From NCBI RefSeq assembly GCF_002954355.1, contig NZ_MQVV01000017.1, positions 310,001-374,000 of the forward strand: 64,000 nt of DNA, written 5' to 3'. The translations under genes were made by a program, and so were the position numbers. Positions within the stretch are counted from its first letter, which is position 1. Each line of letters opens with the position of its first letter. Under the pieces are notes generated by a model. The model had not been told where the DNA came from and ran no database searches. It saw only the letters and a program-made list of their open reading frames with translations. Positions 1 through 64,000 of this stretch are shown one piece after another. The stretch is from Nonlabens tegetincola (lineage in GTDB: Bacteria > Bacteroidota > Bacteroidia > Flavobacteriales > Flavobacteriaceae).

Positions 1-707
1 GTAACAACACTCAAAACATTGATGTTAGTGTAATTGCTTCATATGATCCTAACGATATTACTGAAATAAGAGGTCCTTCAATTCCTATTAATTTATTTTC
101 TACCAGTGATTTTTTAGAATACACCATACGGTTTCAAAATGAAGGAACTGCAAATGCCCAATTTGTACGAATTTTGTCCTCACTAGATGCTATGCTTGAT
201 TTAACGACACTAGAAATGCTTTCTAGTAGTCATAATTATACTTATACTATAACTGGTAACGAATTAGACTGGTATTTTGATAATATTCAACTAGTTCCAC
301 AATCGGTAGATGAACAAGCTAGTCAAGGTTATATAAAATACCGTATTAAACCTCGTGCTGGTTTTTCAGTAGGTGATGTTATTAGTGCCCAAGCAAGAAT
401 TTTCTTTGATTATAATCCCGCTGTTTTTACTGAAGAATGGACCAGCACATTTGATTCGTCAGCGTCGATTAATGATTCTAGAGAAATTGTTACTGTATAT
501 CCCAATCCTATAAATAACCATAATGAATTACACATTTCACAATCAGAAAATGGAAAATTTGAATTATTTGGGGTAACAGGTATACTATTTTACAGTGGCG
601 AGTACCACGAAGGTGTCATAAAACTAAATAACCTTTCTCCAGGAATCTTTTTTTTGAAAGTTATCGGTAACGGTAGGTCTGCCGTTATTAAATTAGTTAA
701 AGAATAA
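1..707 (+). CDS. T9SS-sorted surface or secreted protein, C-terminal part (5' end outside window)
   Basis: The reading frame is open from base 3, so the gene starts upstream of the window and only about 234 residues are seen. The visible part begins with an ASYDPND-like motif, which in Bacteroidota marks the repeat domain before a type IX secretion signal, followed by a beta-rich domain. The last ~75 residues have the type A sorting-domain pattern: VYPNP, then a LFGVTG strand, LSPGIFFLKV, and a Lys-rich end (KLVKE). The family role is export by the Por/T9SS machinery and attachment to or release from the cell surface. A TTG at 174 is only an internal codon. The gene converges on paaD with 8 bp between stops. 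The function of the passenger domain cannot be judged. Confidence 0.85.
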   Translation, partial: NNTQNIDVSVIASYDPNDITEIRGPSIPINLFSTSDFLEYTIRFQNEGTANAQFVRILSSLDAMLDLTTLEMLSSSHNYTYTITGNELDWYFDNIQLVPQSVDEQASQGYIKYRIKPRAGFSVGDVISAQARIFFDYNPAVFTEEWTSTFDSSASINDSREIVTVYPNPINNHNELHISQSENGKFELFGVTGILFYSGEYHEGVIKLNNLSPGIFFLKVIGNGRSAVIKLVKE

Positions 708-715
708 ACCTCTTC

Positions 716-1252
716 TTACTTCAAACACTTGAAATAGTCAAAGGGCTCTAGACAATCATCACATTGAAACATTGCTTTACAAGCTGTTGAACCAAATTGA
801 CTGACTAGTTTTGTATTAGTAGAACCACAGTTGGTACATTTGACCAACTTTTTATTATTAAGTAAAACATCCTTATCGGCAGTTGGTTCTAGAGGAGCAG
901 CTATACCATATTCTTCCATAGCTTTACGACCACGTTCTGTAATCCAATCGGTTGTCCATGGTGGCGACATGATAAGTTGTATGGTGGTTGTGTAGCCCGC
1001 TTTCGCGAAAGCGCGATCTAAATCATCTCCTATAACATCCATTGCCGGACATCCACTATATGTAGGTGTAAGTTGAATGGTTACATGATCTTCATCCAAT
1101 TGCACACTTCTGATTACACCTAAATCAATAACACTCAAGACTGGAATCTCTGGATCAGAAACAGACTCTAAAATATCTAAAACATCTTTGGGTAAATCCA
1201 AAAATTGTTCAGAATTTAATTCATAAGAATTTGTTTTAGAATCACTACTCAT
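716..1252 (-). CDS. paaD: 1,2-phenylacetyl-CoA epoxidase maturation protein PaaD
   Basis: PaaD is the MIP18/SufT-like member of the phenylacetyl-CoA epoxidase set and is thought to help assemble the di-iron enzyme. The MIP18 domain is recognised by SDPEIPVLSVIDLGVI (residues 32-47) and the TPTYSGCPAMD segment (C68). The C-terminus carries a cysteine-rich zinc-ribbon-like tail with C139, C142, C158, C164 and C167. The length of 178 aa is close to the ~165 aa of E. coli PaaD. Residues 81-85 (AFAKA) are encoded by one copy of the window-wide palindrome. It is the last gene of the minus-strand paaEABCD operon, 244 bp after paaC; that gap is unusually long for this operon and shows no clear element. 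Confidence 0.9.
   Translation of the reverse strand: MSSDSKTNSYELNSEQFLDLPKDVLDILESVSDPEIPVLSVIDLGVIRSVQLDEDHVTIQLTPTYSGCPAMDVIGDDLDRAFAKAGYTTTIQLIMSPPWTTDWITERGRKAMEEYGIAAPLEPTADKDVLLNNKKLVKCTNCGSTNTKLVSQFGSTACKAMFQCDDCLEPFDYFKCLK
998..1013. repeat. Iterated palindrome copy 1 (inside paaD)
   Basis: Exact CGCTTTCGCGAAAGCG. It is read in frame as Ala-Phe-Ala-Lys-Ala in PaaD. Confidence 0.95.
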
Positions 1253-1496
1253 CTCTATGTCTGTAAATATTTTATTTCTTTAGTTAGCCAATACATTGAA
1301 AATAATCTTTGCTTCAATTTAAAAATGGGTTAAACTCAATATTTGAACGCTCACATAAAACTAAGTACTAGTAAAACAATTAAATTTTTAAATACTCTTT
1401 ATTTTAAAAGTCTCACTGCCAGTAATTTAAAACGAAAGTGCTATCAAAAAAGTTTTTAACCGCCGTTATAACTTACTGTAGAGGATTCACTCAATA

Positions 1497-2297
1497 CTAC
1501 CATTTGCTATTCGGGTAGGTACGCTGCATATATTGCATTTCTGCAAGGATGTATCCCATGTACTCACTGTGAAGTCCGTTTTTCCCTCCTTTTTGAAAGT
1601 AAGGTACTTCTGGAACTTCCAGGGTTGCCTCTGTTAGCAAGTTTTCTACTTTTTCATAATAGTACTCTCTTAATTGTAGCATATCTGGAGCTACGCCAGC
1701 ATCAATCATTGCTGAATCAGATTCATTTACTTGAAAAAGTTCGTCCGTAAACACCCAAAGATCATTAACCGCTTTTTGAGCTTTATCATGACTTTCTTCT
1801 GTTCCATCACCTAATCTCTTTAACCAATCTCCTGAGAAACGTTCGTGATAACTCGCCTCTTTAATTCCCTTAAATGCTAGTGCTCTCAGTGTTTCATCGG
1901 CGCTTTGTTGCAAGGCATTCAAGAACATTTTATTAAAAACGTCAAAGAAAAACTGTCTTGCAATTACATAGGCAAAATCTGTATTAGGTTGTTGTACCAG
2001 TAATACACTTCTATACTCACGCTCTTTTCTTAAAAAGGCAATATCGTCCTCGGTACTTCCGTCACCTTTTATTTGAGATATATACTGATAAAAACTGCGA
2101 ACTTGACCTAAAAGATCGAGCGAAATGTTTGTTATAGCGATATCAGGTTCTAGATTAGGTCCATGACCACATAGTTCACCTAGTCGTTGAGCTAAGATTA
2201 AATAATTATCGGCAACACCTAAAAGATAGTCGATCAGGTGTTGTTTATTTTCCTTGGACTCTAGGAATTGTGGGTTTAATTCTCTTATCGGTTTCAT
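1497..2297 (-). CDS. paaC: 1,2-phenylacetyl-CoA epoxidase subunit PaaC
   Basis: PaaC is the structural ferritin-like partner of PaaA in the multicomponent monooxygenase that epoxidises the aromatic ring of phenylacetyl-CoA. The 266-aa protein (E. coli ~248) is all-helical, with PaaC-typical stretches such as LADNYLILAQRLGELCGHGP-like residues 27-47, IALTNISLDLLGQ-like residues 53-65, and KEASYHERFSGDW (around 146-158). Its ferritin-like active site is not expected to be catalytic in this subunit. It sits between paaB and paaD on the minus strand. A 243-bp AT-rich gap separates it from paaB; I see no gene or convincing terminator in that gap. Confidence 0.92.
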   Translation of the reverse strand: MKPIRELNPQFLESKENKQHLIDYLLGVADNYLILAQRLGELCGHGPNLEPDIAITNISLDLLGQVRSFYQYISQIKGDGSTEDDIAFLRKEREYRSVLLVQQPNTDFAYVIARQFFFDVFNKMFLNALQQSADETLRALAFKGIKEASYHERFSGDWLKRLGDGTEESHDKAQKAVNDLWVFTDELFQVNESDSAMIDAGVAPDMLQLREYYYEKVENLLTEATLEVPEVPYFQKGGKNGLHSEYMGYILAEMQYMQRTYPNSKW

Positions 2298-2540
2298 TTT
2301 CGCTAGTTGTAATTAAAGTCTAGTTTTAGGTATAGACTTATTTTATCTTAATCTCAATTAATGGCGTCATTACTAATTTAAAAGATGCCCTATCAAAAGA
2401 GTTATATATTTTAATAACTATAAGAATATCTAATCGTAATTCTCATTTAAGATGAAGTGAAAATTAACATTCTTATTTCCATTTCCTTTCTGAACTAATA
2501 TGTCCAATTTTTCCCAAACATCTCTTATAGTATTAGCATA

Positions 2541-2825
2541 TTACATATGTTTCAACTCGTCTGGCAATTCATAAAAAGTAGGATGCCTATACACCTTATC
2601 GGCAGCAGGCTCAAATAACTCTCCACTATCTTGTGGATTGCTTGCAGTGATATGTTTACTTTCTACCACCCAAATACTCACACCTTCATTTCTACGTGTA
2701 TACACATCTCGAGCATTATTGAGTGCCATTTCTGCATCCTCGGCATGTAAACTACCACAGTGCCTGTGTTCTAGACCATTTTTAGATCTAATGAATACTT
2801 CCCATAATGGAATTTCTTTACTCAT
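2541..2825 (-). CDS. paaB: 1,2-phenylacetyl-CoA epoxidase subunit PaaB
   Basis: This is the small subunit of the epoxidase, 94 aa (E. coli 95). PaaB bridges PaaAC heterodimers. The sequence begins PLWEVFIRSKNGLEHRHCGS and contains the family pattern HAEDAEMALNNARDVYTRRNEGVSIWVV, the hallmark of PaaB. It lies 18 bp downstream of paaA on the same strand, so the two are almost certainly cotranscribed. Overlapping plus-strand open frames here are shadows. Confidence 0.93.
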   Translation of the reverse strand: MSKEIPLWEVFIRSKNGLEHRHCGSLHAEDAEMALNNARDVYTRRNEGVSIWVVESKHITASNPQDSGELFEPAADKVYRHPTFYELPDELKHM

Positions 2826-2843
2826 AATATATTAAGTTCTTGA

Positions 2844-3800
2844 TTAGATAGCTTGCTTATTTTTACGCTCGTTTTGTTTCTGAGCGTATGCCATCGCAGC
2901 ATCTCTCACCCATTTTCCTTTTTCCCAAGCATTTCTGCGATCATCCAGTCTTTTTTTGTTCATTGGTCCATGACCCTTTACTACTTGCCAAAACTCATCC
3001 CAATCTATTGGACCAAAATCATAACCTCCTTTTTCTTCATTCCATTTTAATTCAGGATCTGGTATAGTAAGTCCTAGAATATCGGCTTGTGGAACAGTTT
3101 GATCAATGAACTGTTGTCTAAGCTCATCATTAGTTTTGCGTTTAAGCTTCCATTTCATGGATTGTTCAGTGTGCACACTGTCTTTATCTTCTGGTCCAAG
3201 CATCATTAAGGATGGCCACCACCATCTATTTAATGCATCTTGAGCCATTTGTTTTTGCTCTTCTGTACCGTTACAAAGGGAAAGCATAATTTCATAACCT
3301 TGTCTTTGGTGAAAGCTTTCTTCCTTACAAACACGCACCATAGCTCTTGCATATGGTCCGTAAGACGTACTACACAATGGCACTTGATTGATGATAGCAG
3401 CACCATCTACTAACCAACCTATAGCTCCCATGTCAGCCCAAGTTAAAGTAGGATAATTAAATATAGAACTATATTTAGCTGCTCCTGTATGTAATTGATT
3501 GTATAACTCTTCTCTCGAAATTCCTAGGGTTTCACAAGCGCTATATAGATACAATCCATGACCTGCCTCGTCCTGAACTTTGGCTAATAATGCAGCTTTA
3601 CGTCTGAGTGAAGGTGCTCTTGTGATCCAATTTCCCTCGGGTAACATACCCACGATTTCAGAATGGGCATGTTGTGAAATCTGACGTATGTGAGTTTTAC
3701 GATACTTCTCTGGCATCCAGTCTTTCGGCTCAATTTTTTCATCATTTGCGATTTTAGCCTCAAACTGCGCTTCTAAACTTTTAATTTCTGCTTCACTCAT
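2844..3800 (-). CDS. paaA: 1,2-phenylacetyl-CoA epoxidase catalytic subunit PaaA
   Basis: PaaA is the catalytic di-iron subunit that converts phenylacetyl-CoA to ring-1,2-epoxyphenylacetyl-CoA using O2 and electrons from PaaE. The 318-aa protein shows the ferritin-like ligands: E48 (HSEIVG), E78-A-G-H81 and E161-S-F-H164, the last within the EESFHQRQG family signature. Length matches the family (~310 aa). It is the second gene of the operon, 102 bp after paaE and 18 bp before paaB. Cytosolic. Confidence 0.95.
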
Positions 3801-3902
3801 AATTTCTCGATATTATCACTTCATTACCTATAAGGTACTGTAATGTGAATTAAACTTAAATGTTTTATCAATAGTTCCTATTAAAGATAGGTACTTATTA
3901 AA

Positions 3903-4979
3903 TTAAACATCATAATCAACTACTAATTTTTTACTAGTCGGAACACTTACGCAACTAAGTACCAAACCTTTGGCGACCTCTTCTTCAGTAAGAGCATAAT
4001 TAACTTTCATAGCCACACTACCTTCTTTAACCTTGCACTTACACGTACTACACACACCACCTTTACAAGCATAGGGAAGATCGGCTCCTGCTGCAATCGC
4101 TCCATCTAATACATTATCATGATCATCACCTAAAACAAAATGGAATTCTTTGCTTCCATCAATAATTGTGACCTCAACACCATCCACTTTTTGTTCAAGG
4201 GCAGCTGCAGCTCTTGCTTTATCTTCTTCACTTAAACCACTTACAAACAATTCGTAATGAACATTTTCAGCCTTCATCCCAGCAGCAACTAATTCATCGC
4301 GAATTAGAAAAATCATCTCTTCAGGTCCACAAATAAAAGCATGATCAGTATGCGGCGCATTAATCAACGTTTGAGTAAGAGTTTGCATCTTTTCCTTATC
4401 AAAGCGGCCGTTAAATAAAGGTATATCACGGTGCTCTCTACTCAAAAAATAAAACACTTCAAACCTGCTCAAATATTGATTTTTAAGAGCTTCTATTTCT
4501 TCCTTAAAAATGATTGAGCTAGCAGTTCTATTCAAATAAAACAATTTGAACTTAGCGAGTGGTTCTTTTTTCAAATGTGTTTTAATTATACTTAGCATAG
4601 GTGTAATACCCGAACCAGCAGCAAAAGCGACATAATTCTTACTTTCTGCCTCACTGTAACATTCAATACCAAAATCACCGCTAGGCGCTGCTACTTGTAT
4701 TGAGTCACCAGCTTTAAGCTTTCGATTTACAAAAGTTGAAAATTTACCTTGGTAAATTTCCTTCACGGCTACCTTCCACTCATCATCAAGAGGACTACTG
4801 CATAAAGAGTAACTGCGTCTTACATCCTCGCCATCGATTGTTGCTCGCAATGTTAAAAACTGTCCCTGACGATAATTAAACTCTTTTTTAAGTTCTTTGG
4901 GCACGTCAAAAGCAAGTACCGTCGTATCATCAGTTTCTTTATAGACCTCAGATAATGTTATGTTATGAAATGTATTCAC
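3903..4979 (-). CDS. paaE: 1,2-phenylacetyl-CoA epoxidase reductase PaaE
   Basis: This is the NAD(P)H-dependent reductase that feeds electrons to PaaA. The 358-aa protein has an N-terminal FAD-binding ferredoxin-reductase domain (RSYSLCSSP, flavin binding), an NAD domain (GSGITPMLSI) and a C-terminal plant-type [2Fe-2S] ferredoxin domain (CKGGVCSTCKC plus a later LSC). The start codon is GTG at 4979. It is the first gene of the minus-strand paa operon. A promoter and inverted repeat lie directly upstream (5004-5035), so phenylacetate-responsive repression is likely. The ligase, isomerase and hydrolase genes of the pathway (paaK, paaG, paaZ) are not in this window. Confidence 0.93.
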   Translation of the reverse strand: MNTFHNITLSEVYKETDDTTVLAFDVPKELKKEFNYRQGQFLTLRATIDGEDVRRSYSLCSSPLDDEWKVAVKEIYQGKFSTFVNRKLKAGDSIQVAAPSGDFGIECYSEAESKNYVAFAAGSGITPMLSIIKTHLKKEPLAKFKLFYLNRTASSIIFKEEIEALKNQYLSRFEVFYFLSREHRDIPLFNGRFDKEKMQTLTQTLINAPHTDHAFICGPEEMIFLIRDELVAAGMKAENVHYELFVSGLSEEDKARAAAALEQKVDGVEVTIIDGSKEFHFVLGDDHDNVLDGAIAAGADLPYACKGGVCSTCKCKVKEGSVAMKVNYALTEEEVAKGLVLSCVSVPTSKKLVVDYDV

Positions 4980-5003
4980 GTTGAATAAGTCGTTGATTTA
5001 AAA

Positions 5004-5035
5004 CAAAACTAACACTTGTTAGTTTGTGATGCAAA
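5004..5035 (-). promoter_or_regulatory. paa operon promoter (-33/-7)
   Basis: On the minus strand there is TTTG at 5035-5032, a 20-bp spacer, then TAGTTTTG at 5011-5004. This fits the Flavobacterium consensus TTG-N17-23-TAnnTTTG. It lies 25 bp upstream of the paaE GTG start. The inverted repeat 5006-5025 overlaps the -7 box. Confidence 0.7.
5006..5025. promoter_or_regulatory. Putative TetR/PaaR-type operator
   Basis: A perfect inverted repeat with 9-bp arms, AAACTAACA-CT-TGTTAGTTT. Its core CTAACACTTGTTAG fits CNAAC-N4-GTTNG, resembling the reported Thermus PaaR operator (CNAACGNNCGTTNG). It covers the spacer and -7 region of the paa promoter, which suits repression relieved by phenylacetyl-CoA. 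No TetR gene lies in the window, so the regulator is inferred. Confidence 0.65.
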
Positions 5036-5129
5036 TATGCTGTTTTAATTAGACTTGTTCTGTATTGAAATTAATTATTTTAACCTGGTTTTCACGACAA
5101 TTTTTGTACTAAATACTAATTTAGAAAAT

Positions 5130-5720
5130 ATGTCATATTCTAAAATAAAGGCCCCAGCTAGTATTATTGATGCAGTAAATGAAGCTGTTAGTTATTTTCC
5201 TGAACTTTATCACACACCTATTGAATTTAAGTTTAATAATATGGTGCGTAAAAATTTTATGCAAGCTCAACCCAAATGGATAAGCTTTTTAAAAAGAAGA
5301 AAACATCGTAGTTATATTATCCTAATAAGTAAGGAGTTTAGAGTAGAGAACGAAATTTTCACTGTGAATGAAATTCCTTATGATGTACTTGTAGGTTGGT
5401 TAGGTCATGAATTAGGTCATGTGATGGATTATCGTAAAAGGAGCAGTTTAGGAATGTTAATATTTGGGATTAAATATTTGTATTCATCCGCACACATTCA
5501 AGAAGTAGAACGCACTGCCGATGAATATGCTGTAAGACATGGCATGGGAGAGCATATAATCAAAACCAAGAATTTTATTTTAAACCACACTAGTTTATCT
5601 GAGACTTATAAAAATCACATGCGTAAATTTTATTTATCTCCCGAGGAAATTTTAGAGTTGATTAATAGATATGGTGATACTGGTGAGAAACCAACTAGAG
5701 AAGAGCTTGCGCCTAAGTAA
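5130..5720 (+). CDS. Putative zinc metallopeptidase (HExxH protein)
   Basis: A 196-aa protein with the zinc-peptidase motif HELGH at residues 93-97 (GHELGHVMDY) followed by EVERTADEYAVRHG, where the Glu after ~20 residues could be the third ligand, as in M48/gluzincin-like enzymes. There is no signal peptide or membrane segment, so it is probably cytosolic. I chose the ATG at 5130 because it begins a normal start (MSYSKIKAP); the open frame reaches back to 5055 but that leader is hydrophobic and unlike the rest. It is divergent from paaE and overlaps the end of the GH3-like gene by 8 bp tail to tail. Substrate unknown. Confidence 0.65.
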   Translation: MSYSKIKAPASIIDAVNEAVSYFPELYHTPIEFKFNNMVRKNFMQAQPKWISFLKRRKHRSYIILISKEFRVENEIFTVNEIPYDVLVGWLGHELGHVMDYRKRSSLGMLIFGIKYLYSSAHIQEVERTADEYAVRHGMGEHIIKTKNFILNHTSLSETYKNHMRKFYLSPEEILELINRYGDTGEKPTREELAPK

Positions 5721-7239
5721 TGGTCGATTTACAAAATTGCTCCCATTCCTTAAAAGTATCTTCTTTCATAACTTTTTCCATTTTTACCTGACCACCTTTC
5801 TTCTTGTTGTAATCATTCCATTTTGAAAATATCTCTGGTGCAACTTTATGAACTATCACACCCTTTAAGGCCTTAGACCTTGCAACTTTATAATTTTTAT
5901 TTGCTTTTTGAAGTAAATCATCAAGATGTGATGCTAGCTCTTTCTCACTTACCTCAGTGGTTGTCCCTAACGTCCAAACGTGATAAAACTCACCTTTATT
6001 TTGTTTGGCACAAACTGTAAACTCCTTGATTGCTGTATCAAATTTGTTTTGCAGATCTGTTATCGCTGTTTCCATTTTAAGTACGGATAATTGACTACCT
6101 ACTACATTTAGAAAAAACTTTGTCCTTCCTGTGATTTTAATTTCAGCGCGATCAACATCAGTAAATTTAATCGTATCACCTATTAAATAACGCCAGGCAC
6201 CAGATACCGTTGAAATTATTAATGCATAATCCACATTTTCCTCCACTGCGCCTAAATGTAAAACTGGAGCATCTTCAACAATACTTCCATCTGGATTTAT
6301 GTATTCTGGTTTAAATGGAACAAATTCAAAATAAATACCACCATCAGTAACAAGTTGCATCGCGTCGGTTTCTGGTCTTTGTTGACTTGCTATAAAACCT
6401 TCGCTAGCTAGATAAGTATCTACAATTTGAACAGGTTTAGAAAACAGCTTTTCAAAACTGCTGCGATACGGCTCATAGGCAACTCCACCAGAGGTGTACA
6501 CAGACAAGTTAGGCCACACATCATGGATAGAATCAACCTTGTGATATTCCATCACTCTTTTAAGCATTATTTCAATCCAGGATGGTATACCGCTTAACAT
6601 TCCAATATCCCAATTTTCAGATTGAATTGCGATTTGCTGCACCCGTTCATCCCAATCATCTATGCTGGCAATTTCCTTTCCTGGCTTGTAAAAGGAACTC
6701 AAAAATTCTGGAATTTGACTAGCCGATATTCCACTAATCTCGCCTATAGTAAATCCGTTTTTATGGTCAAGATCAGTAGAACTTCCCAAAGCGAGAACCT
6801 CTTTTTCAAAAATTGAAGGATCCAAATTAAAATTACTTAATGCACTTACCTGTGAGGTTCCAGCATCCTTAATAGCTGTTATCATTTCATCAGTTACAGG
6901 TATCATCTTTGACTTTTTACCGGTTGTACCGCTTGATCTAGCTAAAAAACTAGGTAGACCTGGCCATGTAATATCGGGTTTCCCTTGTTTCATTTGTTGC
7001 CACCATCGATCATTCATTTTATGATAGTCGTAGAAGGGTATCGCTTTCGCGAAAGCGTGCCTAATATCATCACTTTCTAAAATGGAATCAAAATCATAGT
7101 AAATACCAAACGAAGTATCCTGAGCTGTGATGAGCATGTTACGCAGAACCTTTTCCTGTGATTTTACATGGTCTGTAACCGAGGTCAAATTTTCATGAAT
7201 ACTGAGCGCTGTCTTAATCAAGGGACCTAAGAATGCCAT
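5713..7239 (-). CDS. GH3 auxin-responsive-promoter family protein (acyl-adenylating enzyme)
   Basis: A 508-aa member of the GH3 family, ANL-like enzymes that adenylate a carboxylic acid and conjugate it to an amine. Nucleotide-binding motifs are visible: motif I SSGTTGKKSK (residues 102-111), motif II YLASEG (near 280), and motif III YLIGDTIKF (near 355). In plants GH3 enzymes conjugate auxin or jasmonate; the bacterial substrate is not known. Proximity to phenylacetate catabolism suggests aryl-acid chemistry but does not show it. Residues 62-66 (AFAKA) come from palindrome copy 2. Its 3' end overlaps the plus-strand peptidase by 8 bp. Confidence 0.85.
   Translation of the reverse strand: MAFLGPLIKTALSIHENLTSVTDHVKSQEKVLRNMLITAQDTSFGIYYDFDSILESDDIRHAFAKAIPFYDYHKMNDRWWQQMKQGKPDITWPGLPSFLARSSGTTGKKSKMIPVTDEMITAIKDAGTSQVSALSNFNLDPSIFEKEVLALGSSTDLDHKNGFTIGEISGISASQIPEFLSSFYKPGKEIASIDDWDERVQQIAIQSENWDIGMLSGIPSWIEIMLKRVMEYHKVDSIHDVWPNLSVYTSGGVAYEPYRSSFEKLFSKPVQIVDTYLASEGFIASQQRPETDAMQLVTDGGIYFEFVPFKPEYINPDGSIVEDAPVLHLGAVEENVDYALIISTVSGAWRYLIGDTIKFTDVDRAEIKITGRTKFFLNVVGSQLSVLKMETAITDLQNKFDTAIKEFTVCAKQNKGEFYHVWTLGTTTEVSEKELASHLDDLLQKANKNYKVARSKALKGVIVHKVAPEIFSKWNDYNKKKGGQVKMEKVMKEDTFKEWEQFCKSTIT
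7042..7057. repeat. Iterated palindrome copy 2 (inside GH3-like gene)
   Basis: Exact CGCTTTCGCGAAAGCG, read as Ala-Phe-Ala-Lys-Ala in the encoded protein. Confidence 0.95.
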
Positions 7240-7339
7240 ATAAATAAGGTTTATTGTAAAGGTAAGACCTGTACAACCAGCATCTCGTTAAGATAGTGTT
7301 TAACTATGCTTATAAAATGTAAAAGGTATCTTTAACTCT

Positions 7340-8203
7340 TTAATGAAATACAGAAAATAACTTAGTTGCCTCATTATAGCTACTTTCAAATGACATAGCG
7401 TTTACATTTGAGTGTGCCTTTACGTTATTAAAGTAACTCACCATTTTTTCTGTAGGCATGTTTCCTGTAAGATCATCTTTGGCCATTGGACAGCCACCAA
7501 ATCCTTGAATAGCACCGTCAAATCTACGACATCCTGCTTTAAAGGCAGCATCGACTTTTTCATGCCATGTGGTAGGAGTAGTATGTAAATGTGCCCCAAA
7601 CTCCACATGCGGATACATAGGTATTAAATTTGAGAATAGATAATCTATAGTGGATGGATCGCTGGTACCAACGGTGTCGGACAATGAAAGGATTTGAACT
7701 CCCATTGTTGCTAATTTATCTGCCCAGTCACCTACTATGTCTACATTCCATGGATCACCATAAGGGTTACCAAATCCCATTGAAATATAAACTACGACTT
7801 GTTTTCCCGAAGTATGAGCAATGTTTAGAATTTCCTTAAGAGTTTCAACAGATTGCTCTATTGTCTTATGCGTATTACGCATTTGAAAATTCTCAGAAAT
7901 TGAAAAAGGAAATCCTAAATAATCAATTTCAGGATGTTGACAAGCATCTTGAGCTCCTCTTACGTTTGCAACAATAGCGAGTAACTTGCTTTCTGTTTTA
8001 GTTAAATCTAATCCTGCTAAAACTTGAGCAGTATCAACCATTTGAGGAATTGCTCTTGGGGAAACAAAGCTTCCAAAGTCAATCGTATCAAAGCCACAAC
8101 GCAGCAGTGATTGAATGTACTGTATTTTTTTATCAGTAGGAATAAAAGGTTTTATTCCCTGCATGGCGTCTCTAGGACATTCAATAAGTTTCACCTTTTC
8201 CAT
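7340..8203 (-). CDS. Hydroxymethylglutaryl-CoA lyase
   Basis: A 287-aa TIM-barrel enzyme of the HMGL-like family. HMG-CoA lyase cleaves HMG-CoA to acetyl-CoA and acetoacetate in leucine catabolism. Visible features are ECPRDAMQG near the N-terminus (R11/D12 match the catalytic Arg and metal-binding Asp of the family), GAHLHTTP (metal-binding His pair) and FGGCPMAKDDLTGN, containing the catalytic-loop Cys of the GGCP signature. The length (human mature enzyme ~298) fits. It stands alone on the minus strand and is divergent from the FAD reductase at 8323. A related aldolase of the same fold cannot be excluded. Confidence 0.8.
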   Translation of the reverse strand: MEKVKLIECPRDAMQGIKPFIPTDKKIQYIQSLLRCGFDTIDFGSFVSPRAIPQMVDTAQVLAGLDLTKTESKLLAIVANVRGAQDACQHPEIDYLGFPFSISENFQMRNTHKTIEQSVETLKEILNIAHTSGKQVVVYISMGFGNPYGDPWNVDIVGDWADKLATMGVQILSLSDTVGTSDPSTIDYLFSNLIPMYPHVEFGAHLHTTPTTWHEKVDAAFKAGCRRFDGAIQGFGGCPMAKDDLTGNMPTEKMVSYFNNVKAHSNVNAMSFESSYNEATKLFSVFH

Positions 8204-8322
8204 CGACCGGTAAAGATACGATGCTCGATCAGCTTTATGAAATCGATTGCGTAAATGATTTTTGATTAATTATCTATTTTTAAACTTGAATTTTAAACTT
8301 CTAATCAATCAATTCTCAGCTT

Positions 8323-9477
8323 ATGAGTTCAGTAGACTTTCAAGTAGCAGTAATAGGTGCAGGACCAGCAGGTGCAAGTGCAGCTTATAAATTAGGAATA
8401 GCTGGTGTTTCATGCATTCTTATTGAAAAACAAAAACTACCTCGTTACAAAGTTTGTGGTGGCGGACTGGTATATCGAGGATTAAACTCCATGTCGTTTG
8501 ATATTTCATCCGTTATTGAAAGGCAGTTTGACACTATTGATATTTTCTTAAAGAATGGTAAATCCATAAAAACAAGCTCTACAGAACCTATGGTAACCAT
8601 GATAATGAGAGATTCATTTGATCATTTAATTACTAAAAAGGCTCAGGAAGCTGGTGTTCAATTACAAGATGAGACTAAATTGACAGCGATCAATCATGAT
8701 AACCAAGTGATTCAAGTTGTTACGGATAAAGGAAGTTGGAATGTTGAAGCAATTATAGCGGCCGATGGTGTTTACAGTCCTACTGCAAGGATATCTGGCT
8801 GGAAAAATGAGACTAGACATCTTGCTCCTGCATTAGAATACGAGGTTTACGTAACTGATGCAGAGTTTAAAAAGCACAAAGACATCGTTCGATTCGATAT
8901 TGATGCCATTAAAAGTGGTTACGGATGGAGCTTTCCAAAAAAAGATCATTTATCAGTAGGTGTTGGCGCCTTTGGTGTTGAAAAAAAGAAAACAGATTTG
9001 AAAAGCTTGTGTATGGACTACATGAAGCGCATAGGAATCAATGAAGTAACCCATATAGATAAGCATGGGTTTAATGTTCCTGTAACTCCAAGAACAGATG
9101 GTTTTGTAAAAAACAATGTATTTCTCACGGGTGATGCGGCAGGTTTTGCCGATCCATTAACAGCCGAAGGTATTTCAAATGCCATAAGAAGTGGTAATCT
9201 AGCTGCCCAATCCATCATTGAAAACGCTAACAATATCACAAGTGCTGGTGAACGTTATTTGGAGCTTTTGAATGACGATTTATTACCTCAAATAAAAACC
9301 GCTCAACAATTGGCCAAATGGTTCTACTCTCATCCTAAATTGAGGAACATTGTTCTTAATAAATATGGTCAAGAATTTGCAGATTATGTTGCAGGTATTT
9401 TTGCTGGAACTAAGACTTACCCAGAAAATGTAACGAAAAGATTGAAAGAAAAAGCGTTGTCCATGGTCAGTTTCTAA
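8323..9477 (+). CDS. Geranylgeranyl-reductase-family FAD-dependent oxidoreductase
   Basis: A 384-aa flavoprotein with the N-terminal FAD-binding Rossmann motif GAGPAGA (residues 11-17), the PRYKVCGGGL motif characteristic of geranylgeranyl-reductase/ChlP-like enzymes, and the second FAD motif GDAAGFADPLTAEGI. Family members saturate isoprenoid chains (menaquinone, archaeal lipids) or act on carotenoid precursors; the substrate here is unknown. No membrane segment. It is a single gene, followed by convergent lysE after 42 bp of AT-rich DNA. Confidence 0.82.
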   Translation: MSSVDFQVAVIGAGPAGASAAYKLGIAGVSCILIEKQKLPRYKVCGGGLVYRGLNSMSFDISSVIERQFDTIDIFLKNGKSIKTSSTEPMVTMIMRDSFDHLITKKAQEAGVQLQDETKLTAINHDNQVIQVVTDKGSWNVEAIIAADGVYSPTARISGWKNETRHLAPALEYEVYVTDAEFKKHKDIVRFDIDAIKSGYGWSFPKKDHLSVGVGAFGVEKKKTDLKSLCMDYMKRIGINEVTHIDKHGFNVPVTPRTDGFVKNNVFLTGDAAGFADPLTAEGISNAIRSGNLAAQSIIENANNITSAGERYLELLNDDLLPQIKTAQQLAKWFYSHPKLRNIVLNKYGQEFADYVAGIFAGTKTYPENVTKRLKEKALSMVSF

Positions 9478-9519
9478 TGTTTAGTTTTTTTTTAATTGTA
9501 ATAATGTAACAATTAAAAC

Positions 9520-10137
9520 TTAAGGTATTAGAATTAAAACGGCAATACCTACAAACACCACTATTTGCAACCATTTCATAAAGAATGGAAACCAGTTAGA
9601 GTTTTTAATAAACATAGCTGCGCGACCTGCTAATAATGCAATACTGTAAAAAACAACTAAGGAAACTGACATAAAAATTATTCCCAAAATATAAATTTGA
9701 ATCCATTCAGGAGTATCATTTTGAACTACAAATTGTGGTAGCAAAGCAAGAAAAAACAAACTTACCTTGGGATTCAAAATATTCATAGTTACTCCTATTT
9801 TGAACATCTCCCACCAATTACCTTGAGAAGTTTGAGAATCTTTCAATGAGATAGATGGATCAGACTTGAAGACTTGAAAGGCAAGATAGAGCAAGTAAAT
9901 AGCACCGGCTATTTTTATTCCTAGCAATAACCACTCATTATCCCTTATTACAACCGCAAACCCAAAAGCTACTAAAGAAGTGTGAGCAATACAACCTGTT
10001 ATTAATCCAGTTGCAATGGCAATTCCTATTTTACTACCACGAGCAACACTCTGTGTTAGAACAAAAATGTTATCTGGCCCAGGACTCAACGCAAGTAGTA
10101 GTGTGGCAAGCGCAAAAGAAACTAAAGATTCTATCAT
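9520..10137 (-). CDS. LysE/RhtB family amino-acid exporter
   Basis: A 205-aa integral membrane protein with about five or six hydrophobic segments and the LysE/RhtB signature ALSPGPDNIFVLTQS near the N-terminus, followed by GLITGCIAHTS and NPKVSLFFLALLPQFV. The family exports amino acids or their derivatives using the proton gradient; the substrate cannot be read from sequence. Its ATG overlaps the pyrD stop by one base (TAATG), so it is translationally coupled to pyrD. Confidence 0.88.
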   Translation of the reverse strand: MIESLVSFALATLLLALSPGPDNIFVLTQSVARGSKIGIAIATGLITGCIAHTSLVAFGFAVVIRDNEWLLLGIKIAGAIYLLYLAFQVFKSDPSISLKDSQTSQGNWWEMFKIGVTMNILNPKVSLFFLALLPQFVVQNDTPEWIQIYILGIIFMSVSLVVFYSIALLAGRAAMFIKNSNWFPFFMKWLQIVVFVGIAVLILIP

Positions 10138-11180
10138 TAACCTTGATCAATAATTGCCTTATTAATCCTTTGTATTAATCCAGGACCTTCATAAATAAAT
10201 CCGGTATACAACTGTACGAGACTTGCCCCAGCATTAAGTTTATCTAGAGCATCCTGTTCACTCATAATACCACCTACTCCTATAATGGGAAAAGCACCAT
10301 TACTCTTTGAATGTAAAAAACTTATGACTTGGGTTGCGCGATTAGTAAGCGGCGCACCACTTAATCCACCGACTTCATTTTGCAAGCTCTCTGCAGATTT
10401 TAATTTGTTTCTCTCTATAGTTGTATTGGTAGCAATCACACCATCAATCTTTGTATCTTCTACAATACCTATAATATCCATCAATTGATCATCAGTAAGA
10501 TCTGGGGCTATTTTCAATAATATAGGTTTACGTACTGGCTTCTTATTATTAATATCTTGTAGTGTCTGTAAAATATGAGTCAACGGTTTTCGATCTTGTA
10601 ATTCACGTAAACCTGGCGTATTTGGTGAACTCACGTTGACCGTAAAATAATCTACATACTCAAATAGTTTTTCAAAGCAAATGATGTAATCATTGACTGC
10701 TTCCTCGTTAGGAGTGATCTTATTTTTTCCAATATTCCCACCGATAATCACATGCCCTTTTTCACCAGGTCTTGGATTTTTCTTCAATCGTTCAACTGCA
10801 GCATCAACACCACCATTATTAAAGCCCATTCTATTAATAATTGCTGCATCATCCTTAAGCCTAAAAAGTCGTTGTTTGGGATTTCCGTCTTGTGGTTTAG
10901 GTGTAAGCGTCCCTATTTCAATAAACCCAAATCCTAGGTTTGAAAATTCTATAAAAGCTTTGGCATCTTTGTCAAATCCAGCAGCCATTCCAACAGGATT
11001 TGGAAATTTGATTCCAAATAATTCTCTTTCTAATGACTTTGGGTTGTTGTGGTAGCGCTTTCGCGAAAGCGAACTAAATCCAGGCAACTTGTTTAATAAC
11101 TTAACACTTTTGAATGAAAAATGATGTACTGCCTCTGGATCAAAGTTAAAAAGCAGTGGTCGTATTATAGTTTTATACAT
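10137..11180 (-). CDS. pyrD: Dihydroorotate dehydrogenase (quinone), class 2
   Basis: The fourth step of de novo pyrimidine synthesis: it oxidises dihydroorotate to orotate and passes electrons to quinone at the membrane. Class 2 markers are visible: an N-terminal helical extension ([13 protein letters not shown]), [13 protein letters not shown] for FMN binding, and [14 protein letters not shown] with the catalytic Ser. I take the ATG at 11180 ([10 protein letters not shown]), which matches the family start; an upstream ATG at 11198 adds only MPNLIP. Palindrome copy 3 encodes LSRKR near the N-terminus, in the extension rather than the barrel. It is coupled to lysE by a TAATG overlap. Confidence 0.93.
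11056..11071. repeat. Iterated palindrome copy 3 (inside pyrD)
   Basis: Exact CGCTTTCGCGAAAGCG, read in a second frame as Leu-Ser-Arg-Lys-Arg. Confidence 0.95.
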
Positions 11181-11225
11181 AGGAATAAGGTTGGGCAAAT
11201 TTACAATCTGTATTGCTTTATTGCA

Positions 11226-11233
11226 TATTTTTG
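11226..11233 (+). promoter_or_regulatory. -7 box of lpd
   Basis: TATTTTTG matches TAnnTTTG, 22 bp upstream of the lpd ATG. I do not see a convincing -33 TTG at the right distance, so this is a half-promoter call. Confidence 0.45.
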
Positions 11234-11255
11234 TGACTCTAAAAAAAAGATCGAC

Positions 11256-12647
11256 ATGAGTAAATATGATGTAATCGTTTTGGGAAGTGGACCAGGCGGA
11301 TATGTAACAGCTATACGTGCTTCACAACTAGGTATGAAAACTGCCATAGTAGAGAAAGAATCTCTAGGTGGAGTTTGTTTAAACTGGGGTTGTATTCCTA
11401 CTAAAGCACTTATTAAAAGTGCCGATGTTTTTAACTACCTAAAACATGCTGAAGATTATGGTCTTAAAGCAGATAATGTAGATAAAGATTTTGATGCCGT
11501 TGTAAACCGCTCTCGCGATGTTGCAAATGGCATGAGTAAAGGTGTTCAATTCTTGATGAAAAAGAATAAAATCGATGTCATCATGGGTTATGGAACACTT
11601 AAAAAAGGTAAAAAAGTTGAGGTAAAAGCCGAGGATGGTTCTACTCAAACCATAGAAGGAAATCACGTAATTGTAGCTACTGGAGCTAAGTCTAGAGTTC
11701 TTCCATCGCTTCCACAAGATGGTAAAAAAGTGATTGGATACCGTGAGGCTATGACTTTAAAGGAACAACCTAAAAAGTTAATCGTAGTAGGATCTGGTGC
11801 TATAGGTGTTGAATTTGCTTATTTCTATAACGCAATGGGAACTGAGGTTACCATTGTAGAATACCTAGATCGTATTGTTCCTGTAGAAGATGTAGATGTA
11901 TCTAAACAAATGGAACGCAGCTTTAAGAAGTCTGGAATTAAAGTTATGACTTCAAGCGAAGTAACAAAAGTAGATACAAGCGGTGATGGTGTAAAAGCTA
12001 CCGTTAAAACTAAAAAAGGTGAAGAGGTTCTAGAAGCAGATATCGTATTGAGTGCCGTGGGAATCGAAACTAACCTTAATAATATTGGATTAGAAGAGGT
12101 TGGTATTTCTACTGATCGTGGTAAGGTGCTTGTTAATAAATACTACCAGACTAATATTCCTGGATACTATGCAATAGGTGACATCACCGCTGGACCAGCA
12201 CTTGCACACGTTGCTAGTGCAGAAGGAATCTTATGTGTTGAAAAAATTGCTGGTATGCATGTGGAACCATTAGATTATGGTAACATACCTGGTTGTACCT
12301 ATTCTACTCCAGAAATTGCCAGTGTAGGTATGACTGAAGCACAAGCTAAAGAAGCTGGTTATGAGCTTAAGGTAGGTAAGTTTCCTTTTAGCGCAAGTGG
12401 TAAAGCAAAAGCTAGTGGCGCAAGCGATGGTTTTGTAAAAGTAATATTTGATGCTAAGTATGGAGAGTGGTTAGGTTGTCACATGATAGGCGCTGGAGTT
12501 ACTGATATGATTGCAGAGGCTGTTGTTGCACGTAAATTAGAAACTACTGGTCATGAAATTTTAAAGGCAGTTCATCCACACCCAACTATGAGTGAAGCTG
12601 TGATGGAAGCTGTAGCAGATGCTTATGATGAAGTAATTCACCTATAA
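11256..12647 (+). CDS. lpdA: Dihydrolipoyl dehydrogenase (E3)
   Basis: The E3 subunit of 2-oxo-acid dehydrogenase and glycine-cleavage complexes; it reoxidises dihydrolipoamide with NAD+. The 463-aa protein has the FAD motif GSGPGGY (residues 10-16), the redox-active disulfide in [13 protein letters not shown] (C41/C46), an NAD motif [15 protein letters not shown], the FAD motif [16 protein letters not shown], and the C-terminal HPHPTMSEA with the catalytic His. I start at ATG 11256; the open frame extends to 11121 but that leader overlaps the divergent pyrD start. A strong terminator follows. Confidence 0.95.
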
Positions 12648-12675
12648 GACCTTATTAATTATACAATTAATAAAG

Positions 12676-12712
12676 AATCCTTGTTCTTATCTACAGAACA
12701 AGGATTTTTTTA
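12676..12712 (+). terminator. Terminator after lpd
   Basis: A 12-bp perfect stem AATCCTTGTTCT/AGAACAAGGATT with a 7-nt loop, then a T tract. It could also serve the convergent barrel gene at 12726. Confidence 0.85.
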
Positions 12713-12725
12713 TTGACTGTTTTTT

Positions 12726-13313
12726 TTAGAATCGGAAAGACGTACCCAAGCTTAATGTTCCTACCTCACCTTCCTTACGAAGATTATTGCTAAAAGTAGC
12801 TCTTTGGTAATCAAATAAATTCTGTTGATATCTTAAGTCAATACGCCATCTTTTTGATAAGTCGTATTGTAATCCAAATTGTAAATAAGGATTTACAATC
12901 ACACGACCATATCTATCGCGCTGAACAAGAGTTTGTGCGTTTGTATTGAATAATGTTCCTGCACCTGCATAAATGCGCCATCGATTTGCAAATCGATGAT
13001 GAGTTTGAAAGGAAAGATAAGGAGTAAGACCTAAATTAGCATCAACGCCAGCTTCCCATCTTAAACTCCACACATTATTTACTTTATAATCTGCATAAAT
13101 ACCTAGTCCTAGACCTAGAAATTTATCATCGTATTTGTATCTGGTATTTTGATAGGTTTGATACGATAATAACGTTCTAGCAGTAGCTCCTAATTCCCAC
13201 CTATTTTCAACAGGTGGATCAAATAGAATAGAAGTTGATTTTCTTTCTGTTTCTTGTGACCATAAAGCGTGTGTCACGGACAAAAAAAGCAAGGTAATGA
13301 GTAACTGTTTCAT
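12726..13313 (-). CDS. Outer-membrane beta-barrel protein, function unknown
   Basis: A 195-aa secreted protein. The start at 13313 (MKQLLITLLFLSVTHALWSQ) gives a clean signal peptide; the open frame reaches 13349 but the extra 12 residues precede the hydrophobic core. The mature part is made of alternating aromatic and polar strands (WSLRWEAG, WRIYAGAGTLF, YLQFGLQYDLSKRWRIDLRYQQ) ending in a terminal Phe (SFRF), typical of small barrels. There are no catalytic motifs. It converges on lpd. Role unknown; porin-like or structural. Confidence 0.65.
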   Translation of the reverse strand: MKQLLITLLFLSVTHALWSQETERKSTSILFDPPVENRWELGATARTLLSYQTYQNTRYKYDDKFLGLGLGIYADYKVNNVWSLRWEAGVDANLGLTPYLSFQTHHRFANRWRIYAGAGTLFNTNAQTLVQRDRYGRVIVNPYLQFGLQYDLSKRWRIDLRYQQNLFDYQRATFSNNLRKEGEVGTLSLGTSFRF

Positions 13314-13417
13314 AGTTTGGTGTTTTGGTTTTGACCACAAATAAAACACACAAAACCACCAGCTACACTATTGACCACCAGGCTTTAACCCTAAATAACA
13401 AAAACTGTTAAGTGGTG

Positions 13418-14308
13418 TTATTTTTGAATTTTTGGTTTTTCTTTAAAAAAGGTAAAAGTTACATCTTCACCTACCTTTAGTTGTGAAGTCACATCTATTA
13501 TTTGACCATCCTTAGCTTCAATTGCAATTTTTGCAGTATTGGGTGGTTTATTTCCAATATTTAAGGCTTTAATTTTAATAGTGTTCACAGGATCTATAAA
13601 TTCCAAAGGAATTATTTTTTTAGTTGTACTAGGTTCAAAGTCCTTCAATATTTTGCGATCATTGATGGATAATTCTATTTTATCTCCATCTGCTTCTTGA
13701 TCGTCCCAAATTATTAATTTAATATTCTTGTCTTTTAATATAATGTTCAAATTTTCTCCACCTTTTAATTGATTTTTAGAGAATCTATTGAACATCTTAC
13801 TCATATTAATTTTCTGTTTAATGCTATCAGGAACTTTATTGGTTCTATTCACTCTTTTTTGAAATTTCTCATTTCGCTTTTTAACCTTCTCTGCCGCTTG
13901 CATTACAAGTTCCCCATCTATGCAACTAGTAAGATCGTCATAATATCCCTTAAAGGTTCCTTTAATTTCTGCTTTCCCGTTTAATTTTCTTAAATCGCCT
14001 GTGAAATAAACGTTGCAAAAATCTATCTCCTTAATGTTAGATTTAGTGTAAATAATCTCGACTTCTCTAAATTCCAATTTATTCTCTTCACTATCATACT
14101 TCCCTACTACGGCCGACTTTGTCTCGTGCTCACCATTCATATCAGAGTAAGAAAACCCTTTAATTTTTCCGTTTTCTTCTTTAAAACTAAGATTATAAGT
14201 TATGAGAGAACTATCTGGTAGTTTGAGCAGTCCCATGTATTCATAATTTTGAGCGTTAGATATTAAACTGAATAAAACTAAAATTAAACCGATTAAATAT
14301 GATTTCAT
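13418..14308 (-). CDS. Hypothetical secreted protein
   Basis: A 296-aa protein with a signal peptide (MKSYLIGLILVLFSLISNAQ) and a charged, beta-rich mature part. The N-terminal half resembles a domain reporting on a lipid- or metabolite-like beta fold (LPDSSLITYNLSFKEENGKIKGFSYSD), the middle is Lys/Arg-rich and the end again beta-rich. I recognise no family with confidence. It is a single minus-strand gene, divergent from the TM2 gene. Confidence 0.6.
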   Translation of the reverse strand: MKSYLIGLILVLFSLISNAQNYEYMGLLKLPDSSLITYNLSFKEENGKIKGFSYSDMNGEHETKSAVVGKYDSEENKLEFREVEIIYTKSNIKEIDFCNVYFTGDLRKLNGKAEIKGTFKGYYDDLTSCIDGELVMQAAEKVKKRNEKFQKRVNRTNKVPDSIKQKINMSKMFNRFSKNQLKGGENLNIILKDKNIKLIIWDDQEADGDKIELSINDRKILKDFEPSTTKKIIPLEFIDPVNTIKIKALNIGNKPPNTAKIAIEAKDGQIIDVTSQLKVGEDVTFTFFKEKPKIQK

Positions 14309-14353
14309 AAAAAGGTATATATTTGAGTAAATGTAACCAATAAAACAAATTTT

Positions 14354-14710
14354 ATGAAAACAAAATTTACTTTAGTATTAGTAGGTTTATTCATGGTAAT
14401 GAGTCAATTTGCCTTTGCCTCATTCCCAGTTGAAAGACAAGTTGTTTCTGAAACTGTAGCAATTAGCGATACAGAAACGATGGAAGTAGCTACAACAACA
14501 TTAACTTCTCCCGCTGCGGTTGCTTGGTCAGAGGATCAAACAGTTGCTATTCTTTTATGGTTTTTCCTAGGAGGATTTGCAGCACACAGATGGTTCTTAA
14601 AGAGCCCATGGTACTGGAATGTTCTATTCATTATCACATTTGGATTCTTCGTTGTAGGATGGGTGATCGATGGTATAGAGATTATTACAGGAAGTTATCC
14701 TGGACTGTAA
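14354..14710 (+). CDS. TM2 domain-containing membrane protein
   Basis: A 118-aa protein with a signal peptide (cleaved near AFASFP) and a C-terminal TM2 domain: two hydrophobic helices (AILLWFFLGGFAAHRWFL and VLFIITFGFFVVGWVIDGIEII) with the family pattern G-G-x-x-A-H-R-W and a terminal WxxDG. TM2 proteins are widespread, small and of unknown function; this one likely sits in the inner membrane with an extra exported N-terminal stretch. It is followed by a strong terminator. Confidence 0.75.
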   Translation: MKTKFTLVLVGLFMVMSQFAFASFPVERQVVSETVAISDTETMEVATTTLTSPAAVAWSEDQTVAILLWFFLGGFAAHRWFLKSPWYWNVLFIITFGFFVVGWVIDGIEIITGSYPGL

Positions 14711-14723
14711 ATTTAAAATTTAA

Positions 14724-14759
14724 AAAAAAGCCCGTTGAGAAAACTCAACGGGCTTTTTT
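14724..14759. terminator. Bidirectional terminator between TM2 gene and barrel gene
   Basis: Stem AAAAAAGCCCGTTGAG with loop aaaa, flanked by A and T tracts so that it works both ways. The same GCCCGTTGAG-AAAA-CTCAACGGGC core recurs at 15469. Confidence 0.9.
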
Positions 14760-14776
14760 ATTACACTTATTTTTAA

Positions 14777-15388
14777 TTATAAGTCAAATATGAGTCCAGC
14801 AGAGATAGCTGTTGAGATGTTAAACAACTTGATATCCTGACCAAAATCATTATTGTTTTCATTGATTCGGCTTAGTCCATAAAAACTTTGGGCTTGGAAA
14901 AATAATTCTGTATTCTCCGAAACATCAAATTTATATCCTATCCCGTAACCTAAACCTATATCTAGGCTAGAGACTTGATCCTTTAAATCAATCTCACTAC
15001 CATCAGAAAGCTCACCTTTTGCACTTAATAATACATTTAAAGAAGGACCAAAATTCACATACCAGTTTCTGTTATCCCCAAAATGAAAGTTTGCTTGCAA
15101 AGGAATAGATAAATAATTAAGCTTATCAATATTATTTTCAACATCAGTTCCTTTTGCATCATACAGTAATCCAGTTCTAAAACTCCATCGATCACTAAAA
15201 TAGTAGTCTCCAGTTACTCCAACTACCATAGCTACTCTCAAATCATTGTTTAAATCTACATTACTTCTGTAGTTGGAAAGGTTTAATCCTAATTGAGGAG
15301 CAAGAGTAAAGTCACCTTTGTCATTTTGAGCATCTGTTGTAAAGGCAAAACCAGCGACACACAATACCGTTAAAAGAATTTTTTTCAT
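14777..15388 (-). CDS. Outer-membrane beta-barrel (PorT/OMP_b-brl_2-like) protein
   Basis: A 203-aa protein with signal peptide MKKILLTVLCVAGFAFTTDA and a barrel body: LAPQLGLNLSNYRS, YYFSDRWSFRTGLLYDAKG, NFHFGDNRNWYVNFGPSLNVLL, LDIGLGYGIGYKF and a final strand ISAGLIFDL. This is the PorT-like outer-membrane family found in many copies in Bacteroidota. Related to the gene at 16717 in layout. Role unknown. Confidence 0.75.
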   Translation of the reverse strand: MKKILLTVLCVAGFAFTTDAQNDKGDFTLAPQLGLNLSNYRSNVDLNNDLRVAMVVGVTGDYYFSDRWSFRTGLLYDAKGTDVENNIDKLNYLSIPLQANFHFGDNRNWYVNFGPSLNVLLSAKGELSDGSEIDLKDQVSSLDIGLGYGIGYKFDVSENTELFFQAQSFYGLSRINENNNDFGQDIKLFNISTAISAGLIFDL

Positions 15389-15468
15389 TTGGTTGATTTT
15401 TTAAAATTACGGAGTAAAACTAATTTCCATGCTACTACCATAATGTGAAAATTATGTTAACACAAATA

Positions 15469-15500
15469 AGCCCGTTGAGAAAACTCAACGGGCTTTTTAA
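15469..15500 (-). terminator. Terminator of the barrel gene at 15518
   Basis: AAGCCCGTTGAG-aaaa-CTCAACGGGCTTTTT. Its stem and loop are identical to the terminator at 14724, ~745 bp away. On the minus strand the T tract is weaker (TTATTT). Confidence 0.75.
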
Positions 15501-15517
15501 TTTCTGTAAATGATCTA

Positions 15518-16111
15518 TTAATTGAATTTGTATACTAATCCCAAATTAACATTAGTAAAATTAAGACCTAAATCAAATGAATTAGTAGAATCAGAAGCTC
15601 CATCTAGCTCAACAGATGAATAGCTTAAAATTCCCACTGTCGCTTCTAGCGCAAAGTTGTTTGAAATGAAATAACTAACACCTGGAGCAATACCTAGTCC
15701 AAAACCATCGGTATTAGATTCAAAAGCACCTTGCTCGTTTTCAACAGAAAGGTAAGCAACCGATAATTGTCCAAATAAAGAAAATTGACTACTTGGAGTT
15801 ACATAGTATCTTCCTGCAGCCTCGATAGCTATTGTAGTTGATTCAAAATCAACGACTCCAGGCTCCTCAAATGTAGAAGATGATAATCCTAATCCTAATC
15901 CTATAGCGATGTTGTCAGAAACAAAATATCCAACTGATGGTGCGAATTCTAAAGTGTTTTCTTTACGATCGCCAGTACTTTCTGTACTTATTCCAATTGA
16001 TCCAGTAACAAATAAATCGCCTTGGGAGTAACCACCTGTATTTTCCTCTTGAGCGTTTGACATACCCATTCCAAATACTGCAAACGCAGCTACAAATATC
16101 ATTTTTTTCAT
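15518..16111 (-). CDS. Outer-membrane beta-barrel protein (OmpA/opacity-like)
   Basis: A 197-aa protein with signal peptide MKKMIFVAAFAVFGMGMSNAQ and eight-strand-barrel-like repeats (LEFAPSVGYFVSDNIAIGLGLGLS, IAIEAAGRYYVTPSSQFSLFGQLSVAYLSV, FGLGIAPGVSYFISNNFALEATVGILSYS, NVNLGLVYKFN) with a C-terminal aromatic-x-Asn end. Probably a small outer-membrane barrel. It is separated from its barrel neighbour by the duplicated terminator. Confidence 0.72.
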   Translation of the reverse strand: MKKMIFVAAFAVFGMGMSNAQEENTGGYSQGDLFVTGSIGISTESTGDRKENTLEFAPSVGYFVSDNIAIGLGLGLSSSTFEEPGVVDFESTTIAIEAAGRYYVTPSSQFSLFGQLSVAYLSVENEQGAFESNTDGFGLGIAPGVSYFISNNFALEATVGILSYSSVELDGASDSTNSFDLGLNFTNVNLGLVYKFN

Positions 16112-16190
16112 GATTGATTGTTTAAAATAATAATGAAGTAAAAATATCTGTTTGAAATGAGGTTATTGTTAATAGAATATTAATGCACTA

Positions 16191-16613
16191 TTATCTTATG
16201 GATAGATAATGCATACCTAATTCATAACCTAATAATCCAAAACCACTTATCACTCCTGCGGCATGTTTAGATATATAGGACACATGTCTAAACTCTTCTC
16301 TTTTCATCACATTTGAGATATGAACTTCAATAATTGGTGTGGTTATTCCTGCAACAGCATCAGCTATCGCAACCGATGTATGCGTGTATGCGCCTGCATT
16401 AAATAAGATCACCTCGTATCCATGATCATCGGCTTTATGCAATTGATTGATCAACTCACCTTCTACATTACTTTGGTAATATTCAATAGTGACATGAGGT
16501 AGTTTTGCCCTTAAAGCTTTTAAATAATCATCAAAACTTTCTGCTCCATAAACTTCTGGCTCGCGTTTCCCTAGCAAGTTTAAATTAGGTCCATTAAGTA
16601 TAAGTACTTTCAT
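16191..16613 (-). CDS. aroQ: 3-dehydroquinate dehydratase, type II
   Basis: The third step of the shikimate pathway, dehydration of 3-dehydroquinate to 3-dehydroshikimate. The 140-aa protein starts MKVLILNGPNLNLLGKREPEVYG, containing the type II signature with the catalytic Arg and Tyr; a later NAGAYTHTSVAI and EVHISN...REEFRHVS complete the active site. Normal length (~145 aa). Palindrome copy 4 lies 23 bp upstream of the start. It is often next to xerD in Bacteroidota; here a barrel gene lies between them. Confidence 0.95.
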   Translation of the reverse strand: MKVLILNGPNLNLLGKREPEVYGAESFDDYLKALRAKLPHVTIEYYQSNVEGELINQLHKADDHGYEVILFNAGAYTHTSVAIADAVAGITTPIIEVHISNVMKREEFRHVSYISKHAAGVISGFGLLGYELGMHYLSIR

Positions 16614-16635
16614 ATGGTAAATATATCGGTAGTTA

Positions 16636-16651
16636 CGCTTTCGCGAAAGCG
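16636..16651. repeat. Iterated palindrome copy 4 (intergenic, upstream of aroQ)
   Basis: Exact CGCTTTCGCGAAAGCG, between the barrel-gene terminator and the aroQ start. Confidence 0.95.
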
Positions 16652-16659
16652 TAAACTTA

Positions 16660-16691
16660 AAAAAGCCTGTTATCTAATAAATAACAGGCCT
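16660..16691 (-). terminator. Terminator of the barrel gene at 16717
   Basis: On the minus strand, stem GCCTGTTAT/ATAACAGGC with a 7-nt loop followed by TTTTTT. Confidence 0.85.
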
Positions 16692-16716
16692 TTCATTTTT
16701 CTTTTTCCTTATCGTT

Positions 16717-17316
16717 CTAGAACTTGTATCCTATTGAAAGTTGAAGGTTAGAGTTGGTGATATCATCTCCAAACGTATCATTATCTTCAAACACATTGTT
16801 CAAACCAATCATATAACGAGCACTTATCATAAATCCTTCGAGCGATGTTCCCTCTTTGAATTTATATGCAAATCCACCACCAGCGCTTAGATCCAACTCT
16901 TCGGCATCAGCGTCTTGTTCTACATCTACTAGTCCGCCTTCTTGTGTGAACTCATCATTTACTAGAATTCCAAATTGTGGTCCTGCTTCGATTGAAAAAC
17001 CAGAATCTGCAATGTAAAATTTAGCCAAAATTGGAATATTGATATAATCCAACTTTAACTTACTCTCTACCCCATTTGCTTCCGATTGTAAACCTTGTTG
17101 TGAGTAAATAGCCTCTGCTTGCAACCCAAAAGAAGAATTGAACATGTATTCACCTGTTAAACCTACATGGAAACCAGTACGACCATCAGTATCTTCAACA
17201 GCATCTCCTTGCAACTTTGCAAAGTTTACACCACCTTTAACTCCAAAGTCGATTTCTTGTGCCTGAACAGTAATAGCACTTACCGCTAAAGCAATTGTAA
17301 AAAGTAATTTTTTCAT
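16717..17316 (-). CDS. PorT-family outer-membrane beta-barrel protein
   Basis: A 199-aa protein with signal peptide MKKLLFTIALAVSAITVQAQ and the PorT/OMP_b-brl_2 pattern: IDFGVKGGVNFAKLQGD, GFHVGLTGEYMFNSSFGLQAEAIYSQQG, LDYINIPILAKFYI, FSIEAGPQFGILV and the terminal LQLSIGYKF. Outer-membrane location is inferred. It has its own terminator. Function unknown. Confidence 0.78.
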   Translation of the reverse strand: MKKLLFTIALAVSAITVQAQEIDFGVKGGVNFAKLQGDAVEDTDGRTGFHVGLTGEYMFNSSFGLQAEAIYSQQGLQSEANGVESKLKLDYINIPILAKFYIADSGFSIEAGPQFGILVNDEFTQEGGLVDVEQDADAEELDLSAGGGFAYKFKEGTSLEGFMISARYMIGLNNVFEDNDTFGDDITNSNLQLSIGYKF

Positions 17317-17442
17317 AGTTATTTATTTTTGTTGCACAAGATTACTAGAAATTTAAACACACATAACTTAAATTATTTTTAAGAGCTGTTAAAACTAGTT
17401 AATGACAAAGCCCTTTTTAAGATCATAATTAATTGAATATAA

Positions 17443-18354
17443 ATGAAATACAACGCTTGGGATTCTATAATAAAAAGCTTTAAATCTTACTCTAGAATCG
17501 AGCGTGGACTATCAGAAAACACTATAAAAGCATACACTAGGGATCTCAATAAACTCAAGAATTACCTTATTGACAATGATCAAACTGTGAAACCAGAAAA
17601 CATCTCCAGTGAACAACTTAAAGAGTTTATCTATCATATATCTAAAGAAATTAAGCCACGTTCACAAGCAAGGATAACAAGTAGTTTAAAAGCTTTTTTT
17701 CTCTATTTAATATTAGAGAATTATAGAGAAGACCAACCTATGGATTTGATTGAAAGTCCAAAAATAGGACGCAAGCTACCAGATACTCTTACCCTTGAAG
17801 AAATTGATCAACTACTCGCTGCCATAGATAGATCTACCCCAGAAGGTGAACGCAATCGCGCTATCATTGAAACATTATACGGATGTGGTCTTAGGGTAAG
17901 TGAATTAATTACATTAAGATTAAGTGACCTACTTTTTGAGGAAGGATTTATTAAAGTTATAGGTAAAGGTAACAAGCAGCGGTTTGTCCCTGTAAGTGAA
18001 TATACTATTAAGGAGATCAACTTATATCGTGATGAAGTACGCGTTCATCAAAAAATAGACCTAAAACATCAAGACACTTTATTTCTTAATCGTCGAGGAA
18101 AAGGTCTTACCAGGGCTATGATTTTTCATATAATAAAGCAATTAACGCAACTCGCAGGTATTAAAAAAACTATAAGTCCACACACTTTTAGACACAGCTT
18201 TGCCACTCATCTACTAGAAAATGGTGCCGATTTAAGATCGATTCAGGCCATGATGGGGCACGAAAGTATCACCACAACCGAAATTTACATGCACGTTGAC
18301 CGCAAGCACCTAGAACAAGTGATTCATCAATATCATCCTTGGGCAAAACAGTAA
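17443..18354 (+). CDS. xerD: Site-specific tyrosine recombinase XerD
   Basis: The 303-aa recombinase probably resolves chromosome dimers at dif. An N-terminal SAM-like core-binding domain (residues 5-95) precedes the catalytic domain with all active-site residues: R151 (GCGLRVSEL), K175 (GKGNKQR), H247 and R250 (HTFRHSFATHLL), H273 (MMGHESI) and Y282 (IYMHV). Full length and intact. Nothing nearby (att sites, cargo) suggests a mobile element, so I read it as the housekeeping enzyme. Confidence 0.92.
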   Translation: MKYNAWDSIIKSFKSYSRIERGLSENTIKAYTRDLNKLKNYLIDNDQTVKPENISSEQLKEFIYHISKEIKPRSQARITSSLKAFFLYLILENYREDQPMDLIESPKIGRKLPDTLTLEEIDQLLAAIDRSTPEGERNRAIIETLYGCGLRVSELITLRLSDLLFEEGFIKVIGKGNKQRFVPVSEYTIKEINLYRDEVRVHQKIDLKHQDTLFLNRRGKGLTRAMIFHIIKQLTQLAGIKKTISPHTFRHSFATHLLENGADLRSIQAMMGHESITTTEIYMHVDRKHLEQVIHQYHPWAKQ

Positions 18355-18395
18355 CCTATTAAAGTTTTTATAAACTAGCATTCATTTTTGGGTAT

Positions 18396-18410
18396 CGCTT
18401 TCGCGAAAGC
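18396..18410. repeat. Iterated palindrome copy 5 (intergenic, upstream of the aldo/keto reductase)
   Basis: CGCTTTCGCGAAAGC followed by T; the 14-bp core is exact and the last outer base differs. It lies 22 bp upstream of the reductase ATG. Confidence 0.93.
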
Positions 18411-18431
18411 TAACTTTAACAAAAAACAAAA

Positions 18432-19379
18432 ATGAAAACATTAAAATTTAGAAATGGAGATGAACTCCAGGCTATAGGTTTAGGTACATGGAAATCTGCA
18501 CCAGGTGAAGTGAAAAAAGCCGTAATCACAGCACTAGAAAACGGGTATAAACACATAGATTGTGCTGCCATTTATGGAAATGAAAAAGAAATTGGTGAGG
18601 CTTTCAATGAGGTTTTCTCAAAGGGAGAAATAAAAAGAGAAGATGTATGGATCACATCAAAGCTATGGAACAACGCTCACTTACCAGAACATGTTGAACC
18701 TGCCCTAGATCAAACCTTGAAAGACTTGCAACTGGATTACCTAGATTTATACCTAATTCACTGGCCCGTTGCATTTAAACCCGATGTAAAAAACCCTGAA
18801 AAACCTGAGGATTACTTAACACCCGATGAAGCTCCTATCCATAAAACGTGGGAAGCTATGACCGAATTGAAGCAAAAAGGAAAGGCAAAACATATAGGAG
18901 TTTCCAATTTCTCAATCCAAAAGCTTGAAGACTTAATGAGTAAGACTGACGAGACTCCTGAAATGAATCAAGTTGAGTTACACCCTTTGCTACAACAAAA
19001 CGAGCTTTTTGAATACTGCAGTAAAAATGGAATTCACTTAACAGCTTATTCTCCATTGGGTAGTGGTGACAGATCCGAAGGTATGAAACAAGCTGATGAG
19101 CCCAACATGTTTGAACTTGATGCGATCAAAAACATTGCTCAAAAACACAATGCTAGTGAAGGTCAAGTGCTTATCAACTGGTCAGCAAATCGTGGTACAG
19201 CGGTTATTCCTAAATCAACAAATGAAGGGCGTATTAAAGAAAATCTAGCTGCTGCCGCTGTAAATTTTGACAAGGAAGATTTGAAAGAGCTTTCAAATCT
19301 AGATCGTCATTACAGATATGTAACAGGGAAATTCTTTGAAGTTCCAGAAAAGGGATATGACAATATTTATAACGAATAA
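18432..19379 (+). CDS. Aldo/keto reductase
   Basis: A 315-aa NAD(P)H-dependent TIM-barrel reductase. The catalytic tetrad is present: D43 and Y48 (HIDCAAIYGNE), K77 (TSKLWN) and H110 (LIHWPVAF), with the C-terminal cofactor segment VIPKSTNEGRIKENL. It reduces aldehydes or sugars; the physiological substrate cannot be read. A single plus-strand gene with a weak terminator just after it. Confidence 0.9.
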   Translation: MKTLKFRNGDELQAIGLGTWKSAPGEVKKAVITALENGYKHIDCAAIYGNEKEIGEAFNEVFSKGEIKREDVWITSKLWNNAHLPEHVEPALDQTLKDLQLDYLDLYLIHWPVAFKPDVKNPEKPEDYLTPDEAPIHKTWEAMTELKQKGKAKHIGVSNFSIQKLEDLMSKTDETPEMNQVELHPLLQQNELFEYCSKNGIHLTAYSPLGSGDRSEGMKQADEPNMFELDAIKNIAQKHNASEGQVLINWSANRGTAVIPKSTNEGRIKENLAAAAVNFDKEDLKELSNLDRHYRYVTGKFFEVPEKGYDNIYNE

Positions 19380-19384
19380 AAATT

Positions 19385-19406
19385 TACCCTATATGGGGTA
19401 TTTTTT
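19385..19406 (+). terminator. Weak terminator after aldo/keto reductase
   Basis: TACCC-tatatg-GGGTA followed by six T. The stem is only 5 bp. Confidence 0.5.
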
Positions 19407-19575
19407 GAAATAGATATTCTTCTCATCTTTGACAAAGAGAAAGCAATCAAGTTCATGAAGTAAGAGAGTTAGGGGACTTTTACTTCACAAAAAAATGAGC
19501 TGATTCTCAAAATCATAAGCCAAAAAACTTATGAGGTTTAGGAAGGTTGTAGGGGATTTTTCTAAATCAAATTAA
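19407..19575. other. Structured intergenic stretch, no gene seen
   Basis: Contains two possible hairpins (TGAAGTAA...TTACTTCA at about 19456-19488 and TCATAAG...CTTATGA at about 19512-19534) and two copies of AGGGGAYTTTT (from 19471 and 19551). I see no open frame. It could be a small RNA or an untranslated region, but this is uncertain. Confidence 0.35.
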
Positions 19576-19605
19576 AAAACCGTTCTGAGAGATCAGAACG
19601 GTTTT
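19576..19605 (-). terminator. Terminator of rny
   Basis: 13-bp perfect stem AAAACCGTTCTGA/TCAGAACGGTTTT with loop GAGA; T tract on the minus strand, 22 bp past the rny stop. Confidence 0.9.
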
Positions 19606-19627
19606 ATTATTTGTTAGCATTTTTAAA

Positions 19628-21202
19628 TTACTTGGCAATATTTACCGCTCTCGTTTCTCGGATTACAGTAACCTTTACCTGACCAGGGTAGGTCATGTCC
19701 GTTTGGATTTTTTGAGAAATCTCAAAAGAAAGCTGTGCCGCTTTTTCATCATTAATTTTCTCGCTTTCTACCATAACTCGTAATTCTCTACCAGCTTGAA
19801 TGGCATAAGCTTTTTCTACTCCTGGAAAACCAAAGGCTATATCTTCAAGGTCTTTTAATCGTTGAATATAAGAATCCAGAACTTGTCTACGTGCACCTGG
19901 TCTAGCACCGCTTATGGCATCACAAACCTGTACTATAGGTGACAATAGAGATGTCATCTCGATTTCATCATGGTGAGCACCAATAGCATTGCAAACTTCA
20001 GGTTTTTCACCATTTTTTTCGGCAAGTTTCATACCGAGAATAGCGTGAGGAGTTTCATCTTCCGTTTCAGGTACCTTACCTATATCGTGCAGAAGACCTG
20101 CACGTTTAGCTAGTTTAGGATTAAGTCCTAGTTCACTCGCCATGGTTCCACATAATTTGGCTACTTCTCTACTGTGCTGTAATAAGTTTTGACCGTAGGA
20201 AGAACGATACTTCATTCTACCTACCATTTTTACTAGTTCAGGATGAAGACCGTGAATTCCTAAATCAATAACGGTACGTTTACCTACCTCTACTATTTCT
20301 TGGTCTATTTGTTTACGAGTCTTACGAACTACCTCTTCGATACGAGCTGGGTGAATTCTACCATCAGTTACTAATTTATGCAAGGAAAGTCTAGCTACTT
20401 CTCTTCTTACTGCATCAAAGCAAGATAAGATAATTGCATCTGGAGTGTCATCTACTATTATTTCAACTCCAGTTGCCGCCTCAATCGCTCTGATATTACG
20501 ACCTTCACGACCTATAATACGACCTTTAACATCATCACTTTCTAGGTTAAAGACAGAAACACAATTCTCTACAGCTTCTTCTGTCCCTATACGCTGAATA
20601 GTGTTTATAATAACTTTACGTGCTTCTTGCTGAGCAGTCATTTTGGCTTCTTCAATAGTTGTCTGGATAATGCTCATGGCTTCTGTCTTTGCCTTATCCT
20701 TAAGTGACTCTACAAGTTGTTTCTTTGCATCTTCACCAGACATTCCACTTATAACTTCAAGCTGCTTTACTTGAGATTCGTGCAGCTTTTCAACCTCATC
20801 TAGACGCTTATAAACGCTTGCACGCTTACTTTCAACATCCTTAAGTTTATCCTCTAAACTTTGATTGAGTTTTTTATTTTTTGATAATTCACTTGAAGCC
20901 TTTGACTCTTTATCTCGAGTTCTCTTTTCGGCGTCGTTCATTTTCTTTTCTCGCTGCATGATTTCCTTCTCATGCTTTGATTTGAGCTCGATGAATTTTT
21001 CCTTTGCTTTATAGGTTTTATCATTATAAAGCTTTTCGCCTTTAATTTCGGCATCTTTTAGAAGGCTGTCTGCTTCCTTTTTTGCATCGGCAATAATTTT
21101 TGATGCTTTTCCTTTTTCAATTATAGATTTTGCAATTAAAAATCCTATTGCTAATCCTATTATTAGCGCCACTATGGCGATTATTATACCTGTTGTATCC
21201 AT
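19628..21202 (-). CDS. rny: Ribonuclease Y
   Basis: A membrane-anchored endoribonuclease that starts mRNA decay. The 524-aa protein has the family order: N-terminal membrane helix ([20 protein letters not shown]), long Lys/Glu-rich coiled coil (to about residue 200), KH domain ([20 protein letters not shown]) and HD phosphohydrolase domain (HSREVAK and [11 protein letters not shown]). Length is typical. It follows zapA and the 6S RNA on the minus strand, the arrangement common in Flavobacteriia. Confidence 0.95.
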
Positions 21203-21218
21203 GGTTGTTGACTATATA

Positions 21219-21390
21219 TAAAAAAACCTGCACTAGTTGGGTTTTGAATGAACTCCTTAAATAAAGTTTAAGGCTAACTGATTGATCAAGGGTCTGGCAT
21301 TATGACCAGCATGCTTTTACAACCACGACTCACCTTTTTTAAAGAATTATAGTGTTGAGTTCACCAAAAAATTGAACCAGTGCAGGTAGT
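21219..21390 (-). ncRNA. ssrS: 6S RNA (6S-Flavo type)
   Basis: The gap between zapA and rny holds a long-range closing stem: on the minus strand ACCTGCACT near 21387-21379 pairs with AGTGCAGGT at 21234-21226, continued by GGTT/AACT-like pairs. The 3' side runs into a T tract, making a ~170-nt terminated RNA. A central unpaired region flanked by short stems fits the 6S plan of mimicking an open promoter. 6S RNA next to zapA is also known in Proteobacteria. The call rests on position and the closing stem; I could not run a covariance model. Confidence 0.75.
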
Positions 21391-21415
21391 AACTTTATTA
21401 TTTTAAAAGAACGTC

Positions 21416-21706
21416 TTAAGAAAGGTGATTATCTAGTAAATGCTCGATATTATCCAGCATTTTTTTAGCATTTTCAACATCACTATTCTTATCTATTTTA
21501 ATTTGCTCTGCTTGAGCTGCAAACTGTAGAGCACACATAGCTAGAACATCTTGTTTATCCCTTACGGCATAATTATTCTCCAGCTGTTGTATCATTTTTT
21601 CTATATTCTTTGCAGCTATACGAAGACCTTCTTCTCGAGAAGGTTCTATGGTAAGAGGATAAACTCTATCTGCAATAGAAATTTTGACTTTTTGCCTCTG
21701 ACTCAT
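21416..21706 (-). CDS. zapA: Cell division protein ZapA
   Basis: A 96-aa protein that bundles FtsZ filaments at the division site. The N-terminal domain VKISIADRVYPLTIEPSREEGLRIAAKNIEKMI matches ZapA, followed by the C-terminal coiled coil. It lies 3 bp downstream of the coiled-coil gene at 21710 and upstream of the 6S RNA; the three are probably cotranscribed, with 6S processed from or terminated after the transcript. Confidence 0.88.
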   Translation of the reverse strand: MSQRQKVKISIADRVYPLTIEPSREEGLRIAAKNIEKMIQQLENNYAVRDKQDVLAMCALQFAAQAEQIKIDKNSDVENAKKMLDNIEHLLDNHLS

Positions 21707-21709
21707 AGT

Positions 21710-21997
21710 TTACGTAAGTTGAGCTATACACTTATCAATTTCTTTAACAAGTGCATTTATCTTGAGCTTTGTTTTTGTTTTGTACTCGTCACTACCCAGC
21801 ATTGCGTTTGCCGTTTTGAGAGCTACCATCTTATCCTCTGTTGCTTTTAACGATTGTAAAAGTTCATTATTGTCTTTTTCCAATGTTGAAGTAAGTGTTT
21901 TTTCATCCATTAACTCCTGTCGCAACCTAGCATTTTCTTGTAATAAAGTCTTTACTTTTAACTCTATAGAAGAAAGTTGAGATGTTAGATCATTCAT
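21710..21997 (-). CDS. Small coiled-coil protein paired with ZapA
   Basis: A 95-aa protein that is almost entirely heptad coiled coil (LSSIELKVKTLLQENARLRQELMDEK...), without a signal peptide or enzymatic motif. It is 3 bp upstream of zapA. Its size, coiled-coil nature and coupling suggest a ZapB-like divisome partner, but that is inferred from context only. Confidence 0.7.
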   Translation of the reverse strand: MNDLTSQLSSIELKVKTLLQENARLRQELMDEKTLTSTLEKDNNELLQSLKATEDKMVALKTANAMLGSDEYKTKTKLKINALVKEIDKCIAQLT

Positions 21998-22116
21998 ACG
22001 GCATTATTTTCTGCTGTATTTACAAATCTAAAATTATACCTAGAGATTTCAAACAAAAGTGGAACAAACTTTGACATTATTTGTAAAATTAATCCTGCTA
22101 AACCTATATTAGTGCC

Positions 22117-23826
22117 ATGATGCAACGTTTATTTATTTCTACCTTTTTCATACTGTGCATGTTCCATTTCGGCGAAAGCCAAACCAACAAAAAAATTCTA
22201 GAAGGATATTTTATCAACCCTTTAGATATAGACATGAAACTAAGTGGGACTTTTGGTGAGTTAAGGTCAAATCATTTTCATAGTGGTCTAGACATAAAAA
22301 CAAATCAAAGAACTGGTGCCAAAGTGTATGCTGTGGCAAATGGTTATGTGAGCCGTATTAAAATTGAAAGATACGGTTATGGTAAAGCTTTGTACGTGAC
22401 GCATCCCAATGGCTATACTAGTGTCTATGCGCACCTAGAAAAATTTGCTCCCAGAATAGAGGAATACGTAAAGAAAAGGCAATATGAAAAAGAAAGTTTT
22501 GAAATCCAACTGTTTCCAACAGACTTAGAGTTACGAGTAGACCAAGGAGATATAATCGCCTATAGCGGAAATAGTGGTGGTAGCGGTGGTCCTCACTTAC
22601 ATTTTGAAATAAGGGATAGTGCTGCAAAACCGATCAATCCAATGTTAATGGATATAGAAATCCCAGACACCAAGGCTCCTATTGTTAAACAGGTTATGGC
22701 CTATCCTCTAGATGAAAACAGCACCATCAATGGTCGCAATCAACCCGAATTGATAAGATTGATCCCTTTAAAAAATGGCGATTTTAAAACGGAAAATTTC
22801 AAAGCCTATGGGCAAATAGGTATAGGAGTAAACACTAATGATCGACAGAATGGAGCCGCTAACCAAAATGGAGTTTACCGCATTAAATCCTACCTTAACG
22901 GCACTAAAAATTTTCAAATCACTTTTGACACCTATGCTTTTAATGAGACTCGATATTTAAACCGTCTTATCGATTATAACCATTTTAAAAAGACTAAAAG
23001 TCGAATTACAAAATTGTTTATTCCAGAAGGTTCTCCTTTAAGTCTCTATGAAGATCATATAGATTATGGTGTTTTAAGTTGTTATGATGCCGGTGTAACC
23101 AATCAACTTAAAGTTGAAATAATGGACTTCAAAGACAACACAACCAACATTCATTTAAAAATCACCACTGATCAACCACCAGGAGAAAGAATGATTCCAG
23201 ACAATTCGCATTTGTCTTATGTAAATCATAGAGAAAGTTTTACTTACAACGACGGTGCTTTTAATGTGTCAATCCCTAAAGGAGCTCTTTACCAGAACAG
23301 TTTATTAGATATCAAAGTAAATAGCGATACAGTAAAAATTCATCAGGATGAAATACCCTTACACAAGAATATTTATATCAATTACAACCTAAAATCTAAA
23401 AAGGAAGAAAATCTCAAACAGTATTATATAGGACGAGTTACTGATTGGGGAAGCGTTTACTACACTTCTTCAAAAATTAAAAATGGAGTTCTTACAGGTA
23501 GCACCAGATACTTTGGCACCTATGCAGTAAGCAAGGATTACACGCCACCTACCATTACCCCAATTAGCTTTAAAAACAAACAGTGGATATCCAATCATAA
23601 GACTTTGAAAATTAAAATTGATGATGCACAAACTGGTATCAAAGGATATCGTGCAACAGTTAATGGAGAATTCATTTTAATGGAGTACGACTATAAAACA
23701 AAATTACTGGTACACGATTTTGAAGATGGAGTCGTTAAAGATGGAGAAAACAACCTAAAAGTGATTGTAACGGATAATGTGGGAAATAGCACTACATTTG
23801 ATGCAGTCTTTTACCGTAAAAACTAA
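22117..23826 (+). CDS. M23 family metallopeptidase (cell-wall endopeptidase)
   Basis: A 569-aa exported protein. After a signal peptide (to about SQT, residue 22) comes a LytM/M23 domain with zinc ligands H55 and D59 (NHFHSGLDI) and the HLH motif in GGPHLHFEIRD (near residue 168). A long C-terminal region of beta domains has no motif I recognise. It likely cleaves peptidoglycan cross-links in the periplasm. ATGs at 22117 and 22120 are both possible starts. Its stop is 3 bp before the TTG start of the TonB receptor, so the two are coupled. Confidence 0.85.
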   Translation: MMQRLFISTFFILCMFHFGESQTNKKILEGYFINPLDIDMKLSGTFGELRSNHFHSGLDIKTNQRTGAKVYAVANGYVSRIKIERYGYGKALYVTHPNGYTSVYAHLEKFAPRIEEYVKKRQYEKESFEIQLFPTDLELRVDQGDIIAYSGNSGGSGGPHLHFEIRDSAAKPINPMLMDIEIPDTKAPIVKQVMAYPLDENSTINGRNQPELIRLIPLKNGDFKTENFKAYGQIGIGVNTNDRQNGAANQNGVYRIKSYLNGTKNFQITFDTYAFNETRYLNRLIDYNHFKKTKSRITKLFIPEGSPLSLYEDHIDYGVLSCYDAGVTNQLKVEIMDFKDNTTNIHLKITTDQPPGERMIPDNSHLSYVNHRESFTYNDGAFNVSIPKGALYQNSLLDIKVNSDTVKIHQDEIPLHKNIYINYNLKSKKEENLKQYYIGRVTDWGSVYYTSSKIKNGVLTGSTRYFGTYAVSKDYTPPTITPISFKNKQWISNHKTLKIKIDDAQTGIKGYRATVNGEFILMEYDYKTKLLVHDFEDGVVKDGENNLKVIVTDNVGNSTTFDAVFYRKN

Positions 23827-23829
23827 TTT

Positions 23830-26328
23830 TTGAAACAGCTTTTAACCTCGGTTTTTTTATTATTATCATTTCTTTCATTTAGTCAAAATGCCACAATTAC
23901 CGGTGTTATTCTAAACGAAAAAAACTTACCAGTAGGTGACATTAATGTAAGCATTACAGGCACCTCAATTGGTAACGCAACGGACAACAGCGGTTTCTAT
24001 AAAATCATAGTGCCAGCAAACGAATTACTCGAATTAAAGTTTTCTGCAATTGGTTATGAAACTATTATCATAAAAAATTTAAAGCTCGCAAACAATCAGG
24101 TTTTTGAACTTAATCCGGTTATTAAATCTACTATTGAGGAATTTAAGCCAATCGAAATAGATGCGATTAGAGACAATGAACTTAGAGGGATTACAAAAAT
24201 TAAACCTGCCATTATAAGAAATATGATAGGCGCTCAACCTGGTGTTGAAAATCTTCTTAAATCCTTACCTAGTATTAGTAGTAACAATGAATTGAGCACT
24301 CAATACAATGTAAGAGGTGGAAATTTTGATGAAAATCTAGTTTATATAAATGAGATTGAGGTTTACAGACCTTTTCTTATACGTAGTGGTCAACAAGAAG
24401 GGTTGAGTATTGTCAATTCTGATTTGGTACGAGATGTGAAATTTAGCGCTGGTGGATTTCAAGCACGATACGGTGATAAGTTAAGCTCTGTTTTGGATAT
24501 TGAATACCGTCGCCCTACCCAATTTGCTGCTGGAATCGACGCTTCTTTATTAGGTGTAAATAGTTATGTAGAAGGTACCGCTTTCGCGAAAGCGTTAACA
24601 GCAACTCTAGGAGTACGATATAGAGACAATAGCTTATTTGTGAACTCTAGAGAAACTGAAGCCATTACCATTCCAAGGTTTTTTGATGCTCAAACACACC
24701 TCACCTATCAGTTATCTCCTAAATTTGAATTAAGCTTCCTGGGAAATATTGCTATCAATGATTATGAATTTGAACCACTTACCTCTCAAACAAATTTTGG
24801 TACAGTAAACGATGCTCAAGCTTTAATTATTGACTATGACGGTCAAGAAAACGATAGGTACGAGACCTACTTTGGCGCAATAAAAGCCAGTTATGATGTT
24901 AATGATAACTTGAATGTAAGGTTAATATCTAGTGTTTATCACACTCAAGAACAGGAATACTATGACATTCTTGCAAGGTATAGCATAGGTCGTCCAAATA
25001 CAGATATTGGAGGAAGTGATCTAGGAGAAGTAGATTTTACAACCTCCATAGGAAGCGAACTAGATCATGGACGTAATAATCTAGATGCACTTATCACTAC
25101 TGCACAACTTAAATCAACTTACACCATACCTAGCTCCAAAAAAAATAAAGACGTTATCGATGCTAGTATTAAATTTAACAAGGAAGACATTAGAGATAGG
25201 TTAAGGGAATATACGGTTATAGATAGCGCCGGATTTAGCGTAAGGCCACCATTACCAGAATTTAGAAACCAACAACCTTATTTTTCATATACAGCTCCTT
25301 TAGTACCGTTTGAATCTGCAAGGGCCGATAATGATATTACCATCGATCGAGTACAGGCTTTTATACAATATAGTAGTCGTGGATATCTAGGAGATCACGA
25401 AACCTTCTGGAATGCAGGGATAAGATCTCATACATGGACTGTAGCCGGTGATGGAGTTGATAGTAATACTCAAACTGTATTTTCTCCTAGAGCTCAATTT
25501 GCTATAAAACCGTATTGGAAGAAAACAGATATGTTGTTCAGGCTGTCCGGTGGATTATACCATCAACCACCTTTTTATAGAGAGTTAAGAGATCAACAGG
25601 GAACGGTGCAACCACAAGTCGAGGCACAAAAATCAGTTCATATTGTTCTAGGGAATGACTGGAGTTTTAATTGGTCTTCTAAAAAAGACGAAATAAGACC
25701 ATTTAAACTGACTACCGAGGTTTATTATAAAGATTTATGGGATGTGAATACCTACACTCTTGAAAATGTTAGGCTACGATATAGAGCAAACAACAATGCT
25801 ACGGCCTATGCTTACGGGATAGAAACAAGAATGAATGGCGAGTTTATCAAAGGAACTGAAAGCTGGATCTCTCTTGCATATATGCGTACCCAAGAAAATT
25901 TGGACAATCGAGGATTTATTGATCGACCTACTGATCAAAGACTAAAGGCTGCATTCCTATTTCAAGATTATGTTCCTACAATACCTAACTTAAGAGCCTA
26001 TTTGAATATGGTTTATAGTACAGGGTTACCAGGCGGATCACCTAGTTATGCAGATCCTTATGATTTTCAATTTAGGCTTAAAGATTATTTTAGAGCAGAC
26101 CTTGGCGTACAACTCGAGCTTGTAGGACCTAACAAAGTTGCTAGAGATGACAGCTGGTTAGCCAACTTTACCGAACTTTCTATAGGTGCTCAAATCTATA
26201 ACATATTCAATTACGAAAATCAAATATCAAATCTTTGGGTGAGAGATGTAGCAAGTCAGGCACAATACGCGGTGCCTGTAAGATTAACTCCTAGAGTTTT
26301 TAATATAAGATTACTAGCTAGACTGTAG
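23830..26328 (+). CDS. TonB-dependent outer-membrane receptor
   Basis: An 832-aa receptor with signal peptide (MKQLLTSVFLLLSFLSFSQ), an N-terminal CarboxypepD-reg-like domain (ATITGVILNEKNLPVGDINV), a plug domain (QYNVRGGNFDENLVYINEIEVYR) and a beta barrel ending in NIRLLARL. There is no SusD partner, so it is not a classic Sus pair. The start must be TTG at 23830: the only upstream in-frame codon before the previous stop is TTT. Ala-Phe-Ala-Lys-Ala around base 24580 comes from palindrome copy 6. It overlaps the cysteine desulfurase gene by 11 bp tail to tail. Ligand unknown. Confidence 0.88.
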   Translation: MKQLLTSVFLLLSFLSFSQNATITGVILNEKNLPVGDINVSITGTSIGNATDNSGFYKIIVPANELLELKFSAIGYETIIIKNLKLANNQVFELNPVIKSTIEEFKPIEIDAIRDNELRGITKIKPAIIRNMIGAQPGVENLLKSLPSISSNNELSTQYNVRGGNFDENLVYINEIEVYRPFLIRSGQQEGLSIVNSDLVRDVKFSAGGFQARYGDKLSSVLDIEYRRPTQFAAGIDASLLGVNSYVEGTAFAKALTATLGVRYRDNSLFVNSRETEAITIPRFFDAQTHLTYQLSPKFELSFLGNIAINDYEFEPLTSQTNFGTVNDAQALIIDYDGQENDRYETYFGAIKASYDVNDNLNVRLISSVYHTQEQEYYDILARYSIGRPNTDIGGSDLGEVDFTTSIGSELDHGRNNLDALITTAQLKSTYTIPSSKKNKDVIDASIKFNKEDIRDRLREYTVIDSAGFSVRPPLPEFRNQQPYFSYTAPLVPFESARADNDITIDRVQAFIQYSSRGYLGDHETFWNAGIRSHTWTVAGDGVDSNTQTVFSPRAQFAIKPYWKKTDMLFRLSGGLYHQPPFYRELRDQQGTVQPQVEAQKSVHIVLGNDWSFNWSSKKDEIRPFKLTTEVYYKDLWDVNTYTLENVRLRYRANNNATAYAYGIETRMNGEFIKGTESWISLAYMRTQENLDNRGFIDRPTDQRLKAAFLFQDYVPTIPNLRAYLNMVYSTGLPGGSPSYADPYDFQFRLKDYFRADLGVQLELVGPNKVARDDSWLANFTELSIGAQIYNIFNYENQISNLWVRDVASQAQYAVPVRLTPRVFNIRLLARL
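24579..24594. repeat. Iterated palindrome copy 6 (inside TonB receptor gene)
   Basis: Exact CGCTTTCGCGAAAGCG, read as Ala-Phe-Ala-Lys-Ala. Confidence 0.95.
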
Positions 26329-27484
26329 CAGTTGAAAATTGCTCGATATACTCCTTGAGAACATTTATTACGTAATCCAATTCTTCTTTAGTATTGTAGA
26401 TGGAAAAACTAAATCTTAGACTAGGTTTATTTAAATCCTCTCCTTTAAGAACGTTACTAAGCACATGACTTCCTTTTTGTGCTCCGCTTTGACACGCACT
26501 TCCTTTTGAGCAAGCAATTCCTTTCAGGTCTAAAGTAAAAAGAAGCATCGCAGCCTTGTCTGCAGGAATCGGTAAACACACATTCAATAAGGTAAAGGTG
26601 CTTTTATCTTCCTTGGAACAATTACCATTAAATTTTATACCTGGCACATTACTTATTAATTGGTCTTTGAAGTAATTTTTAAGTTCTAGAACGTAACTTC
26701 TTTCTTCTTCTAGATTATCATAAGCCATTTGTAATGATTTGTCTAGGCCTACTATATTATGAACACTTTCAGTACCAGCTCTTACACCACGCTCTTGTGA
26801 ACCACCTACAATTAATGCTTGTAATCCTGATCCTTTCCTTACAAAAGCAAATCCCACTCCTTTAGGACCGTGAAACTTATGAGCACTCACGGCTGTAAAA
26901 TCTACGGGAATTTCTGAAAAATCTAATTCATAGTGACCAATAGATTGCACGCAATCACTATGAAACAAAGCATTGTACTGTTTACATAATTTTGCTATTG
27001 ATTTTATATCTATTTTATTTCCTATTTCATTGTTCACATGCATTAAAGAAACTAGCGTTTTCTCATCTGACTCTTTCAACAATTCCTCTAGATGTTCTTC
27101 GTCAGGCGTTCCACATTCTTTTAATCTTACATGAACCTTAGTAGCGCTATGTTTTTCACAGGCTTGATCAATAGCGTATAAGACAGCATGATGTTCAATA
27201 GGCGTCGAAATAATTCTAGTAACACCTAAGTCCCGCACACAACTTATTATAGCAAGGTTATCAGCCTCAGTACCACCAGATGTAAAAATGATCTCGGCAG
27301 CACTTACGTTCAATACCTTTGCAACATTCTTTCTTGCCGTTTCAATCAAAGATTTGGCTTCTCTTCCGTAACTGTGAGTTGAGCTAGGGTTACCATAAAC
27401 TTCGGTCATTACCTTCGTCATTTCCTCAATAACTTCTGGTCTCATTTGAGTTGTTGCTGCGCTGTCTAGATATACTTTTCTCAT
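26318..27484 (-). CDS. Cysteine desulfurase (NifS/IscS type)
   Basis: A 388-aa PLP enzyme that takes sulfur from cysteine for Fe-S clusters or thiolation. Visible: SGGTEADNLAI (cofactor binding), HSDCVQSIGH, the PLP lysine K203 in SAHKFHGPKG, and the catalytic Cys C331 in GSACQSGA. It is a group I (IscS/NifS) enzyme by the position of the Cys loop. It stands alone here, without iscU or other isc genes. It converges with the TonB receptor. Confidence 0.92.
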   Translation of the reverse strand: MRKVYLDSAATTQMRPEVIEEMTKVMTEVYGNPSSTHSYGREAKSLIETARKNVAKVLNVSAAEIIFTSGGTEADNLAIISCVRDLGVTRIISTPIEHHAVLYAIDQACEKHSATKVHVRLKECGTPDEEHLEELLKESDEKTLVSLMHVNNEIGNKIDIKSIAKLCKQYNALFHSDCVQSIGHYELDFSEIPVDFTAVSAHKFHGPKGVGFAFVRKGSGLQALIVGGSQERGVRAGTESVHNIVGLDKSLQMAYDNLEEERSYVLELKNYFKDQLISNVPGIKFNGNCSKEDKSTFTLLNVCLPIPADKAAMLLFTLDLKGIACSKGSACQSGAQKGSHVLSNVLKGEDLNKPSLRFSFSIYNTKEELDYVINVLKEYIEQFSTATV

Positions 27485-27544
27485 AACAGCAAAAATAAAT
27501 TAATTAAGAATATTATATAGTAACTCACGTTAATACTTAAGTTC

Positions 27545-27552
27545 TATTTTTG
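27545..27552 (+). promoter_or_regulatory. -7 box before the TSP3 lipoprotein
   Basis: TATTTTTG ends 5 bp before the ATG at 27558, which would give an almost leaderless mRNA. No clear -33 box. Confidence 0.4.
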
Positions 27553-27557
27553 TATCC

Positions 27558-28454
27558 ATGAAGAAGTTACTTTACTTATTACCCATTTTTCTTTTTAGCT
27601 GCGATGATGGCGATGTTATCGTGCAAGAATTTGATTTTGAAAATGTATCAGTTGATGCATGCGAATCTGATTTTTTGAATAGTAATGAATACATTTTTTA
27701 CAAAAACAACGGTCAAGAAACAATCTTCATTCAGTTTTCTACGACCGACGGTATTTTATTGGAAAACAACACCTATGGAAACTACTCAGTAGGAACTAAC
27801 AACTCTATTGAATACCGCAAATTATCAGATGATATCCCATCTGATTATTACTGTAATAATATTCCCATTCAAGGAATTGACGTACTAGATGTGTTTACAG
27901 CAACAGCTGGTGATATTTCAATTGTCACAATAACTAATAGTGAAACAGACAATGACGGTATACCTAACGAACTTGAAACTGGAGACTACGACAATGATGG
28001 CATACCTGATATAATAGATCTAGATGATGATGGTGACAACGTACCTACAGTAGATGAAGGCGTGGTAATCACCAATGGCATGATAGATCTAGCTCTCAGT
28101 CGTGATACAGACAGTGATGGGATTTTGGATTACCTAGACACAGATGATGACGGCGATGGAATCCTTACCTCACAAGAAGATGTTGACGGTGATCTAAACC
28201 CGAGAAATGACATAACAAATGGAATTCCAAACTACCTGAATCCTGCTGTAAGCGATACATTTACAACAACCATAGATACCGCTATCCCTAATAGTTATAG
28301 CAGATCCTCGAATCTTGATATTACAATATCCAATTTGATTCTAACCGATGGCAACAATGAGGTATTACTAGGAACTTTTGATTTTGGAACCTACATTTCT
28401 CCCGTACTTATCATTGAAACTACCGGCGAAGTAAATACAGTAATAACAAACTAG
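27558..28454 (+). CDS. Lipoprotein with thrombospondin type 3-like calcium repeats
   Basis: A 298-aa protein with a lipoprotein signal (lipobox LFSC, Cys near residue 15). The central region has Asp-rich repeats such as DNDGIPNELETGDYDNDGIP and DTDSDGILDYLDTDDDGDG, the TSP3/EF-like calcium-binding pattern. The C-terminal ~80 residues are beta-rich. It is probably on the cell surface or outer membrane. It overlaps the Smr gene by 4 bp tail to tail. Function unknown. Confidence 0.8.
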   Translation: MKKLLYLLPIFLFSCDDGDVIVQEFDFENVSVDACESDFLNSNEYIFYKNNGQETIFIQFSTTDGILLENNTYGNYSVGTNNSIEYRKLSDDIPSDYYCNNIPIQGIDVLDVFTATAGDISIVTITNSETDNDGIPNELETGDYDNDGIPDIIDLDDDGDNVPTVDEGVVITNGMIDLALSRDTDSDGILDYLDTDDDGDGILTSQEDVDGDLNPRNDITNGIPNYLNPAVSDTFTTTIDTAIPNSYSRSSNLDITISNLILTDGNNEVLLGTFDFGTYISPVLIIETTGEVNTVITN

Positions 28455-28978
28455 GACTTGTTTTGATAGAAATACACTTCAGTTGCACCCAGTCCGTACT
28501 TCTTGAAGTCGGCATCATAATAAGTTAAATGCTCATAACGATTAAGTAAATACTCGAGCTCGGTTTTTAATACACCAGTTCCCACTCCATGGATCAAAAT
28601 TAATTTGGGAATTCTGTTTTGTAGAGCCCATTCCACTTTAGAACGAGCTACCTGCAGTTGTAAATCTAACTTTTCATGCGGTTGCATGTAAGCATCCTTA
28701 TTAGTTAGTTGATGAATATGCAAATCGACTTCTATCGGTGGTAGTTGCCCTTTTTTCCTTTTTTTCGATTGTTTTTTCTTAGGCTCTTCTGCCATAGAGA
28801 TATCCACGGCACCTATTTGGAATGTTTGATCTAGAATAACCTGCTTGGGATCTACTTGGATTTCTATTTCCTCATCTGTAATTATGGTAAGTGAATCCGC
28901 TTTCGCGAAAGCGACAACACCACGTACATCGTCGTCGATAAAGGTTATCCTATCCCCTTTTTTGAATTTACGACTCAT
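28451..28978 (-). CDS. Smr domain protein
   Basis: A 175-aa protein with a C-terminal Smr domain (VDLHIHQLT, LILIHGVGTGVLKTEL, YYDADFKKYGLGATEVYF). In MutS2 this domain has nuclease activity; stand-alone forms are found across Bacteroidota. The N-terminal 60 residues form a small KOW/SH3-like barrel (KGDRITFIDDDVRGVVAF). Palindrome copy 7 encodes AFAKA at about residues 23-27 of that N-terminal part. It is coupled to the downstream or neighbouring small membrane protein by an 11-bp overlap. Confidence 0.85.
   Translation of the reverse strand: MSRKFKKGDRITFIDDDVRGVVAFAKADSLTIITDEEIEIQVDPKQVILDQTFQIGAVDISMAEEPKKKQSKKRKKGQLPPIEVDLHIHQLTNKDAYMQPHEKLDLQLQVARSKVEWALQNRIPKLILIHGVGTGVLKTELEYLLNRYEHLTYYDADFKKYGLGATEVYFYQNKS
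28898..28913. repeat. Iterated palindrome copy 7 (inside Smr gene)
   Basis: Exact CGCTTTCGCGAAAGCG, read as Ala-Phe-Ala-Lys-Ala. Confidence 0.95.
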
Positions 28979-29159
28979 CAGAATCTAGATGATCATCTTT
29001 AGTTTTAACCCAATGTTGACTTGCTCTATAAGCCCCAAACATCAACAAAACTAATCCAATAATTTTTATGTATACCGAAGTATTTTCATCAATGAGAGCG
29101 TAAGCAAGTAGAACTCCACCTAAAAAAATTAAAATACCGTTTATGGATTGCTTGACCAT
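28968..29159 (-). CDS. Small two-helix membrane protein
   Basis: A 63-aa protein with two hydrophobic segments (ILIFLGGVLLAYALI and IKIIGLVLLMFGAYRAS) and an acidic tail. I prefer the ATG at 29159; the open frame extends to 29201 but the added residues are charged and unlike a start. It overlaps the Smr gene by 11 bp on the same strand, so cotranslation is likely. No known family. Confidence 0.6.
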   Translation of the reverse strand: MVKQSINGILIFLGGVLLAYALIDENTSVYIKIIGLVLLMFGAYRASQHWVKTKDDHLDSDES

Positions 29160-29251
29160 CGTTTTGGGCTCAAAAATAGTCCTTTTATCGATAAACCACA
29201 TTGAAACATGGTCTTTTAACCATAATTTTTAAGATTTCTATGGTAAAAGTT

Positions 29252-29259
29252 TATTTTTG
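29252..29259 (+). promoter_or_regulatory. -7 box of the T9SS protein gene
   Basis: TATTTTTG, 18 bp upstream of the ATG at 29278. No good -33 box is visible. Confidence 0.45.
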
Positions 29260-29277
29260 TTCTATAATAAGAGTAGT

Positions 29278-31323
29278 ATGAAAAATTTTATAATTACCGC
29301 ATTTTTAAGCATATACGCAATAACCGCAGCTGCCCAAGTTGTTGTGGTAGGTGATAATTTCATCTATTCTCAAGGAGTCAATCTATTTTCTAAAGGAAGC
29401 ATTGATTTAAATGATGCCGACTCTAGAATTTACCTAAGAGAAGAAGCGCAACTTATTCAAAATGACAATGTAAGTAATGCTGGTGACGGCTTTATTTCTA
29501 TTTTCCAAGAAGGTACCGCTGATCAGTTTAATTACAACTATTGGTCTGCACCAGTAGGTGATGTGGCAACAGCATCTGGAAACGAAGGTTTTTCAATGAC
29601 TCAAATCTATTATCCTACAGGAATCCTTACTGGAACAGCTGCCGATGATGAAAATTATTTCAATAGGACTATTACTGCAGAAAACGCTAATTTCTTAAAT
29701 TATAATGCTCGTGATGGTGTTTCAGATGATGGGACAGCAACCAATCCTCTTGAAATTGCAAGTAGATGGATATACAATTATGACAGTGCAGGAAACGCAA
29801 TACCAGGAAATGCCTATTCAGGATGGAATTATCTAGGTGGTAGTGGTTTTGTGAATGCTGGATATGGTTTTAGCATGAAAGGTGTTTCTGGAACTAATGG
29901 GATTGCAGTAAATCCTAATCTTAGAGAATATCAAAATGGTCAAATCGGACAACGATATGATTTTAGAGGACGTCCTAATAATGGTAATATTACCGTAGGT
30001 GTGGCAGATGATGAGGTTTCACTAGTAGGTAATCCTTATCCAAGCGCACTTGATTTAAAACAATTTTTATTTGAAAATTCCACTGTAAGATATGGTGTAG
30101 GAAGCGATCCTGCAGAAGTTGCTACAGTAGATGACACAAAGTTAGATCCATCTATTTTATTCTGGCAGTCTAATGCCTCTGGTAGTCACATGCTTACTGC
30201 ATATGAAGGAGGATATGGTATTTATTCACCTGATGGATATGATGTAACGGCACCAGGATCAGGGATATTTGCTACTGAAGGTAATTATGTTCCTGCTGCC
30301 TTTTATTCATACGACAATAGTGGTAATCCAATTACCAATACATCACCTGGACTAGCAAGCCCAGTAGGAGCAACACTTAGATACGCTCCTGTAGGACAAG
30401 GATTTATGATAAGACGAAATGCAAGCGGTTTTACCGCTCCTAATGGAACTTATTTCCCTCCTACTGCTAATTTAACTACCGGAACGGCTTTACCATCAGG
30501 AGCTAATGGGGAAGACCAAATCGTATTTACTAACACTCAAAGAGATTTTGTTAGAGAAAGTGGTGGTAACTCCTTAATGCTAAGAGGTTCTGGAAACGGT
30601 GGCGCACAAAATAGTGCTTATGCTAACCAGTCGCCTAAATTTAGAATGAATGTAATCATTAATGATACTTACACTAGACAATTATTATTAACCTTTAGAG
30701 ACAACCTTTCTCTTAACTACGACTCAGCTGTGGATGCTAGAGTTCCAGGGCTCTTGGATACTGATATTTTTGTTAATGTAGAAGGTGGTGCGTTTTCAAT
30801 TGCAGGTCAAAAATATGATGAAGACATGGGCATTCCTCTAGGACTACTAGTTGATCAAAACGCATCTAATGATGCTACTTTCAATTTTTCAGTTGTAGAA
30901 CAAATTAATTTTACGCCTAACAATATTTATATTTATGACACCATTGATGATGTGTATTATAACATAACGAGAAGCTCACAAGGGATACAATTACCTTCAG
31001 GTCATGCGTCAATGGATCGTTTTGAGATTAGATTTAAAGACACTAGCAACACTTTATCTAATGATACTATTGACGAACTAGGCTTCACAGTATTTCAAAA
31101 TAACAGAAAACAAAACTTAACTGTATATAATCCAGAGCTGCAAAAGGTTTCTAATATATCGTTGTATGATCTTTCTGGACGATTAATTTTTAATGAAAAA
31201 CCATCTACAGCTCAAACAGAATACACGTTTAACACTGCAACCTTGTCGAGCGCCTTATACATAGTTAAAGTAACTACCGAGGCAAACAAAGAAGCAGCTA
31301 TCAAAATAAGTATTGCTAATTAA
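29278..31323 (+). CDS. T9SS type A sorting domain-containing secreted protein
   Basis: A 681-aa protein with a signal peptide (MKNFIITAFLSIYAITAAAQ), a large Gly/Asn/Ser-rich beta region without an enzymatic motif I recognise (SLVGNPYPSALDLKQF and YAPVGQGFMIRRNASG recur in this class of flavobacterial surface proteins) and a C-terminal type IX sorting domain (LTVYNPELQKVSNISLYDLSGRLIFNE...ALYIVKVTTE). The ATG at 29278 is chosen over an upstream TTG at 29257. It is likely a surface-exposed or secreted structural protein. The small DUF2752 gene follows after 2 bp. Confidence 0.85.
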   Translation: MKNFIITAFLSIYAITAAAQVVVVGDNFIYSQGVNLFSKGSIDLNDADSRIYLREEAQLIQNDNVSNAGDGFISIFQEGTADQFNYNYWSAPVGDVATASGNEGFSMTQIYYPTGILTGTAADDENYFNRTITAENANFLNYNARDGVSDDGTATNPLEIASRWIYNYDSAGNAIPGNAYSGWNYLGGSGFVNAGYGFSMKGVSGTNGIAVNPNLREYQNGQIGQRYDFRGRPNNGNITVGVADDEVSLVGNPYPSALDLKQFLFENSTVRYGVGSDPAEVATVDDTKLDPSILFWQSNASGSHMLTAYEGGYGIYSPDGYDVTAPGSGIFATEGNYVPAAFYSYDNSGNPITNTSPGLASPVGATLRYAPVGQGFMIRRNASGFTAPNGTYFPPTANLTTGTALPSGANGEDQIVFTNTQRDFVRESGGNSLMLRGSGNGGAQNSAYANQSPKFRMNVIINDTYTRQLLLTFRDNLSLNYDSAVDARVPGLLDTDIFVNVEGGAFSIAGQKYDEDMGIPLGLLVDQNASNDATFNFSVVEQINFTPNNIYIYDTIDDVYYNITRSSQGIQLPSGHASMDRFEIRFKDTSNTLSNDTIDELGFTVFQNNRKQNLTVYNPELQKVSNISLYDLSGRLIFNEKPSTAQTEYTFNTATLSSALYIVKVTTEANKEAAIKISIAN

Positions 31324-31325
31324 AC

Positions 31326-31619
31326 ATGAATATAAACCTCATCCTAGATGACAGCTGGATGCTGCCTTGTATGAGTAAAAAAATATTAGGAATGGACTGT
31401 CCTGGATGTGGAATCCAGCGGTCCATTTCTTTTTTACTTCAAGGTGAATTTGTAAATGCTTTTTACATGTATCCAGCCATATACTTTCTTTTCTTACTTT
31501 TTTCTGTGTTGATTATAGATTTCTTCATTAAAATCAAGCATGGAGAAAAAATTAAATTAGTTTTGACTGTACTTACTATAGGAACCATACTAGTTAATTA
31601 TCTTTTAAAAGTTTTTTGA
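31326..31619 (+). CDS. DUF2752 membrane protein
   Basis: A 97-aa protein with the DUF2752 signature DCPGCGIQRSISFLLQGEF near the N-terminus and two later hydrophobic helices. The Cys-Pro-Gly-Cys-Gly motif followed by Arg is diagnostic; function unknown. It starts 2 bp after the T9SS gene, so it is probably cotranscribed with it. A second, frameshifted DUF2752 gene lies 1 kb downstream on the other strand. Confidence 0.82.
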   Translation: MNINLILDDSWMLPCMSKKILGMDCPGCGIQRSISFLLQGEFVNAFYMYPAIYFLFLLFSVLIIDFFIKIKHGEKIKLVLTVLTIGTILVNYLLKVF

Positions 31620-31692
31620 AAACTTATTTAGAATAACGTAACTTTTGGACTTACTTTTAAACCTATAATTCAATTAACCTAAATTTATCATC

Positions 31693-32061
31693 ATGCAAAA
31701 ACTCAACACAACCGCAGTCTACATTTTATCCATTGTAGGATTTTTATGTTGTTGCGCCTGGGGACTAGGATTTGTGGCAGCTTTAATAGCTTTTATTATC
31801 GCAAACAAGGAACTGAAAAAATATAATGAAAACCCTGAAGCTTACAGTAATGGTAAAGCTATGAAAACTGCAAAAACCGTAGCTTTAGTATCCTTAATTG
31901 TTTCTGGACTGGTAACAGCTTACACCGCTTACACATATTTTGCATATAGTGAAAGAGAACGTTTAGAGCAGGGAATTGATTTTTATAGATCAATTGGAGC
32001 TCCAGATGAAATGATTGATGCTATGGAAGATCAATTAGACAATATTGAAGACGAAGAATAA
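31693..32061 (+). CDS. CCC-motif membrane protein, copy 1
   Basis: A 122-aa protein starting MQKLNTTAVYILSIVGFLCCCAWG, the flavobacterial CCC-motif family: two hydrophobic segments (residues 7-35 and around 60-82) around the conserved loop NKELKKYNENPEAYSNGKAMKTAKT, and an acidic C-terminus. Inner membrane; function unknown. Closely similar to the next gene, showing tandem duplication. Each copy has its own terminator. Confidence 0.8.
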   Translation: MQKLNTTAVYILSIVGFLCCCAWGLGFVAALIAFIIANKELKKYNENPEAYSNGKAMKTAKTVALVSLIVSGLVTAYTAYTYFAYSERERLEQGIDFYRSIGAPDEMIDAMEDQLDNIEDEE

Positions 32062-32083
32062 GTAGTTATTATATAATAAATTA

Positions 32084-32115
32084 AAAGGCTCTTTAAATAG
32101 AGCCTTTACTTTTTA
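32084..32115 (+). terminator. Terminator after CCC protein 1
   Basis: Stem AAAGGCTCT/AGAGCCTTT with a 6-nt loop, then ACTTTTT. Confidence 0.8.
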
Positions 32116-32127
32116 AATTTTAATATC

Positions 32128-32490
32128 ATGCAAAAATTAAACACAACGGCTGTATACCTTTTATCTGTAGCAGGATTTTTATGTTGCTGCTTTTATGGTA
32201 TAGGGACAATTGCAGCTATAATTGCTCTTGTTATAGCAAATAAAGAACTTAAAAAATACAATCAAAACCCGGAAGCCTATACAAATGGAAAAGCAATGAA
32301 GTCGGCTAAAACGGTTGCCATCATTTCATTAATACTATCTATAATAGGATTGGTAGTTCTGGTTTTATTTTACATGAACCAATGTGAGTTTTACGAATGG
32401 TACATAGATTTCGCCCTTAATCAACCTAATGTGACCGAGGAACAACTAGCACCATTGTACGACGCAATGGAACAAGCAGGTTGTAGATAA
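32128..32490 (+). CDS. CCC-motif membrane protein, copy 2
   Basis: A 120-aa paralogue of the preceding gene: MQKLNTTAVYLLSVAGFLCCCFYG and the same NKELKKYNQNPEAYTNGKAMKSAKT loop. The first ~75 residues are nearly identical, while the C-terminal tails differ completely (here two extra Cys, QCEFYEW and QAGCR), suggesting that the tail carries the specificity. Function unknown. Confidence 0.8.
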   Translation: MQKLNTTAVYLLSVAGFLCCCFYGIGTIAAIIALVIANKELKKYNQNPEAYTNGKAMKSAKTVAIISLILSIIGLVVLVLFYMNQCEFYEWYIDFALNQPNVTEEQLAPLYDAMEQAGCR

Positions 32491-32506
32491 TATTCTAACA
32501 TTACTC

Positions 32507-32538
32507 AAAAAAAGGCTCGCTAACGCGGGCCTTTTTTA
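32507..32538. terminator. Terminator after CCC protein 2 (possibly bidirectional)
   Basis: Stem AAAAAGGCTCGC/GCGGGCCTTTTT with one T-G pair and loop TAAC, with A and T tracts on the two sides. It would also serve the minus-strand DUF2752 gene if read through to its inferred end at 32541. Confidence 0.85.
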
Positions 32539-32540
32539 TT

Positions 32541-32911
32541 TTATACATTTCTATAAATAGTAAAAACAATAATGCTCATAAGCAATATTAAGATAGGCCA
32601 CTTCCCAATCAAATATTTACGATATTTTATAGGAATCATAGATGTATGTTCCATTAAAAGAACTAAGATTATATAAGGAATTAAAAAAATAATAGAGCAT
32701 TTAAATCCCAAGCTGTTTTAAAATCTCCATGAAGTATAGCGTGTATTGCTCGTTGCGAACCACAACCTGGGCAATCATAAGAAGTCACCACCTTACTAGG
32801 ACACTTTGGGAATAATGCTGTATTTGATGGATTATAGGAATAGTAAATATAAAAACAGCCACTTATAAAAGTGACTGTAATTGCAATAAAAAAGAATCTT
32901 TTAAGACTCAT
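32541..32911 (-). pseudogene. DUF2752 membrane protein gene with a one-base frameshift
   Basis: The intact frame from 32911 gives 76 residues with a membrane helix, SYDCPGCGSQRAIHAILHGDF (the DUF2752 signature) and then stops at 32681 just after NALLFF. The stop falls in a run of seven T on the coding strand (plus-strand A run 32683-32689). If one T is added, the frame runs on as LIPYIILVLLMEHTS, then KYRKYLIGKWPILILLMSII, and stops at 32541, giving ~123 aa with the expected second and third helices. So it is a frameshift mutation, a sequencing error, or slippage-dependent expression. It directly follows the CD225 gene with no gap (TAA then ATG). Confidence 0.75.
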
Positions 32912-33205
32912 TTAAATGTTGTCCAATCCTACTACCAAAAGAACAAAAAGTAAATAAAGTACTATAAACACAGCTGCTCCTATAGCACTGTAAATACACC
33001 ATTGTTTTGCTTTTTCTGATGCTTGTCTAGATTCATTGTACATACCTTGATTCCACAGTCTATCTACTTTTGCTGCGTTTACAATTGCTGGAATTCCTAA
33101 TGGCCAGCAACATAAAATAGTCACAATTATTGATTCAGCTAAATAGGTTTTAGGAGGTTGTCCTACTGGTCTTTGGTTTTCAGGTTGATTGAAAGGATCT
33201 TGCAT
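32912..33205 (-). CDS. CD225/dispanin family membrane protein
   Basis: A 97-aa protein with a Pro/Gln/Asn-rich N-terminus (residues 1-20) and a CD225 domain: a first intramembrane helix with SIIVTILCCWPLGIPAIVNAAKVDRLW and a second helix AIGAAVFIVLYLLFVLLVV. This is the family of eukaryotic IFITM proteins; bacterial members have no established function. Its stop directly abuts the start of the DUF2752 gene, so the two are cotranslated. Confidence 0.82.
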   Translation of the reverse strand: MQDPFNQPENQRPVGQPPKTYLAESIIVTILCCWPLGIPAIVNAAKVDRLWNQGMYNESRQASEKAKQWCIYSAIGAAVFIVLYLLFVLLVVGLDNI

Positions 33206-33231
33206 ATTATTTAATTTATTTGTGTAGCAAT

Positions 33232-34506
33232 TTACTCAAACTCCTTTAAAGTTTTAATAATTATCTCAATACAATCATCTAACTGCTCTTTTGTCATTAC
33301 CAAAGGAGGAGCAAATCTTATGATGTTACCATGAGTAGGTTTTGCTAGTAAACCATGATCTCTCAAACGTAAACAAATATTCCATGCAGTATCACTTTCT
33401 TCCGAATCATTTACAACAATAGCGTTAAGAAGTCCACGACCTCTTACTAGAGTTACTGTATCGGTAGTTTCGATATATTCATTAATTCGGTTTCTAAAGT
33501 AATTACCTAATTCTCTAGCATTTTGCGCTAGCTTATCATCCTTTACAACATCAAGTGCCGCCATTGCTACTGCACCAGCAATAGGGTTACCTCCAAAAGT
33601 ACTTCCATGCTGCCCAGGTTGTATAACATTCATAACTTCATCATCTGCAAGAACAGCGCTTACAGGATAAGCTCCACCGGATAATGCCTTACCTAAAATT
33701 AAAATATCTGGACGTGAGTACGTTTCTTGTCTTTCACAATGACCTTCACAGGAACATTTACCGCATACAGCAAGTAAAGCACCAGTACGAGCAATACCTG
33801 TTTGGATTTCATCTGCAATGAAAAGAGCGTTGTATTGAGCGCATAATTCCTTTGCTCGCATCATGAAGTCATCACTAGGAGTATACACTCCTGCTTCCCC
33901 TTGAATAGGTTCAACTAAAAATCCAGCTATATTATCTTGTTGTAATGCCTTTTCAAGGGCATCAGTATCATCATAGGCAATCTTAATAAAACCAGGAGTA
34001 TAAGGTCCAAAGTTTTTTCTTGCATTTTCATCGTTAGAAAAAGAAATCACAGTTGTTGTCCTACCGTGAAAATTATTTTCACACACAATTATTTGTGCAT
34101 CGTGTTCTTGAACACCTTTCTTTTCATAGGCCCATTTTCTCGCAATCTTTATAGCCGTCTCTACCGCTTCGGCGCCAGTGTTCATAGGTAAAACTTTGTC
34201 AAACTTGAAGTAATCAGTTACATATTTTTCATAAACACCTAGCTTATCATTATGAAATGCTCTAGAGGTAAGTGTTAATGTTTTTGCCTGTTCAATCATG
34301 GCATTAACAATAGCTGGATGACAATGACCTTGATTCACAGCACTATAAGCACTAAGAAAATCATAGTACTTTTTACCTTCTACATCCCAAACAAAGACTC
34401 CATCACCTCGTTCCAGAACCACTGGTAAAGGATGATAATTATGAGCTCCATGCTTATCCTCTAGATCTATATATTGTTGAGATTTATTTCCTACTTGAAC
34501 GTTCAT
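33232..34506 (-). CDS. rocD: Ornithine--oxo-acid transaminase
   Basis: A 424-aa class III PLP aminotransferase converting ornithine and 2-oxoglutarate to glutamate semialdehyde and glutamate (arginine/proline metabolism). Family markers: SAYSAVNQGHCHP, MNTGAEAVETAIK, VEPIQGEAGV, ADEIQTGIARTG and the PLP lysine K273 in LGKALSGGAYPVS. Between residues 245 and 265 there is a Cys-rich insertion, C248-x2-C251-x-C253-x3-C257, that looks like a metal-binding knuckle beside the active site. Cytosolic. It ends 27 bp from the CD225 start. Confidence 0.93.
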   Translation of the reverse strand: MNVQVGNKSQQYIDLEDKHGAHNYHPLPVVLERGDGVFVWDVEGKKYYDFLSAYSAVNQGHCHPAIVNAMIEQAKTLTLTSRAFHNDKLGVYEKYVTDYFKFDKVLPMNTGAEAVETAIKIARKWAYEKKGVQEHDAQIIVCENNFHGRTTTVISFSNDENARKNFGPYTPGFIKIAYDDTDALEKALQQDNIAGFLVEPIQGEAGVYTPSDDFMMRAKELCAQYNALFIADEIQTGIARTGALLAVCGKCSCEGHCERQETYSRPDILILGKALSGGAYPVSAVLADDEVMNVIQPGQHGSTFGGNPIAGAVAMAALDVVKDDKLAQNARELGNYFRNRINEYIETTDTVTLVRGRGLLNAIVVNDSEESDTAWNICLRLRDHGLLAKPTHGNIIRFAPPLVMTKEQLDDCIEIIIKTLKEFE

Positions 34507-34615
34507 ACTATTCCTATTTATTGGTTGGGCAAGTTAATAAATCTAACAGGCACTGTCCAATAAATATCGTTAAGAAACCTTCAATTCCACTAGATAAAGT
34601 TTAATTTTACGCCCT

Positions 34616-36034
34616 ATGTCTAAAAGAAGAAAAAGAGCACAAAAAACCTTTTTAAATGTACCTGTGGTTGATGCTGGTGCTAAAGGTAAAAGCGTAGCAA
34701 AAACTGAAGATGGTGAGGTGATTTTTCTTACCGATGCGGTTCCTGGTGATGTGGTAAACATTCAAACCTTTAAGAAAAAAAGATCCTTTTATGAAGGCCG
34801 CGTAACAGAATTTATAAGTAAGAGTGATCGTCGTACAACACCGGTATGTAAACACTTTAGTGTGTGTGGTGGTTGTAAATGGCAACACATGAAGTATGAG
34901 GACCAACTACATTTTAAACAGAAGGAAGTTGTAGAGAATCTTACTAGAATAGGCCATCTAGAATTACCTAGTGTGACACCTATTTTGGGTTCTGCAAAAC
35001 AATACCACTATCGCAATAAAATGGAATTCAGTTTTTCTGCAAACCGCTGGCTTACTCTTGAAGAGATAAACAGTGACAAAGAGATTCAGGATAAAAAAGC
35101 TTTAGGATTCCACATTCCTGGTATGTGGGATAAAATTTTACATCTGGATGAGTGTCATTTACATCCTGCTATTGGTGAGAAGATAAGATTGAGTGTTCAC
35201 GCTTTCGCGAAAGCGGAAAATTTATCATACTACGATCCTAGAGAACGTACAGGATTGTTACGTACCTTAATGCTGCGCATGGCGTCAACAGGTGAGAACA
35301 TGGTGGTAATTCAGTTTTTTCAAGAAGATGAAGCAAAACGCATTGCTTTACTTGAACACTTAAAATTACAATTTCCAGAGATTACATCTTTACAATATAT
35401 AATCAATGAAAAAGCAAACGACACTATATATGATCAAGATGTGATTTGTTACCATGGTGAAGATCATATTTGGGAAGAAATGGAAGGTTTAAAATTTAAA
35501 ATAAACGCCAAATCATTCTACCAAACAAATAGTGAACAAGCTTATGAATTGTATAAAATAACAAGAGATTTTGCGTCATTAAAAGGAGACGAATTAGTCT
35601 ATGATTTATACACAGGAACTGGAACTATAGCACAATTTGTAGCAAAAAAAGCAAAACACGTGGTAGGTGTTGAAGCGGTCGAAGTAGCTATTAAAGATGC
35701 GCAAGAAAACGCGCAAGTAAACAATATAGAAAACACCACCTTTTATGCTGGTGATATGAAAAATGTGTTTACTCAACAATTTATTGAAGAAAATGGTGCC
35801 CCAGATGTGGTTATAACAGATCCACCAAGAGATGGTATGCATAAGGATGTTGTTGCTCAATTGCTTAACTTACAAGCACCAAAAATTGTATATGTAAGTT
35901 GTAACAGTGCAACACAAGCGCGTGATCTCGCGTTATTAGATCAACATTATAAAATTGATAAAATCCAACCTGTAGATATGTTCCCGCAAACGCACCATGT
36001 AGAGAATGTAGTGCTACTTACTTTAAAATCGTAA
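34616..36034 (+). CDS. rlmD: 23S rRNA (uracil-5-)-methyltransferase RlmD/RumA
   Basis: A 472-aa SAM-dependent RNA m5U methyltransferase. It has an N-terminal TRAM domain (residues 12-68), an Fe-S cysteine cluster C78-x5-C84-x2-C87 plus a later DEC, a SAM-binding DLYTGTGTIAQF and the catalytic Cys in VSCNSATQARD. E. coli RlmD modifies U1939; in Bacteroidota the exact target is not certain. Palindrome copy 8 encodes AFAKA in the region between the Fe-S and SAM domains. The TlpA-like gene follows 2 bp later. Confidence 0.9.
   Translation: MSKRRKRAQKTFLNVPVVDAGAKGKSVAKTEDGEVIFLTDAVPGDVVNIQTFKKKRSFYEGRVTEFISKSDRRTTPVCKHFSVCGGCKWQHMKYEDQLHFKQKEVVENLTRIGHLELPSVTPILGSAKQYHYRNKMEFSFSANRWLTLEEINSDKEIQDKKALGFHIPGMWDKILHLDECHLHPAIGEKIRLSVHAFAKAENLSYYDPRERTGLLRTLMLRMASTGENMVVIQFFQEDEAKRIALLEHLKLQFPEITSLQYIINEKANDTIYDQDVICYHGEDHIWEEMEGLKFKINAKSFYQTNSEQAYELYKITRDFASLKGDELVYDLYTGTGTIAQFVAKKAKHVVGVEAVEVAIKDAQENAQVNNIENTTFYAGDMKNVFTQQFIEENGAPDVVITDPPRDGMHKDVVAQLLNLQAPKIVYVSCNSATQARDLALLDQHYKIDKIQPVDMFPQTHHVENVVLLTLKS
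35200..35215. repeat. Iterated palindrome copy 8 (inside rlmD)
   Basis: Exact CGCTTTCGCGAAAGCG, read as Ala-Phe-Ala-Lys-Ala. Confidence 0.95.
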
Positions 36035-36036
36035 TT

Positions 36037-37518
36037 ATGAAAAATATTGTTTTGTTACTATCACTAGTTTTATTGGTAGCAAGCTGTAAAAAGGATGTTG
36101 ATAATAAAGAAGAGAATACTGCCGTTTCATCTACATTAATAAATGGTTCAATCGTATTTACGGATAGTATTAATGAAGCTCCTGATTCTTTCATTGTTTA
36201 TTATTTTGATCGTGAACAAAACAAATACGAAAACTCACAAGCCCAATTTGATGAAAATGGCACATTCAATCTTACACTAGACATTGAACATCCTACTACA
36301 GCAATAGCTTATGCAGGCCAACAAATAAATCTTTTTCTAGTTCCTGGTGATTCATTAACCATTAGTGGAACGGTAAACGGAGCACAATCAGAGAACAACA
36401 CGATTAAGTTAGATGGTTCTCGCACTAAAGAATTCATGGCTGTAAAGAACTATTTTGAGAATAACCCCATCAAGGTAGATCCATTTTATGAGCCAGGAGC
36501 CGACAAGGATCCTATGGATTTACATATTTATCTATTAAAAAAGGAAGATGAGTTTCATCAATACAACAAGAATTACCTTAATAACCCCAACATACCAGAA
36601 GAGTTCAAGAAAGTAATCAATGCAAACGACAAATACTTTCTAGTCAATGCTAGATTAGAGTTTTTAAATTACGCTAACTACATAGGAAAAGAAATACCAG
36701 CAATTGATAGTGAATATTTTGAAGGCATGAAAAACTTACCAGATTTCACTAAAGATGATCTTACCTATGGTGCATTAACTAATGCTATTGCAAGTAGTTA
36801 TAAAAACTATTTAAGAGAAAGACTAGTCTTTGACAAACCAGGCGTTGCACCAGATTCCTTAAGTTCTATTATATCAAAACAAATTATAGAGGATAGCTCA
36901 AAGCCCGTACTTAACCAATATGCTACTTTTTCAACTGCTTTAAAAACCTTTGAAAATCACGATTTGGATTTTTATCAAAACAATCAACAAGCTATTGAAC
37001 AGCAACTTAAAGGAAGTGATTTCCTAGCTATTTTGAAAAGAGAATATGAAAAGGAAAAAGAATTACTTGAGCGCCCAGAAATACCTAAGGAATCAGAAAT
37101 TCTAGAATTCACATCTACAGAACCGTCAAATTATTTGAATGAAATTATTTCTAATTCCAAAGGAAAAGTTATTTACATTGATAATTGGGCAACCTGGTGT
37201 GGACCTTGTAAAGCCGAATTTAAGGAAGCATCGCCAGCGTTACATGAAAAGTTTAAAGATGATGTTGAGTTTGTTTACTTGTGTCATGCTAGTGAGAAAA
37301 AAGCTTACTTACCTAGTATTGCACAATTTAATATTAAAGGAAAACATTACTTTTTAAATGATCAGGAAGGACCAGTTGTTCAAGAACAAATAAATCTGGA
37401 AGGCTTTCCTACCTACACCATTATAAATAAGAAGGGTGAAATAGTTCAATCAGATTACATTCACCGACCTAGTTACCCTAAAACCACTACTCTTTTAGAA
37501 AGTTTAATCAATGAGTAA
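36037..37518 (+). CDS. TlpA-like thioredoxin-fold lipoprotein
   Basis: A 493-aa lipoprotein (lipobox VASC, Cys near residue 17). An N-terminal DUF4369-like beta domain binds no known ligand, a helical middle follows, and the C-terminal thioredoxin fold has the redox motif WCGPC in WATWCGPCKAEF (near residue 388) and the cis-Pro segment EGFPTYTII. It is likely a periplasm-facing disulfide oxidoreductase. It is in a plus-strand operon with rlmD upstream and DUF6452/DUF6048 downstream; it overlaps the next gene by 8 bp. Confidence 0.85.
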   Translation: MKNIVLLLSLVLLVASCKKDVDNKEENTAVSSTLINGSIVFTDSINEAPDSFIVYYFDREQNKYENSQAQFDENGTFNLTLDIEHPTTAIAYAGQQINLFLVPGDSLTISGTVNGAQSENNTIKLDGSRTKEFMAVKNYFENNPIKVDPFYEPGADKDPMDLHIYLLKKEDEFHQYNKNYLNNPNIPEEFKKVINANDKYFLVNARLEFLNYANYIGKEIPAIDSEYFEGMKNLPDFTKDDLTYGALTNAIASSYKNYLRERLVFDKPGVAPDSLSSIISKQIIEDSSKPVLNQYATFSTALKTFENHDLDFYQNNQQAIEQQLKGSDFLAILKREYEKEKELLERPEIPKESEILEFTSTEPSNYLNEIISNSKGKVIYIDNWATWCGPCKAEFKEASPALHEKFKDDVEFVYLCHASEKKAYLPSIAQFNIKGKHYFLNDQEGPVVQEQINLEGFPTYTIINKKGEIVQSDYIHRPSYPKTTTLLESLINE

Positions 37519-38026
37519 ATTTAAGGCGACTTTTATTCTGATTTGGGCCATTTTTTTCCTTGTATCAGGATGTGAAAAAGATGATTTATGCACACTGGAT
37601 CAACCAGCAAACGCTCGTATCAATATAGTATTTAAAGATCGCAGTATTCCATCAGACAACAAGGTTGTTTCACAGCTGAGAGTTTTATTGGAAAATGTGG
37701 ATACCGAAGTTCCTCTTAATTCTACCAATGATCTTTTGTTAACTGCAACAGACTCAATATCAATACCGTTACCGATTGATGTAAATACTGTTACATATAG
37801 ATTTGAACGTATTGAAAATGAGAATGAAAATCAGGATGCCATTACTTTTACCTTTGATACTAGAGAAGAGTACGTAAGTCGAGCGTGTGGTTTTAGAGTA
37901 GTGTATGATAATTTAACAGCACAAGTTGCACCTGAGACTGGTACTAACAATTGGATTAATAGTGTAGTTGTTAATGAAACTACCATTGAAGACAACCAAA
38001 TTATTCATGTTGAAATACGTCATTAA
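37511..38026 (+). CDS. DUF6452 lipoprotein
   Basis: A 171-aa lipoprotein (lipobox VSGC). The sequence after the lipidated Cys, EKDDLCTLDQPANARINIVFKDR, and the conserved FTFDTREEYVSRACGFRVVYDNL match the flavobacterial DUF6452 family. Function unknown. It overlaps the preceding gene by 8 bp and the following one by 20 bp. Paired with DUF6048 in Bacteroidota. Confidence 0.82.
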   Translation: MSKFKATFILIWAIFFLVSGCEKDDLCTLDQPANARINIVFKDRSIPSDNKVVSQLRVLLENVDTEVPLNSTNDLLLTATDSISIPLPIDVNTVTYRFERIENENENQDAITFTFDTREEYVSRACGFRVVYDNLTAQVAPETGTNNWINSVVVNETTIEDNQIIHVEIRH

Positions 38027-38705
38027 TATAGTTTTCCTCCTTCTGTGTTGTACGGTTTTACAAGCACAAGAAGAGAAAGAAATCGAGCAAGCTCAAGACT
38101 CTATTCAAAAAAAATACGGATTAAGGGTTGGAATAGATGCAGCTAGTTTAGCAAGAAGTTTCTTTGATGACAATTATCAAGGTTTTCAAATCCTAGGAGA
38201 TTTTAGATTAACTCCATCCTTATATGTTGCTGGAGAATTAGGTAATGAAACTATTGCCAAAGACCTAGAACGCATTGAATATGAAACAAGTGGTTCTTTC
38301 TTCAAAGCTGGAATTGATTATAATTTCTACAACAATTGGTTAGAGATGGACAATATGATATACGGTGGTGCTCGTATAGGTGTGGCTAGCTTTGGTCACG
38401 AATTGTACAGATATGAATACAACTCGGACAATACCCTTTTCCCTATATTAAGTCAACAAGTACAACGAGAATTCACTGGTCTTACTGCTATTTGGTTTGA
38501 AGTACAAGGAGGAATGAAGGTTGAAGTGTTTAACAACATTTATTTAATAGCAAACGTTCAATTAAAATTCCTAATCAACGAGAGCACTCCAGATGATTTT
38601 GATAATCTGCACATTCCAGGATTTGGAGTTACCAATGATTTTAATGGTATAGGCGTAGGTTACACGTATGGTATTCTATACCGAATTCCTTTGTTTAAAA
38701 AATAA
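38007..38705 (+). CDS. DUF6048 outer-membrane beta-barrel protein
   Basis: A 232-aa protein with signal peptide (MLKYVINIVFLLLCCTVLQAQ) and a barrel body (YGLRVGIDAASLARSF, LYVAGELGNE, FFKAGIDYNFYN, MIYGGARIGVASFG, VGYTYGILYRIPLF). The ATG at 38007 is preferred to 37968 because it begins the signal peptide. DUF6048 is a flavobacterial barrel family; pairing with the DUF6452 lipoprotein suggests a two-protein outer-membrane complex, which is an inference. Confidence 0.82.
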   Translation: MLKYVINIVFLLLCCTVLQAQEEKEIEQAQDSIQKKYGLRVGIDAASLARSFFDDNYQGFQILGDFRLTPSLYVAGELGNETIAKDLERIEYETSGSFFKAGIDYNFYNNWLEMDNMIYGGARIGVASFGHELYRYEYNSDNTLFPILSQQVQREFTGLTAIWFEVQGGMKVEVFNNIYLIANVQLKFLINESTPDDFDNLHIPGFGVTNDFNGIGVGYTYGILYRIPLFKK

Positions 38706-38707
38706 AA

Positions 38708-38740
38708 AATCCTAGAAACAATAATGTTTCTAGGATTCTA
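38708..38740. terminator. Terminator between DUF6048 and DUF5606 genes
   Basis: 12-bp stem AATCCTAGAAAC/GTTTCTAGGATT with loop AATAAT. The T tract is good only on the minus strand, so it mainly serves the DUF5606 gene. Confidence 0.8.
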
Positions 38741-38762
38741 TAATTAAATTCTTCTTTATTGA

Positions 38763-39161
38763 CTACTCCTCTTCATCAAGAGCAGCAAGCAAGTCATTTG
38801 ACTGTAAAAGATTATACCATTGAATTACCTTTTTAATATCGCTGGCATAAACTCGATCTTCATCATATTCAGGCAAAACCTGTGAAAAATAATCTTGCAA
38901 TTCATTTTTTGAGGCTTTATGAGAAATGGCAGGTCCCTTTTCCTCTTTATCAGCTATCTTAGAGAACACCTCTTTAAGTGGTACATCCTCAGAATAAGTG
39001 TATATGGAAATATCCTTTAAAACGCTCACATTGTGGTTTATTCCTACAATCGAAGTTTTCTTATCTATTAAAGATTCTACTACAAAGCCACTACGTGCCT
39101 TTGATTTAAGTTGATACAATCCTGGTTTTCCTGTTATGGATAAAATGTTATCTAAACTCAT
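38763..39161 (-). CDS. DUF5606 domain protein
   Basis: A 132-aa cytosolic protein starting MSLDNILSITGKPGLYQLKS, the DUF5606 family typical of Flavobacteriia, with a beta-barrel-like N-terminal half and a helical C-terminus. Function unknown. It lies downstream of def on the minus strand; the def-ruvX-DUF5606 neighbourhood is common in this group. Confidence 0.8.
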   Translation of the reverse strand: MSLDNILSITGKPGLYQLKSKARSGFVVESLIDKKTSIVGINHNVSVLKDISIYTYSEDVPLKEVFSKIADKEEKGPAISHKASKNELQDYFSQVLPEYDEDRVYASDIKKVIQWYNLLQSNDLLAALDEEE

Positions 39162-39213
39162 TGCGAATTATTTTTTGGGTGGCAAATATATGTAAAAGCT
39201 ATTTTACTAATGG

Positions 39214-39804
39214 TTAACGTCTTCCTTTTAATTCAGGAAACCTCATTCTATAGTCAACACGAACCTTACCTTTTGATATATTAGCCAGTTTACCTTTTAT
39301 CAATCGCTTTTTTAGACTTGAAAGTTTATCAGTAAATAATATTCCTTCAATGTGATCGTATTCATGTTGTATAACACGAGCGGCTAGACCTGTATAAGTT
39401 TCTGTATGTTTATTAAAATTCTCGTCTAAATAAGAAATAGTAACCTCTTCTGGTCTAAAAACATCTTCCCTTACATTAGGAATACTTAAACAACCTTCAT
39501 TGAATGCCCATTCATCTCCATTTTCTTCTTCAATTTGAGCATTAATAAAAACCTTCTTGAAACCAGTAAGTTGGTTTCTTTCCATTTCAGTAAGTTCTTC
39601 ATCATCGGCAAATGGGGTTGCATCAATAACAAACAATCGTAGTGGCATACCTACTTGTGGTGCTGCCAGACCTACTCCACTAGCGCCATACATGGTTTCC
39701 CACATGTTTTCAATGATTTCTTTTAATTTTGGATAATCTTGTGGAATATCCTTTGCGACTTTTCTTAAAACTGGATCGCCATAGGCGACAACTGGATAAA
39801 TCAT
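39214..39804 (-). CDS. def: Peptide deformylase
   Basis: Removes the formyl group from new proteins. The 196-aa enzyme has all three motifs: GVGLAAPQVG (43-52), EGCLS with metal ligand C105, and QHEYDHIEG with H147, E148 and H151. Normal length. It sits between ruvX and the DUF5606 gene on the minus strand. Confidence 0.95.
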   Translation of the reverse strand: MIYPVVAYGDPVLRKVAKDIPQDYPKLKEIIENMWETMYGASGVGLAAPQVGMPLRLFVIDATPFADDEELTEMERNQLTGFKKVFINAQIEEENGDEWAFNEGCLSIPNVREDVFRPEEVTISYLDENFNKHTETYTGLAARVIQHEYDHIEGILFTDKLSSLKKRLIKGKLANISKGKVRVDYRMRFPELKGRR

Positions 39805-39907
39805 ATTTTTTTATTTAAAGGCCCATTTCGGTTAGGATTTCAATATCCTTCCTCAACATCATTCACCTTATCATTATACCTTTTTTTATTTACAGCTTCA
39901 GCAAGTT

Positions 39908-40321
39908 TTACATTTTACTATCCAAAAACGTTTGTAAAATAATTGTTGCTGCGATCTCATCAACCAGGGCTTTATTACGCCTTTTGGATTTTGACAAACC
40001 ACTATCAATCATGGTTTGAAAAGCCATTTTTGAAGTAAATCTTTCGTCCACTCTCGTAATTTCTATGGATGGGTATTTTTCTTGTAACGCTTTCGCGAAA
40101 GCGTCAATCACATCTCCTAATTCACTAGGTTCACCATTCATTTGTTTAGGTTCACCTATTACGATCGTGCTTACTTCCTCATTACGTAAATAATTTTCAA
40201 TGAATGGTACTAATTCATAGGTGTTTACAGTGGTAAGACCTGATGCTATAAGTTGCAAGGGATCTGTAACTGCAATGCCTGTTCTTTTTTTACCGTAATC
40301 TATAGAAAGTGCTCTAGCCAT
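39908..40321 (-). CDS. ruvX: Holliday junction resolvase-like protein YqgF/RuvX
   Basis: A 137-aa RNase H-like fold protein linked to pre-16S rRNA processing and to Holliday-junction resolution. The start MARALSIDYGKKRTGIAVTD carries the catalytic Asp (D8), VIGEPKQMNG the second strand, and VDERFTSKMA the conserved DER. Palindrome copy 9 encodes AFAKA near residues 73-77. Upstream is the divergent dapD promoter region. Confidence 0.93.
   Translation of the reverse strand: MARALSIDYGKKRTGIAVTDPLQLIASGLTTVNTYELVPFIENYLRNEEVSTIVIGEPKQMNGEPSELGDVIDAFAKALQEKYPSIEITRVDERFTSKMAFQTMIDSGLSKSKRRNKALVDEIAATIILQTFLDSKM
40088..40103. repeat. Iterated palindrome copy 9 (inside ruvX)
   Basis: Exact CGCTTTCGCGAAAGCG, read as Ala-Phe-Ala-Lys-Ala. 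Confidence 0.95.
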
Positions 40322-40375
40322 GAGTTTGCAAAAATAATCAATCTAATATGAAGCACATCACTAACTGCTACTACT

Positions 40376-40383
40376 TATATTTG
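40376..40383 (+). promoter_or_regulatory. -7 box of dapD
   Basis: TATATTTG matches TAnnTTTG. It ends on the first base of a GTG (40383), which argues against that GTG as the start; the transcript would start a few bases later. No clear -33 box. Confidence 0.5.
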
Positions 40384-40400
40384 TGAAAAACTTAAAAGTA

Positions 40401-41216
40401 GTGGATCAATTAAAAAATATCATTGAAGAAGCCTGGGAAGACCGCACTCAATTAGAGAATCGCGTTACCCAGCAAGCAATTAGAGAAGTGGTAGACATGC
40501 TAGATCGTGGAACATTGCGAGTAGCACAACCTACCGAAAATGGCTGGCAAGTTAATGAATGGGTAAAGAAGGCGGTAGTTCTATATTTCCCAATCCAAAA
40601 AATGGAAACAATTGAATGTGGTCCACTTGAATTTCATGATAAAATCCCTTTAAAAACTGGATATAAAGAAAAAGGAATACGTGTTGTACCACATGCAGTG
40701 GCTAGACATGGAGCTTATATTTCAAGTGGTGTTATTATGATGCCTAGTTATGTAAACATAGGTGCCTATGTAGAGGAAGGAACCATGGTAGATACTTGGG
40801 CAACGGTAGGTAGTTGTGCCCAAATAGGTAAAAATGTGCACCTGAGCGGTGGTGTAGGAATAGGCGGTGTACTAGAGCCTTTACAAGCTGCTCCAGTTAT
40901 CATAGAGGATAATGCGTTTATCGGGTCTCGTTGTATTGTGGTAGAAGGTGTACGAGTAGAAAAAGAGGCAGTACTAGGAGCCAATGTCGTTCTAACCGCT
41001 TCAACAAAAATTATAGACGTAACTGGAGATCAACCAGTAGAATACAAAGGCCATGTTCCTGCTAGATCGGTTGTAATTCCAGGTAGCTACCCTAAGGAAT
41101 TCCCAGCAGGGACTTACAATGTTCCTTGTGCGATCATAATTGGTAAACGTAAAGAAAGTACCAATAAAAAAACCTCGCTTAACGATGCTCTACGCGAGTA
41201 CAACGTAGCAGTATAG
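40401..41216 (+). CDS. dapD: 2,3,4,5-tetrahydropyridine-2,6-dicarboxylate N-succinyltransferase
   Basis: A step of lysine and diaminopimelate synthesis through succinylated intermediates. The 271-aa protein has the left-handed beta-helix of hexapeptide repeats (IGAYVEEGTMVDTWATVGS, IGKNVHLSGGVGIGGVLEP, VEKEAVLGANVVLTASTKI). I choose GTG at 40401 because MDQLKNIIEEAWEDR aligns with the E. coli start MQQLQNIIE and because a -7 box ends at 40383; a caller may choose the GTG at 40383, adding six residues. The next gene starts on its last base. Confidence 0.9.
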   Translation: MDQLKNIIEEAWEDRTQLENRVTQQAIREVVDMLDRGTLRVAQPTENGWQVNEWVKKAVVLYFPIQKMETIECGPLEFHDKIPLKTGYKEKGIRVVPHAVARHGAYISSGVIMMPSYVNIGAYVEEGTMVDTWATVGSCAQIGKNVHLSGGVGIGGVLEPLQAAPVIIEDNAFIGSRCIVVEGVRVEKEAVLGANVVLTASTKIIDVTGDQPVEYKGHVPARSVVIPGSYPKEFPAGTYNVPCAIIIGKRKESTNKKTSLNDALREYNVAV

Positions 41217-42280
41217 TGAGAATATTACTTATTCAATATAAGATGCTGGGTGATGTGCTCACGAGTACAATTATAGCAGATCAATTAAAAATCACCTACC
41301 CCAATTGTCAAATAGATTATCTTATCACACCGATGGCTGCTTCTTTAGTAAAGAACCATCCATCGGTAGATAATCTTATATTGGCTTCCAATAAGGATTT
41401 TGAAAGCTTCACAAGTATCCTAAAACTTGCAAAGAAGCTTAAAAAAAACAATTATCAGTTGTGTATTGATAGTTATGGTAAAAACAACAGTGCCTTGCTC
41501 TCCTATATCGTTAATGCTACTAGAAGAATAGGGTATAAAAAATGGTTTTCATCACTTGCTTATACTGATGTGGTTAAAAACGAACCAAATAGAGGTATTT
41601 ATAAAACAGGTGTAGCTCTAGGTAGTAGAATGATCTTATTAAAACCGCTAGAAAAAAATATTCAATGGCACGTTAAACCAAAGATTCATTTGACAGTTGA
41701 TGAAATCGAACAAGGAAAACAGTGGCTGGAACAAAAAGGGCTAGACTTAACTAATTCCGTAACGATGATAAGTGCTTTGGGTAGTAGTAAGGAAAAAACG
41801 TTACCTTTTAAGGAGTTAGCTAGTCTTTTAGATTTTATAGTCCAGAACACAGAGACTCAAATATTGTTCAACTACATCCCTAATCAGATCGACCAAATTA
41901 AAGAACTGTATGAACTGTGTTCACTTAAAACGAAAGAACACATCTTTTTAGATGCTTTTGCTCCCAACATTCGTGACTTCCTTAAAATTCTTCATCATTG
42001 CACTGCTATAATTGGCAACGAAGGTGGTGCCATAAATATGGGAAAAGCACTAGACATTAACACCTTTGCAATTTTTGCCCCATGGATTAATAAATCTTCC
42101 TGGAACATAGGTGAAGATGGGAAAAATCACGTAAGCGTTCATTTGATGGATTACAAACCAGATCTTTACAACAACCAAAGTGCAAGTACATTCAAAAAGA
42201 AGGCTTTAAGTTTGTATTCTCATTTTGAAGCTGGTATGATACAAAAAGATCTTAAAAGCTTTTTAAATCATCATTACTAA
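41216..42280 (+). CDS. Glycosyltransferase family 9 (LPS heptosyltransferase-like)
   Basis: A 354-aa GT-B enzyme with the GT9 pattern: MRILLIQYKMLGDVLTSTII at the N-terminus and a C-terminal IIGNEGGAINMGKALDINTFAIFAP (nucleotide-sugar site). GT9 enzymes add heptose to LPS core. It begins with GTG at 41216 overlapping the dapD stop by one base, so it is coupled to dapD. It opens a surface-glycan region that runs to 47896. Confidence 0.85.
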   Translation: MRILLIQYKMLGDVLTSTIIADQLKITYPNCQIDYLITPMAASLVKNHPSVDNLILASNKDFESFTSILKLAKKLKKNNYQLCIDSYGKNNSALLSYIVNATRRIGYKKWFSSLAYTDVVKNEPNRGIYKTGVALGSRMILLKPLEKNIQWHVKPKIHLTVDEIEQGKQWLEQKGLDLTNSVTMISALGSSKEKTLPFKELASLLDFIVQNTETQILFNYIPNQIDQIKELYELCSLKTKEHIFLDAFAPNIRDFLKILHHCTAIIGNEGGAINMGKALDINTFAIFAPWINKSSWNIGEDGKNHVSVHLMDYKPDLYNNQSASTFKKKALSLYSHFEAGMIQKDLKSFLNHHY

Positions 42281-42286
42281 AAATCT

Positions 42287-43111
42287 TTACTCTTTATTTA
42301 TCCCAAATGGAGTAAAGGATTTCTTTTCATCACGAGTAGACTTTCTTATAGCCTTGTTTTTATCTATAGATTCTTGATTTTTATAACCTCGTGCATGATC
42401 AAGATGTAAACAAATTGCGCTGTAGCGTATTTGTTTTGACTTTATTCCTAGGTTGAATAAACGTTCTCCCAACTCTCTATCTTGACCACCGTATTGCATG
42501 CGCTCGTCAAATCCATTAACCTTCTTTATATCTTCTAACCAACCACTACTGTTATGACCGTTCCAGCTAGCGTTAGTTGGAGTCAAATTTTCCATAACCT
42601 TAGCCGTAACAAAACCAGCTGTAAGCTTTTGATTTTTGTATGATGCTGGTAAACCTCGTTCCTTCAACCACTCTACATCAAAACATCGTTGCGTGTAAAT
42701 GTCATCTTTTGTTATGGCTTGAGAAATATCTAGAGGCAACTTATAGTAACCACCGCTCAAAAAATAACCAGGTTCCCTACGTTCATAATGGATTTGAAGA
42801 AAATCCTCACGAGCAATACAATCACCGTCGCTCATTACAACGTAATTTGCATTACAAGCCATTATGGCCTTATTTAATATTTGACTTTTTTGGAATCCAT
42901 TATCCTCGTGCCACACGTGTATTATAGGATATCGTGAATCTTGAGCATAGTTTTCAATGAATTCTTTTGTATCTTCCCTAGAACCATCATCTGCTATAAC
43001 TACTTCAAAATCCCTAAAGATTTGTTGCTCATAACTCCATAAGGTCTTTTCCAACCAGGGTATCGAATTGTAAGTACTTATAATGACAGAAATTGTCGGG
43101 TTTGAAGACAT
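42287..43111 (-). CDS. Glycosyltransferase family 2
   Basis: A 274-aa GT-A enzyme: SVIISTYNS at the N-terminus, VVIADDGSRE and the DXD-like MSDGDCIARE, then a galactosyltransferase-type C-terminal segment (GFDERMQYGGQDRELGERLFNLG). Cytosolic face of the membrane, no transmembrane helix. The substrate is unknown; LPS or O-glycan assembly is likely from the neighbours. It converges with the GT9 gene. Confidence 0.85.
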   Translation of the reverse strand: MSSNPTISVIISTYNSIPWLEKTLWSYEQQIFRDFEVVIADDGSREDTKEFIENYAQDSRYPIIHVWHEDNGFQKSQILNKAIMACNANYVVMSDGDCIAREDFLQIHYERREPGYFLSGGYYKLPLDISQAITKDDIYTQRCFDVEWLKERGLPASYKNQKLTAGFVTAKVMENLTPTNASWNGHNSSGWLEDIKKVNGFDERMQYGGQDRELGERLFNLGIKSKQIRYSAICLHLDHARGYKNQESIDKNKAIRKSTRDEKKSFTPFGINKE

Positions 43112-43178
43112 AGTTCTAGTTTTCTTTCAAAATCTAAACAAATTTAAGCATATCTAGTGGTTATCTAATCAGTAAGTT

Positions 43179-43186
43179 TATTTTTG
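43179..43186 (+). promoter_or_regulatory. -7 box of the GT2 gene at 43216
   Basis: TATTTTTG, 29 bp before the ATG. No good -33 box. Confidence 0.4.
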
Positions 43187-43215
43187 CTGAAGAACTATTA
43201 TGTTTATATCCACTT

Positions 43216-43980
43216 ATGACCAAATATAATATCACTGCAATCATTCCAGCTTTTAACGAAGAACACAACATTGTTGATGTCCTAAAATCTGTTGATTTTT
43301 GCGATGAAGTCATTTTAGTAGATTCAAACAGTACCGATAATACGGTAGAACTAGCAAAACCTTATTTCACCAAATTACTGACTCGTAATTACGAGCACAG
43401 CGCTAGTCAAAAAAACTGGGCTATTCCTCAAGCAAAACATGAATGGATACTTTTAGTCGACGCTGATGAACGAGTTACACCAGCATTAAAAGAAGAAATT
43501 TTGAACCTATACCCTACTCTCGATACATCTGATTATGTTGGTTATTGGATTGGTAGACGTAATTTCTTCATGGGTAAACAAGTACGTTATAGCGGCTGGA
43601 AAAATGACAAGGTAATACGATTATTTAAGAAATCTAAGTGTAAGTATAAAGACAAACACGTTCATTCTGAAATAATTGCTGATGGTCCAGTAGGAAAACT
43701 GGAAAACAGATTCTTACATTATAAATATGTGAGTATGGATCACCATGTTAAGAAATTACAACGCTACGCTGATTTGCAAGCTAAAGATTTTGATAAAAAA
43801 GTAGGCAAAATTACCGCATACCACATAGTCATCAAACCTATGTGGGGCTTCTTCAAGCACTTTTTTGTTCAAAAAGGTTTTCTTGACGGATTTGTTGGAT
43901 TTACGATTGCTTATTTGCGCAGTTATATGATTTTTATGCGATACGTAAAATTATGGTTACTCAGACGAGGGATTAAGTAA
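43216..43980 (+). CDS. Glycosyltransferase family 2 (LPS core, WaaE/KdtX-like)
   Basis: A 254-aa GT2 enzyme with ITAIIPAFNEEHNIVDVL, DEVILVDSNSTDNT and the LLVDADERVTPAL motif typical of the KdtX/WaaE LPS core glucosyltransferases; the C-terminal half has RRNFFMGKQVRYSGWKNDKV and a hydrophobic amphipathic end. It probably adds a sugar to lipid A core. Single plus-strand gene; its stop directly abuts the end of the minus-strand gene at 43981. Confidence 0.85.
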   Translation: MTKYNITAIIPAFNEEHNIVDVLKSVDFCDEVILVDSNSTDNTVELAKPYFTKLLTRNYEHSASQKNWAIPQAKHEWILLVDADERVTPALKEEILNLYPTLDTSDYVGYWIGRRNFFMGKQVRYSGWKNDKVIRLFKKSKCKYKDKHVHSEIIADGPVGKLENRFLHYKYVSMDHHVKKLQRYADLQAKDFDKKVGKITAYHIVIKPMWGFFKHFFVQKGFLDGFVGFTIAYLRSYMIFMRYVKLWLLRRGIK

Positions 43981-44817
43981 TCAAATAAGAGTTTCTATTG
44001 CGGTTGGGTTCCAATTGTAATAATCGCAAATTCGTTGCCATTGAACTCTATTAAAATCCTTTCCTTTATTTTCTTTTTTAAGGGCCACCTTTTGAGTCCT
44101 CGCTATAGGAATAGGTATATCAGGATAATTTTCATTTTGTAAAGAAAGGACTCCATTTTTTAAAGCCATCGCCTTAAACCAAAGATCATCGGCCTTTGGA
44201 GCTAATTCATTAAACAAGGTAACATTATGAACATCCTCATGTAAAGAATTAGAAGGATACAAAACACAAAATGCTCCTACAGGCATATTGTGAATACTCT
44301 GTTCTTTTACATCATGTATAAAAGGCCACTGTGAATAGCTATTTACCCGATTATTCTCGTATGTCATCTTACGACATCGATTACCAATTATATTATCGGG
44401 ATATTTTAAATGAAAGTCCCATAACTTTTTGATTGTATCATCTTGATACATCACATCGTCATCACAAGTAATAATGGTTTTTTCTGGAAATTTCTTTAGA
44501 CTGTGGATTAGTTTGCGATGAGAAAACGTGTAGGGTACGTATTCAATTTGAAAAAAAGGACCTTGTAATTTGGCTAGTTTGTTAGGCAAGCTGTTCTTTA
44601 AATCATGATGCAACCACAGCACCACTTTTTCAGGAGCATATTTTTGTCTCATCATACTACGTATGGTAAGATCAAGTGTACTTAATCTGCTAGGGATACT
44701 AGTTAAACTTACAATAGCAGGAATGACTTGCTCCTGATTCTTTATAAGATTTGCTACACTCGTACTGCGCAATCTGAACGCTTCTAGTATTGAACCCGGT
44801 AATTCCTTTAATTTCAT
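43981..44817 (-). CDS. Probable glycosyltransferase
   Basis: A 278-aa protein. VPAIVSLTSIPSRLSTLDLT is followed by MRQKYAPEKVVLWL and ITCDDDVMYQDDTI, where DDD is a likely metal-binding site as in GT-A enzymes, so a glycosyltransferase is the best guess. The later segment has KADDLWFKAMALKNG, reminiscent of mannosyl-like transferases. No membrane segment. It follows the LPS kinase-like gene on the same strand with a 4-bp overlap (ATGA), so the two act together. Confidence 0.7.
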   Translation of the reverse strand: MKLKELPGSILEAFRLRSTSVANLIKNQEQVIPAIVSLTSIPSRLSTLDLTIRSMMRQKYAPEKVVLWLHHDLKNSLPNKLAKLQGPFFQIEYVPYTFSHRKLIHSLKKFPEKTIITCDDDVMYQDDTIKKLWDFHLKYPDNIIGNRCRKMTYENNRVNSYSQWPFIHDVKEQSIHNMPVGAFCVLYPSNSLHEDVHNVTLFNELAPKADDLWFKAMALKNGVLSLQNENYPDIPIPIARTQKVALKKENKGKDFNRVQWQRICDYYNWNPTAIETLI

Positions 44818-45572
44818 GATTTAAACAGTCCTTTTAATTTCTTTTTAAATCTTTTTTTACGGTGAAATTTATCTTGAAATTTTTGCACACTTTCCCACAT
44901 GGATTCAATAGCATGTTGAGCATCCTTATCAGATAATTTTGCATACTCCTTACCCATTATATCATACATCCATTTTTTGGGCGATAATCGCTCAAAATTC
45001 TTCAATCTCATATTATAAGGTATGTCAAAAAATTTCATTCTGTTTAAATCAACCAGACTAAAAGTATAGCCTTGCGAAGTTTTCTTAATCAAGGTATTCC
45101 CAGGAGAATGATCTAGGAAATAAATACCGGCCTCATGCATTTCATACATAAAAGAGGCAAACTCCTTGAGAATTTGTTCTTTATCTTGAAGTGAATCATC
45201 ATTAATAAGTTCTCTAAAAGTAAAGTCATGTTCCCCATAATAACATATGTAATAACTATCCTTTAAAGTGAAAATCCCTAGTTTTTCTAGATAAGCCACT
45301 GGTTGTGGGGTTCCTATTCCTTTTTCAGTTAAATAAACCGCATTTTCATAGGATCTTCTTGCCTTTGATTTTCTTATAAATCTGTAAACAAACTGATTTA
45401 TAAAGTTTGGTTTCTTGAAGGATTTTACGACATACTTTTCATCTTCCCATTCAATTACCTTTATAGTATTACGTGGATCTCCTAATCTATTTTCAGAATC
45501 GTAAAACAACTCTAGTAAATGTTGTATTCGCTTTCGCGAAAGCGAACTAGAAAAAAACCTCTCTTTAAACAT
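44814..45572 (-). CDS. Lipopolysaccharide kinase (KDO kinase/WaaP-like)
   Basis: A 252-aa protein-kinase-fold protein. The catalytic loop is recognised as FLDHSPGNTLI (Asp-His...Asn in place of HxDxxxxN) and the metal-binding DLNR in FSLVDLNRMKF. This resembles the KDO kinase/RIO-like LPS kinases that phosphorylate heptose or KDO. An N-terminal Lys in YVVKSFKKPN could bind ATP. Palindrome copy 10 encodes LSRKR near the N-terminus. It is upstream of and overlaps the glycosyltransferase gene. Confidence 0.8.
   Translation of the reverse strand: MFKERFFSSSLSRKRIQHLLELFYDSENRLGDPRNTIKVIEWEDEKYVVKSFKKPNFINQFVYRFIRKSKARRSYENAVYLTEKGIGTPQPVAYLEKLGIFTLKDSYYICYYGEHDFTFRELINDDSLQDKEQILKEFASFMYEMHEAGIYFLDHSPGNTLIKKTSQGYTFSLVDLNRMKFFDIPYNMRLKNFERLSPKKWMYDIMGKEYAKLSDKDAQHAIESMWESVQKFQDKFHRKKRFKKKLKGLFKS
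45529..45544. repeat. Iterated palindrome copy 10 (inside the LPS kinase gene)
   Basis: Exact CGCTTTCGCGAAAGCG, read as Leu-Ser-Arg-Lys-Arg. Confidence 0.95.
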
Positions 45573-45741
45573 ATAGTATTACAATGGTAGACAAAGAAAC
45601 GACATATCCACCTGCTAACAAAGCTAGATGGATATCTAAAAGTTACAGAAAGGTCTAGTTTAAATCATATCTTTGAATTTTATTTATAGCAAACGGTCAT
45701 CATGTCTTACCATTACTCACTTCAAACAATAATATCAATAC

Positions 45742-46857
45742 ATGAGTAAAACAGTCTTACGTGTAGTTCATCTTTCTGGAATGATGAGTCGTGGTGGTGG
45801 CGAAAATCACATCATTAATTTGACTACTGAACTGAATAAAATGGGGCATGAAAGCACCGTGTTTTGTCCGTTAGGAAGTCAATTAGGCACAGAACTTAAG
45901 GAACTCAATAGTCCAGTGGTTGAGAAGAAATTAAGGTTAAAAGTTGACCCCTTGTTCTTTTTAAGCTTTGGTAAATTTTGTAAAAAGAAGAAAATTGACA
46001 TTATACATGTGCACGATCCCGTTGCTATGTTTTTGGTCATACTAGCCTCGTACTTTTTTAAGTTACCTAAAACGGTAATGAGTAAGAAAACTAGTTTTCC
46101 TATCAAAAACCGTAAAAAAACTCTTTATAAATACAATCATCCCATTTTTAAAAGAGTGATTTGTGTATCTAATGAAGTGAAAAAGGTAAGCCAAAAATCA
46201 ATCGTTAACTCAAATAAGATTGTCACGATTTACAATGGATCAAATCTAGATAAATTAGACACATTCGAGCCTAAAATTAATTTAAGAGAATCCTTAAATC
46301 TTTCCAAAGACGTTACCCTAGTTTTACATATTGCAAATCACACTAAACCAAAAGATTTACCATTATTTATAAAGTGTGTAGAATACTTTAAAGATCGTGA
46401 GGACGTGCATTTTGTTCAAATTGGTAGACACACTGAACATTCCATACCCATTCTAGAGGCTGTTGAGAGTAAAGGACTTGAAAAAAGAGTTTCCTTTTTG
46501 CATGAACAAGAAAATGCTGCCGTTTACCTTAAGCAAGCCGATATCTCCTTTATTACCTCAAAAAGTGAAGGATTACCACAGGTTATCTATGAGTCCATGT
46601 ATTACCAGACCTTAATCGTAAGTACTATGGCAGGCGGTATTCCTGAAGTTATTTCAAATGGCGTAAATGGTTTTATAGCACCAGTGGGCGATAGTATTAA
46701 ATTAATTGAACATTTGAATCACGTGATAGACAATAAAAGTGCCTTTGCAAAAATGCTCGATCAAAACTTTCAATTAGTAAAAGAAAAATATGATTCTAAG
46801 ATAATGGCTCAAAAGACGCTTGAATTATATCAAAACTTGTTAAAGCCTGTTCAATAA
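45742..46857 (+). CDS. Glycosyltransferase family 4
   Basis: A 371-aa GT-B enzyme: LSGMMSRGGGENHIINLT at the N-terminus (acceptor side), IDIIHVHDPVAMF, and the C-terminal donor site with EGLPQVIYESMYYQTLIVSTMAGGIPEVISNGVNGF (E...E motif of GT4). The typical substrates are LPS or capsule sugars. It is followed 7 bp later by another glycosyltransferase, forming a two-gene operon. Confidence 0.87.
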   Translation: MSKTVLRVVHLSGMMSRGGGENHIINLTTELNKMGHESTVFCPLGSQLGTELKELNSPVVEKKLRLKVDPLFFLSFGKFCKKKKIDIIHVHDPVAMFLVILASYFFKLPKTVMSKKTSFPIKNRKKTLYKYNHPIFKRVICVSNEVKKVSQKSIVNSNKIVTIYNGSNLDKLDTFEPKINLRESLNLSKDVTLVLHIANHTKPKDLPLFIKCVEYFKDREDVHFVQIGRHTEHSIPILEAVESKGLEKRVSFLHEQENAAVYLKQADISFITSKSEGLPQVIYESMYYQTLIVSTMAGGIPEVISNGVNGFIAPVGDSIKLIEHLNHVIDNKSAFAKMLDQNFQLVKEKYDSKIMAQKTLELYQNLLKPVQ

Positions 46858-46864
46858 ATTAAAA

Positions 46865-47896
46865 ATGAAAAACCTACAAGACGATTTTAAAGAACGTATG
46901 TATTTCCTATTTGCCCATAAATGGAAATATATTGTTTCAATTATTTTGACCCTTTTCAAATCCAAAAATTATAAAAAAGGTGCAGTGCGCACTGTTACTT
47001 ACATTGCCCGAGAAAAAGATAAAACATGGATATTTGGAGCTAAAGTTCGTAGATTATCAAAACATTCTCAACTTGACGCCAGAGTTCATTGGAATGATAA
47101 GATCAAAGGAATTCCAGATACTGATGGCTATTACCACATCTATCAAAACCACTTTTGCCGCAGTTTGCGACGCAAACCAAACATCATTTTTAAAAAGAAT
47201 ATTGTGATGTTCACCCATCCTAGCTGGAGTAAAAAATACTCAAAAACACATGTGGTTTGGGGTTTGAATCAAGCAGATTATGTCATATGCTTAAATTCCA
47301 ATATCAAGAAAATGTTGATCGAGGATGGAGTAAGACCAGAAATACTTAAGGTAATTCATATTGCTACCAGTGAAAAAACATTCTATCCACATGAGCGTAC
47401 AGGTAAAGGAGTTGTGGGATTATGCTCTGGATTTCAAATACGTAAAAATCCAGATTTAATATTTGATGTAGTAAAAAATATGCCTCAAAGAGAGTTCCTT
47501 CTATTAGGTAGTAATTGGGAGCGATATACAAAATTTGATGAGTTACTGGCTCTTCCTAATTTCACCTATCTTAAAGATATGGAATATGAAAAATTTCCTG
47601 AATTTTACGATAAGATGGATGTATTTTTGTCACCTTCAATTTTAGAAGGTGGACCAGTACCTTTGTTAGAAGCTATGATGTCAAATTGTGTTCCTGTAGC
47701 GTCAAACACTGGATTTTCTACTGATATAATTACGCATGGAGAAAATGGGTTCATATTTGATATTAACGCCTCCTATAAAGAGGTAATTCCTTTAATTGAA
47801 GAAGCCTATAACCTCAAAGGCAATATTAGAAATACAGTTTTAGAGCATACCTGGACCAATTGCTCTCATAAAATTGACACTCTTTTCAATACATAA
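46865..47896 (+). CDS. Glycosyltransferase (GT-B fold)
   Basis: A 343-aa protein with the C-terminal GT4/GT1 donor domain (KGVVGLCSGFQIRKNPDLIF, LEGGPVPLLEAMMSNCVPVASNTGFSTDIITHGENGFIF). The N-terminal half is less conserved. It is cotranscribed with the preceding gene (7-bp gap) and probably adds another sugar of the same glycan. The acceptor is unknown. Confidence 0.83.
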   Translation: MKNLQDDFKERMYFLFAHKWKYIVSIILTLFKSKNYKKGAVRTVTYIAREKDKTWIFGAKVRRLSKHSQLDARVHWNDKIKGIPDTDGYYHIYQNHFCRSLRRKPNIIFKKNIVMFTHPSWSKKYSKTHVVWGLNQADYVICLNSNIKKMLIEDGVRPEILKVIHIATSEKTFYPHERTGKGVVGLCSGFQIRKNPDLIFDVVKNMPQREFLLLGSNWERYTKFDELLALPNFTYLKDMEYEKFPEFYDKMDVFLSPSILEGGPVPLLEAMMSNCVPVASNTGFSTDIITHGENGFIFDINASYKEVIPLIEEAYNLKGNIRNTVLEHTWTNCSHKIDTLFNT

Positions 47897-47930
47897 AAGG
47901 GATGTTCGTTAGATAAAATGTGATTTGAAC

Positions 47931-48587
47931 ATGAAAAAGAAAAAGCCTGATAATCGACCTAGAGTTCCTAAAGAAACCATAGATAAAACAGTTGATCATT
48001 TAAAAAAAGGTCATACCCTTATTCTTCCTATGGACGGTTATTATTATTTATGCTGTGATGCACAAGACATAGAAGCGGTTGAAAAAACTCTAGGATTAGT
48101 AACTAGTGATGAGGCTATTTTTTATGAAGTTCTTGTAGATAAAGATCATGTACTCGAGCGTTATGTAGAACAAGTGCCTGATCCTGCTTGGAATATCATA
48201 GACACTAGTAAAAGACCTGTTACACTAGTCCTAGATAAACCAAAAAACATAGCGCCAGCTCTTATATTAGAAGACAACAGTACTCCTTTTAAAATAACCT
48301 ACGATAGATTCACAGCATTAGTCACAAGCAAACTACGCAGCCCGTTGTTGATCGCTTCTTCCAATTTTCTAAAAGGTAACATGCCAGAAAAACTGGAAGA
48401 TATTTCTCAATCTTTAATCGATCAAGTTGATTCAATTATTTCCATTGAAGATACTACAGAAAAAATTGAAGTTCACCCACTTGAAAAAGAAGCTCAAAAA
48501 GGATCGAATAAACAACGACAACGCCACCAACCTACATCAATTATAAAAATCTCTAATAACGGTATCTTTAAAATTATTAGAAAGTAA
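47931..48587 (+). CDS. Divergent Sua5/YciO/YrdC family protein
   Basis: A 218-aa protein whose fold is YrdC-like: KKGHTLILPMDGYYYLCCDAQDIEAVEK at the start and RPVTLVLDKPKNIAPAL and SSNFLKGNMPEKLEDI later. The Lys/Arg-containing KxR motif that binds substrate in Sua5/TsaC is not visible, so it may not be a functional threonylcarbamoyl-AMP synthase; a paralogue with another role is possible. ATG at 47931 is chosen over an upstream TTG. It overlaps cca by one base (TAATG). Confidence 0.7.
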   Translation: MKKKKPDNRPRVPKETIDKTVDHLKKGHTLILPMDGYYYLCCDAQDIEAVEKTLGLVTSDEAIFYEVLVDKDHVLERYVEQVPDPAWNIIDTSKRPVTLVLDKPKNIAPALILEDNSTPFKITYDRFTALVTSKLRSPLLIASSNFLKGNMPEKLEDISQSLIDQVDSIISIEDTTEKIEVHPLEKEAQKGSNKQRQRHQPTSIIKISNNGIFKIIRK

Positions 48588-50011
48588 TGTCGCAAACTCA
48601 CTATTTAAAAGCACTTGAGCATCCTATATTCAAGGTCATTAATCAAGCTAGTGAATTACTACAACTTGAAACTTATGTTATAGGTGGATTTGTGCGGGAT
48701 TACTTTTTAAAAAGAGGTCAAAAAAAAGATATTGACATCGTAACTGTAGGTAGCGGTATAGAACTAGCTAAAAAAGTAGCCAGTCTCTTAGAAGACAATC
48801 CAAAAGTGACTGTTTTTAAAAATTTTGGCACGGCCATGCTCAAAACAGGAGATCTTGAGTTAGAATTTGTTGGAGCACGCAAGGAAAGCTATGATCGTAA
48901 TAGTCGTAAACCATTCGTAGAAAATGGCACATTAAAAGACGATCAAAACCGCAGAGACTTTACTATAAACGCCATGGCGTTTTCTCTCAATGATAATAAC
49001 TACGGTCGCCTGATTGATCCTTTCAATGGTATACAAGATCTAGAAAACAGATTAATACGTACTCCATTAGATCCAGACATCACTTACAGCGACGATCCTT
49101 TAAGAATGCTGCGTGCAATACGTTTTGCAAGTCAACTAGATTTCAAAATTGAAGAAAAATCCTTTGATAGTATCAAACAAAACGCAGAAAGATTAGACAT
49201 CATTTCTCAAGAACGTATCGTGACCGAAGTTCACAAAATTATGCTTTGTGATGTTCCCTCTTATGGTTTCTTACTTTTGGAAAAAAGTAAATTACTTGAG
49301 CGTTTTCTTCCCGAATTGACTGCCTTAAAAGGCATTGAAGAAGTTGAAGGTCAAACACATAAAGACAACTTTTATCACACTCTAGAGGTTGTAGATAATA
49401 TTTCTAAAAACACCGATGATCTTTGGTTACGCTGGTCTGCATTACTTCATGATATAGGCAAAGCTCCTACAAAAAGATTTTCTAAAAAAGTAGGTTGGAC
49501 ATTTCATGGGCATGAGTTCAAAGGCTCAAAAATGGTATATCATCTTTTTAAACGCCTTAAAATGCCATTGAATGACAAAATGAAATTTGTACAAAAAATG
49601 GTTCGCATGAGTTCAAGACCTATCGCTGTTATAGATGAAAGCGCAACCGATAGCGCTGTGCGCAGGCTAGTTCATGATGCAGGTGATCATATAGAGGATT
49701 TAATGACTTTATGTGAGGCAGATATAACAACTAAGAATCCAAAGAGATTCCAGCGTTATCATAATAACTTCAGGAAAGTACGTACCAAAATTGTCGAAGT
49801 AGAAGAACGCGATCGTATACGCAATTTCCAACCACCTGTAAGTGGCGAGGAAATTATGAAAACTTTTAACCTCAAACCTTGTCGAGAAATTGGAATGATT
49901 AAAGCAAGTATTAAAGATGCTATTTTGGATGGAAAAATCCCTAACGAATACGAAGCTGCACGAGAGTGGATGTTACAGAAAGGCAAAGAGTTAGGACTCT
50001 TGACGCATTAA
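48587..50011 (+). CDS. cca: CCA tRNA nucleotidyltransferase / poly(A) polymerase family
   Basis: A 474-aa nucleotidyltransferase that adds or repairs the CCA end of tRNA. Head domain: GGFVRDYFLKRGQKKDIDIV (the GGxxRD and DxD motifs); then RRDFTINAMAF, DPLRMLRAIRFAS and the HD domain LLHDIGKAPTKR and GHEFKGSKMV. The HD domain suits the class found in many Bacteroidota. It is coupled to the upstream YrdC-like gene by TAATG. Confidence 0.92.
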   Translation: MSQTHYLKALEHPIFKVINQASELLQLETYVIGGFVRDYFLKRGQKKDIDIVTVGSGIELAKKVASLLEDNPKVTVFKNFGTAMLKTGDLELEFVGARKESYDRNSRKPFVENGTLKDDQNRRDFTINAMAFSLNDNNYGRLIDPFNGIQDLENRLIRTPLDPDITYSDDPLRMLRAIRFASQLDFKIEEKSFDSIKQNAERLDIISQERIVTEVHKIMLCDVPSYGFLLLEKSKLLERFLPELTALKGIEEVEGQTHKDNFYHTLEVVDNISKNTDDLWLRWSALLHDIGKAPTKRFSKKVGWTFHGHEFKGSKMVYHLFKRLKMPLNDKMKFVQKMVRMSSRPIAVIDESATDSAVRRLVHDAGDHIEDLMTLCEADITTKNPKRFQRYHNNFRKVRTKIVEVEERDRIRNFQPPVSGEEIMKTFNLKPCREIGMIKASIKDAILDGKIPNEYEAAREWMLQKGKELGLLTH

Positions 50012-50295
50012 TTGTTCTCACTTTTACAAAACTTCATTTTTAATAAAAGCTAATATCACTAGGCTCTTTGATTTCGCTTTCGCGAAAGCGTAATAACTAT
50101 AGTTGCACCATAGTTCACTAGAGAAGAAAGTCGTCAATTTGATTTCTTAAAATCTTTAATTTTTTCAATTGTATATCGTCCTTTTTTTGAGCATTTCTAG
50201 TGTTTTATTCCTATAAAATTACCATTGAGCAACTCATACAGAGATTGAGCAAGATATTATTTTCATGAGATACTTAATCGTATTTTTATAAATTG
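50012..50295. other. Intergenic stretch before the sensor pseudogene
   Basis: About 280 bp. It holds palindrome copy 11 and AT-rich DNA; I see no gene. Confidence 0.5.
50075..50090. repeat. Iterated palindrome copy 11 (intergenic)
   Basis: Exact CGCTTTCGCGAAAGCG, 65 bp after the cca stop. Confidence 0.95.
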
Positions 50296-52461
50296 ATGAG
50301 GAGTATCCATTTTTTTAAATTATTACTAGTTGTAGGTTTCCTGCTTAGCACCATATGTTTAAAAGCACAAGAACCTGTAACGCTATCAATTACTGAAGCA
50401 CAAGGACTACCGAGTAACGAGATTTATTCCATGGAGGAAGATGCAAAGGGATTTGTATGGCTAGCTACTAATAAAGGTTTGGTGCGTTACGATGGTACAA
50501 CTTTTCAATCCTATGCACATCCTGAACAAGTAGGATTATCAGTTTTTAATTTATTCGTTGATCAAATGTATAGAGTATGGTGCATGAACTTATCTGGACA
50601 GATTTTTTATGCTAAAGATGATGAATTTGTGCTTTTTGCAAATGTCAATGAAGAATTTAAAGGATCACTTGGTAATCTAGTTGCTAATAAGGAAGAACTT
50701 GTCGAGAGTTACTTTAAATCTTGCGTGACTATTAATTTAAAAACTAAAGAAAAAAAGTTTCTGATATTCCACAAAATAGTTTTAGCTATGGTCTAGTCGC
50801 TCAGCATGATGGAAACATCTTTCAACCTGTGGGAAATATTTTAAGATTATTAAAAATAGTCAGGTTACAAACAAATATCTTTTACCTAGCTCACTTCATG
50901 ATGAAGCATTGAGACCACACCCTATAAGAACCGTTTTTTCACCTAATGGTAACTTGTATTTAATTCAAGAATTGTTAGGTGAATCGCTCAAGGTATTTAT
51001 AAGAGAAAATGATGGATGGACTTCTCTAAACACTCCAGCAGATTTCAAAGACGTTAGAATTCAATCCGTTCATGCCCATGATAATCAATTATTTTTTAGT
51101 ACCAATAAAGGTGTTCTTATCTGTGAGCGCAACGGGAGCGATCTGCTTATAAATCAATCTATCCTTCAGGACTATTTTACAACTGACACATTTATCGACA
51201 ATGATCAGAACATTTGGATAAGCACTTTGCGTAACGGTCTCATAGTTGTGCCTAACATTCATGTGCGTGAGCACACACTTCCAGCTACTTTGCCTACACG
51301 CATTGAAAAGCTTTCTAATGATCACGTTGCAGTAGGTTTTGAGAATGGAAATATAGGAATAGTATCTTCCAAAACTGAAGAAATGGAAGTCATCAAATTC
51401 CCTAAATCTACCGCAGTTTCTACGTTGTTATATCATAAACAAAACTCAGATCTATTTGTTTTCCAGAAACTATACAACTACAGATATAATCTGGCTACAA
51501 GAAAAATCGCCAGACTTAAAAACCAACTAACCACTGTAAAAAAGGCGTCACTAATAGGTACAGATACAATACTATATGCATCTGCCGGTTTTATCGCGGC
51601 TCTTTTACTAAAAGAAAATGGGTTTACTGAAAGAGACGAGTTTCTTTTTCAACAAAACATAAGGGGTTACACTGCGCTTCATACCGTCAAAAGTGATCAA
51701 TCGTATCTGGCATCAATAGAAGGCTTACACATGCTTACTAAAGATTTACAATTAAATCCTATCGCCTTTAAAAACCATCCGATACTTACACGCAATTTAA
51801 TAGAAGACAACAGTGGAAATGTTTGGGCTGGTAGTTTTAAAAATGGACTTTACAAAATTATTGGTGAAAAAGTAGTAGATCACATAACTACTGATACAGG
51901 ATTAGCGAGACAAGTAATCAACGCACTAGCCGTAGATGGTGATTATTTATGGATATGCACAGATAGTGCATTGCAACGTTACCACATACCTAGCGGCAGT
52001 TTTAACACTTTATATGCACGTGATGGAATTCCATCATTTTCAATAGTGAATATGACCATGGCTGGAGATTATCTCTACATGAATACTCTATTAAAATTAT
52101 TCAGCATACAAAAAGAAAAGGTATTTAAACCGCTTTATATTCCTGATTATTAATTTACTGAAGTTCAGATAGACGGAAAAACACAGGAGAAAAGTGACAA
52201 GTATATAATCGAAAATAAAAATACACCTACCATCATTTTCTATAATGTTAATGGTTTGCGAGGTTTAACTAGTGGAAATTTTGAATACCGCATAAAAAAT
52301 CATACTGAATGGACTACTCAACCTCAAGGCGCTAATAGCATACGGTTTGCCGCTTTACCTTTGGGTAAATTGACCTTTGAGTTGCGACAACTGGAATTTA
52401 TCTGGTTAAAGTATTTACATCAAATGGTAATAGTGCAACGCAGAATTTGATTAAAAAATAG
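50296..52461 (+). pseudogene. Decayed two-component sensor/regulator (Reg_prop beta-propeller + Y_Y_Y)
   Basis: Three open pieces read as one broken gene. The first (from ATG 50296) has a signal peptide and Reg_prop propeller units (GLPSNEIYSMEEDAKGFVWL...GLVRYDGTTF); a frameshift in the A run 50750-50756 ends it at 50796, while the next frame continues VSDIPQNSFSYGLVAQHDGN. A second frameshift near 50840 restores the third frame (KNSQVTNKYLLPSS into 50909-52153, propeller). An in-frame TAA at 52151 is followed in the same frame by the Y_Y_Y domain (FEYRIKNHTEWTT), then a third frameshift before LVKVFTSNGNSATQN. The expected kinase or DNA-binding output domain is missing. The parent was probably a hybrid sensor or LuxR-type regulator. 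Confidence 0.85.
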
Positions 52462-52510
52462 TACAATTCTCAATTATGTTTTTGTAGTAATTTTCATAAT
52501 TGAACCATAG

Positions 52511-52540
52511 AAATCAGGCCAAAAACTGGCCTGATTTTCA
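52511..52540 (+). terminator. Hairpin/terminator 1 after the pseudogene
   Basis: AATCAGGCCA-aaaac-TGGCCTGATT followed by TTC. A good terminator stem with a short T tract. Confidence 0.7.
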
Positions 52541-52609
52541 CCATTTATTGATCATACATAAATTCAAACTATATTTTCATTAAATGACCTATTTCAGTCA
52601 GATACAGAT

Positions 52610-52635
52610 AAATCACCTTCAATTAGGTGATTTTT
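52610..52635 (+). terminator. Hairpin/terminator 2 after the pseudogene
   Basis: AAATCACCT-tcaatt-AGGTGATTT followed by T residues. Confidence 0.65.
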
Positions 52636-52636
52636 A

Positions 52637-52676
52637 CATCGGGTAGCATAGTAGGGAATGTTGCCCGATTTTATTG
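52637..52676 (+). terminator. Hairpin/terminator 3 after the pseudogene
   Basis: ATCGGG...CCCGAT with a ~20-nt loop, then TTTTATTG. The third hairpin within 170 bp. Confidence 0.45.
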
Positions 52677-52696
52677 TCTATAAATTGTGGTTACTC

Positions 52697-52712
52697 CACT
52701 TTCGCGAAAGCG
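52697..52712. repeat. Iterated palindrome copy 12 (degenerate, upstream of pepT)
   Basis: CACTTTCGCGAAAGCG: one base of the consensus (G to A at the second position) is changed. It lies 34 bp before the pepT start. Confidence 0.85.
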
Positions 52713-52745
52713 TGAACACCATTATCTTTACTTATCAAATAAAAA

Positions 52746-53981
52746 ATGATGAATAAAGAAGAAGTTCTAGAGCGATTTTTAAGCTATATAAGCATTGATA
52801 CCGAAAGTGATGCCTCAAGCCCAACGACACCAAGTACAGATAAACAATGGGACCTTGCTCGTAAATTACATCAAGAGTTGATCGATATGGGAATGAGTGA
52901 TGTTACAATAGATGAACATGCTTACGTCATGGCTACTTTACCGTCAAATGTCGATCACGAGGTACCAACGATTGGATTCATTTCTCATTTTGACACCACT
53001 CCTGATTATACAGGAAAGAATATCAAACCGCAAATAATTGAAAATTATGATGGTGGTGATATTCCTCTTAAAGGAAGCGATCTCATTTTATCTCCAGATT
53101 ATTTTGAATCTCTTAAAAACTATATAGGTCAAACTATTATTACTACAGACGGTACTACACTTTTAGCAGCAGATGATAAAGCTGGTATAACCGAAATCAT
53201 GACAGCAGTTAAATATTTAATCGACCATCCAGAAATTAAGCATGGAGCTATCAAAGTAGGTTTTACACCCGATGAAGAGATTGGTCGTGGCGCTCATAAA
53301 TTTGATGTAGAAAAATTTGGTGCCGATTGGGCCTACACAATGGACGGTAGTCAAGTAGGTGAATTAGAATATGAAAATTTTAATGCCGCTGGCGCCGTGG
53401 TGACTTTTCATGGTAAAATTGTTCATCCTGGATATGCCAAAGGCAAAATGATTAATTCTATGTATGTGGCCAGTGAGTTTATTGAATCATTACCCAAATT
53501 AGAAACTCCTGAGCATACAGAGGACTATCAAGGTTTTTTCCACCTACATAATATGAAAGGTGCTGTAGAAAAAACCGAATTACATTACATCATACGCGAT
53601 CACGATAAAGAGCATTTTGAAGCTAGAAAAGAAATGCTAATCAAATTGGTAAGCGACCTAAACGAGCAGTACGACAGAGAGGCTGTAAGTATTGAAATCA
53701 ACGATCAATATTACAACATGCGAGAGAAAGTAGAGCCTGTAATGCATATTGTTGATGTTGCTGAAAAAGCCATGAAAGAATTAGGAATCACTCCACTCAT
53801 TAAACCCATTAGAGGTGGAACTGATGGATCTCAATTAAGCTACATGGGATTACCATGCCCTAACATTTTTGCCGGTGGACACAACTTTCATGGACCATAT
53901 GAATATGTTCCTTTAGAAAGCATAGTCAAGGCAACTGAGGTCATTGTTAAAATTGCTGAACTAGTCGCCAAGCCTGAATAA
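52746..53981 (+). CDS. pepT: Peptidase T (tripeptide aminopeptidase)
   Basis: A 411-aa M20 metallopeptidase releasing N-terminal residues from tripeptides. The zinc-binding set is visible: H81 and D83 ([11 protein letters not shown]), D143 ([10 protein letters not shown]), E177/E178 ([12 protein letters not shown]) and a C-terminal His ([13 protein letters not shown]). Length matches PepT (~408 aa). Cytosolic, single gene; the palindrome and three hairpins lie upstream. Confidence 0.93.
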
Positions 53982-54056
53982 TTGATTTGAAGCGTAGTGA
54001 ACAATCCATTGTAATTATAATGGACTTCATATTATCTAAATTATTATCCTCTATCA

Positions 54057-54431
54057 ATGAAAACTAAAGTAACTAATACTGCCGAATACATAGAACAATT
54101 TCCAAAATGGAAAGAGCAGCTTGAACATGCTGCTATTCTTCTTGAAGAGACTGATCTAGAGGCGTCTATTAAATGGGGCGCACCATGTTATGGTTATGGT
54201 AAACGTAATTTAATTGGTTTAGCTGGATTTAAAAATCACTGCGCTATTTGGTTTCATGAAGGTGCGTTATTATCTGATTCTTATAAAGTTTTGGGAAACG
54301 CACAACCTGGAAAAACTAAATTCCTAAGAAACATACAATTAAAAGAAGGTGAACAATTTGATACCGTTATTCTCAAAGAGTATATAAACGAGACTATCCA
54401 AATTGCTAAAAGTCAGGACAAACCTAAATAG
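54057..54431 (+). CDS. DUF1801 domain protein (YdhG-like)
   Basis: A 124-aa cytosolic protein with the DUF1801 fold: TNTAEYIEQFPKWKEQLEHAAILLEETDLEASIKWGAPCYGYGKRNLIGLAGF. Function unknown in most members. A single plus-strand gene followed by a strong terminator that faces yajC. Confidence 0.8.
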   Translation: MKTKVTNTAEYIEQFPKWKEQLEHAAILLEETDLEASIKWGAPCYGYGKRNLIGLAGFKNHCAIWFHEGALLSDSYKVLGNAQPGKTKFLRNIQLKEGEQFDTVILKEYINETIQIAKSQDKPK

Positions 54432-54452
54432 TAAAATATTTCTACAAAAAAG

Positions 54453-54486
54453 AAAAGCCCTAATGCAAATGCACTAGGGCTTTTTT
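54453..54486. terminator. Terminator between DUF1801 gene and yajC
   Basis: Stem AAAGCCCTA...TAGGGCTTT with an internal TGCA/TGCA pairing and flanking A and T tracts; likely bidirectional. Confidence 0.85.
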
Positions 54487-54505
54487 ATGATTTCCTATTT
54501 CAAAC

Positions 54506-54799
54506 TTATTTCCTGTCTGATTTAGGTTCGTTTATTTTTTTAGAAAGTTCTGCACTTACAGCAGCACGTTCAAAAGTGATTTTTCCAGCACCTGTTTCAA
54601 TAACCAAAGTACCTTTTTCCTCATTGATTTGATTCACTTTTCCGTGAATACCACTAGTAGTAACAACTTTCGCTCCTACTTTAAGAGATTCTGTGAATTC
54701 CTTTTCAGCCTTACGTTTTTGCGATTGTGGTCTAATTATTAAGAAATAAAAAATCCCAATTACTAATATGTAAGGTGCAAATGCAAGAATTTGATCCAT
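54506..54799 (-). CDS. yajC: Preprotein translocase accessory subunit YajC
   Basis: A 97-aa protein with one N-terminal membrane helix (ILAFAPYILVIGIFYFLI) followed by IRPQSQKRKAEKEFTESLKVGAKVVTTSGIHGKV, the YajC signature. It binds SecDF at the inner membrane. Last gene of the minus-strand nusB-DUF1573-yajC group, an order conserved in Bacteroidota. Confidence 0.92.
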   Translation of the reverse strand: MDQILAFAPYILVIGIFYFLIIRPQSQKRKAEKEFTESLKVGAKVVTTSGIHGKVNQINEEKGTLVIETGAGKITFERAAVSAELSKKINEPKSDRK

Positions 54800-54808
54800 C
54801 TAAAATAA

Positions 54809-55276
54809 TTAAGCGTTAGGGCTTGCTTTAGCCTTTGGGTTTACAAAACCTTTGATTCTAATTGACTCAGTACCACTTTCAGTGTTTGCTTTGATGGTAA
54901 CGGTTTTAGTTTGATTGTTAGGCTTTCCGTTTGTATTAAACTTTACTAGCATACTTCCTTCTTCACCTGGAGCGATAGGCTCTTTTGACCAAGTAGGAAC
55001 AGTACAACCACAACTACCTTTTGCACTTATTACAACAAGCGGTGCTGTACCTGTATTTTTAAAAGTATACTCATGTTCAACAACAGTTCCTTCTTCTACA
55101 GTACCAAAATCATACTCAACCTCGTTGAAAGTCATTACAGGATAATCTGCTGCAACTTCTTTACTAGCTGCTGCTGCAGTTAAATTTGCCTCATCGATCT
55201 TAGCCTTAGATTCATTGTTACAACTTGTAAGAGCTACTGCAGCTACTGCTGCAAACATCATTATTACTTTTTTCAT
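54809..55276 (-). CDS. DUF1573 lipoprotein
   Basis: A 155-aa lipoprotein (MKKVIMMFAAVAAVALTSC lipobox) with a DUF1573 immunoglobulin-like domain (YDFGTVEEGTVVEHEYTFKNTGTAPLVVISAKGSCGCTVPTW). The conserved SCGCT motif is a hallmark. Function unknown; the family is universal next to nusB/yajC in Bacteroidota. Ten bp before yajC. Confidence 0.88.
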   Translation of the reverse strand: MKKVIMMFAAVAAVALTSCNNESKAKIDEANLTAAAASKEVAADYPVMTFNEVEYDFGTVEEGTVVEHEYTFKNTGTAPLVVISAKGSCGCTVPTWSKEPIAPGEEGSMLVKFNTNGKPNNQTKTVTIKANTESGTESIRIKGFVNPKAKASPNA

Positions 55277-55371
55277 TTCAATTAAATTTTAAGTCTAGCA
55301 AATGTAATTAAATCCAACCTGAAAGCAAAGTGCGCAACTATAAGATTAACAAAGTTTCAAATACCGTCTTA

Positions 55372-56310
55372 CTACATCAAACCACGACCTACTTTATTGA
55401 TAAGGTCTTGAGCTGTGAGTTCTTTAAGTAACCTATCTAGAATACCATTTACAAAAGTGCTACTTTTAGGAGTACTGTAATCCTTGGCGATCTCTAGATA
55501 TTCGTTCAAAGTCACCTTTGTTGGAATACTAGGAAAGTACAAGTATTCTGCCTGGGCCATCATAATAAGTATACTATCGATAGGTGCAATACGTTCCTTA
55601 TCCCAATTAGGTGTTTTACCTTCTATACGACCTTCTAATTCCTCACTATTAAGGACTGTTTTTCTAAACAAATCCATAGCAAACTTGATATCATCTTGAT
55701 CTTTAACCAGAACTGGCATTTTAACATCCTTAGATGGCTTTACCTTTCTTAAGAACATGATTATATTACTGTTGACAAGTGGATAGTCATCCATCCAAGT
55801 AATATTGATATCCTCCAAATAATCCATGATCTCATCACTAGGAGCGATAAGATTTTCATAGACATTAAGTAGGAATTTTAAATCTCTTTTCAACGACGGC
55901 TCTTCCTCCATCGCGTATAAAACAAATTCCTTACTGCTTATAATCTTATCATATAGATTATGTATGTATTTTGAATCTAGATGCCATGGATCGATTTTAC
56001 GTTTTTCTAGGGCATCAACCAGCTCTTGACTTTCTCTAAGCTTAAGTAGAATTTTATTATCAATCAAATGACGACTGGGATTACGTTCAGCATCAGTAGC
56101 GATATGACGGTTTTGAGCAAGCTCGTGTTTATCGACTGCGTGCTCATGTAGTTTTACTAAAAGCTGTACCATGTATAGAAACAAGGTATACGTTTGCGTC
56201 ATACTTGTGTTTAAAAAGGTTTCTAGACTTTTTAATTCATCTGGTTGTTGACGCTGAAATGCAAATACAGCTTGCATCACTTTAATTCGTAGTTGTCTTC
56301 TAGTAAGCAT
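55372..56310 (-). CDS. nusB: Transcription antitermination protein NusB
   Basis: A 312-aa protein, longer than E. coli NusB (139 aa) as is usual in Bacteroidota. The start MLTRRQLRIKVMQAVFAFQ and the C-terminal RIAPIDSILIMMAQAEYLYFPSIPTKVTLNEYLEIAKDYSTPKSSTFVNGILDRL match the NusB domain; the middle is a helical insert with no known role. NusB works with NusE in rRNA antitermination. Palindrome copy 13 lies upstream. Confidence 0.9.
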   Translation of the reverse strand: MLTRRQLRIKVMQAVFAFQRQQPDELKSLETFLNTSMTQTYTLFLYMVQLLVKLHEHAVDKHELAQNRHIATDAERNPSRHLIDNKILLKLRESQELVDALEKRKIDPWHLDSKYIHNLYDKIISSKEFVLYAMEEEPSLKRDLKFLLNVYENLIAPSDEIMDYLEDINITWMDDYPLVNSNIIMFLRKVKPSKDVKMPVLVKDQDDIKFAMDLFRKTVLNSEELEGRIEGKTPNWDKERIAPIDSILIMMAQAEYLYFPSIPTKVTLNEYLEIAKDYSTPKSSTFVNGILDRLLKELTAQDLINKVGRGLM

Positions 56311-56393
56311 AAAGAACGTTTTTTTCCTTTTTAAAGGTTGTTGCTGGTGGTAATCACCACGCGTTTTTATTTATTAAAGATGTCTTATAGGTT

Positions 56394-56409
56394 CGCTTTC
56401 GCGAAAGCG
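56394..56409. repeat. Iterated palindrome copy 13 (intergenic, upstream of nusB)
   Basis: Exact CGCTTTCGCGAAAGCG between nusB and the dehydrogenase gene. Confidence 0.95.
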
Positions 56410-56463
56410 AACAAATTAAAAATAAAGTCTTTCCTATAAGACACCTTAATTCATTTTCAACTA

Positions 56464-57567
56464 TTAAGCTAGTTGCTCTTGTTTTCTAGCATCAATGCGA
56501 GCTTGTGCAATTTCAAGCGCAGCTTGATGAGTAGTTACACCAGTCTCGTGAGCTCTATTGAGAATTTCAATAGTAGTAGTGTAAATATTTTCAGTCTTGC
56601 GCATGATTTCGGTACGATCATACCCTTCAAGCTCGGCATAGACATTTATAATCCCACCTGCATTGATAAGGAAATCTGGTGCATATAAGATACCACGCTC
56701 TTGCAATCTTTTACCGTGTTTTTGCTCATCGGCTAATTGGTTGTTTGCAGCACCAGCAACGATATCACAGTTTAATAAATTAACTGTATCATCATTTACA
56801 GTAGCTCCTAATGCACAAGGTGCGTAGATATCCATTTTCTCAGCATAAAGATTAGTCCCACCATAAATAGTAGCACCATACTTATCTCTAACTTCTTCTA
56901 ATTTCCCTTGATTAATGTCTGATACGACCACTTTAGCTCCTTCTTGAGTAAGGTATTCTACCAAAGTTTCTCCTACATTACCGATTCCTTGAACATATAC
57001 CGTTTTATCTTCAAGAATGTCACTACCGTATTTGTATTTTGCAGCAGCCTTCATTCCCATAAAGACACCATAAGCGGTAATTGGACTAGGATTTCCTGCT
57101 CCACCTTTATCTTGTGAAATACCTGTTACATATGGAGTGACTTCTCTCACAGTATCCATATCTTCAGTTTCCATACCTACATCCTCTGCAGTAATGTACT
57201 TACCGCTCAACGAGTGAACAAATTCACCAAAACGGCGCATTAATTCTGGAGTCTTTTGGGTTTTGGCATCACCTATAATTACGGCTTTTCCACCACCTAA
57301 ATTTAATCCTGTAATGGCACTTTTATATGTCATACCACGTGATAATCGTAGTACATCATTAAGGGCTTCCCATTCGTTTTTGTATTGCCACATTCTAGTT
57401 CCTCCTAATGCAGGACCTAAAACTGTGTTATGAATTCCGATAATGGCACGTAATCCAGTATCTTTGTCATTACAAAAAACAATTTGTTCATGATTATTAA
57501 AGGAAACCTGTCCAAAAACGGGATCCTGTTGAATCATTTCTTCAACGCTTGTATAGTCTTGTGACAT
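56464..57567 (-). CDS. Leu/Val/Phe (Glu-family) dehydrogenase
   Basis: A 367-aa amino-acid dehydrogenase: catalytic-lysine segment MTYKSAITGLNLGGGKAVI, GKYITAEDVGMETEDMD, the NAD motif VYVQGIGNVGETLVEYL and CALGATVNDDTVN. The length and motifs fit leucine/valine dehydrogenase rather than hexameric glutamate dehydrogenase, but the exact amino acid is not certain. It makes branched-chain 2-oxo acids, matching the HMG-CoA-lyase gene earlier in the window. Its promoter is at 57608-57638. Confidence 0.88.
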   Translation of the reverse strand: MSQDYTSVEEMIQQDPVFGQVSFNNHEQIVFCNDKDTGLRAIIGIHNTVLGPALGGTRMWQYKNEWEALNDVLRLSRGMTYKSAITGLNLGGGKAVIIGDAKTQKTPELMRRFGEFVHSLSGKYITAEDVGMETEDMDTVREVTPYVTGISQDKGGAGNPSPITAYGVFMGMKAAAKYKYGSDILEDKTVYVQGIGNVGETLVEYLTQEGAKVVVSDINQGKLEEVRDKYGATIYGGTNLYAEKMDIYAPCALGATVNDDTVNLLNCDIVAGAANNQLADEQKHGKRLQERGILYAPDFLINAGGIINVYAELEGYDRTEIMRKTENIYTTTIEILNRAHETGVTTHQAALEIAQARIDARKQEQLA

Positions 57568-57607
57568 ATTGAAATTTTAATTGCCTGTGTTGTTTAGAAA
57601 AGGCGTG

Positions 57608-57638
57608 CAAAAATAACGTGATTTTAGCACATGGACAA
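57608..57638 (-). promoter_or_regulatory. Promoter of the amino-acid dehydrogenase
   Basis: On the minus strand, TTG (57638-57636), a 20-bp spacer and TATTTTTG (57615-57608) fit TTG-N17-23-TAnnTTTG, 40 bp before the ATG. Confidence 0.65.
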
Positions 57639-57666
57639 TATACCAAATGTAAATTACACCCATTTT

Positions 57667-57682
57667 ACAACAGGCCTGTTGT
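57667..57682. promoter_or_regulatory. 16-bp perfect palindrome upstream of the ABC exporter
   Basis: ACAACAGGCCTGTTGT is perfect over 16 bp and lies 18 bp before the ABC transporter ATG, in the divergent gap. A candidate operator; no regulator gene is adjacent. Confidence 0.5.
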
Positions 57683-57700
57683 TGGTCACTTTTTTATTAC

Positions 57701-59455
57701 ATGAAAGAACTACAAAAGCTCAATAAGCTCTTTGCAAAATACAAATGGCAACTTATAGGTGGAATCCTTGTCACCATTGCCGCCAGACTGTTTTCACTAG
57801 TATTACCTCAATATGTAGGTAAAATCATTAACCTACTTAATGATTATGGGTCTGGTAAAATTACAGACAAAGAATTTTTAAGAAGTGAATTGTTAATTAA
57901 CATTGCATGGATAATCGGTGCGACTCTTCTCGCTGCTGGATTAACTTTTGTCATGAGACAACTTATTATAGTTGTATCAAGACACCTAGAATACGACTTA
58001 AAAAATCTAGTGTATGAGCAATATCAAAAACTTTCTTTAGGATTTTATAAGCAAAATCGTACTGGCGATTTAATGAATCGTATAAGCGAGGATGTATCCA
58101 AGGTAAGAATGTATATGGGACCATCGATAATGTACAGCATTAACATGATCACATTATTTGCAGTAGTTATACCTAGAATGTACTTTACAGCTCCTACCCT
58201 AGCATTGTACACTCTTATACCACTTCCTTTTCTGGCAGTAGCCATCTACGTTATCAGTAGGGAAATCAACAAAAGATCTACGCTAGTACAACAATACCTA
58301 TCTAATTTAAATACGGTTTCACAAGAAGCCTTCAGTGGTATTTCTGTAATAAAAGCCTACAATCTATCTGGTCAAATGTTTCAACAATTTGAAGAAATTG
58401 CGAATGAAAGTAAAGCAAAAAACATAGACCTAGCACGTGTACAAGCCCTATTTTTTCCATTAATGGTATTATTAATTGGATTGAGTAATATCATGGTCAT
58501 ATATATTGGTGGTAAACAAGTTATCGACGGAGTTATTGATGTAGGGACCATACCCGAATTTCTTATCTATGTAAACATGCTTACATGGCCAGTAGCAGTA
58601 GTTGGTTGGGTAACTAATATGATACAACAAGCTGAAGCTTCTCAAAAAAGAATTAATGAATTCCTAGATATTGAACCTGCAATTCAAAATTTACAGCCAC
58701 AGCGATCGCCAGTAAAAGGAAATATTGAATTTGATCAAGTAAGTTTCACCTATGATGATACTAAAATTACTGCACTTAAAGAGGTTTCCTTTAATGTTCC
58801 AGCAGGAAAAACACTTGCCATTTTAGGTAAAACGGGTAGCGGTAAATCAACCGTACTAGAACTTTTAGGAAGGTTATACGACATTGAAAAAGGCTCTATA
58901 AAAATTGACGGAACTCCTATTAAGGAACTTAATCTGGAGGATTTAAGAGCAGCCATTGGATATGTCCCACAAGACGCATTCTTATTTAGCGACTCAATTA
59001 AAAACAACATAGCATTTGGTAAGGTAGATGCAACAGAAGAAGAGATTATAGCAGCAGCAAAAAATGCAGCCGTACACAAAAACATAACCAACTTCACAAA
59101 AGGTTACGATACCGTTCTAGGAGAACGAGGAATAACCTTGAGCGGTGGACAAAAACAGCGTGTCTCAATAGCTAGAGCAATTATTAAGAAACCACAAATC
59201 TTACTATTTGATGACTGTTTGAGTGCGGTGGATACCGAAACTGAAGAAAAGATTCTAAGCAATTTAAAAAGGGTTACAAAAGACACCACTACAATCATCG
59301 TTAGTCACCGTGTAAGCAGCGCTAAAAACGCTGATCTAATTCTCGTACTAGACGACGGTAGAATTATAGAAAAAGGAACGCATCAAGACCTAGTAAACGC
59401 ACAAGGTTACTATGCTGAATTATTTGAAAATCAAATGTTAGAAAAACAAGATTAA
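57701..59455 (+). CDS. ABC transporter, fused membrane and ATPase domains
   Basis: A 584-aa half-exporter: six-helix membrane domain (residues 15-305), then an ATPase with Walker A GKTGSGKST (near 376), signature LSGGQKQR (near 480) and Walker B ILLFDDCLSAVD (around 500-511). The residue after the Walker B Asp is Asp, not the catalytic Glu, as in the degenerate site of heterodimeric exporters such as TM287/288, yet no partner gene is next to it. It is closest to the MdlB/MsbA-like multidrug or lipid exporters. Substrate unknown. Confidence 0.85.
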   Translation: MKELQKLNKLFAKYKWQLIGGILVTIAARLFSLVLPQYVGKIINLLNDYGSGKITDKEFLRSELLINIAWIIGATLLAAGLTFVMRQLIIVVSRHLEYDLKNLVYEQYQKLSLGFYKQNRTGDLMNRISEDVSKVRMYMGPSIMYSINMITLFAVVIPRMYFTAPTLALYTLIPLPFLAVAIYVISREINKRSTLVQQYLSNLNTVSQEAFSGISVIKAYNLSGQMFQQFEEIANESKAKNIDLARVQALFFPLMVLLIGLSNIMVIYIGGKQVIDGVIDVGTIPEFLIYVNMLTWPVAVVGWVTNMIQQAEASQKRINEFLDIEPAIQNLQPQRSPVKGNIEFDQVSFTYDDTKITALKEVSFNVPAGKTLAILGKTGSGKSTVLELLGRLYDIEKGSIKIDGTPIKELNLEDLRAAIGYVPQDAFLFSDSIKNNIAFGKVDATEEEIIAAAKNAAVHKNITNFTKGYDTVLGERGITLSGGQKQRVSIARAIIKKPQILLFDDCLSAVDTETEEKILSNLKRVTKDTTTIIVSHRVSSAKNADLILVLDDGRIIEKGTHQDLVNAQGYYAELFENQMLEKQD

Positions 59456-59606
59456 AGCCCAACTAATCTCACTGTACAGGCTACTCGTTTCCCTTTAAAG
59501 TTGTTAAAAGATAAATAAGTCTTCTTGTTATTAACATAAATCAACATTAACATCAAAAACAAAGTACTGCTTATCAGTATTTTAGACACTTAAAAAGCAT
59601 AATGCT

Positions 59607-59635
59607 TTTGGCTTAAACATTTTTTTATATTTTTG
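59607..59635 (+). promoter_or_regulatory. Promoter of the DUF3276 gene
   Basis: TTTG at 59607-59610, a 17-bp spacer, then TATTTTTG at 59628-59635, fitting TTG-N17-23-TAnnTTTG, 24 bp before the ATG. One of the clearest promoters in the window. Confidence 0.75.
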
Positions 59636-59659
59636 AGCCATAAACCATGAAAAACTCAA

Positions 59660-60043
59660 ATGAGCGATAGAGATTACAAAGAGCAGGAAGATATTTTTTC
59701 AAAAGTTGTACGCGCAGGTCGTCGCACGTATTTCTTTGATGTTCGTTCTACTAAAGCAGATGATTATTATTTAACCATCACTGAAAGTAAAAAATTTACC
59801 AATGACGACGGTAGCTATCACTTCAAAAAACACAAGATTTATCTTTATAAAGAAGATTTTGCTGAATTCACTGAAACTTTAAATGAGGTTACTAATTTCA
59901 TAGTTAAAGAAAAAGGTGACGAAGTTATAAGTGAGCGCCATCAATCAGACTATAAAAAGGAAGATGTAGTTGCTGCTCATGATAACGCTGCAGAGCCTAA
60001 TCACCCTGCAAGTTTTACTAATGTAGAATTTGATGACATATAA
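59660..60043 (+). CDS. DUF3276 protein (bacterial Pur-alpha-like nucleic-acid-binding protein)
   Basis: A 127-aa cytosolic protein: EDIFSKVVRAGRRTYFFDVRSTKADDYYLTITESKK is the DUF3276 signature, a PUR-domain fold that binds single-stranded nucleic acid (BpuR-like proteins of spirochaetes). Probably an abundant regulator or RNA-binding protein; its target is unknown. It has a clear promoter and terminator of its own. Confidence 0.85.
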   Translation: MSDRDYKEQEDIFSKVVRAGRRTYFFDVRSTKADDYYLTITESKKFTNDDGSYHFKKHKIYLYKEDFAEFTETLNEVTNFIVKEKGDEVISERHQSDYKKEDVVAAHDNAAEPNHPASFTNVEFDDI

Positions 60044-60067
60044 AACTTATCGTCTTAAATATATCTT

Positions 60068-60097
60068 AAAGCCTTTCCCTACGGAAGGCTTTTTTTA
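60068..60097 (+). terminator. Terminator after DUF3276 gene
   Basis: AAAGCCTTTCC-ctac-GGAAGGCTTT with one bulged T, followed by seven T. Confidence 0.8.
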
Positions 60098-60121
60098 TTT
60101 TTAAAAAAATTTCCCATTCAC

Positions 60122-62644
60122 ATGAAAATTACTCGCCATATACTAGTTATCTTAAGCTGTGTTTTTAGTATCGCTTTCGCGAAAGCGCAATCAAATCCTA
60201 CACTAGTCAACCCAACCTTAGATTATTACTTACCCCAAGACATCTCTTATGATTCCAAAATCTCTAAACCACAAGACGTTTTAGGATATGTTCCAGGTAA
60301 GTGGCATGTGACACACGACAAACTTGTAGAATACATGCGTGTACTAGCCCAACAATCAGATAGAATTACCATAGAAAATCGAGGTTATACTTTTGAGGAC
60401 AGACCTTTATTGCTACTTACAATAACGTCTCCTGAAAATCATGCTAACCTAGACACTATTCAAAAAGAACACCTAGCTCTTTCCAACAGCAATGAAGCAG
60501 ATGTAAGCAACATGCCGATTGTAGTCTACCAAGGTTTTTCTATACATGGTAACGAAGCTAGTGGATCAAATGCAGCTTTACTACTAGCTTATTATCTAGC
60601 AGCTGCACAAGGTGATGAAATAAACAACCTCCTAAAAAACACGGTTATTTTATTTGACCCAAGTTTTAACCCAGATGGCTTACAACGTTTTGCAGGTTGG
60701 GTAAATCAACACAAAAATAAAAATGTAACTCCTGATGGGTATGATAGAGAATACAGTGAAGCATGGCCAGGTGGACGTACTAATCATTATTGGTTTGATA
60801 TGAACCGTGACTGGTTACCAGTTCAACTTCCAGAATCACAAGCCCGTATTGAAACTTTTCACAACTGGATGCCCAACATTCTTACCGACCATCATGAAAT
60901 GGGTACCAATGCTACTTTTTTTTTTCAACCGGGAATTCCATCGCGCACGCACCCATTAACACCTGCAATGAATCAGCAATTAACTCGTGAAATAGGAAAT
61001 TATCACGCTACCGAGTTAGATAAGATAGGATCCTTGTATTATACAGAAGAAAGTTATGACGACTTTTATTACGGTAAGGGATCTACTTTTCCAGATGTAA
61101 ATGGGTCAATAGGAATACTTTTTGAACAAGCTAGCTCGCGTGGTCACGCTCAAAATTCTGAAAATGGTGTACTTACATTCCCATTTACGGTGCGCAATCA
61201 ATATACAGCTGGAATAAGCACGTTGAAAGCTGCGGTAAGTATGCGAGAAAAGATATTAAATTACCATAAGGACTTTTATGCAAACGCTCGAAAAGAAGCA
61301 GATAATGGCGCGATAATTTTCGGTGATCATACTGACGCTGGCAGGACTGATGCTCTTGCTGATATTTTACGCCGTCATAAAATTGAAGTAAAAAGCCTTA
61401 AAAATGACGTCAACAGAAACGGAAAAACCTTTAAAAAAGGATATGCTTACATCGTTCCTAAGAATCAAAAGAACTCTCGATTAATCAAAGCGATGTTTGA
61501 AAAGCGTACACAGTTTCAAGATAGTTTATTCTATGACATAAGCGCATGGACCTTTCCACTAGCATTTGATATGGATTATGACGAAAATGCAAGTTTAAAT
61601 AATGCTGCAGATAGAATGTCCAATTCCAAAACCAATGAAATACAAATATCAGATTACGCCTACCTAATGCCATGGAATGAGTACAAGACCCCAAAGGTTC
61701 TTAACTCTCTTTTATCAAAAGGTATTCGGTCAAAAGTTGCTATGGAACCTTTTTCTATTGAAGGACGCAACTATGATTATGGAACAATTTTAATTCCAGT
61801 ACAAAATCAGTCATTGAGTAAAACTGCTCTAGCTGAGTTATTGTTTGAATTACAACAAGATAATAAAGTAGACATTTACCCAGTTCAATCTGGCTTAACT
61901 ACAGGAATTGATTTAGGCTCACGTCAATTCAGAGCGCTTAAACTACCTAAAGTTGCTTTATTAATAGGCGATGGTATAAATCCATACGATGCAGGAGAGA
62001 TATGGCATCTGTTTGATCAACGCTATGACATCCCATTAACTAAGATAGACATCAATGACCTTAATCGTAGGGACTTATCTAAATACAACACCATTATCGT
62101 ACCTAATACCTACGGTAGTCCAGAAAATGAGGTGATAGACCAATTAAAAGCATGGACTCGGGACGGAGGAACTCTTATCGGCTATAGAAGTGCCCTACGA
62201 TGGATGAGTAGTTCAAAAATGCTACCGCTCGAATTCAGAAAAACAGAGAACCCAGCAGAAAACATTTCTTTTGAACAGCGATCTGCTTTTTATGGTGCGC
62301 AAAATATAGGTGGCGCTATTTTTGAAACTAAATTAGATCGTTCACATCCTATTGCTTTCGGTTTTAAAGATGATCAGTTACCTATGTTTCGCAATACCAG
62401 ATTATTCATAGAACCACATAAAGATTCTTTTAGAAACCCTATTACTTACACCAATTCACCGTTAATGAGTGGTTATATAAGTGATATTAATCTAGAAGCA
62501 TTGAAAAACAGTGTTCCATTTAGACATAATAATTATGGCCGTGGTGATGTAATTGGTTTTACAGACAACACTCAATTCAGGGCATTTTGGTATGGTACAA
62601 ATAAATTACTAATGAACGCTATATTCTTTGCAGAACAGATGTAG
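60122..62644 (+). CDS. M14 family zinc carboxypeptidase (exported)
   Basis: An 840-aa exported metallopeptidase. Signal peptide: residues 1-22, where AFAKA at 18-22 is encoded by palindrome copy 14 and forms the AxA cleavage site. The M14 domain has the zinc ligands H142 and E145 in the SIHGNEASGSN motif and a later His in LTDHHEMG (around residue 257). A long C-terminal part looks like a class I glutamine-amidotransferase-like domain (KVALLIGDGINPYDAGEIWHLF, TIIVPNTYGSPENEVIDQLKAW), as in related Bacteroidota peptidases. It degrades extracellular or periplasmic peptides. Confidence 0.88.
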   Translation: MKITRHILVILSCVFSIAFAKAQSNPTLVNPTLDYYLPQDISYDSKISKPQDVLGYVPGKWHVTHDKLVEYMRVLAQQSDRITIENRGYTFEDRPLLLLTITSPENHANLDTIQKEHLALSNSNEADVSNMPIVVYQGFSIHGNEASGSNAALLLAYYLAAAQGDEINNLLKNTVILFDPSFNPDGLQRFAGWVNQHKNKNVTPDGYDREYSEAWPGGRTNHYWFDMNRDWLPVQLPESQARIETFHNWMPNILTDHHEMGTNATFFFQPGIPSRTHPLTPAMNQQLTREIGNYHATELDKIGSLYYTEESYDDFYYGKGSTFPDVNGSIGILFEQASSRGHAQNSENGVLTFPFTVRNQYTAGISTLKAAVSMREKILNYHKDFYANARKEADNGAIIFGDHTDAGRTDALADILRRHKIEVKSLKNDVNRNGKTFKKGYAYIVPKNQKNSRLIKAMFEKRTQFQDSLFYDISAWTFPLAFDMDYDENASLNNAADRMSNSKTNEIQISDYAYLMPWNEYKTPKVLNSLLSKGIRSKVAMEPFSIEGRNYDYGTILIPVQNQSLSKTALAELLFELQQDNKVDIYPVQSGLTTGIDLGSRQFRALKLPKVALLIGDGINPYDAGEIWHLFDQRYDIPLTKIDINDLNRRDLSKYNTIIVPNTYGSPENEVIDQLKAWTRDGGTLIGYRSALRWMSSSKMLPLEFRKTENPAENISFEQRSAFYGAQNIGGAIFETKLDRSHPIAFGFKDDQLPMFRNTRLFIEPHKDSFRNPITYTNSPLMSGYISDINLEALKNSVPFRHNNYGRGDVIGFTDNTQFRAFWYGTNKLLMNAIFFAEQM
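60172..60187. repeat. Iterated palindrome copy 14 (inside the M14 peptidase signal peptide)
   Basis: Exact CGCTTTCGCGAAAGCG, read as Ala-Phe-Ala-Lys-Ala, giving the signal-peptidase cleavage site. Confidence 0.95.
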
Positions 62645-62660
62645 TAAAATCTAAATCAAA

Positions 62661-62706
62661 AAAATATCCTTATTCATAAACATCTAGTGAATAAGGATAT
62701 TTTTAT
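62661..62706. terminator. Terminator between M14 and M23 genes
   Basis: 16-bp stem AAAATATCCTTATTCA/TGAATAAGGATATTTT with an 11-nt loop; works for both converging genes. Confidence 0.88.
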
Positions 62707-62712
62707 TAATTC

Positions 62713-63315
62713 TTATCTGTGGCCTTTTATAAATGCGGTAGGGTTCAAATAGCCTTCACTGTTTGATGAATAGCCATCCCCTATTCCCATATTTAAGCTG
62801 TCACGTATCTCAAAATGAAGGTGCGCTTTATACAATCCATTTACATTACCTATGGTACCTATTTGCTCGCCTTTTTTAACGATATCATTTCTATTTACCA
62901 TCATTCTTCTACAGTGAGCATATAAAGATTCTATTATCGCTCCATTCTTAAGCCTGTGCTTAATAACAATAACATTTCCCCAACCACCTGAATAATCCTT
63001 TGCCACAACCACTTGACCGTTTCCTATGGCAAAAATAGGATCGCCTAGATCAGAATTACCACCAGTGACGGCATTCCAATCATCTCCTAAGTGATAATTC
63101 TCTCCAAAAGGTTGAGCATTATAATAACCAATTGCGTCAGGTTTTCCAACAGGATAATCAAAATGAAAAGCTACAGGAATACTATCATCTAATACAAGCT
63201 GTTTATTATTAAATAAAGTGTCCTGTTTTATTGTGATTTCTTGAGAAGAAATGTTGCTTTCCTTACAAGAAGAGAAAACAATCAAAACTCCAAAAACTAA
63301 TGGCTGTAATTTCAT
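62713..63315 (-). CDS. M23 family lipoprotein peptidase
   Basis: A 200-aa lipoprotein (MKLQPLVFGVLIVFSSC lipobox) with an M23/LytM domain: a first ligand set in YHLGDDWNAVTGG (H...D), a SLYAHCRRMMV segment and AHLHFEIRDSL (HLH). It probably cleaves peptidoglycan cross-bridges at the cell envelope. It converges with the M14 gene. Confidence 0.85.
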   Translation of the reverse strand: MKLQPLVFGVLIVFSSCKESNISSQEITIKQDTLFNNKQLVLDDSIPVAFHFDYPVGKPDAIGYYNAQPFGENYHLGDDWNAVTGGNSDLGDPIFAIGNGQVVVAKDYSGGWGNVIVIKHRLKNGAIIESLYAHCRRMMVNRNDIVKKGEQIGTIGNVNGLYKAHLHFEIRDSLNMGIGDGYSSNSEGYLNPTAFIKGHR

Positions 63316-63408
63316 GGTTTAGGGCACCTGGTTTTATTTTTATAGTATTTTTTGCTCAACCTCAATTGTTAAAAATTAATAATCCTTGCAATAACACGGT
63401 AATCACTT

Positions 63409-63744
63409 CTATCCTATTCTATCACCATTTTTTGCAAGAGCACCTGGTTGAAGTAATATTACATCTTTATCAACTCCTACTACTCCTAGCACTAGACATT
63501 CACTCATAAAATTTGCGATTTGTTTAGGTGGGAAATTCACAACGGCAATCACTTGTTTACCAATGAGCTCCTGTAATTTGTAACGATTTGTAATTTGAGC
63601 ACTGGTTTTTTTTACTCCTAAATCACCAAAATCTATATACAACTTATAAGCTGGGTTACGAACTTCTGGAAAAGGCTGCGCATCTATAATAGTACCTACA
63701 CGCATATCCACCTTTTCAAATTCAGACCAAGTAAGTTTATTCAT
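63409..63744 (-). CDS. csaA: tRNA-binding domain protein CsaA
   Basis: A 111-aa OB-fold protein: TWSEFEKVDMRVGTIIDAQPFPE and KYKLQELIGKQVIAVVNFPPKQIANFMSECLVLGV match CsaA, a small tRNA-binding, chaperone-like protein. The C-terminus ends ALAKNGDRIG. It overlaps the upstream partial gene by 8 bp, so they are coupled. Confidence 0.9.
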   Translation of the reverse strand: MNKLTWSEFEKVDMRVGTIIDAQPFPEVRNPAYKLYIDFGDLGVKKTSAQITNRYKLQELIGKQVIAVVNFPPKQIANFMSECLVLGVVGVDKDVILLQPGALAKNGDRIG

Positions 63745-64000
63745 TCATTCTTAATTTTTCAATCATTTCACGTGAGATTTCGATGTCTGCGCCATAAGCA
63801 TCTAATAATATACCTTTTTGATCATCCTTTGTTTCAATGGCGTATAAAATCATGTTATCTCCAGGATTAGTCATTCCTTCAAATCGATGAAACTCCACTA
63901 CTTCTAATTCACCAGCTTTCCACTCTTTTTTAAGTTCCTTACTATGAACACCATCTTCTACAAGATCAAAATCTATTGAAAATCCTCTGTCTTTTAAGTC
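63737..64000 (-). CDS. Hypothetical protein, C-terminal part (continues past window end)
   Basis: An open frame on the minus strand enters from the window edge and stops at 63737; 87 residues are visible. It contains DLKDRGFSIDFDLV, VEFHRFEGMTNPGDNMILYAI and GILLDAYGADIEISREM, a pattern I recall from a small Bacteroidota family that databases often label phosphoribosylpyrophosphate synthetase, probably wrongly. There is no catalytic motif I can name. Its stop lies within the csaA start region (8-bp overlap). Confidence 0.65.
   Translation of the reverse strand, partial: DLKDRGFSIDFDLVEDGVHSKELKKEWKAGELEVVEFHRFEGMTNPGDNMILYAIETKDDQKGILLDAYGADIEISREMIEKLRMNE

Follow-up and report, generated by a model that had tools for sequence, protein, structure and literature searches.

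A 14-bp palindrome iterated along the chromosomes of Nonlabens and Dokdonia as a possible chromosome-maintenance site

Copies of the palindrome in the window

The window, i.e., the whole stretch of DNA that was analysed, comprises 64,000 nt of Nonlabens tegetincola (GCF_002954355.1, NZ_MQVV01000017.1, 310,001-374,000, forward strand). When up to two mismatches were allowed, the 14-bp palindrome GCTTTCGCGAAAGC was found in it as 13 exact copies and one single-mismatch copy, which span 999-60186 and agree with the count of the 14-bp core in the first-pass annotation. Its description of a loop-free palindrome that lies in both coding and intergenic DNA was also borne out, as the following list shows (protein families according to Pfam):

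Copy 1, 999..1012, inside ORF 716-1252(-), PaaD-type zinc ribbon / Fe-S assembly domains
Copy 2, 7043..7056, inside ORF 5713-7239(-), GH3 family
Copy 3, 11057..11070, inside ORF 10137-11198(-), dihydroorotate dehydrogenase
Copy 4, 16637..16650, intergenic, between 16191-16613(-) and 16717-17316(-)
Copy 5, 18397..18410, intergenic, between 17443-18354(+) and 18432-19379(+), T as 3' neighbour
Copy 6, 24580..24593, inside ORF 23830-26328(+), CarboxypepD_reg/TonB-receptor plug
Copy 7, 28899..28912, inside ORF 28451-28978(-), Smr domain, orthologue states compared
Copy 8, 35201..35214, inside ORF 34616-36034(+), tRNA (uracil-5-)-methyltransferase family
Copy 9, 40089..40102, inside ORF 39908-40321(-), RuvX
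Copy 10, 45530..45543, inside ORF 44814-45572(-), Kdo/WaaP kinase family, orthologue states compared
Copy 11, 50076..50089, intergenic, between 48587-50011(+) and 50293-50796(+)
Single-mismatch copy ACTTTCGCGAAAGC, 52698..52711, intergenic, between 50909-52153(+) and 52746-53981(+)
Copy 13, 56395..56408, intergenic, between 55372-56310(-) and 56464-57567(-)
Copy 14, 60173..60186, inside ORF 60122-62644(+), codes AFAKA

The longer 16-mer CGCTTTCGCGAAAGCG, which had been reported 14 times, is exact 12 times in the window; the copy at 18397 is followed by T and the one at 52698 has an internal mismatch. In 100 dinucleotide shuffles of the window, the matches averaged 0.12 and never exceeded 1, compared with the 14 real ones. 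The AFAKA that is encoded by copy 14 closes an apparent signal peptide (SIAFAKAQS).

Abundance, taxonomic range and structure of the site

The 3.03-Mb source genome contains 577 copies of the 14-mer, far over expectation, and none of a backwards control pattern, which upholds the earlier estimate that the recurrence is far above chance. A 464-kb set that consisted of 400 kb of contig C10 and the window had 93 exact copies as well as 12, 1 and 7 copies with one, two and three mismatches, while 30 control palindromes with shuffled half-sites averaged 0, 0, 0.43 and 7.1 at zero to three mismatches. All 23 of the Nonlabens genomes examined have 288-857 copies each, all five Dokdonia genomes have 705-903 (G569 and G570 of the survey that gave the Dokdonia counts are apparently G501 and G502 of the Nonlabens survey, with the same counts, and G576 is apparently G012) and one further genus has 408; the 196 remaining genomes of a 199-genome Flavobacteriaceae sample have only 0-17 (our phylogenetic tree was based on a single protein and a quick method). 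The stray copies in motif-poor genomes, where examined, were mostly located on shared island DNA. Of 80 named flavobacterial loci, six carry GCTTTCGCGAAAGC; in the others no palindrome of 14 bp was found to recur, and shorter ones, of 12 and 10 bp, did so in just three isolated cases, one each. Plasmid and phage collections that were queried with an idealised 46-mer gave no relevant match, and no report of the palindrome was found in the open-access literature that was searched, which excludes subscription papers and preprints. Intergenic DNA is enriched in sites, holding 26 of the 93 while making up 8.5% of the 464 kb (67 or 69 of the 93 sites are coding, depending on the ORF caller).

The site extends past 16 bp. 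A C before and a G after the 14-mer are present in about 93% of the sites, beyond which there is a T/A-rich ATT(A/T) preference, and on each strand a G/T-rich, C-depleted arm of about 25 nt lies 5' of the core. The claim that the flanks differ beyond 16 bp therefore stands letter by letter but not for composition, as the arms and the ATT(A/T) preference are shared. As had been proposed, the copies are not remnants of one mobile repeat: the flanks agree in composition and not in sequence, and the longer shared flanking sequence of a dispersed mobile repeat (REP, MITE) was not found. Half-site position 4 was altered in 33 of the 48 single-mismatch copies, while the central CGCG was touched in one. 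With this pattern of variants and its nearly invariant centre, the palindrome behaves like the site of a putative two-fold-symmetric DNA-binding protein, which supports the dimeric-protein site of the first-pass annotation. That the palindrome acts in single-stranded form, as a hairpin, terminator or priming site, is hardly credible. A strand of an idealised 26-mer does fold (-9.5 kcal/mol), but CGCG, which would form the loop, is more strongly conserved than any other part, palindromy is retained in just 1 of 27 copies with two mismatches, the 3' flanks are A/C-rich rather than T-rich and convergent gene pairs flank just 1 of the 26 intergenic sites.

In comparisons of pairs that are not independent, the arms are of equal strength in coding and intergenic sites and are weaker at sites without a counterpart in a relative. 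A deamination scar is disfavoured as their source because G and T were gained by transversion as well as by transition (A>T 269 vs T>A 122, in pairs that are not independent). The same substitutions bear on a proposal made for another iterated palindrome: passages of PMC4390886 present HIP1 as a by-product of methylation-dependent repair bias (Elhai) and tie it to GATC/CGATCG methyltransferases. By analogy, the present palindrome, which is likewise iterated and has a CGCG centre, might be a functionless by-product of such a bias. We consider this very improbable, since a mutational bias predicts neither the avoidance of close pairs that is described below nor arms that arise through both classes of substitution, and since the deviations occur at half-site position 4, whereas those of HIP1 are reported in these passages at the outer letters.

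Spacing, conservation and occurrence on transferred DNA

The mean density is about one site per 5 kb. No gap below 1 kb was observed in the 400 kb (14.3 expected), and the CV of the gaps was 0.48 there and 0.27 in the window, compared with 0.99 and 0.93 for random placement; none of 5000 simulations gave values as low. Counts per 20 kb were under-dispersed in Nonlabens (P 0.0017) and in the genus g190 (P 0.00035). A terminus-limited macrodomain site of the matS type was rejected, as the g190 chromosome, sampled all round, had 1-4 sites per 20 kb at 20 of 20 places. The regular spacing is weaker in some genomes and is not universal: the 94 listed sites of G490 have a CV of 0.92 (as low in 1012 of 4000 random draws), though with 5 gaps below 1 kb vs 18.5 expected, G490 has site-free stretches of 20-30 kb, the CV of 26 sites in g190 is 0.77, and close pairs do occur, 223 bp apart in G490 and 155 bp apart in G572.

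A Chi-like landmark of recombination or repair would stop end processing and, to either side of the core, let a recombinase load on the 3'-ended, GT-rich strand located 5' of it. Such a landmark would agree with the polarity of the arms, with the preference of RecA for GT-rich DNA and with the density, which is near that of Chi (mean gap of 4.4 kb over a 200-kb sample of E. coli). However, the spacing of Chi is random (CV 1.04, 7 of 42 gaps below 1 kb), and no strand-read oligomer was over-represented alone. Half-sites outside the palindrome numbered 10, 15 and 41 in the 464 kb against 6.0, 8.3 and 25.5 expected, and half-site words were mostly at 1.1- to 1.8-fold the Markov expectation, with AAAGCG in G000 below it; because this enrichment is so mild, the whole palindrome is needed, unlike strand-read Chi. 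Chi proper was rejected on the half-site counts and the spacing, and we regard a Chi-like landmark as distinctly unlikely.

At 74% identity, 671 of 984 aligned orthologous sites (68%) were unchanged, compared with 15822 of 376862 background 14-mers (4.2%), the pairs not being independent. In 20 other Nonlabens, the copy at 35201 was exact in 15, had one mismatch in four and two mismatches in one, and where the copy at 40089 is not intact, a copy is found about 1.3 kb away, at about window position 41431, in six other Nonlabens. The palindrome is so faithfully retained that some protein is probably reading it as a signpost at regular intervals.

Motif-bearing DNA has often been transferred across genera. 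At cassette loci, which were selected for carrying the palindrome, the partner site was exact in 24 of 39 cases, or in 14 of 27 without the close relative G051. The G076 island carries genes for metal resistance and an operon that weakly resembles Jet/Wadjet, and its cassette was matched in 16 of 23 Nonlabens, once weakly (E 8.8e-9) and once at 95% identity. An element-borne function of this island as the origin of the palindrome was given up because the cassette is common in Nonlabens and the whole genus has chromosomal sites. Of 59 phage contigs that were retrieved by similarity of the portal, 11 carry the palindrome (some viral loci had been found by the motif; these contigs had not, though their queries had). 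The phage copies lie in the same place, +1705 or +1711 after the portal gene start, at 65% protein identity, and the phages that bear them seem to live with these bacteria, while two lytic Nonlabens phages (35.7 kb each) have no copy at up to two mismatches. If the palindrome were a mark of self, with a host nuclease attacking long DNA that lacks it, sites on resident islands and some phages would be expected. The site-free lytic phages, for which a counter-defence might exist, and the long site-free stretches of G490 make this highly unlikely.

The main rival to the reading that we prefer is a DNA-uptake signal: competent cells would preferentially import DNA with the palindrome, and recombination would spread it, by analogy with the Haemophilus USS and Neisseria DUS. 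The genome-wide excess of an exact motif common to the whole genus, the conserved orthologous positions, the intergenic enrichment, the abundant cross-genus transfer and the density, which is within the range of uptake sequences, are all consistent with it. A ComEC family protein was found in 21 of 21 genomes searched, but it is also present in four motif-poor controls and most of the named control genomes, and hence the survey is uninformative. Uptake sequences are not known to be palindromes, and the positions kept in phages are harder to explain by biased uptake. A passage of PMC1939737 describes uptake sequences as less evenly spaced than compaction sites. Although we consider this explanation unlikely, a drive of this kind, for instance through biased uptake, would also lead to conserved positions and avoided close pairs.

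A possible role in chromosome maintenance and comparison with known systems

We favour, with a probability of about 0.4, a genome-wide chromosome-maintenance mark, in which a two-fold-symmetric protein acts on spaced anchors and the GT arms are part of the site. This protein would bind the double-stranded palindrome, and the sites, which number in the hundreds and lie a few kb from one another, would be anchors or landmarks used to organise, segregate or repair the chromosome. DNA that is resident in the chromosome, such as islands and temperate phages, would have to carry sites as well, and at the GT-rich arms the protein might wrap or open the DNA or load a partner. We infer all four elements: protein binding, a single protein, the maintenance role and the function of the arms. 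The excess, the rarity of close pairs, the strong conservation, the arms, the symmetric variants and the presence on islands and some phages together with the absence from lytic phages speak for an anchor; the uneven spacing in G490 and g190, the close pairs, the 20-30 kb gaps in G490 and the site-free phages speak against it. A ParB-type segregation protein, which was among the binders suggested at first, is disfavoured, and a ParB-family reader with changed specificity or as a second paralogue was rejected: PF02195 has one match each in G000, G010 and G190, the HTH region is alike across 10 aligned ParBs, and canonical parS GTTTCACGTGAAAC (up to one mismatch) occurs as two copies about 1.9 kb apart in 8 of 8 Nonlabens searched and in G190. 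No fitting reader protein emerged from this ParB-family examination. A methylase, a repair factor and the uptake machinery, which the first-pass annotation also listed, are possible binders.

More doubtful is a stronger form, a chromosome ruler, in which a symmetric protein in unrelated marine flavobacterial genera would require all resident DNA to carry sites at intervals of a few kb, with the arms opened or loaded with a partner, and would have imposed its DNA word on phages and, as AFAKA, RFRES and LSRK, on the sequences of proteins. Few bacterial chromosomes are known with a long two-fold-symmetric word that is so strict and regular. As an architectural anchor, it would give a direct handle on the division of the chromosome into units of a few kb in bacteria that have hardly been studied for this; the palindrome also labels DNA from these genera inside other flavobacteria and offers a clean test case of selection on spacing versus uptake drive.

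Among the known systems, HIP1 (GCGATCGC, cyanobacteria), to which the palindrome had been compared, is likewise short, iterated through the genome, coding and intergenic, and unsettled in its role. The comparison holds as an analogy, but the sequence and the taxon differ, with 14-16 bp and arms instead of 8 bp, and in another phylum. Chi (GCTGGTGG, E. coli) shares a frequency of about one per 4-5 kb and a GT-rich strand on the 5' side, whereas the palindrome is required whole and double-stranded, has no orientation and has a CV of 0.27-0.92 instead of 1.04. It resembles USS/DUS in the genus-wide exact motif, the conserved positions and the occurrence in transferred DNA, and differs in being palindromic, sparser in close pairs and conserved in phages. 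The parS and Noc sites belong to the same 16-bp class with TTTC...GAAA halves, but they differ in a two-base instead of a four-base centre, and the palindrome has hundreds of sites all round the chromosome with canonical parS separately present. Like matS, a short palindrome that is read by MatP for chromosome organisation, it is short and palindromic, but it extends beyond one macrodomain.

Occurrence, conservation and anatomy of the palindrome

The recurrent palindrome reported in the first-pass annotation was indeed present in the window, as 13 exact copies of the 14-bp core with its central CGCG and one copy with a single mismatch, compared with the 0.12 copies expected by chance when up to two mismatches are allowed. 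The 16-mer (the core with a preceding C and a following G) was found exactly 12 times and not the 14 times claimed. A count over the whole genome, which the annotation had proposed as a check, gave 577 copies in 3.03 Mb and none of a backwards control pattern. Near misses were few; in 464 kb (the window and 400 kb of contig C10 of the same genome), there were 12 copies with one mismatch and one with two versus 93 exact copies. The window also holds a 6S-Flavo RNA (21250-21360, minus strand, 94.5 bits), and C10 carries a pair of canonical parS sites separated by 1.9 kb (258539 and 260433), a layout common to the Nonlabens genomes searched.

In 20 other Nonlabens genomes, the site at 35201 was exact in 15, had one mismatch in four and two mismatches in one. 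Among sites aligned at 74% identity, 671 of 984 were identical over all pairs compared with 4.2% for other 14-mers, and partner states were bimodal (exact, 593; one or two differences, 188; three, 2; at least four, 118). Six Nonlabens genomes without an intact site at 40089 had a copy near 41431, while two others had the site at 40089 together with a single-mismatch copy near 41431. At this one locus, the swap looks like site turnover under a spacing constraint.

In the single-mismatch copies pooled from four data sets (n = 48), half-site position 4 was altered in 33, 27 of these being T to C, and the central CGCG was touched in one; palindromy was kept in one of 27 two-mismatch copies. Because the variant pattern is symmetric and the whole palindrome is needed, we argue for a putative protein of two-fold symmetry that would read the entire palindrome in double-stranded DNA. 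ParB is unlikely to be this reader, as parS occurs as a site of its own and ParB itself looks unremarkable.

The C and G flanking the 14-mer were found at about 93% of the sites, with T/A-rich letters beyond. On each strand, an arm of ~25 nt lying 5' of the core was poor in C (5-12% vs. a background of 18.5%) and enriched in G and T, similarly at coding (9.2% C) and intergenic (6.6%) sites; arms were weaker and shorter in G190, a motif-rich genome of another genus (about 48% GC). Arm C was 13.4% in relatives without the site versus 6.4% in the bearers, a contrast that shrank to 9.9% versus 6.6% with one partner per site.

Of the 93 sites, 67 were coding and 26 intergenic, the intergenic share of the DNA being 8.5%. 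AFAKA was encoded by 39 of the 67 coding sites, a few of which terminate apparent signal peptides (AFAKAQ/AFAKAYSQ). In-frame AFAKA was seen at 60173-60186 of the window and at several C10 sites, and the DNA mark sometimes doubles as a cleavage-site sequence, with in-frame AFAKAQ at an apparent signal-peptide end. In three Dokdonia genomes, a copy forces SFRES into a protein in which other genera mostly have D(F)(T/S).

Distribution among genera, islands and phages

The closest named relatives of a window protein were from Nonlabens (79-80% identity), and all 23 Nonlabens genomes searched carried 288-857 copies, the minimum coming from a 78% complete genome. In a family sample of 199 genomes, mostly one per genus, 44 had at least one copy, and more than 17 were found only in the own genome, a genome of the same genus (578) and G190 (408). 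In the class sample, 16 of 295 genomes had at least one copy; the own genome had 577 and all of the others four or fewer. Five Dokdonia genomes had 705-903 copies each, and five control genomes of other genera 0, 6, 3, 0 and 0. Since Dokdonia and Nonlabens did not form one clade in a quick one-protein tree, in which strongly supported branches forced two changes of the trait, the palindrome either moved, was widely lost or arose more than once.

In two motif-poor genomes of other genera, copies were clustered, with all 16 of genome G076 within 78 kb and 12 of the 17 of genome G051 within 39 kb. The copy-bearing DNA contains metal-transport genes and an apparent mobile island with a serine-type recombinase (names from sequence, profile-checked in part), and regions of these genomes aligned at 66-87%. 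A site pair 933 bp apart recurred in several genera; the outer-membrane gene holding it was matched in 16 of 23 Nonlabens genomes, in 15 of them strongly, and one of the matches was 95% identical. Transfer from motif-rich hosts is the simplest reading of these copies. The island-like G076 region (loci L036-L040, contig C3, about 31-116 kb) has 16 exact palindromes, metal-transport genes and a large serine-recombinase-like protein; its four-gene operon resembles Jet/Wadjet, with only the second gene matching the JetB model (E 1e-4).

Two lytic Nonlabens phages (35,700 and 35,652 bases), whose host is given by name as Persicivirga sp. IMCC12024, had no copies with up to two mismatches. Some IMG/VR contigs had two or three copies, arms included, close to genes for portal, head, tail and terminase proteins; one contig also has an integrase. 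Among 59 loci fetched by portal similarity, 11, which are the nearest relatives and include several near copies of one another, held 25 exact and six single-mismatch copies in 158 kb, and the remaining 48 (594 kb) had none. The copy after the portal gene holds its position at 65% protein identity. In the terminase set, 5 of 80 had the palindrome. Phage loci L221, L219, L237 and their relatives carried it at conserved places, and more distant relatives lacked it entirely.

Spacing and the proposed role

In the 400 kb of C10, the mean gap was 5.0 kb (CV 0.48) with no gaps under 1 kb versus 14.3 expected; in the window, the CV was 0.27, and none of 5000 simulations fell to either value. Twenty-one mutually non-independent orthologous regions gave 67 gaps (CV 0.44), none under 1 kb, and counts per 20 kb were under-dispersed in C10 and G190. 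Among the sites listed for other genomes, the CV was 0.46-0.65 in two Dokdonia genomes and the comparison genome G010, 0.77 in G190 and 0.92, indistinguishable from random, in the Nonlabens genome G490. A few close pairs do occur, but gaps under 1 kb were below the random expectation in all seven site lists, even in G490 (5 vs. 18.5). Thus, what holds up throughout is that close pairs are avoided, and the evenness of the spacing as a whole varies between genomes.

A chromosome-maintenance mark would agree with the depletion of close pairs, the presence on resident DNA and the absence from both lytic phages; to this reading, in which resident DNA bears the palindrome as a spaced anchor for the putative reader, we give a probability of 0.4. 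A DNA-uptake signal would account for much of what this mark accounts for, and we consider it the main rival, at a lower probability. By comparison with the palindrome in the 400 kb of C10 (CV 0.48, no gaps under 1 kb), E. coli Chi had a CV of 1.04 over 200 kb at a mean gap of 4.4 kb, with 7 of its 42 gaps shorter than 1 kb.
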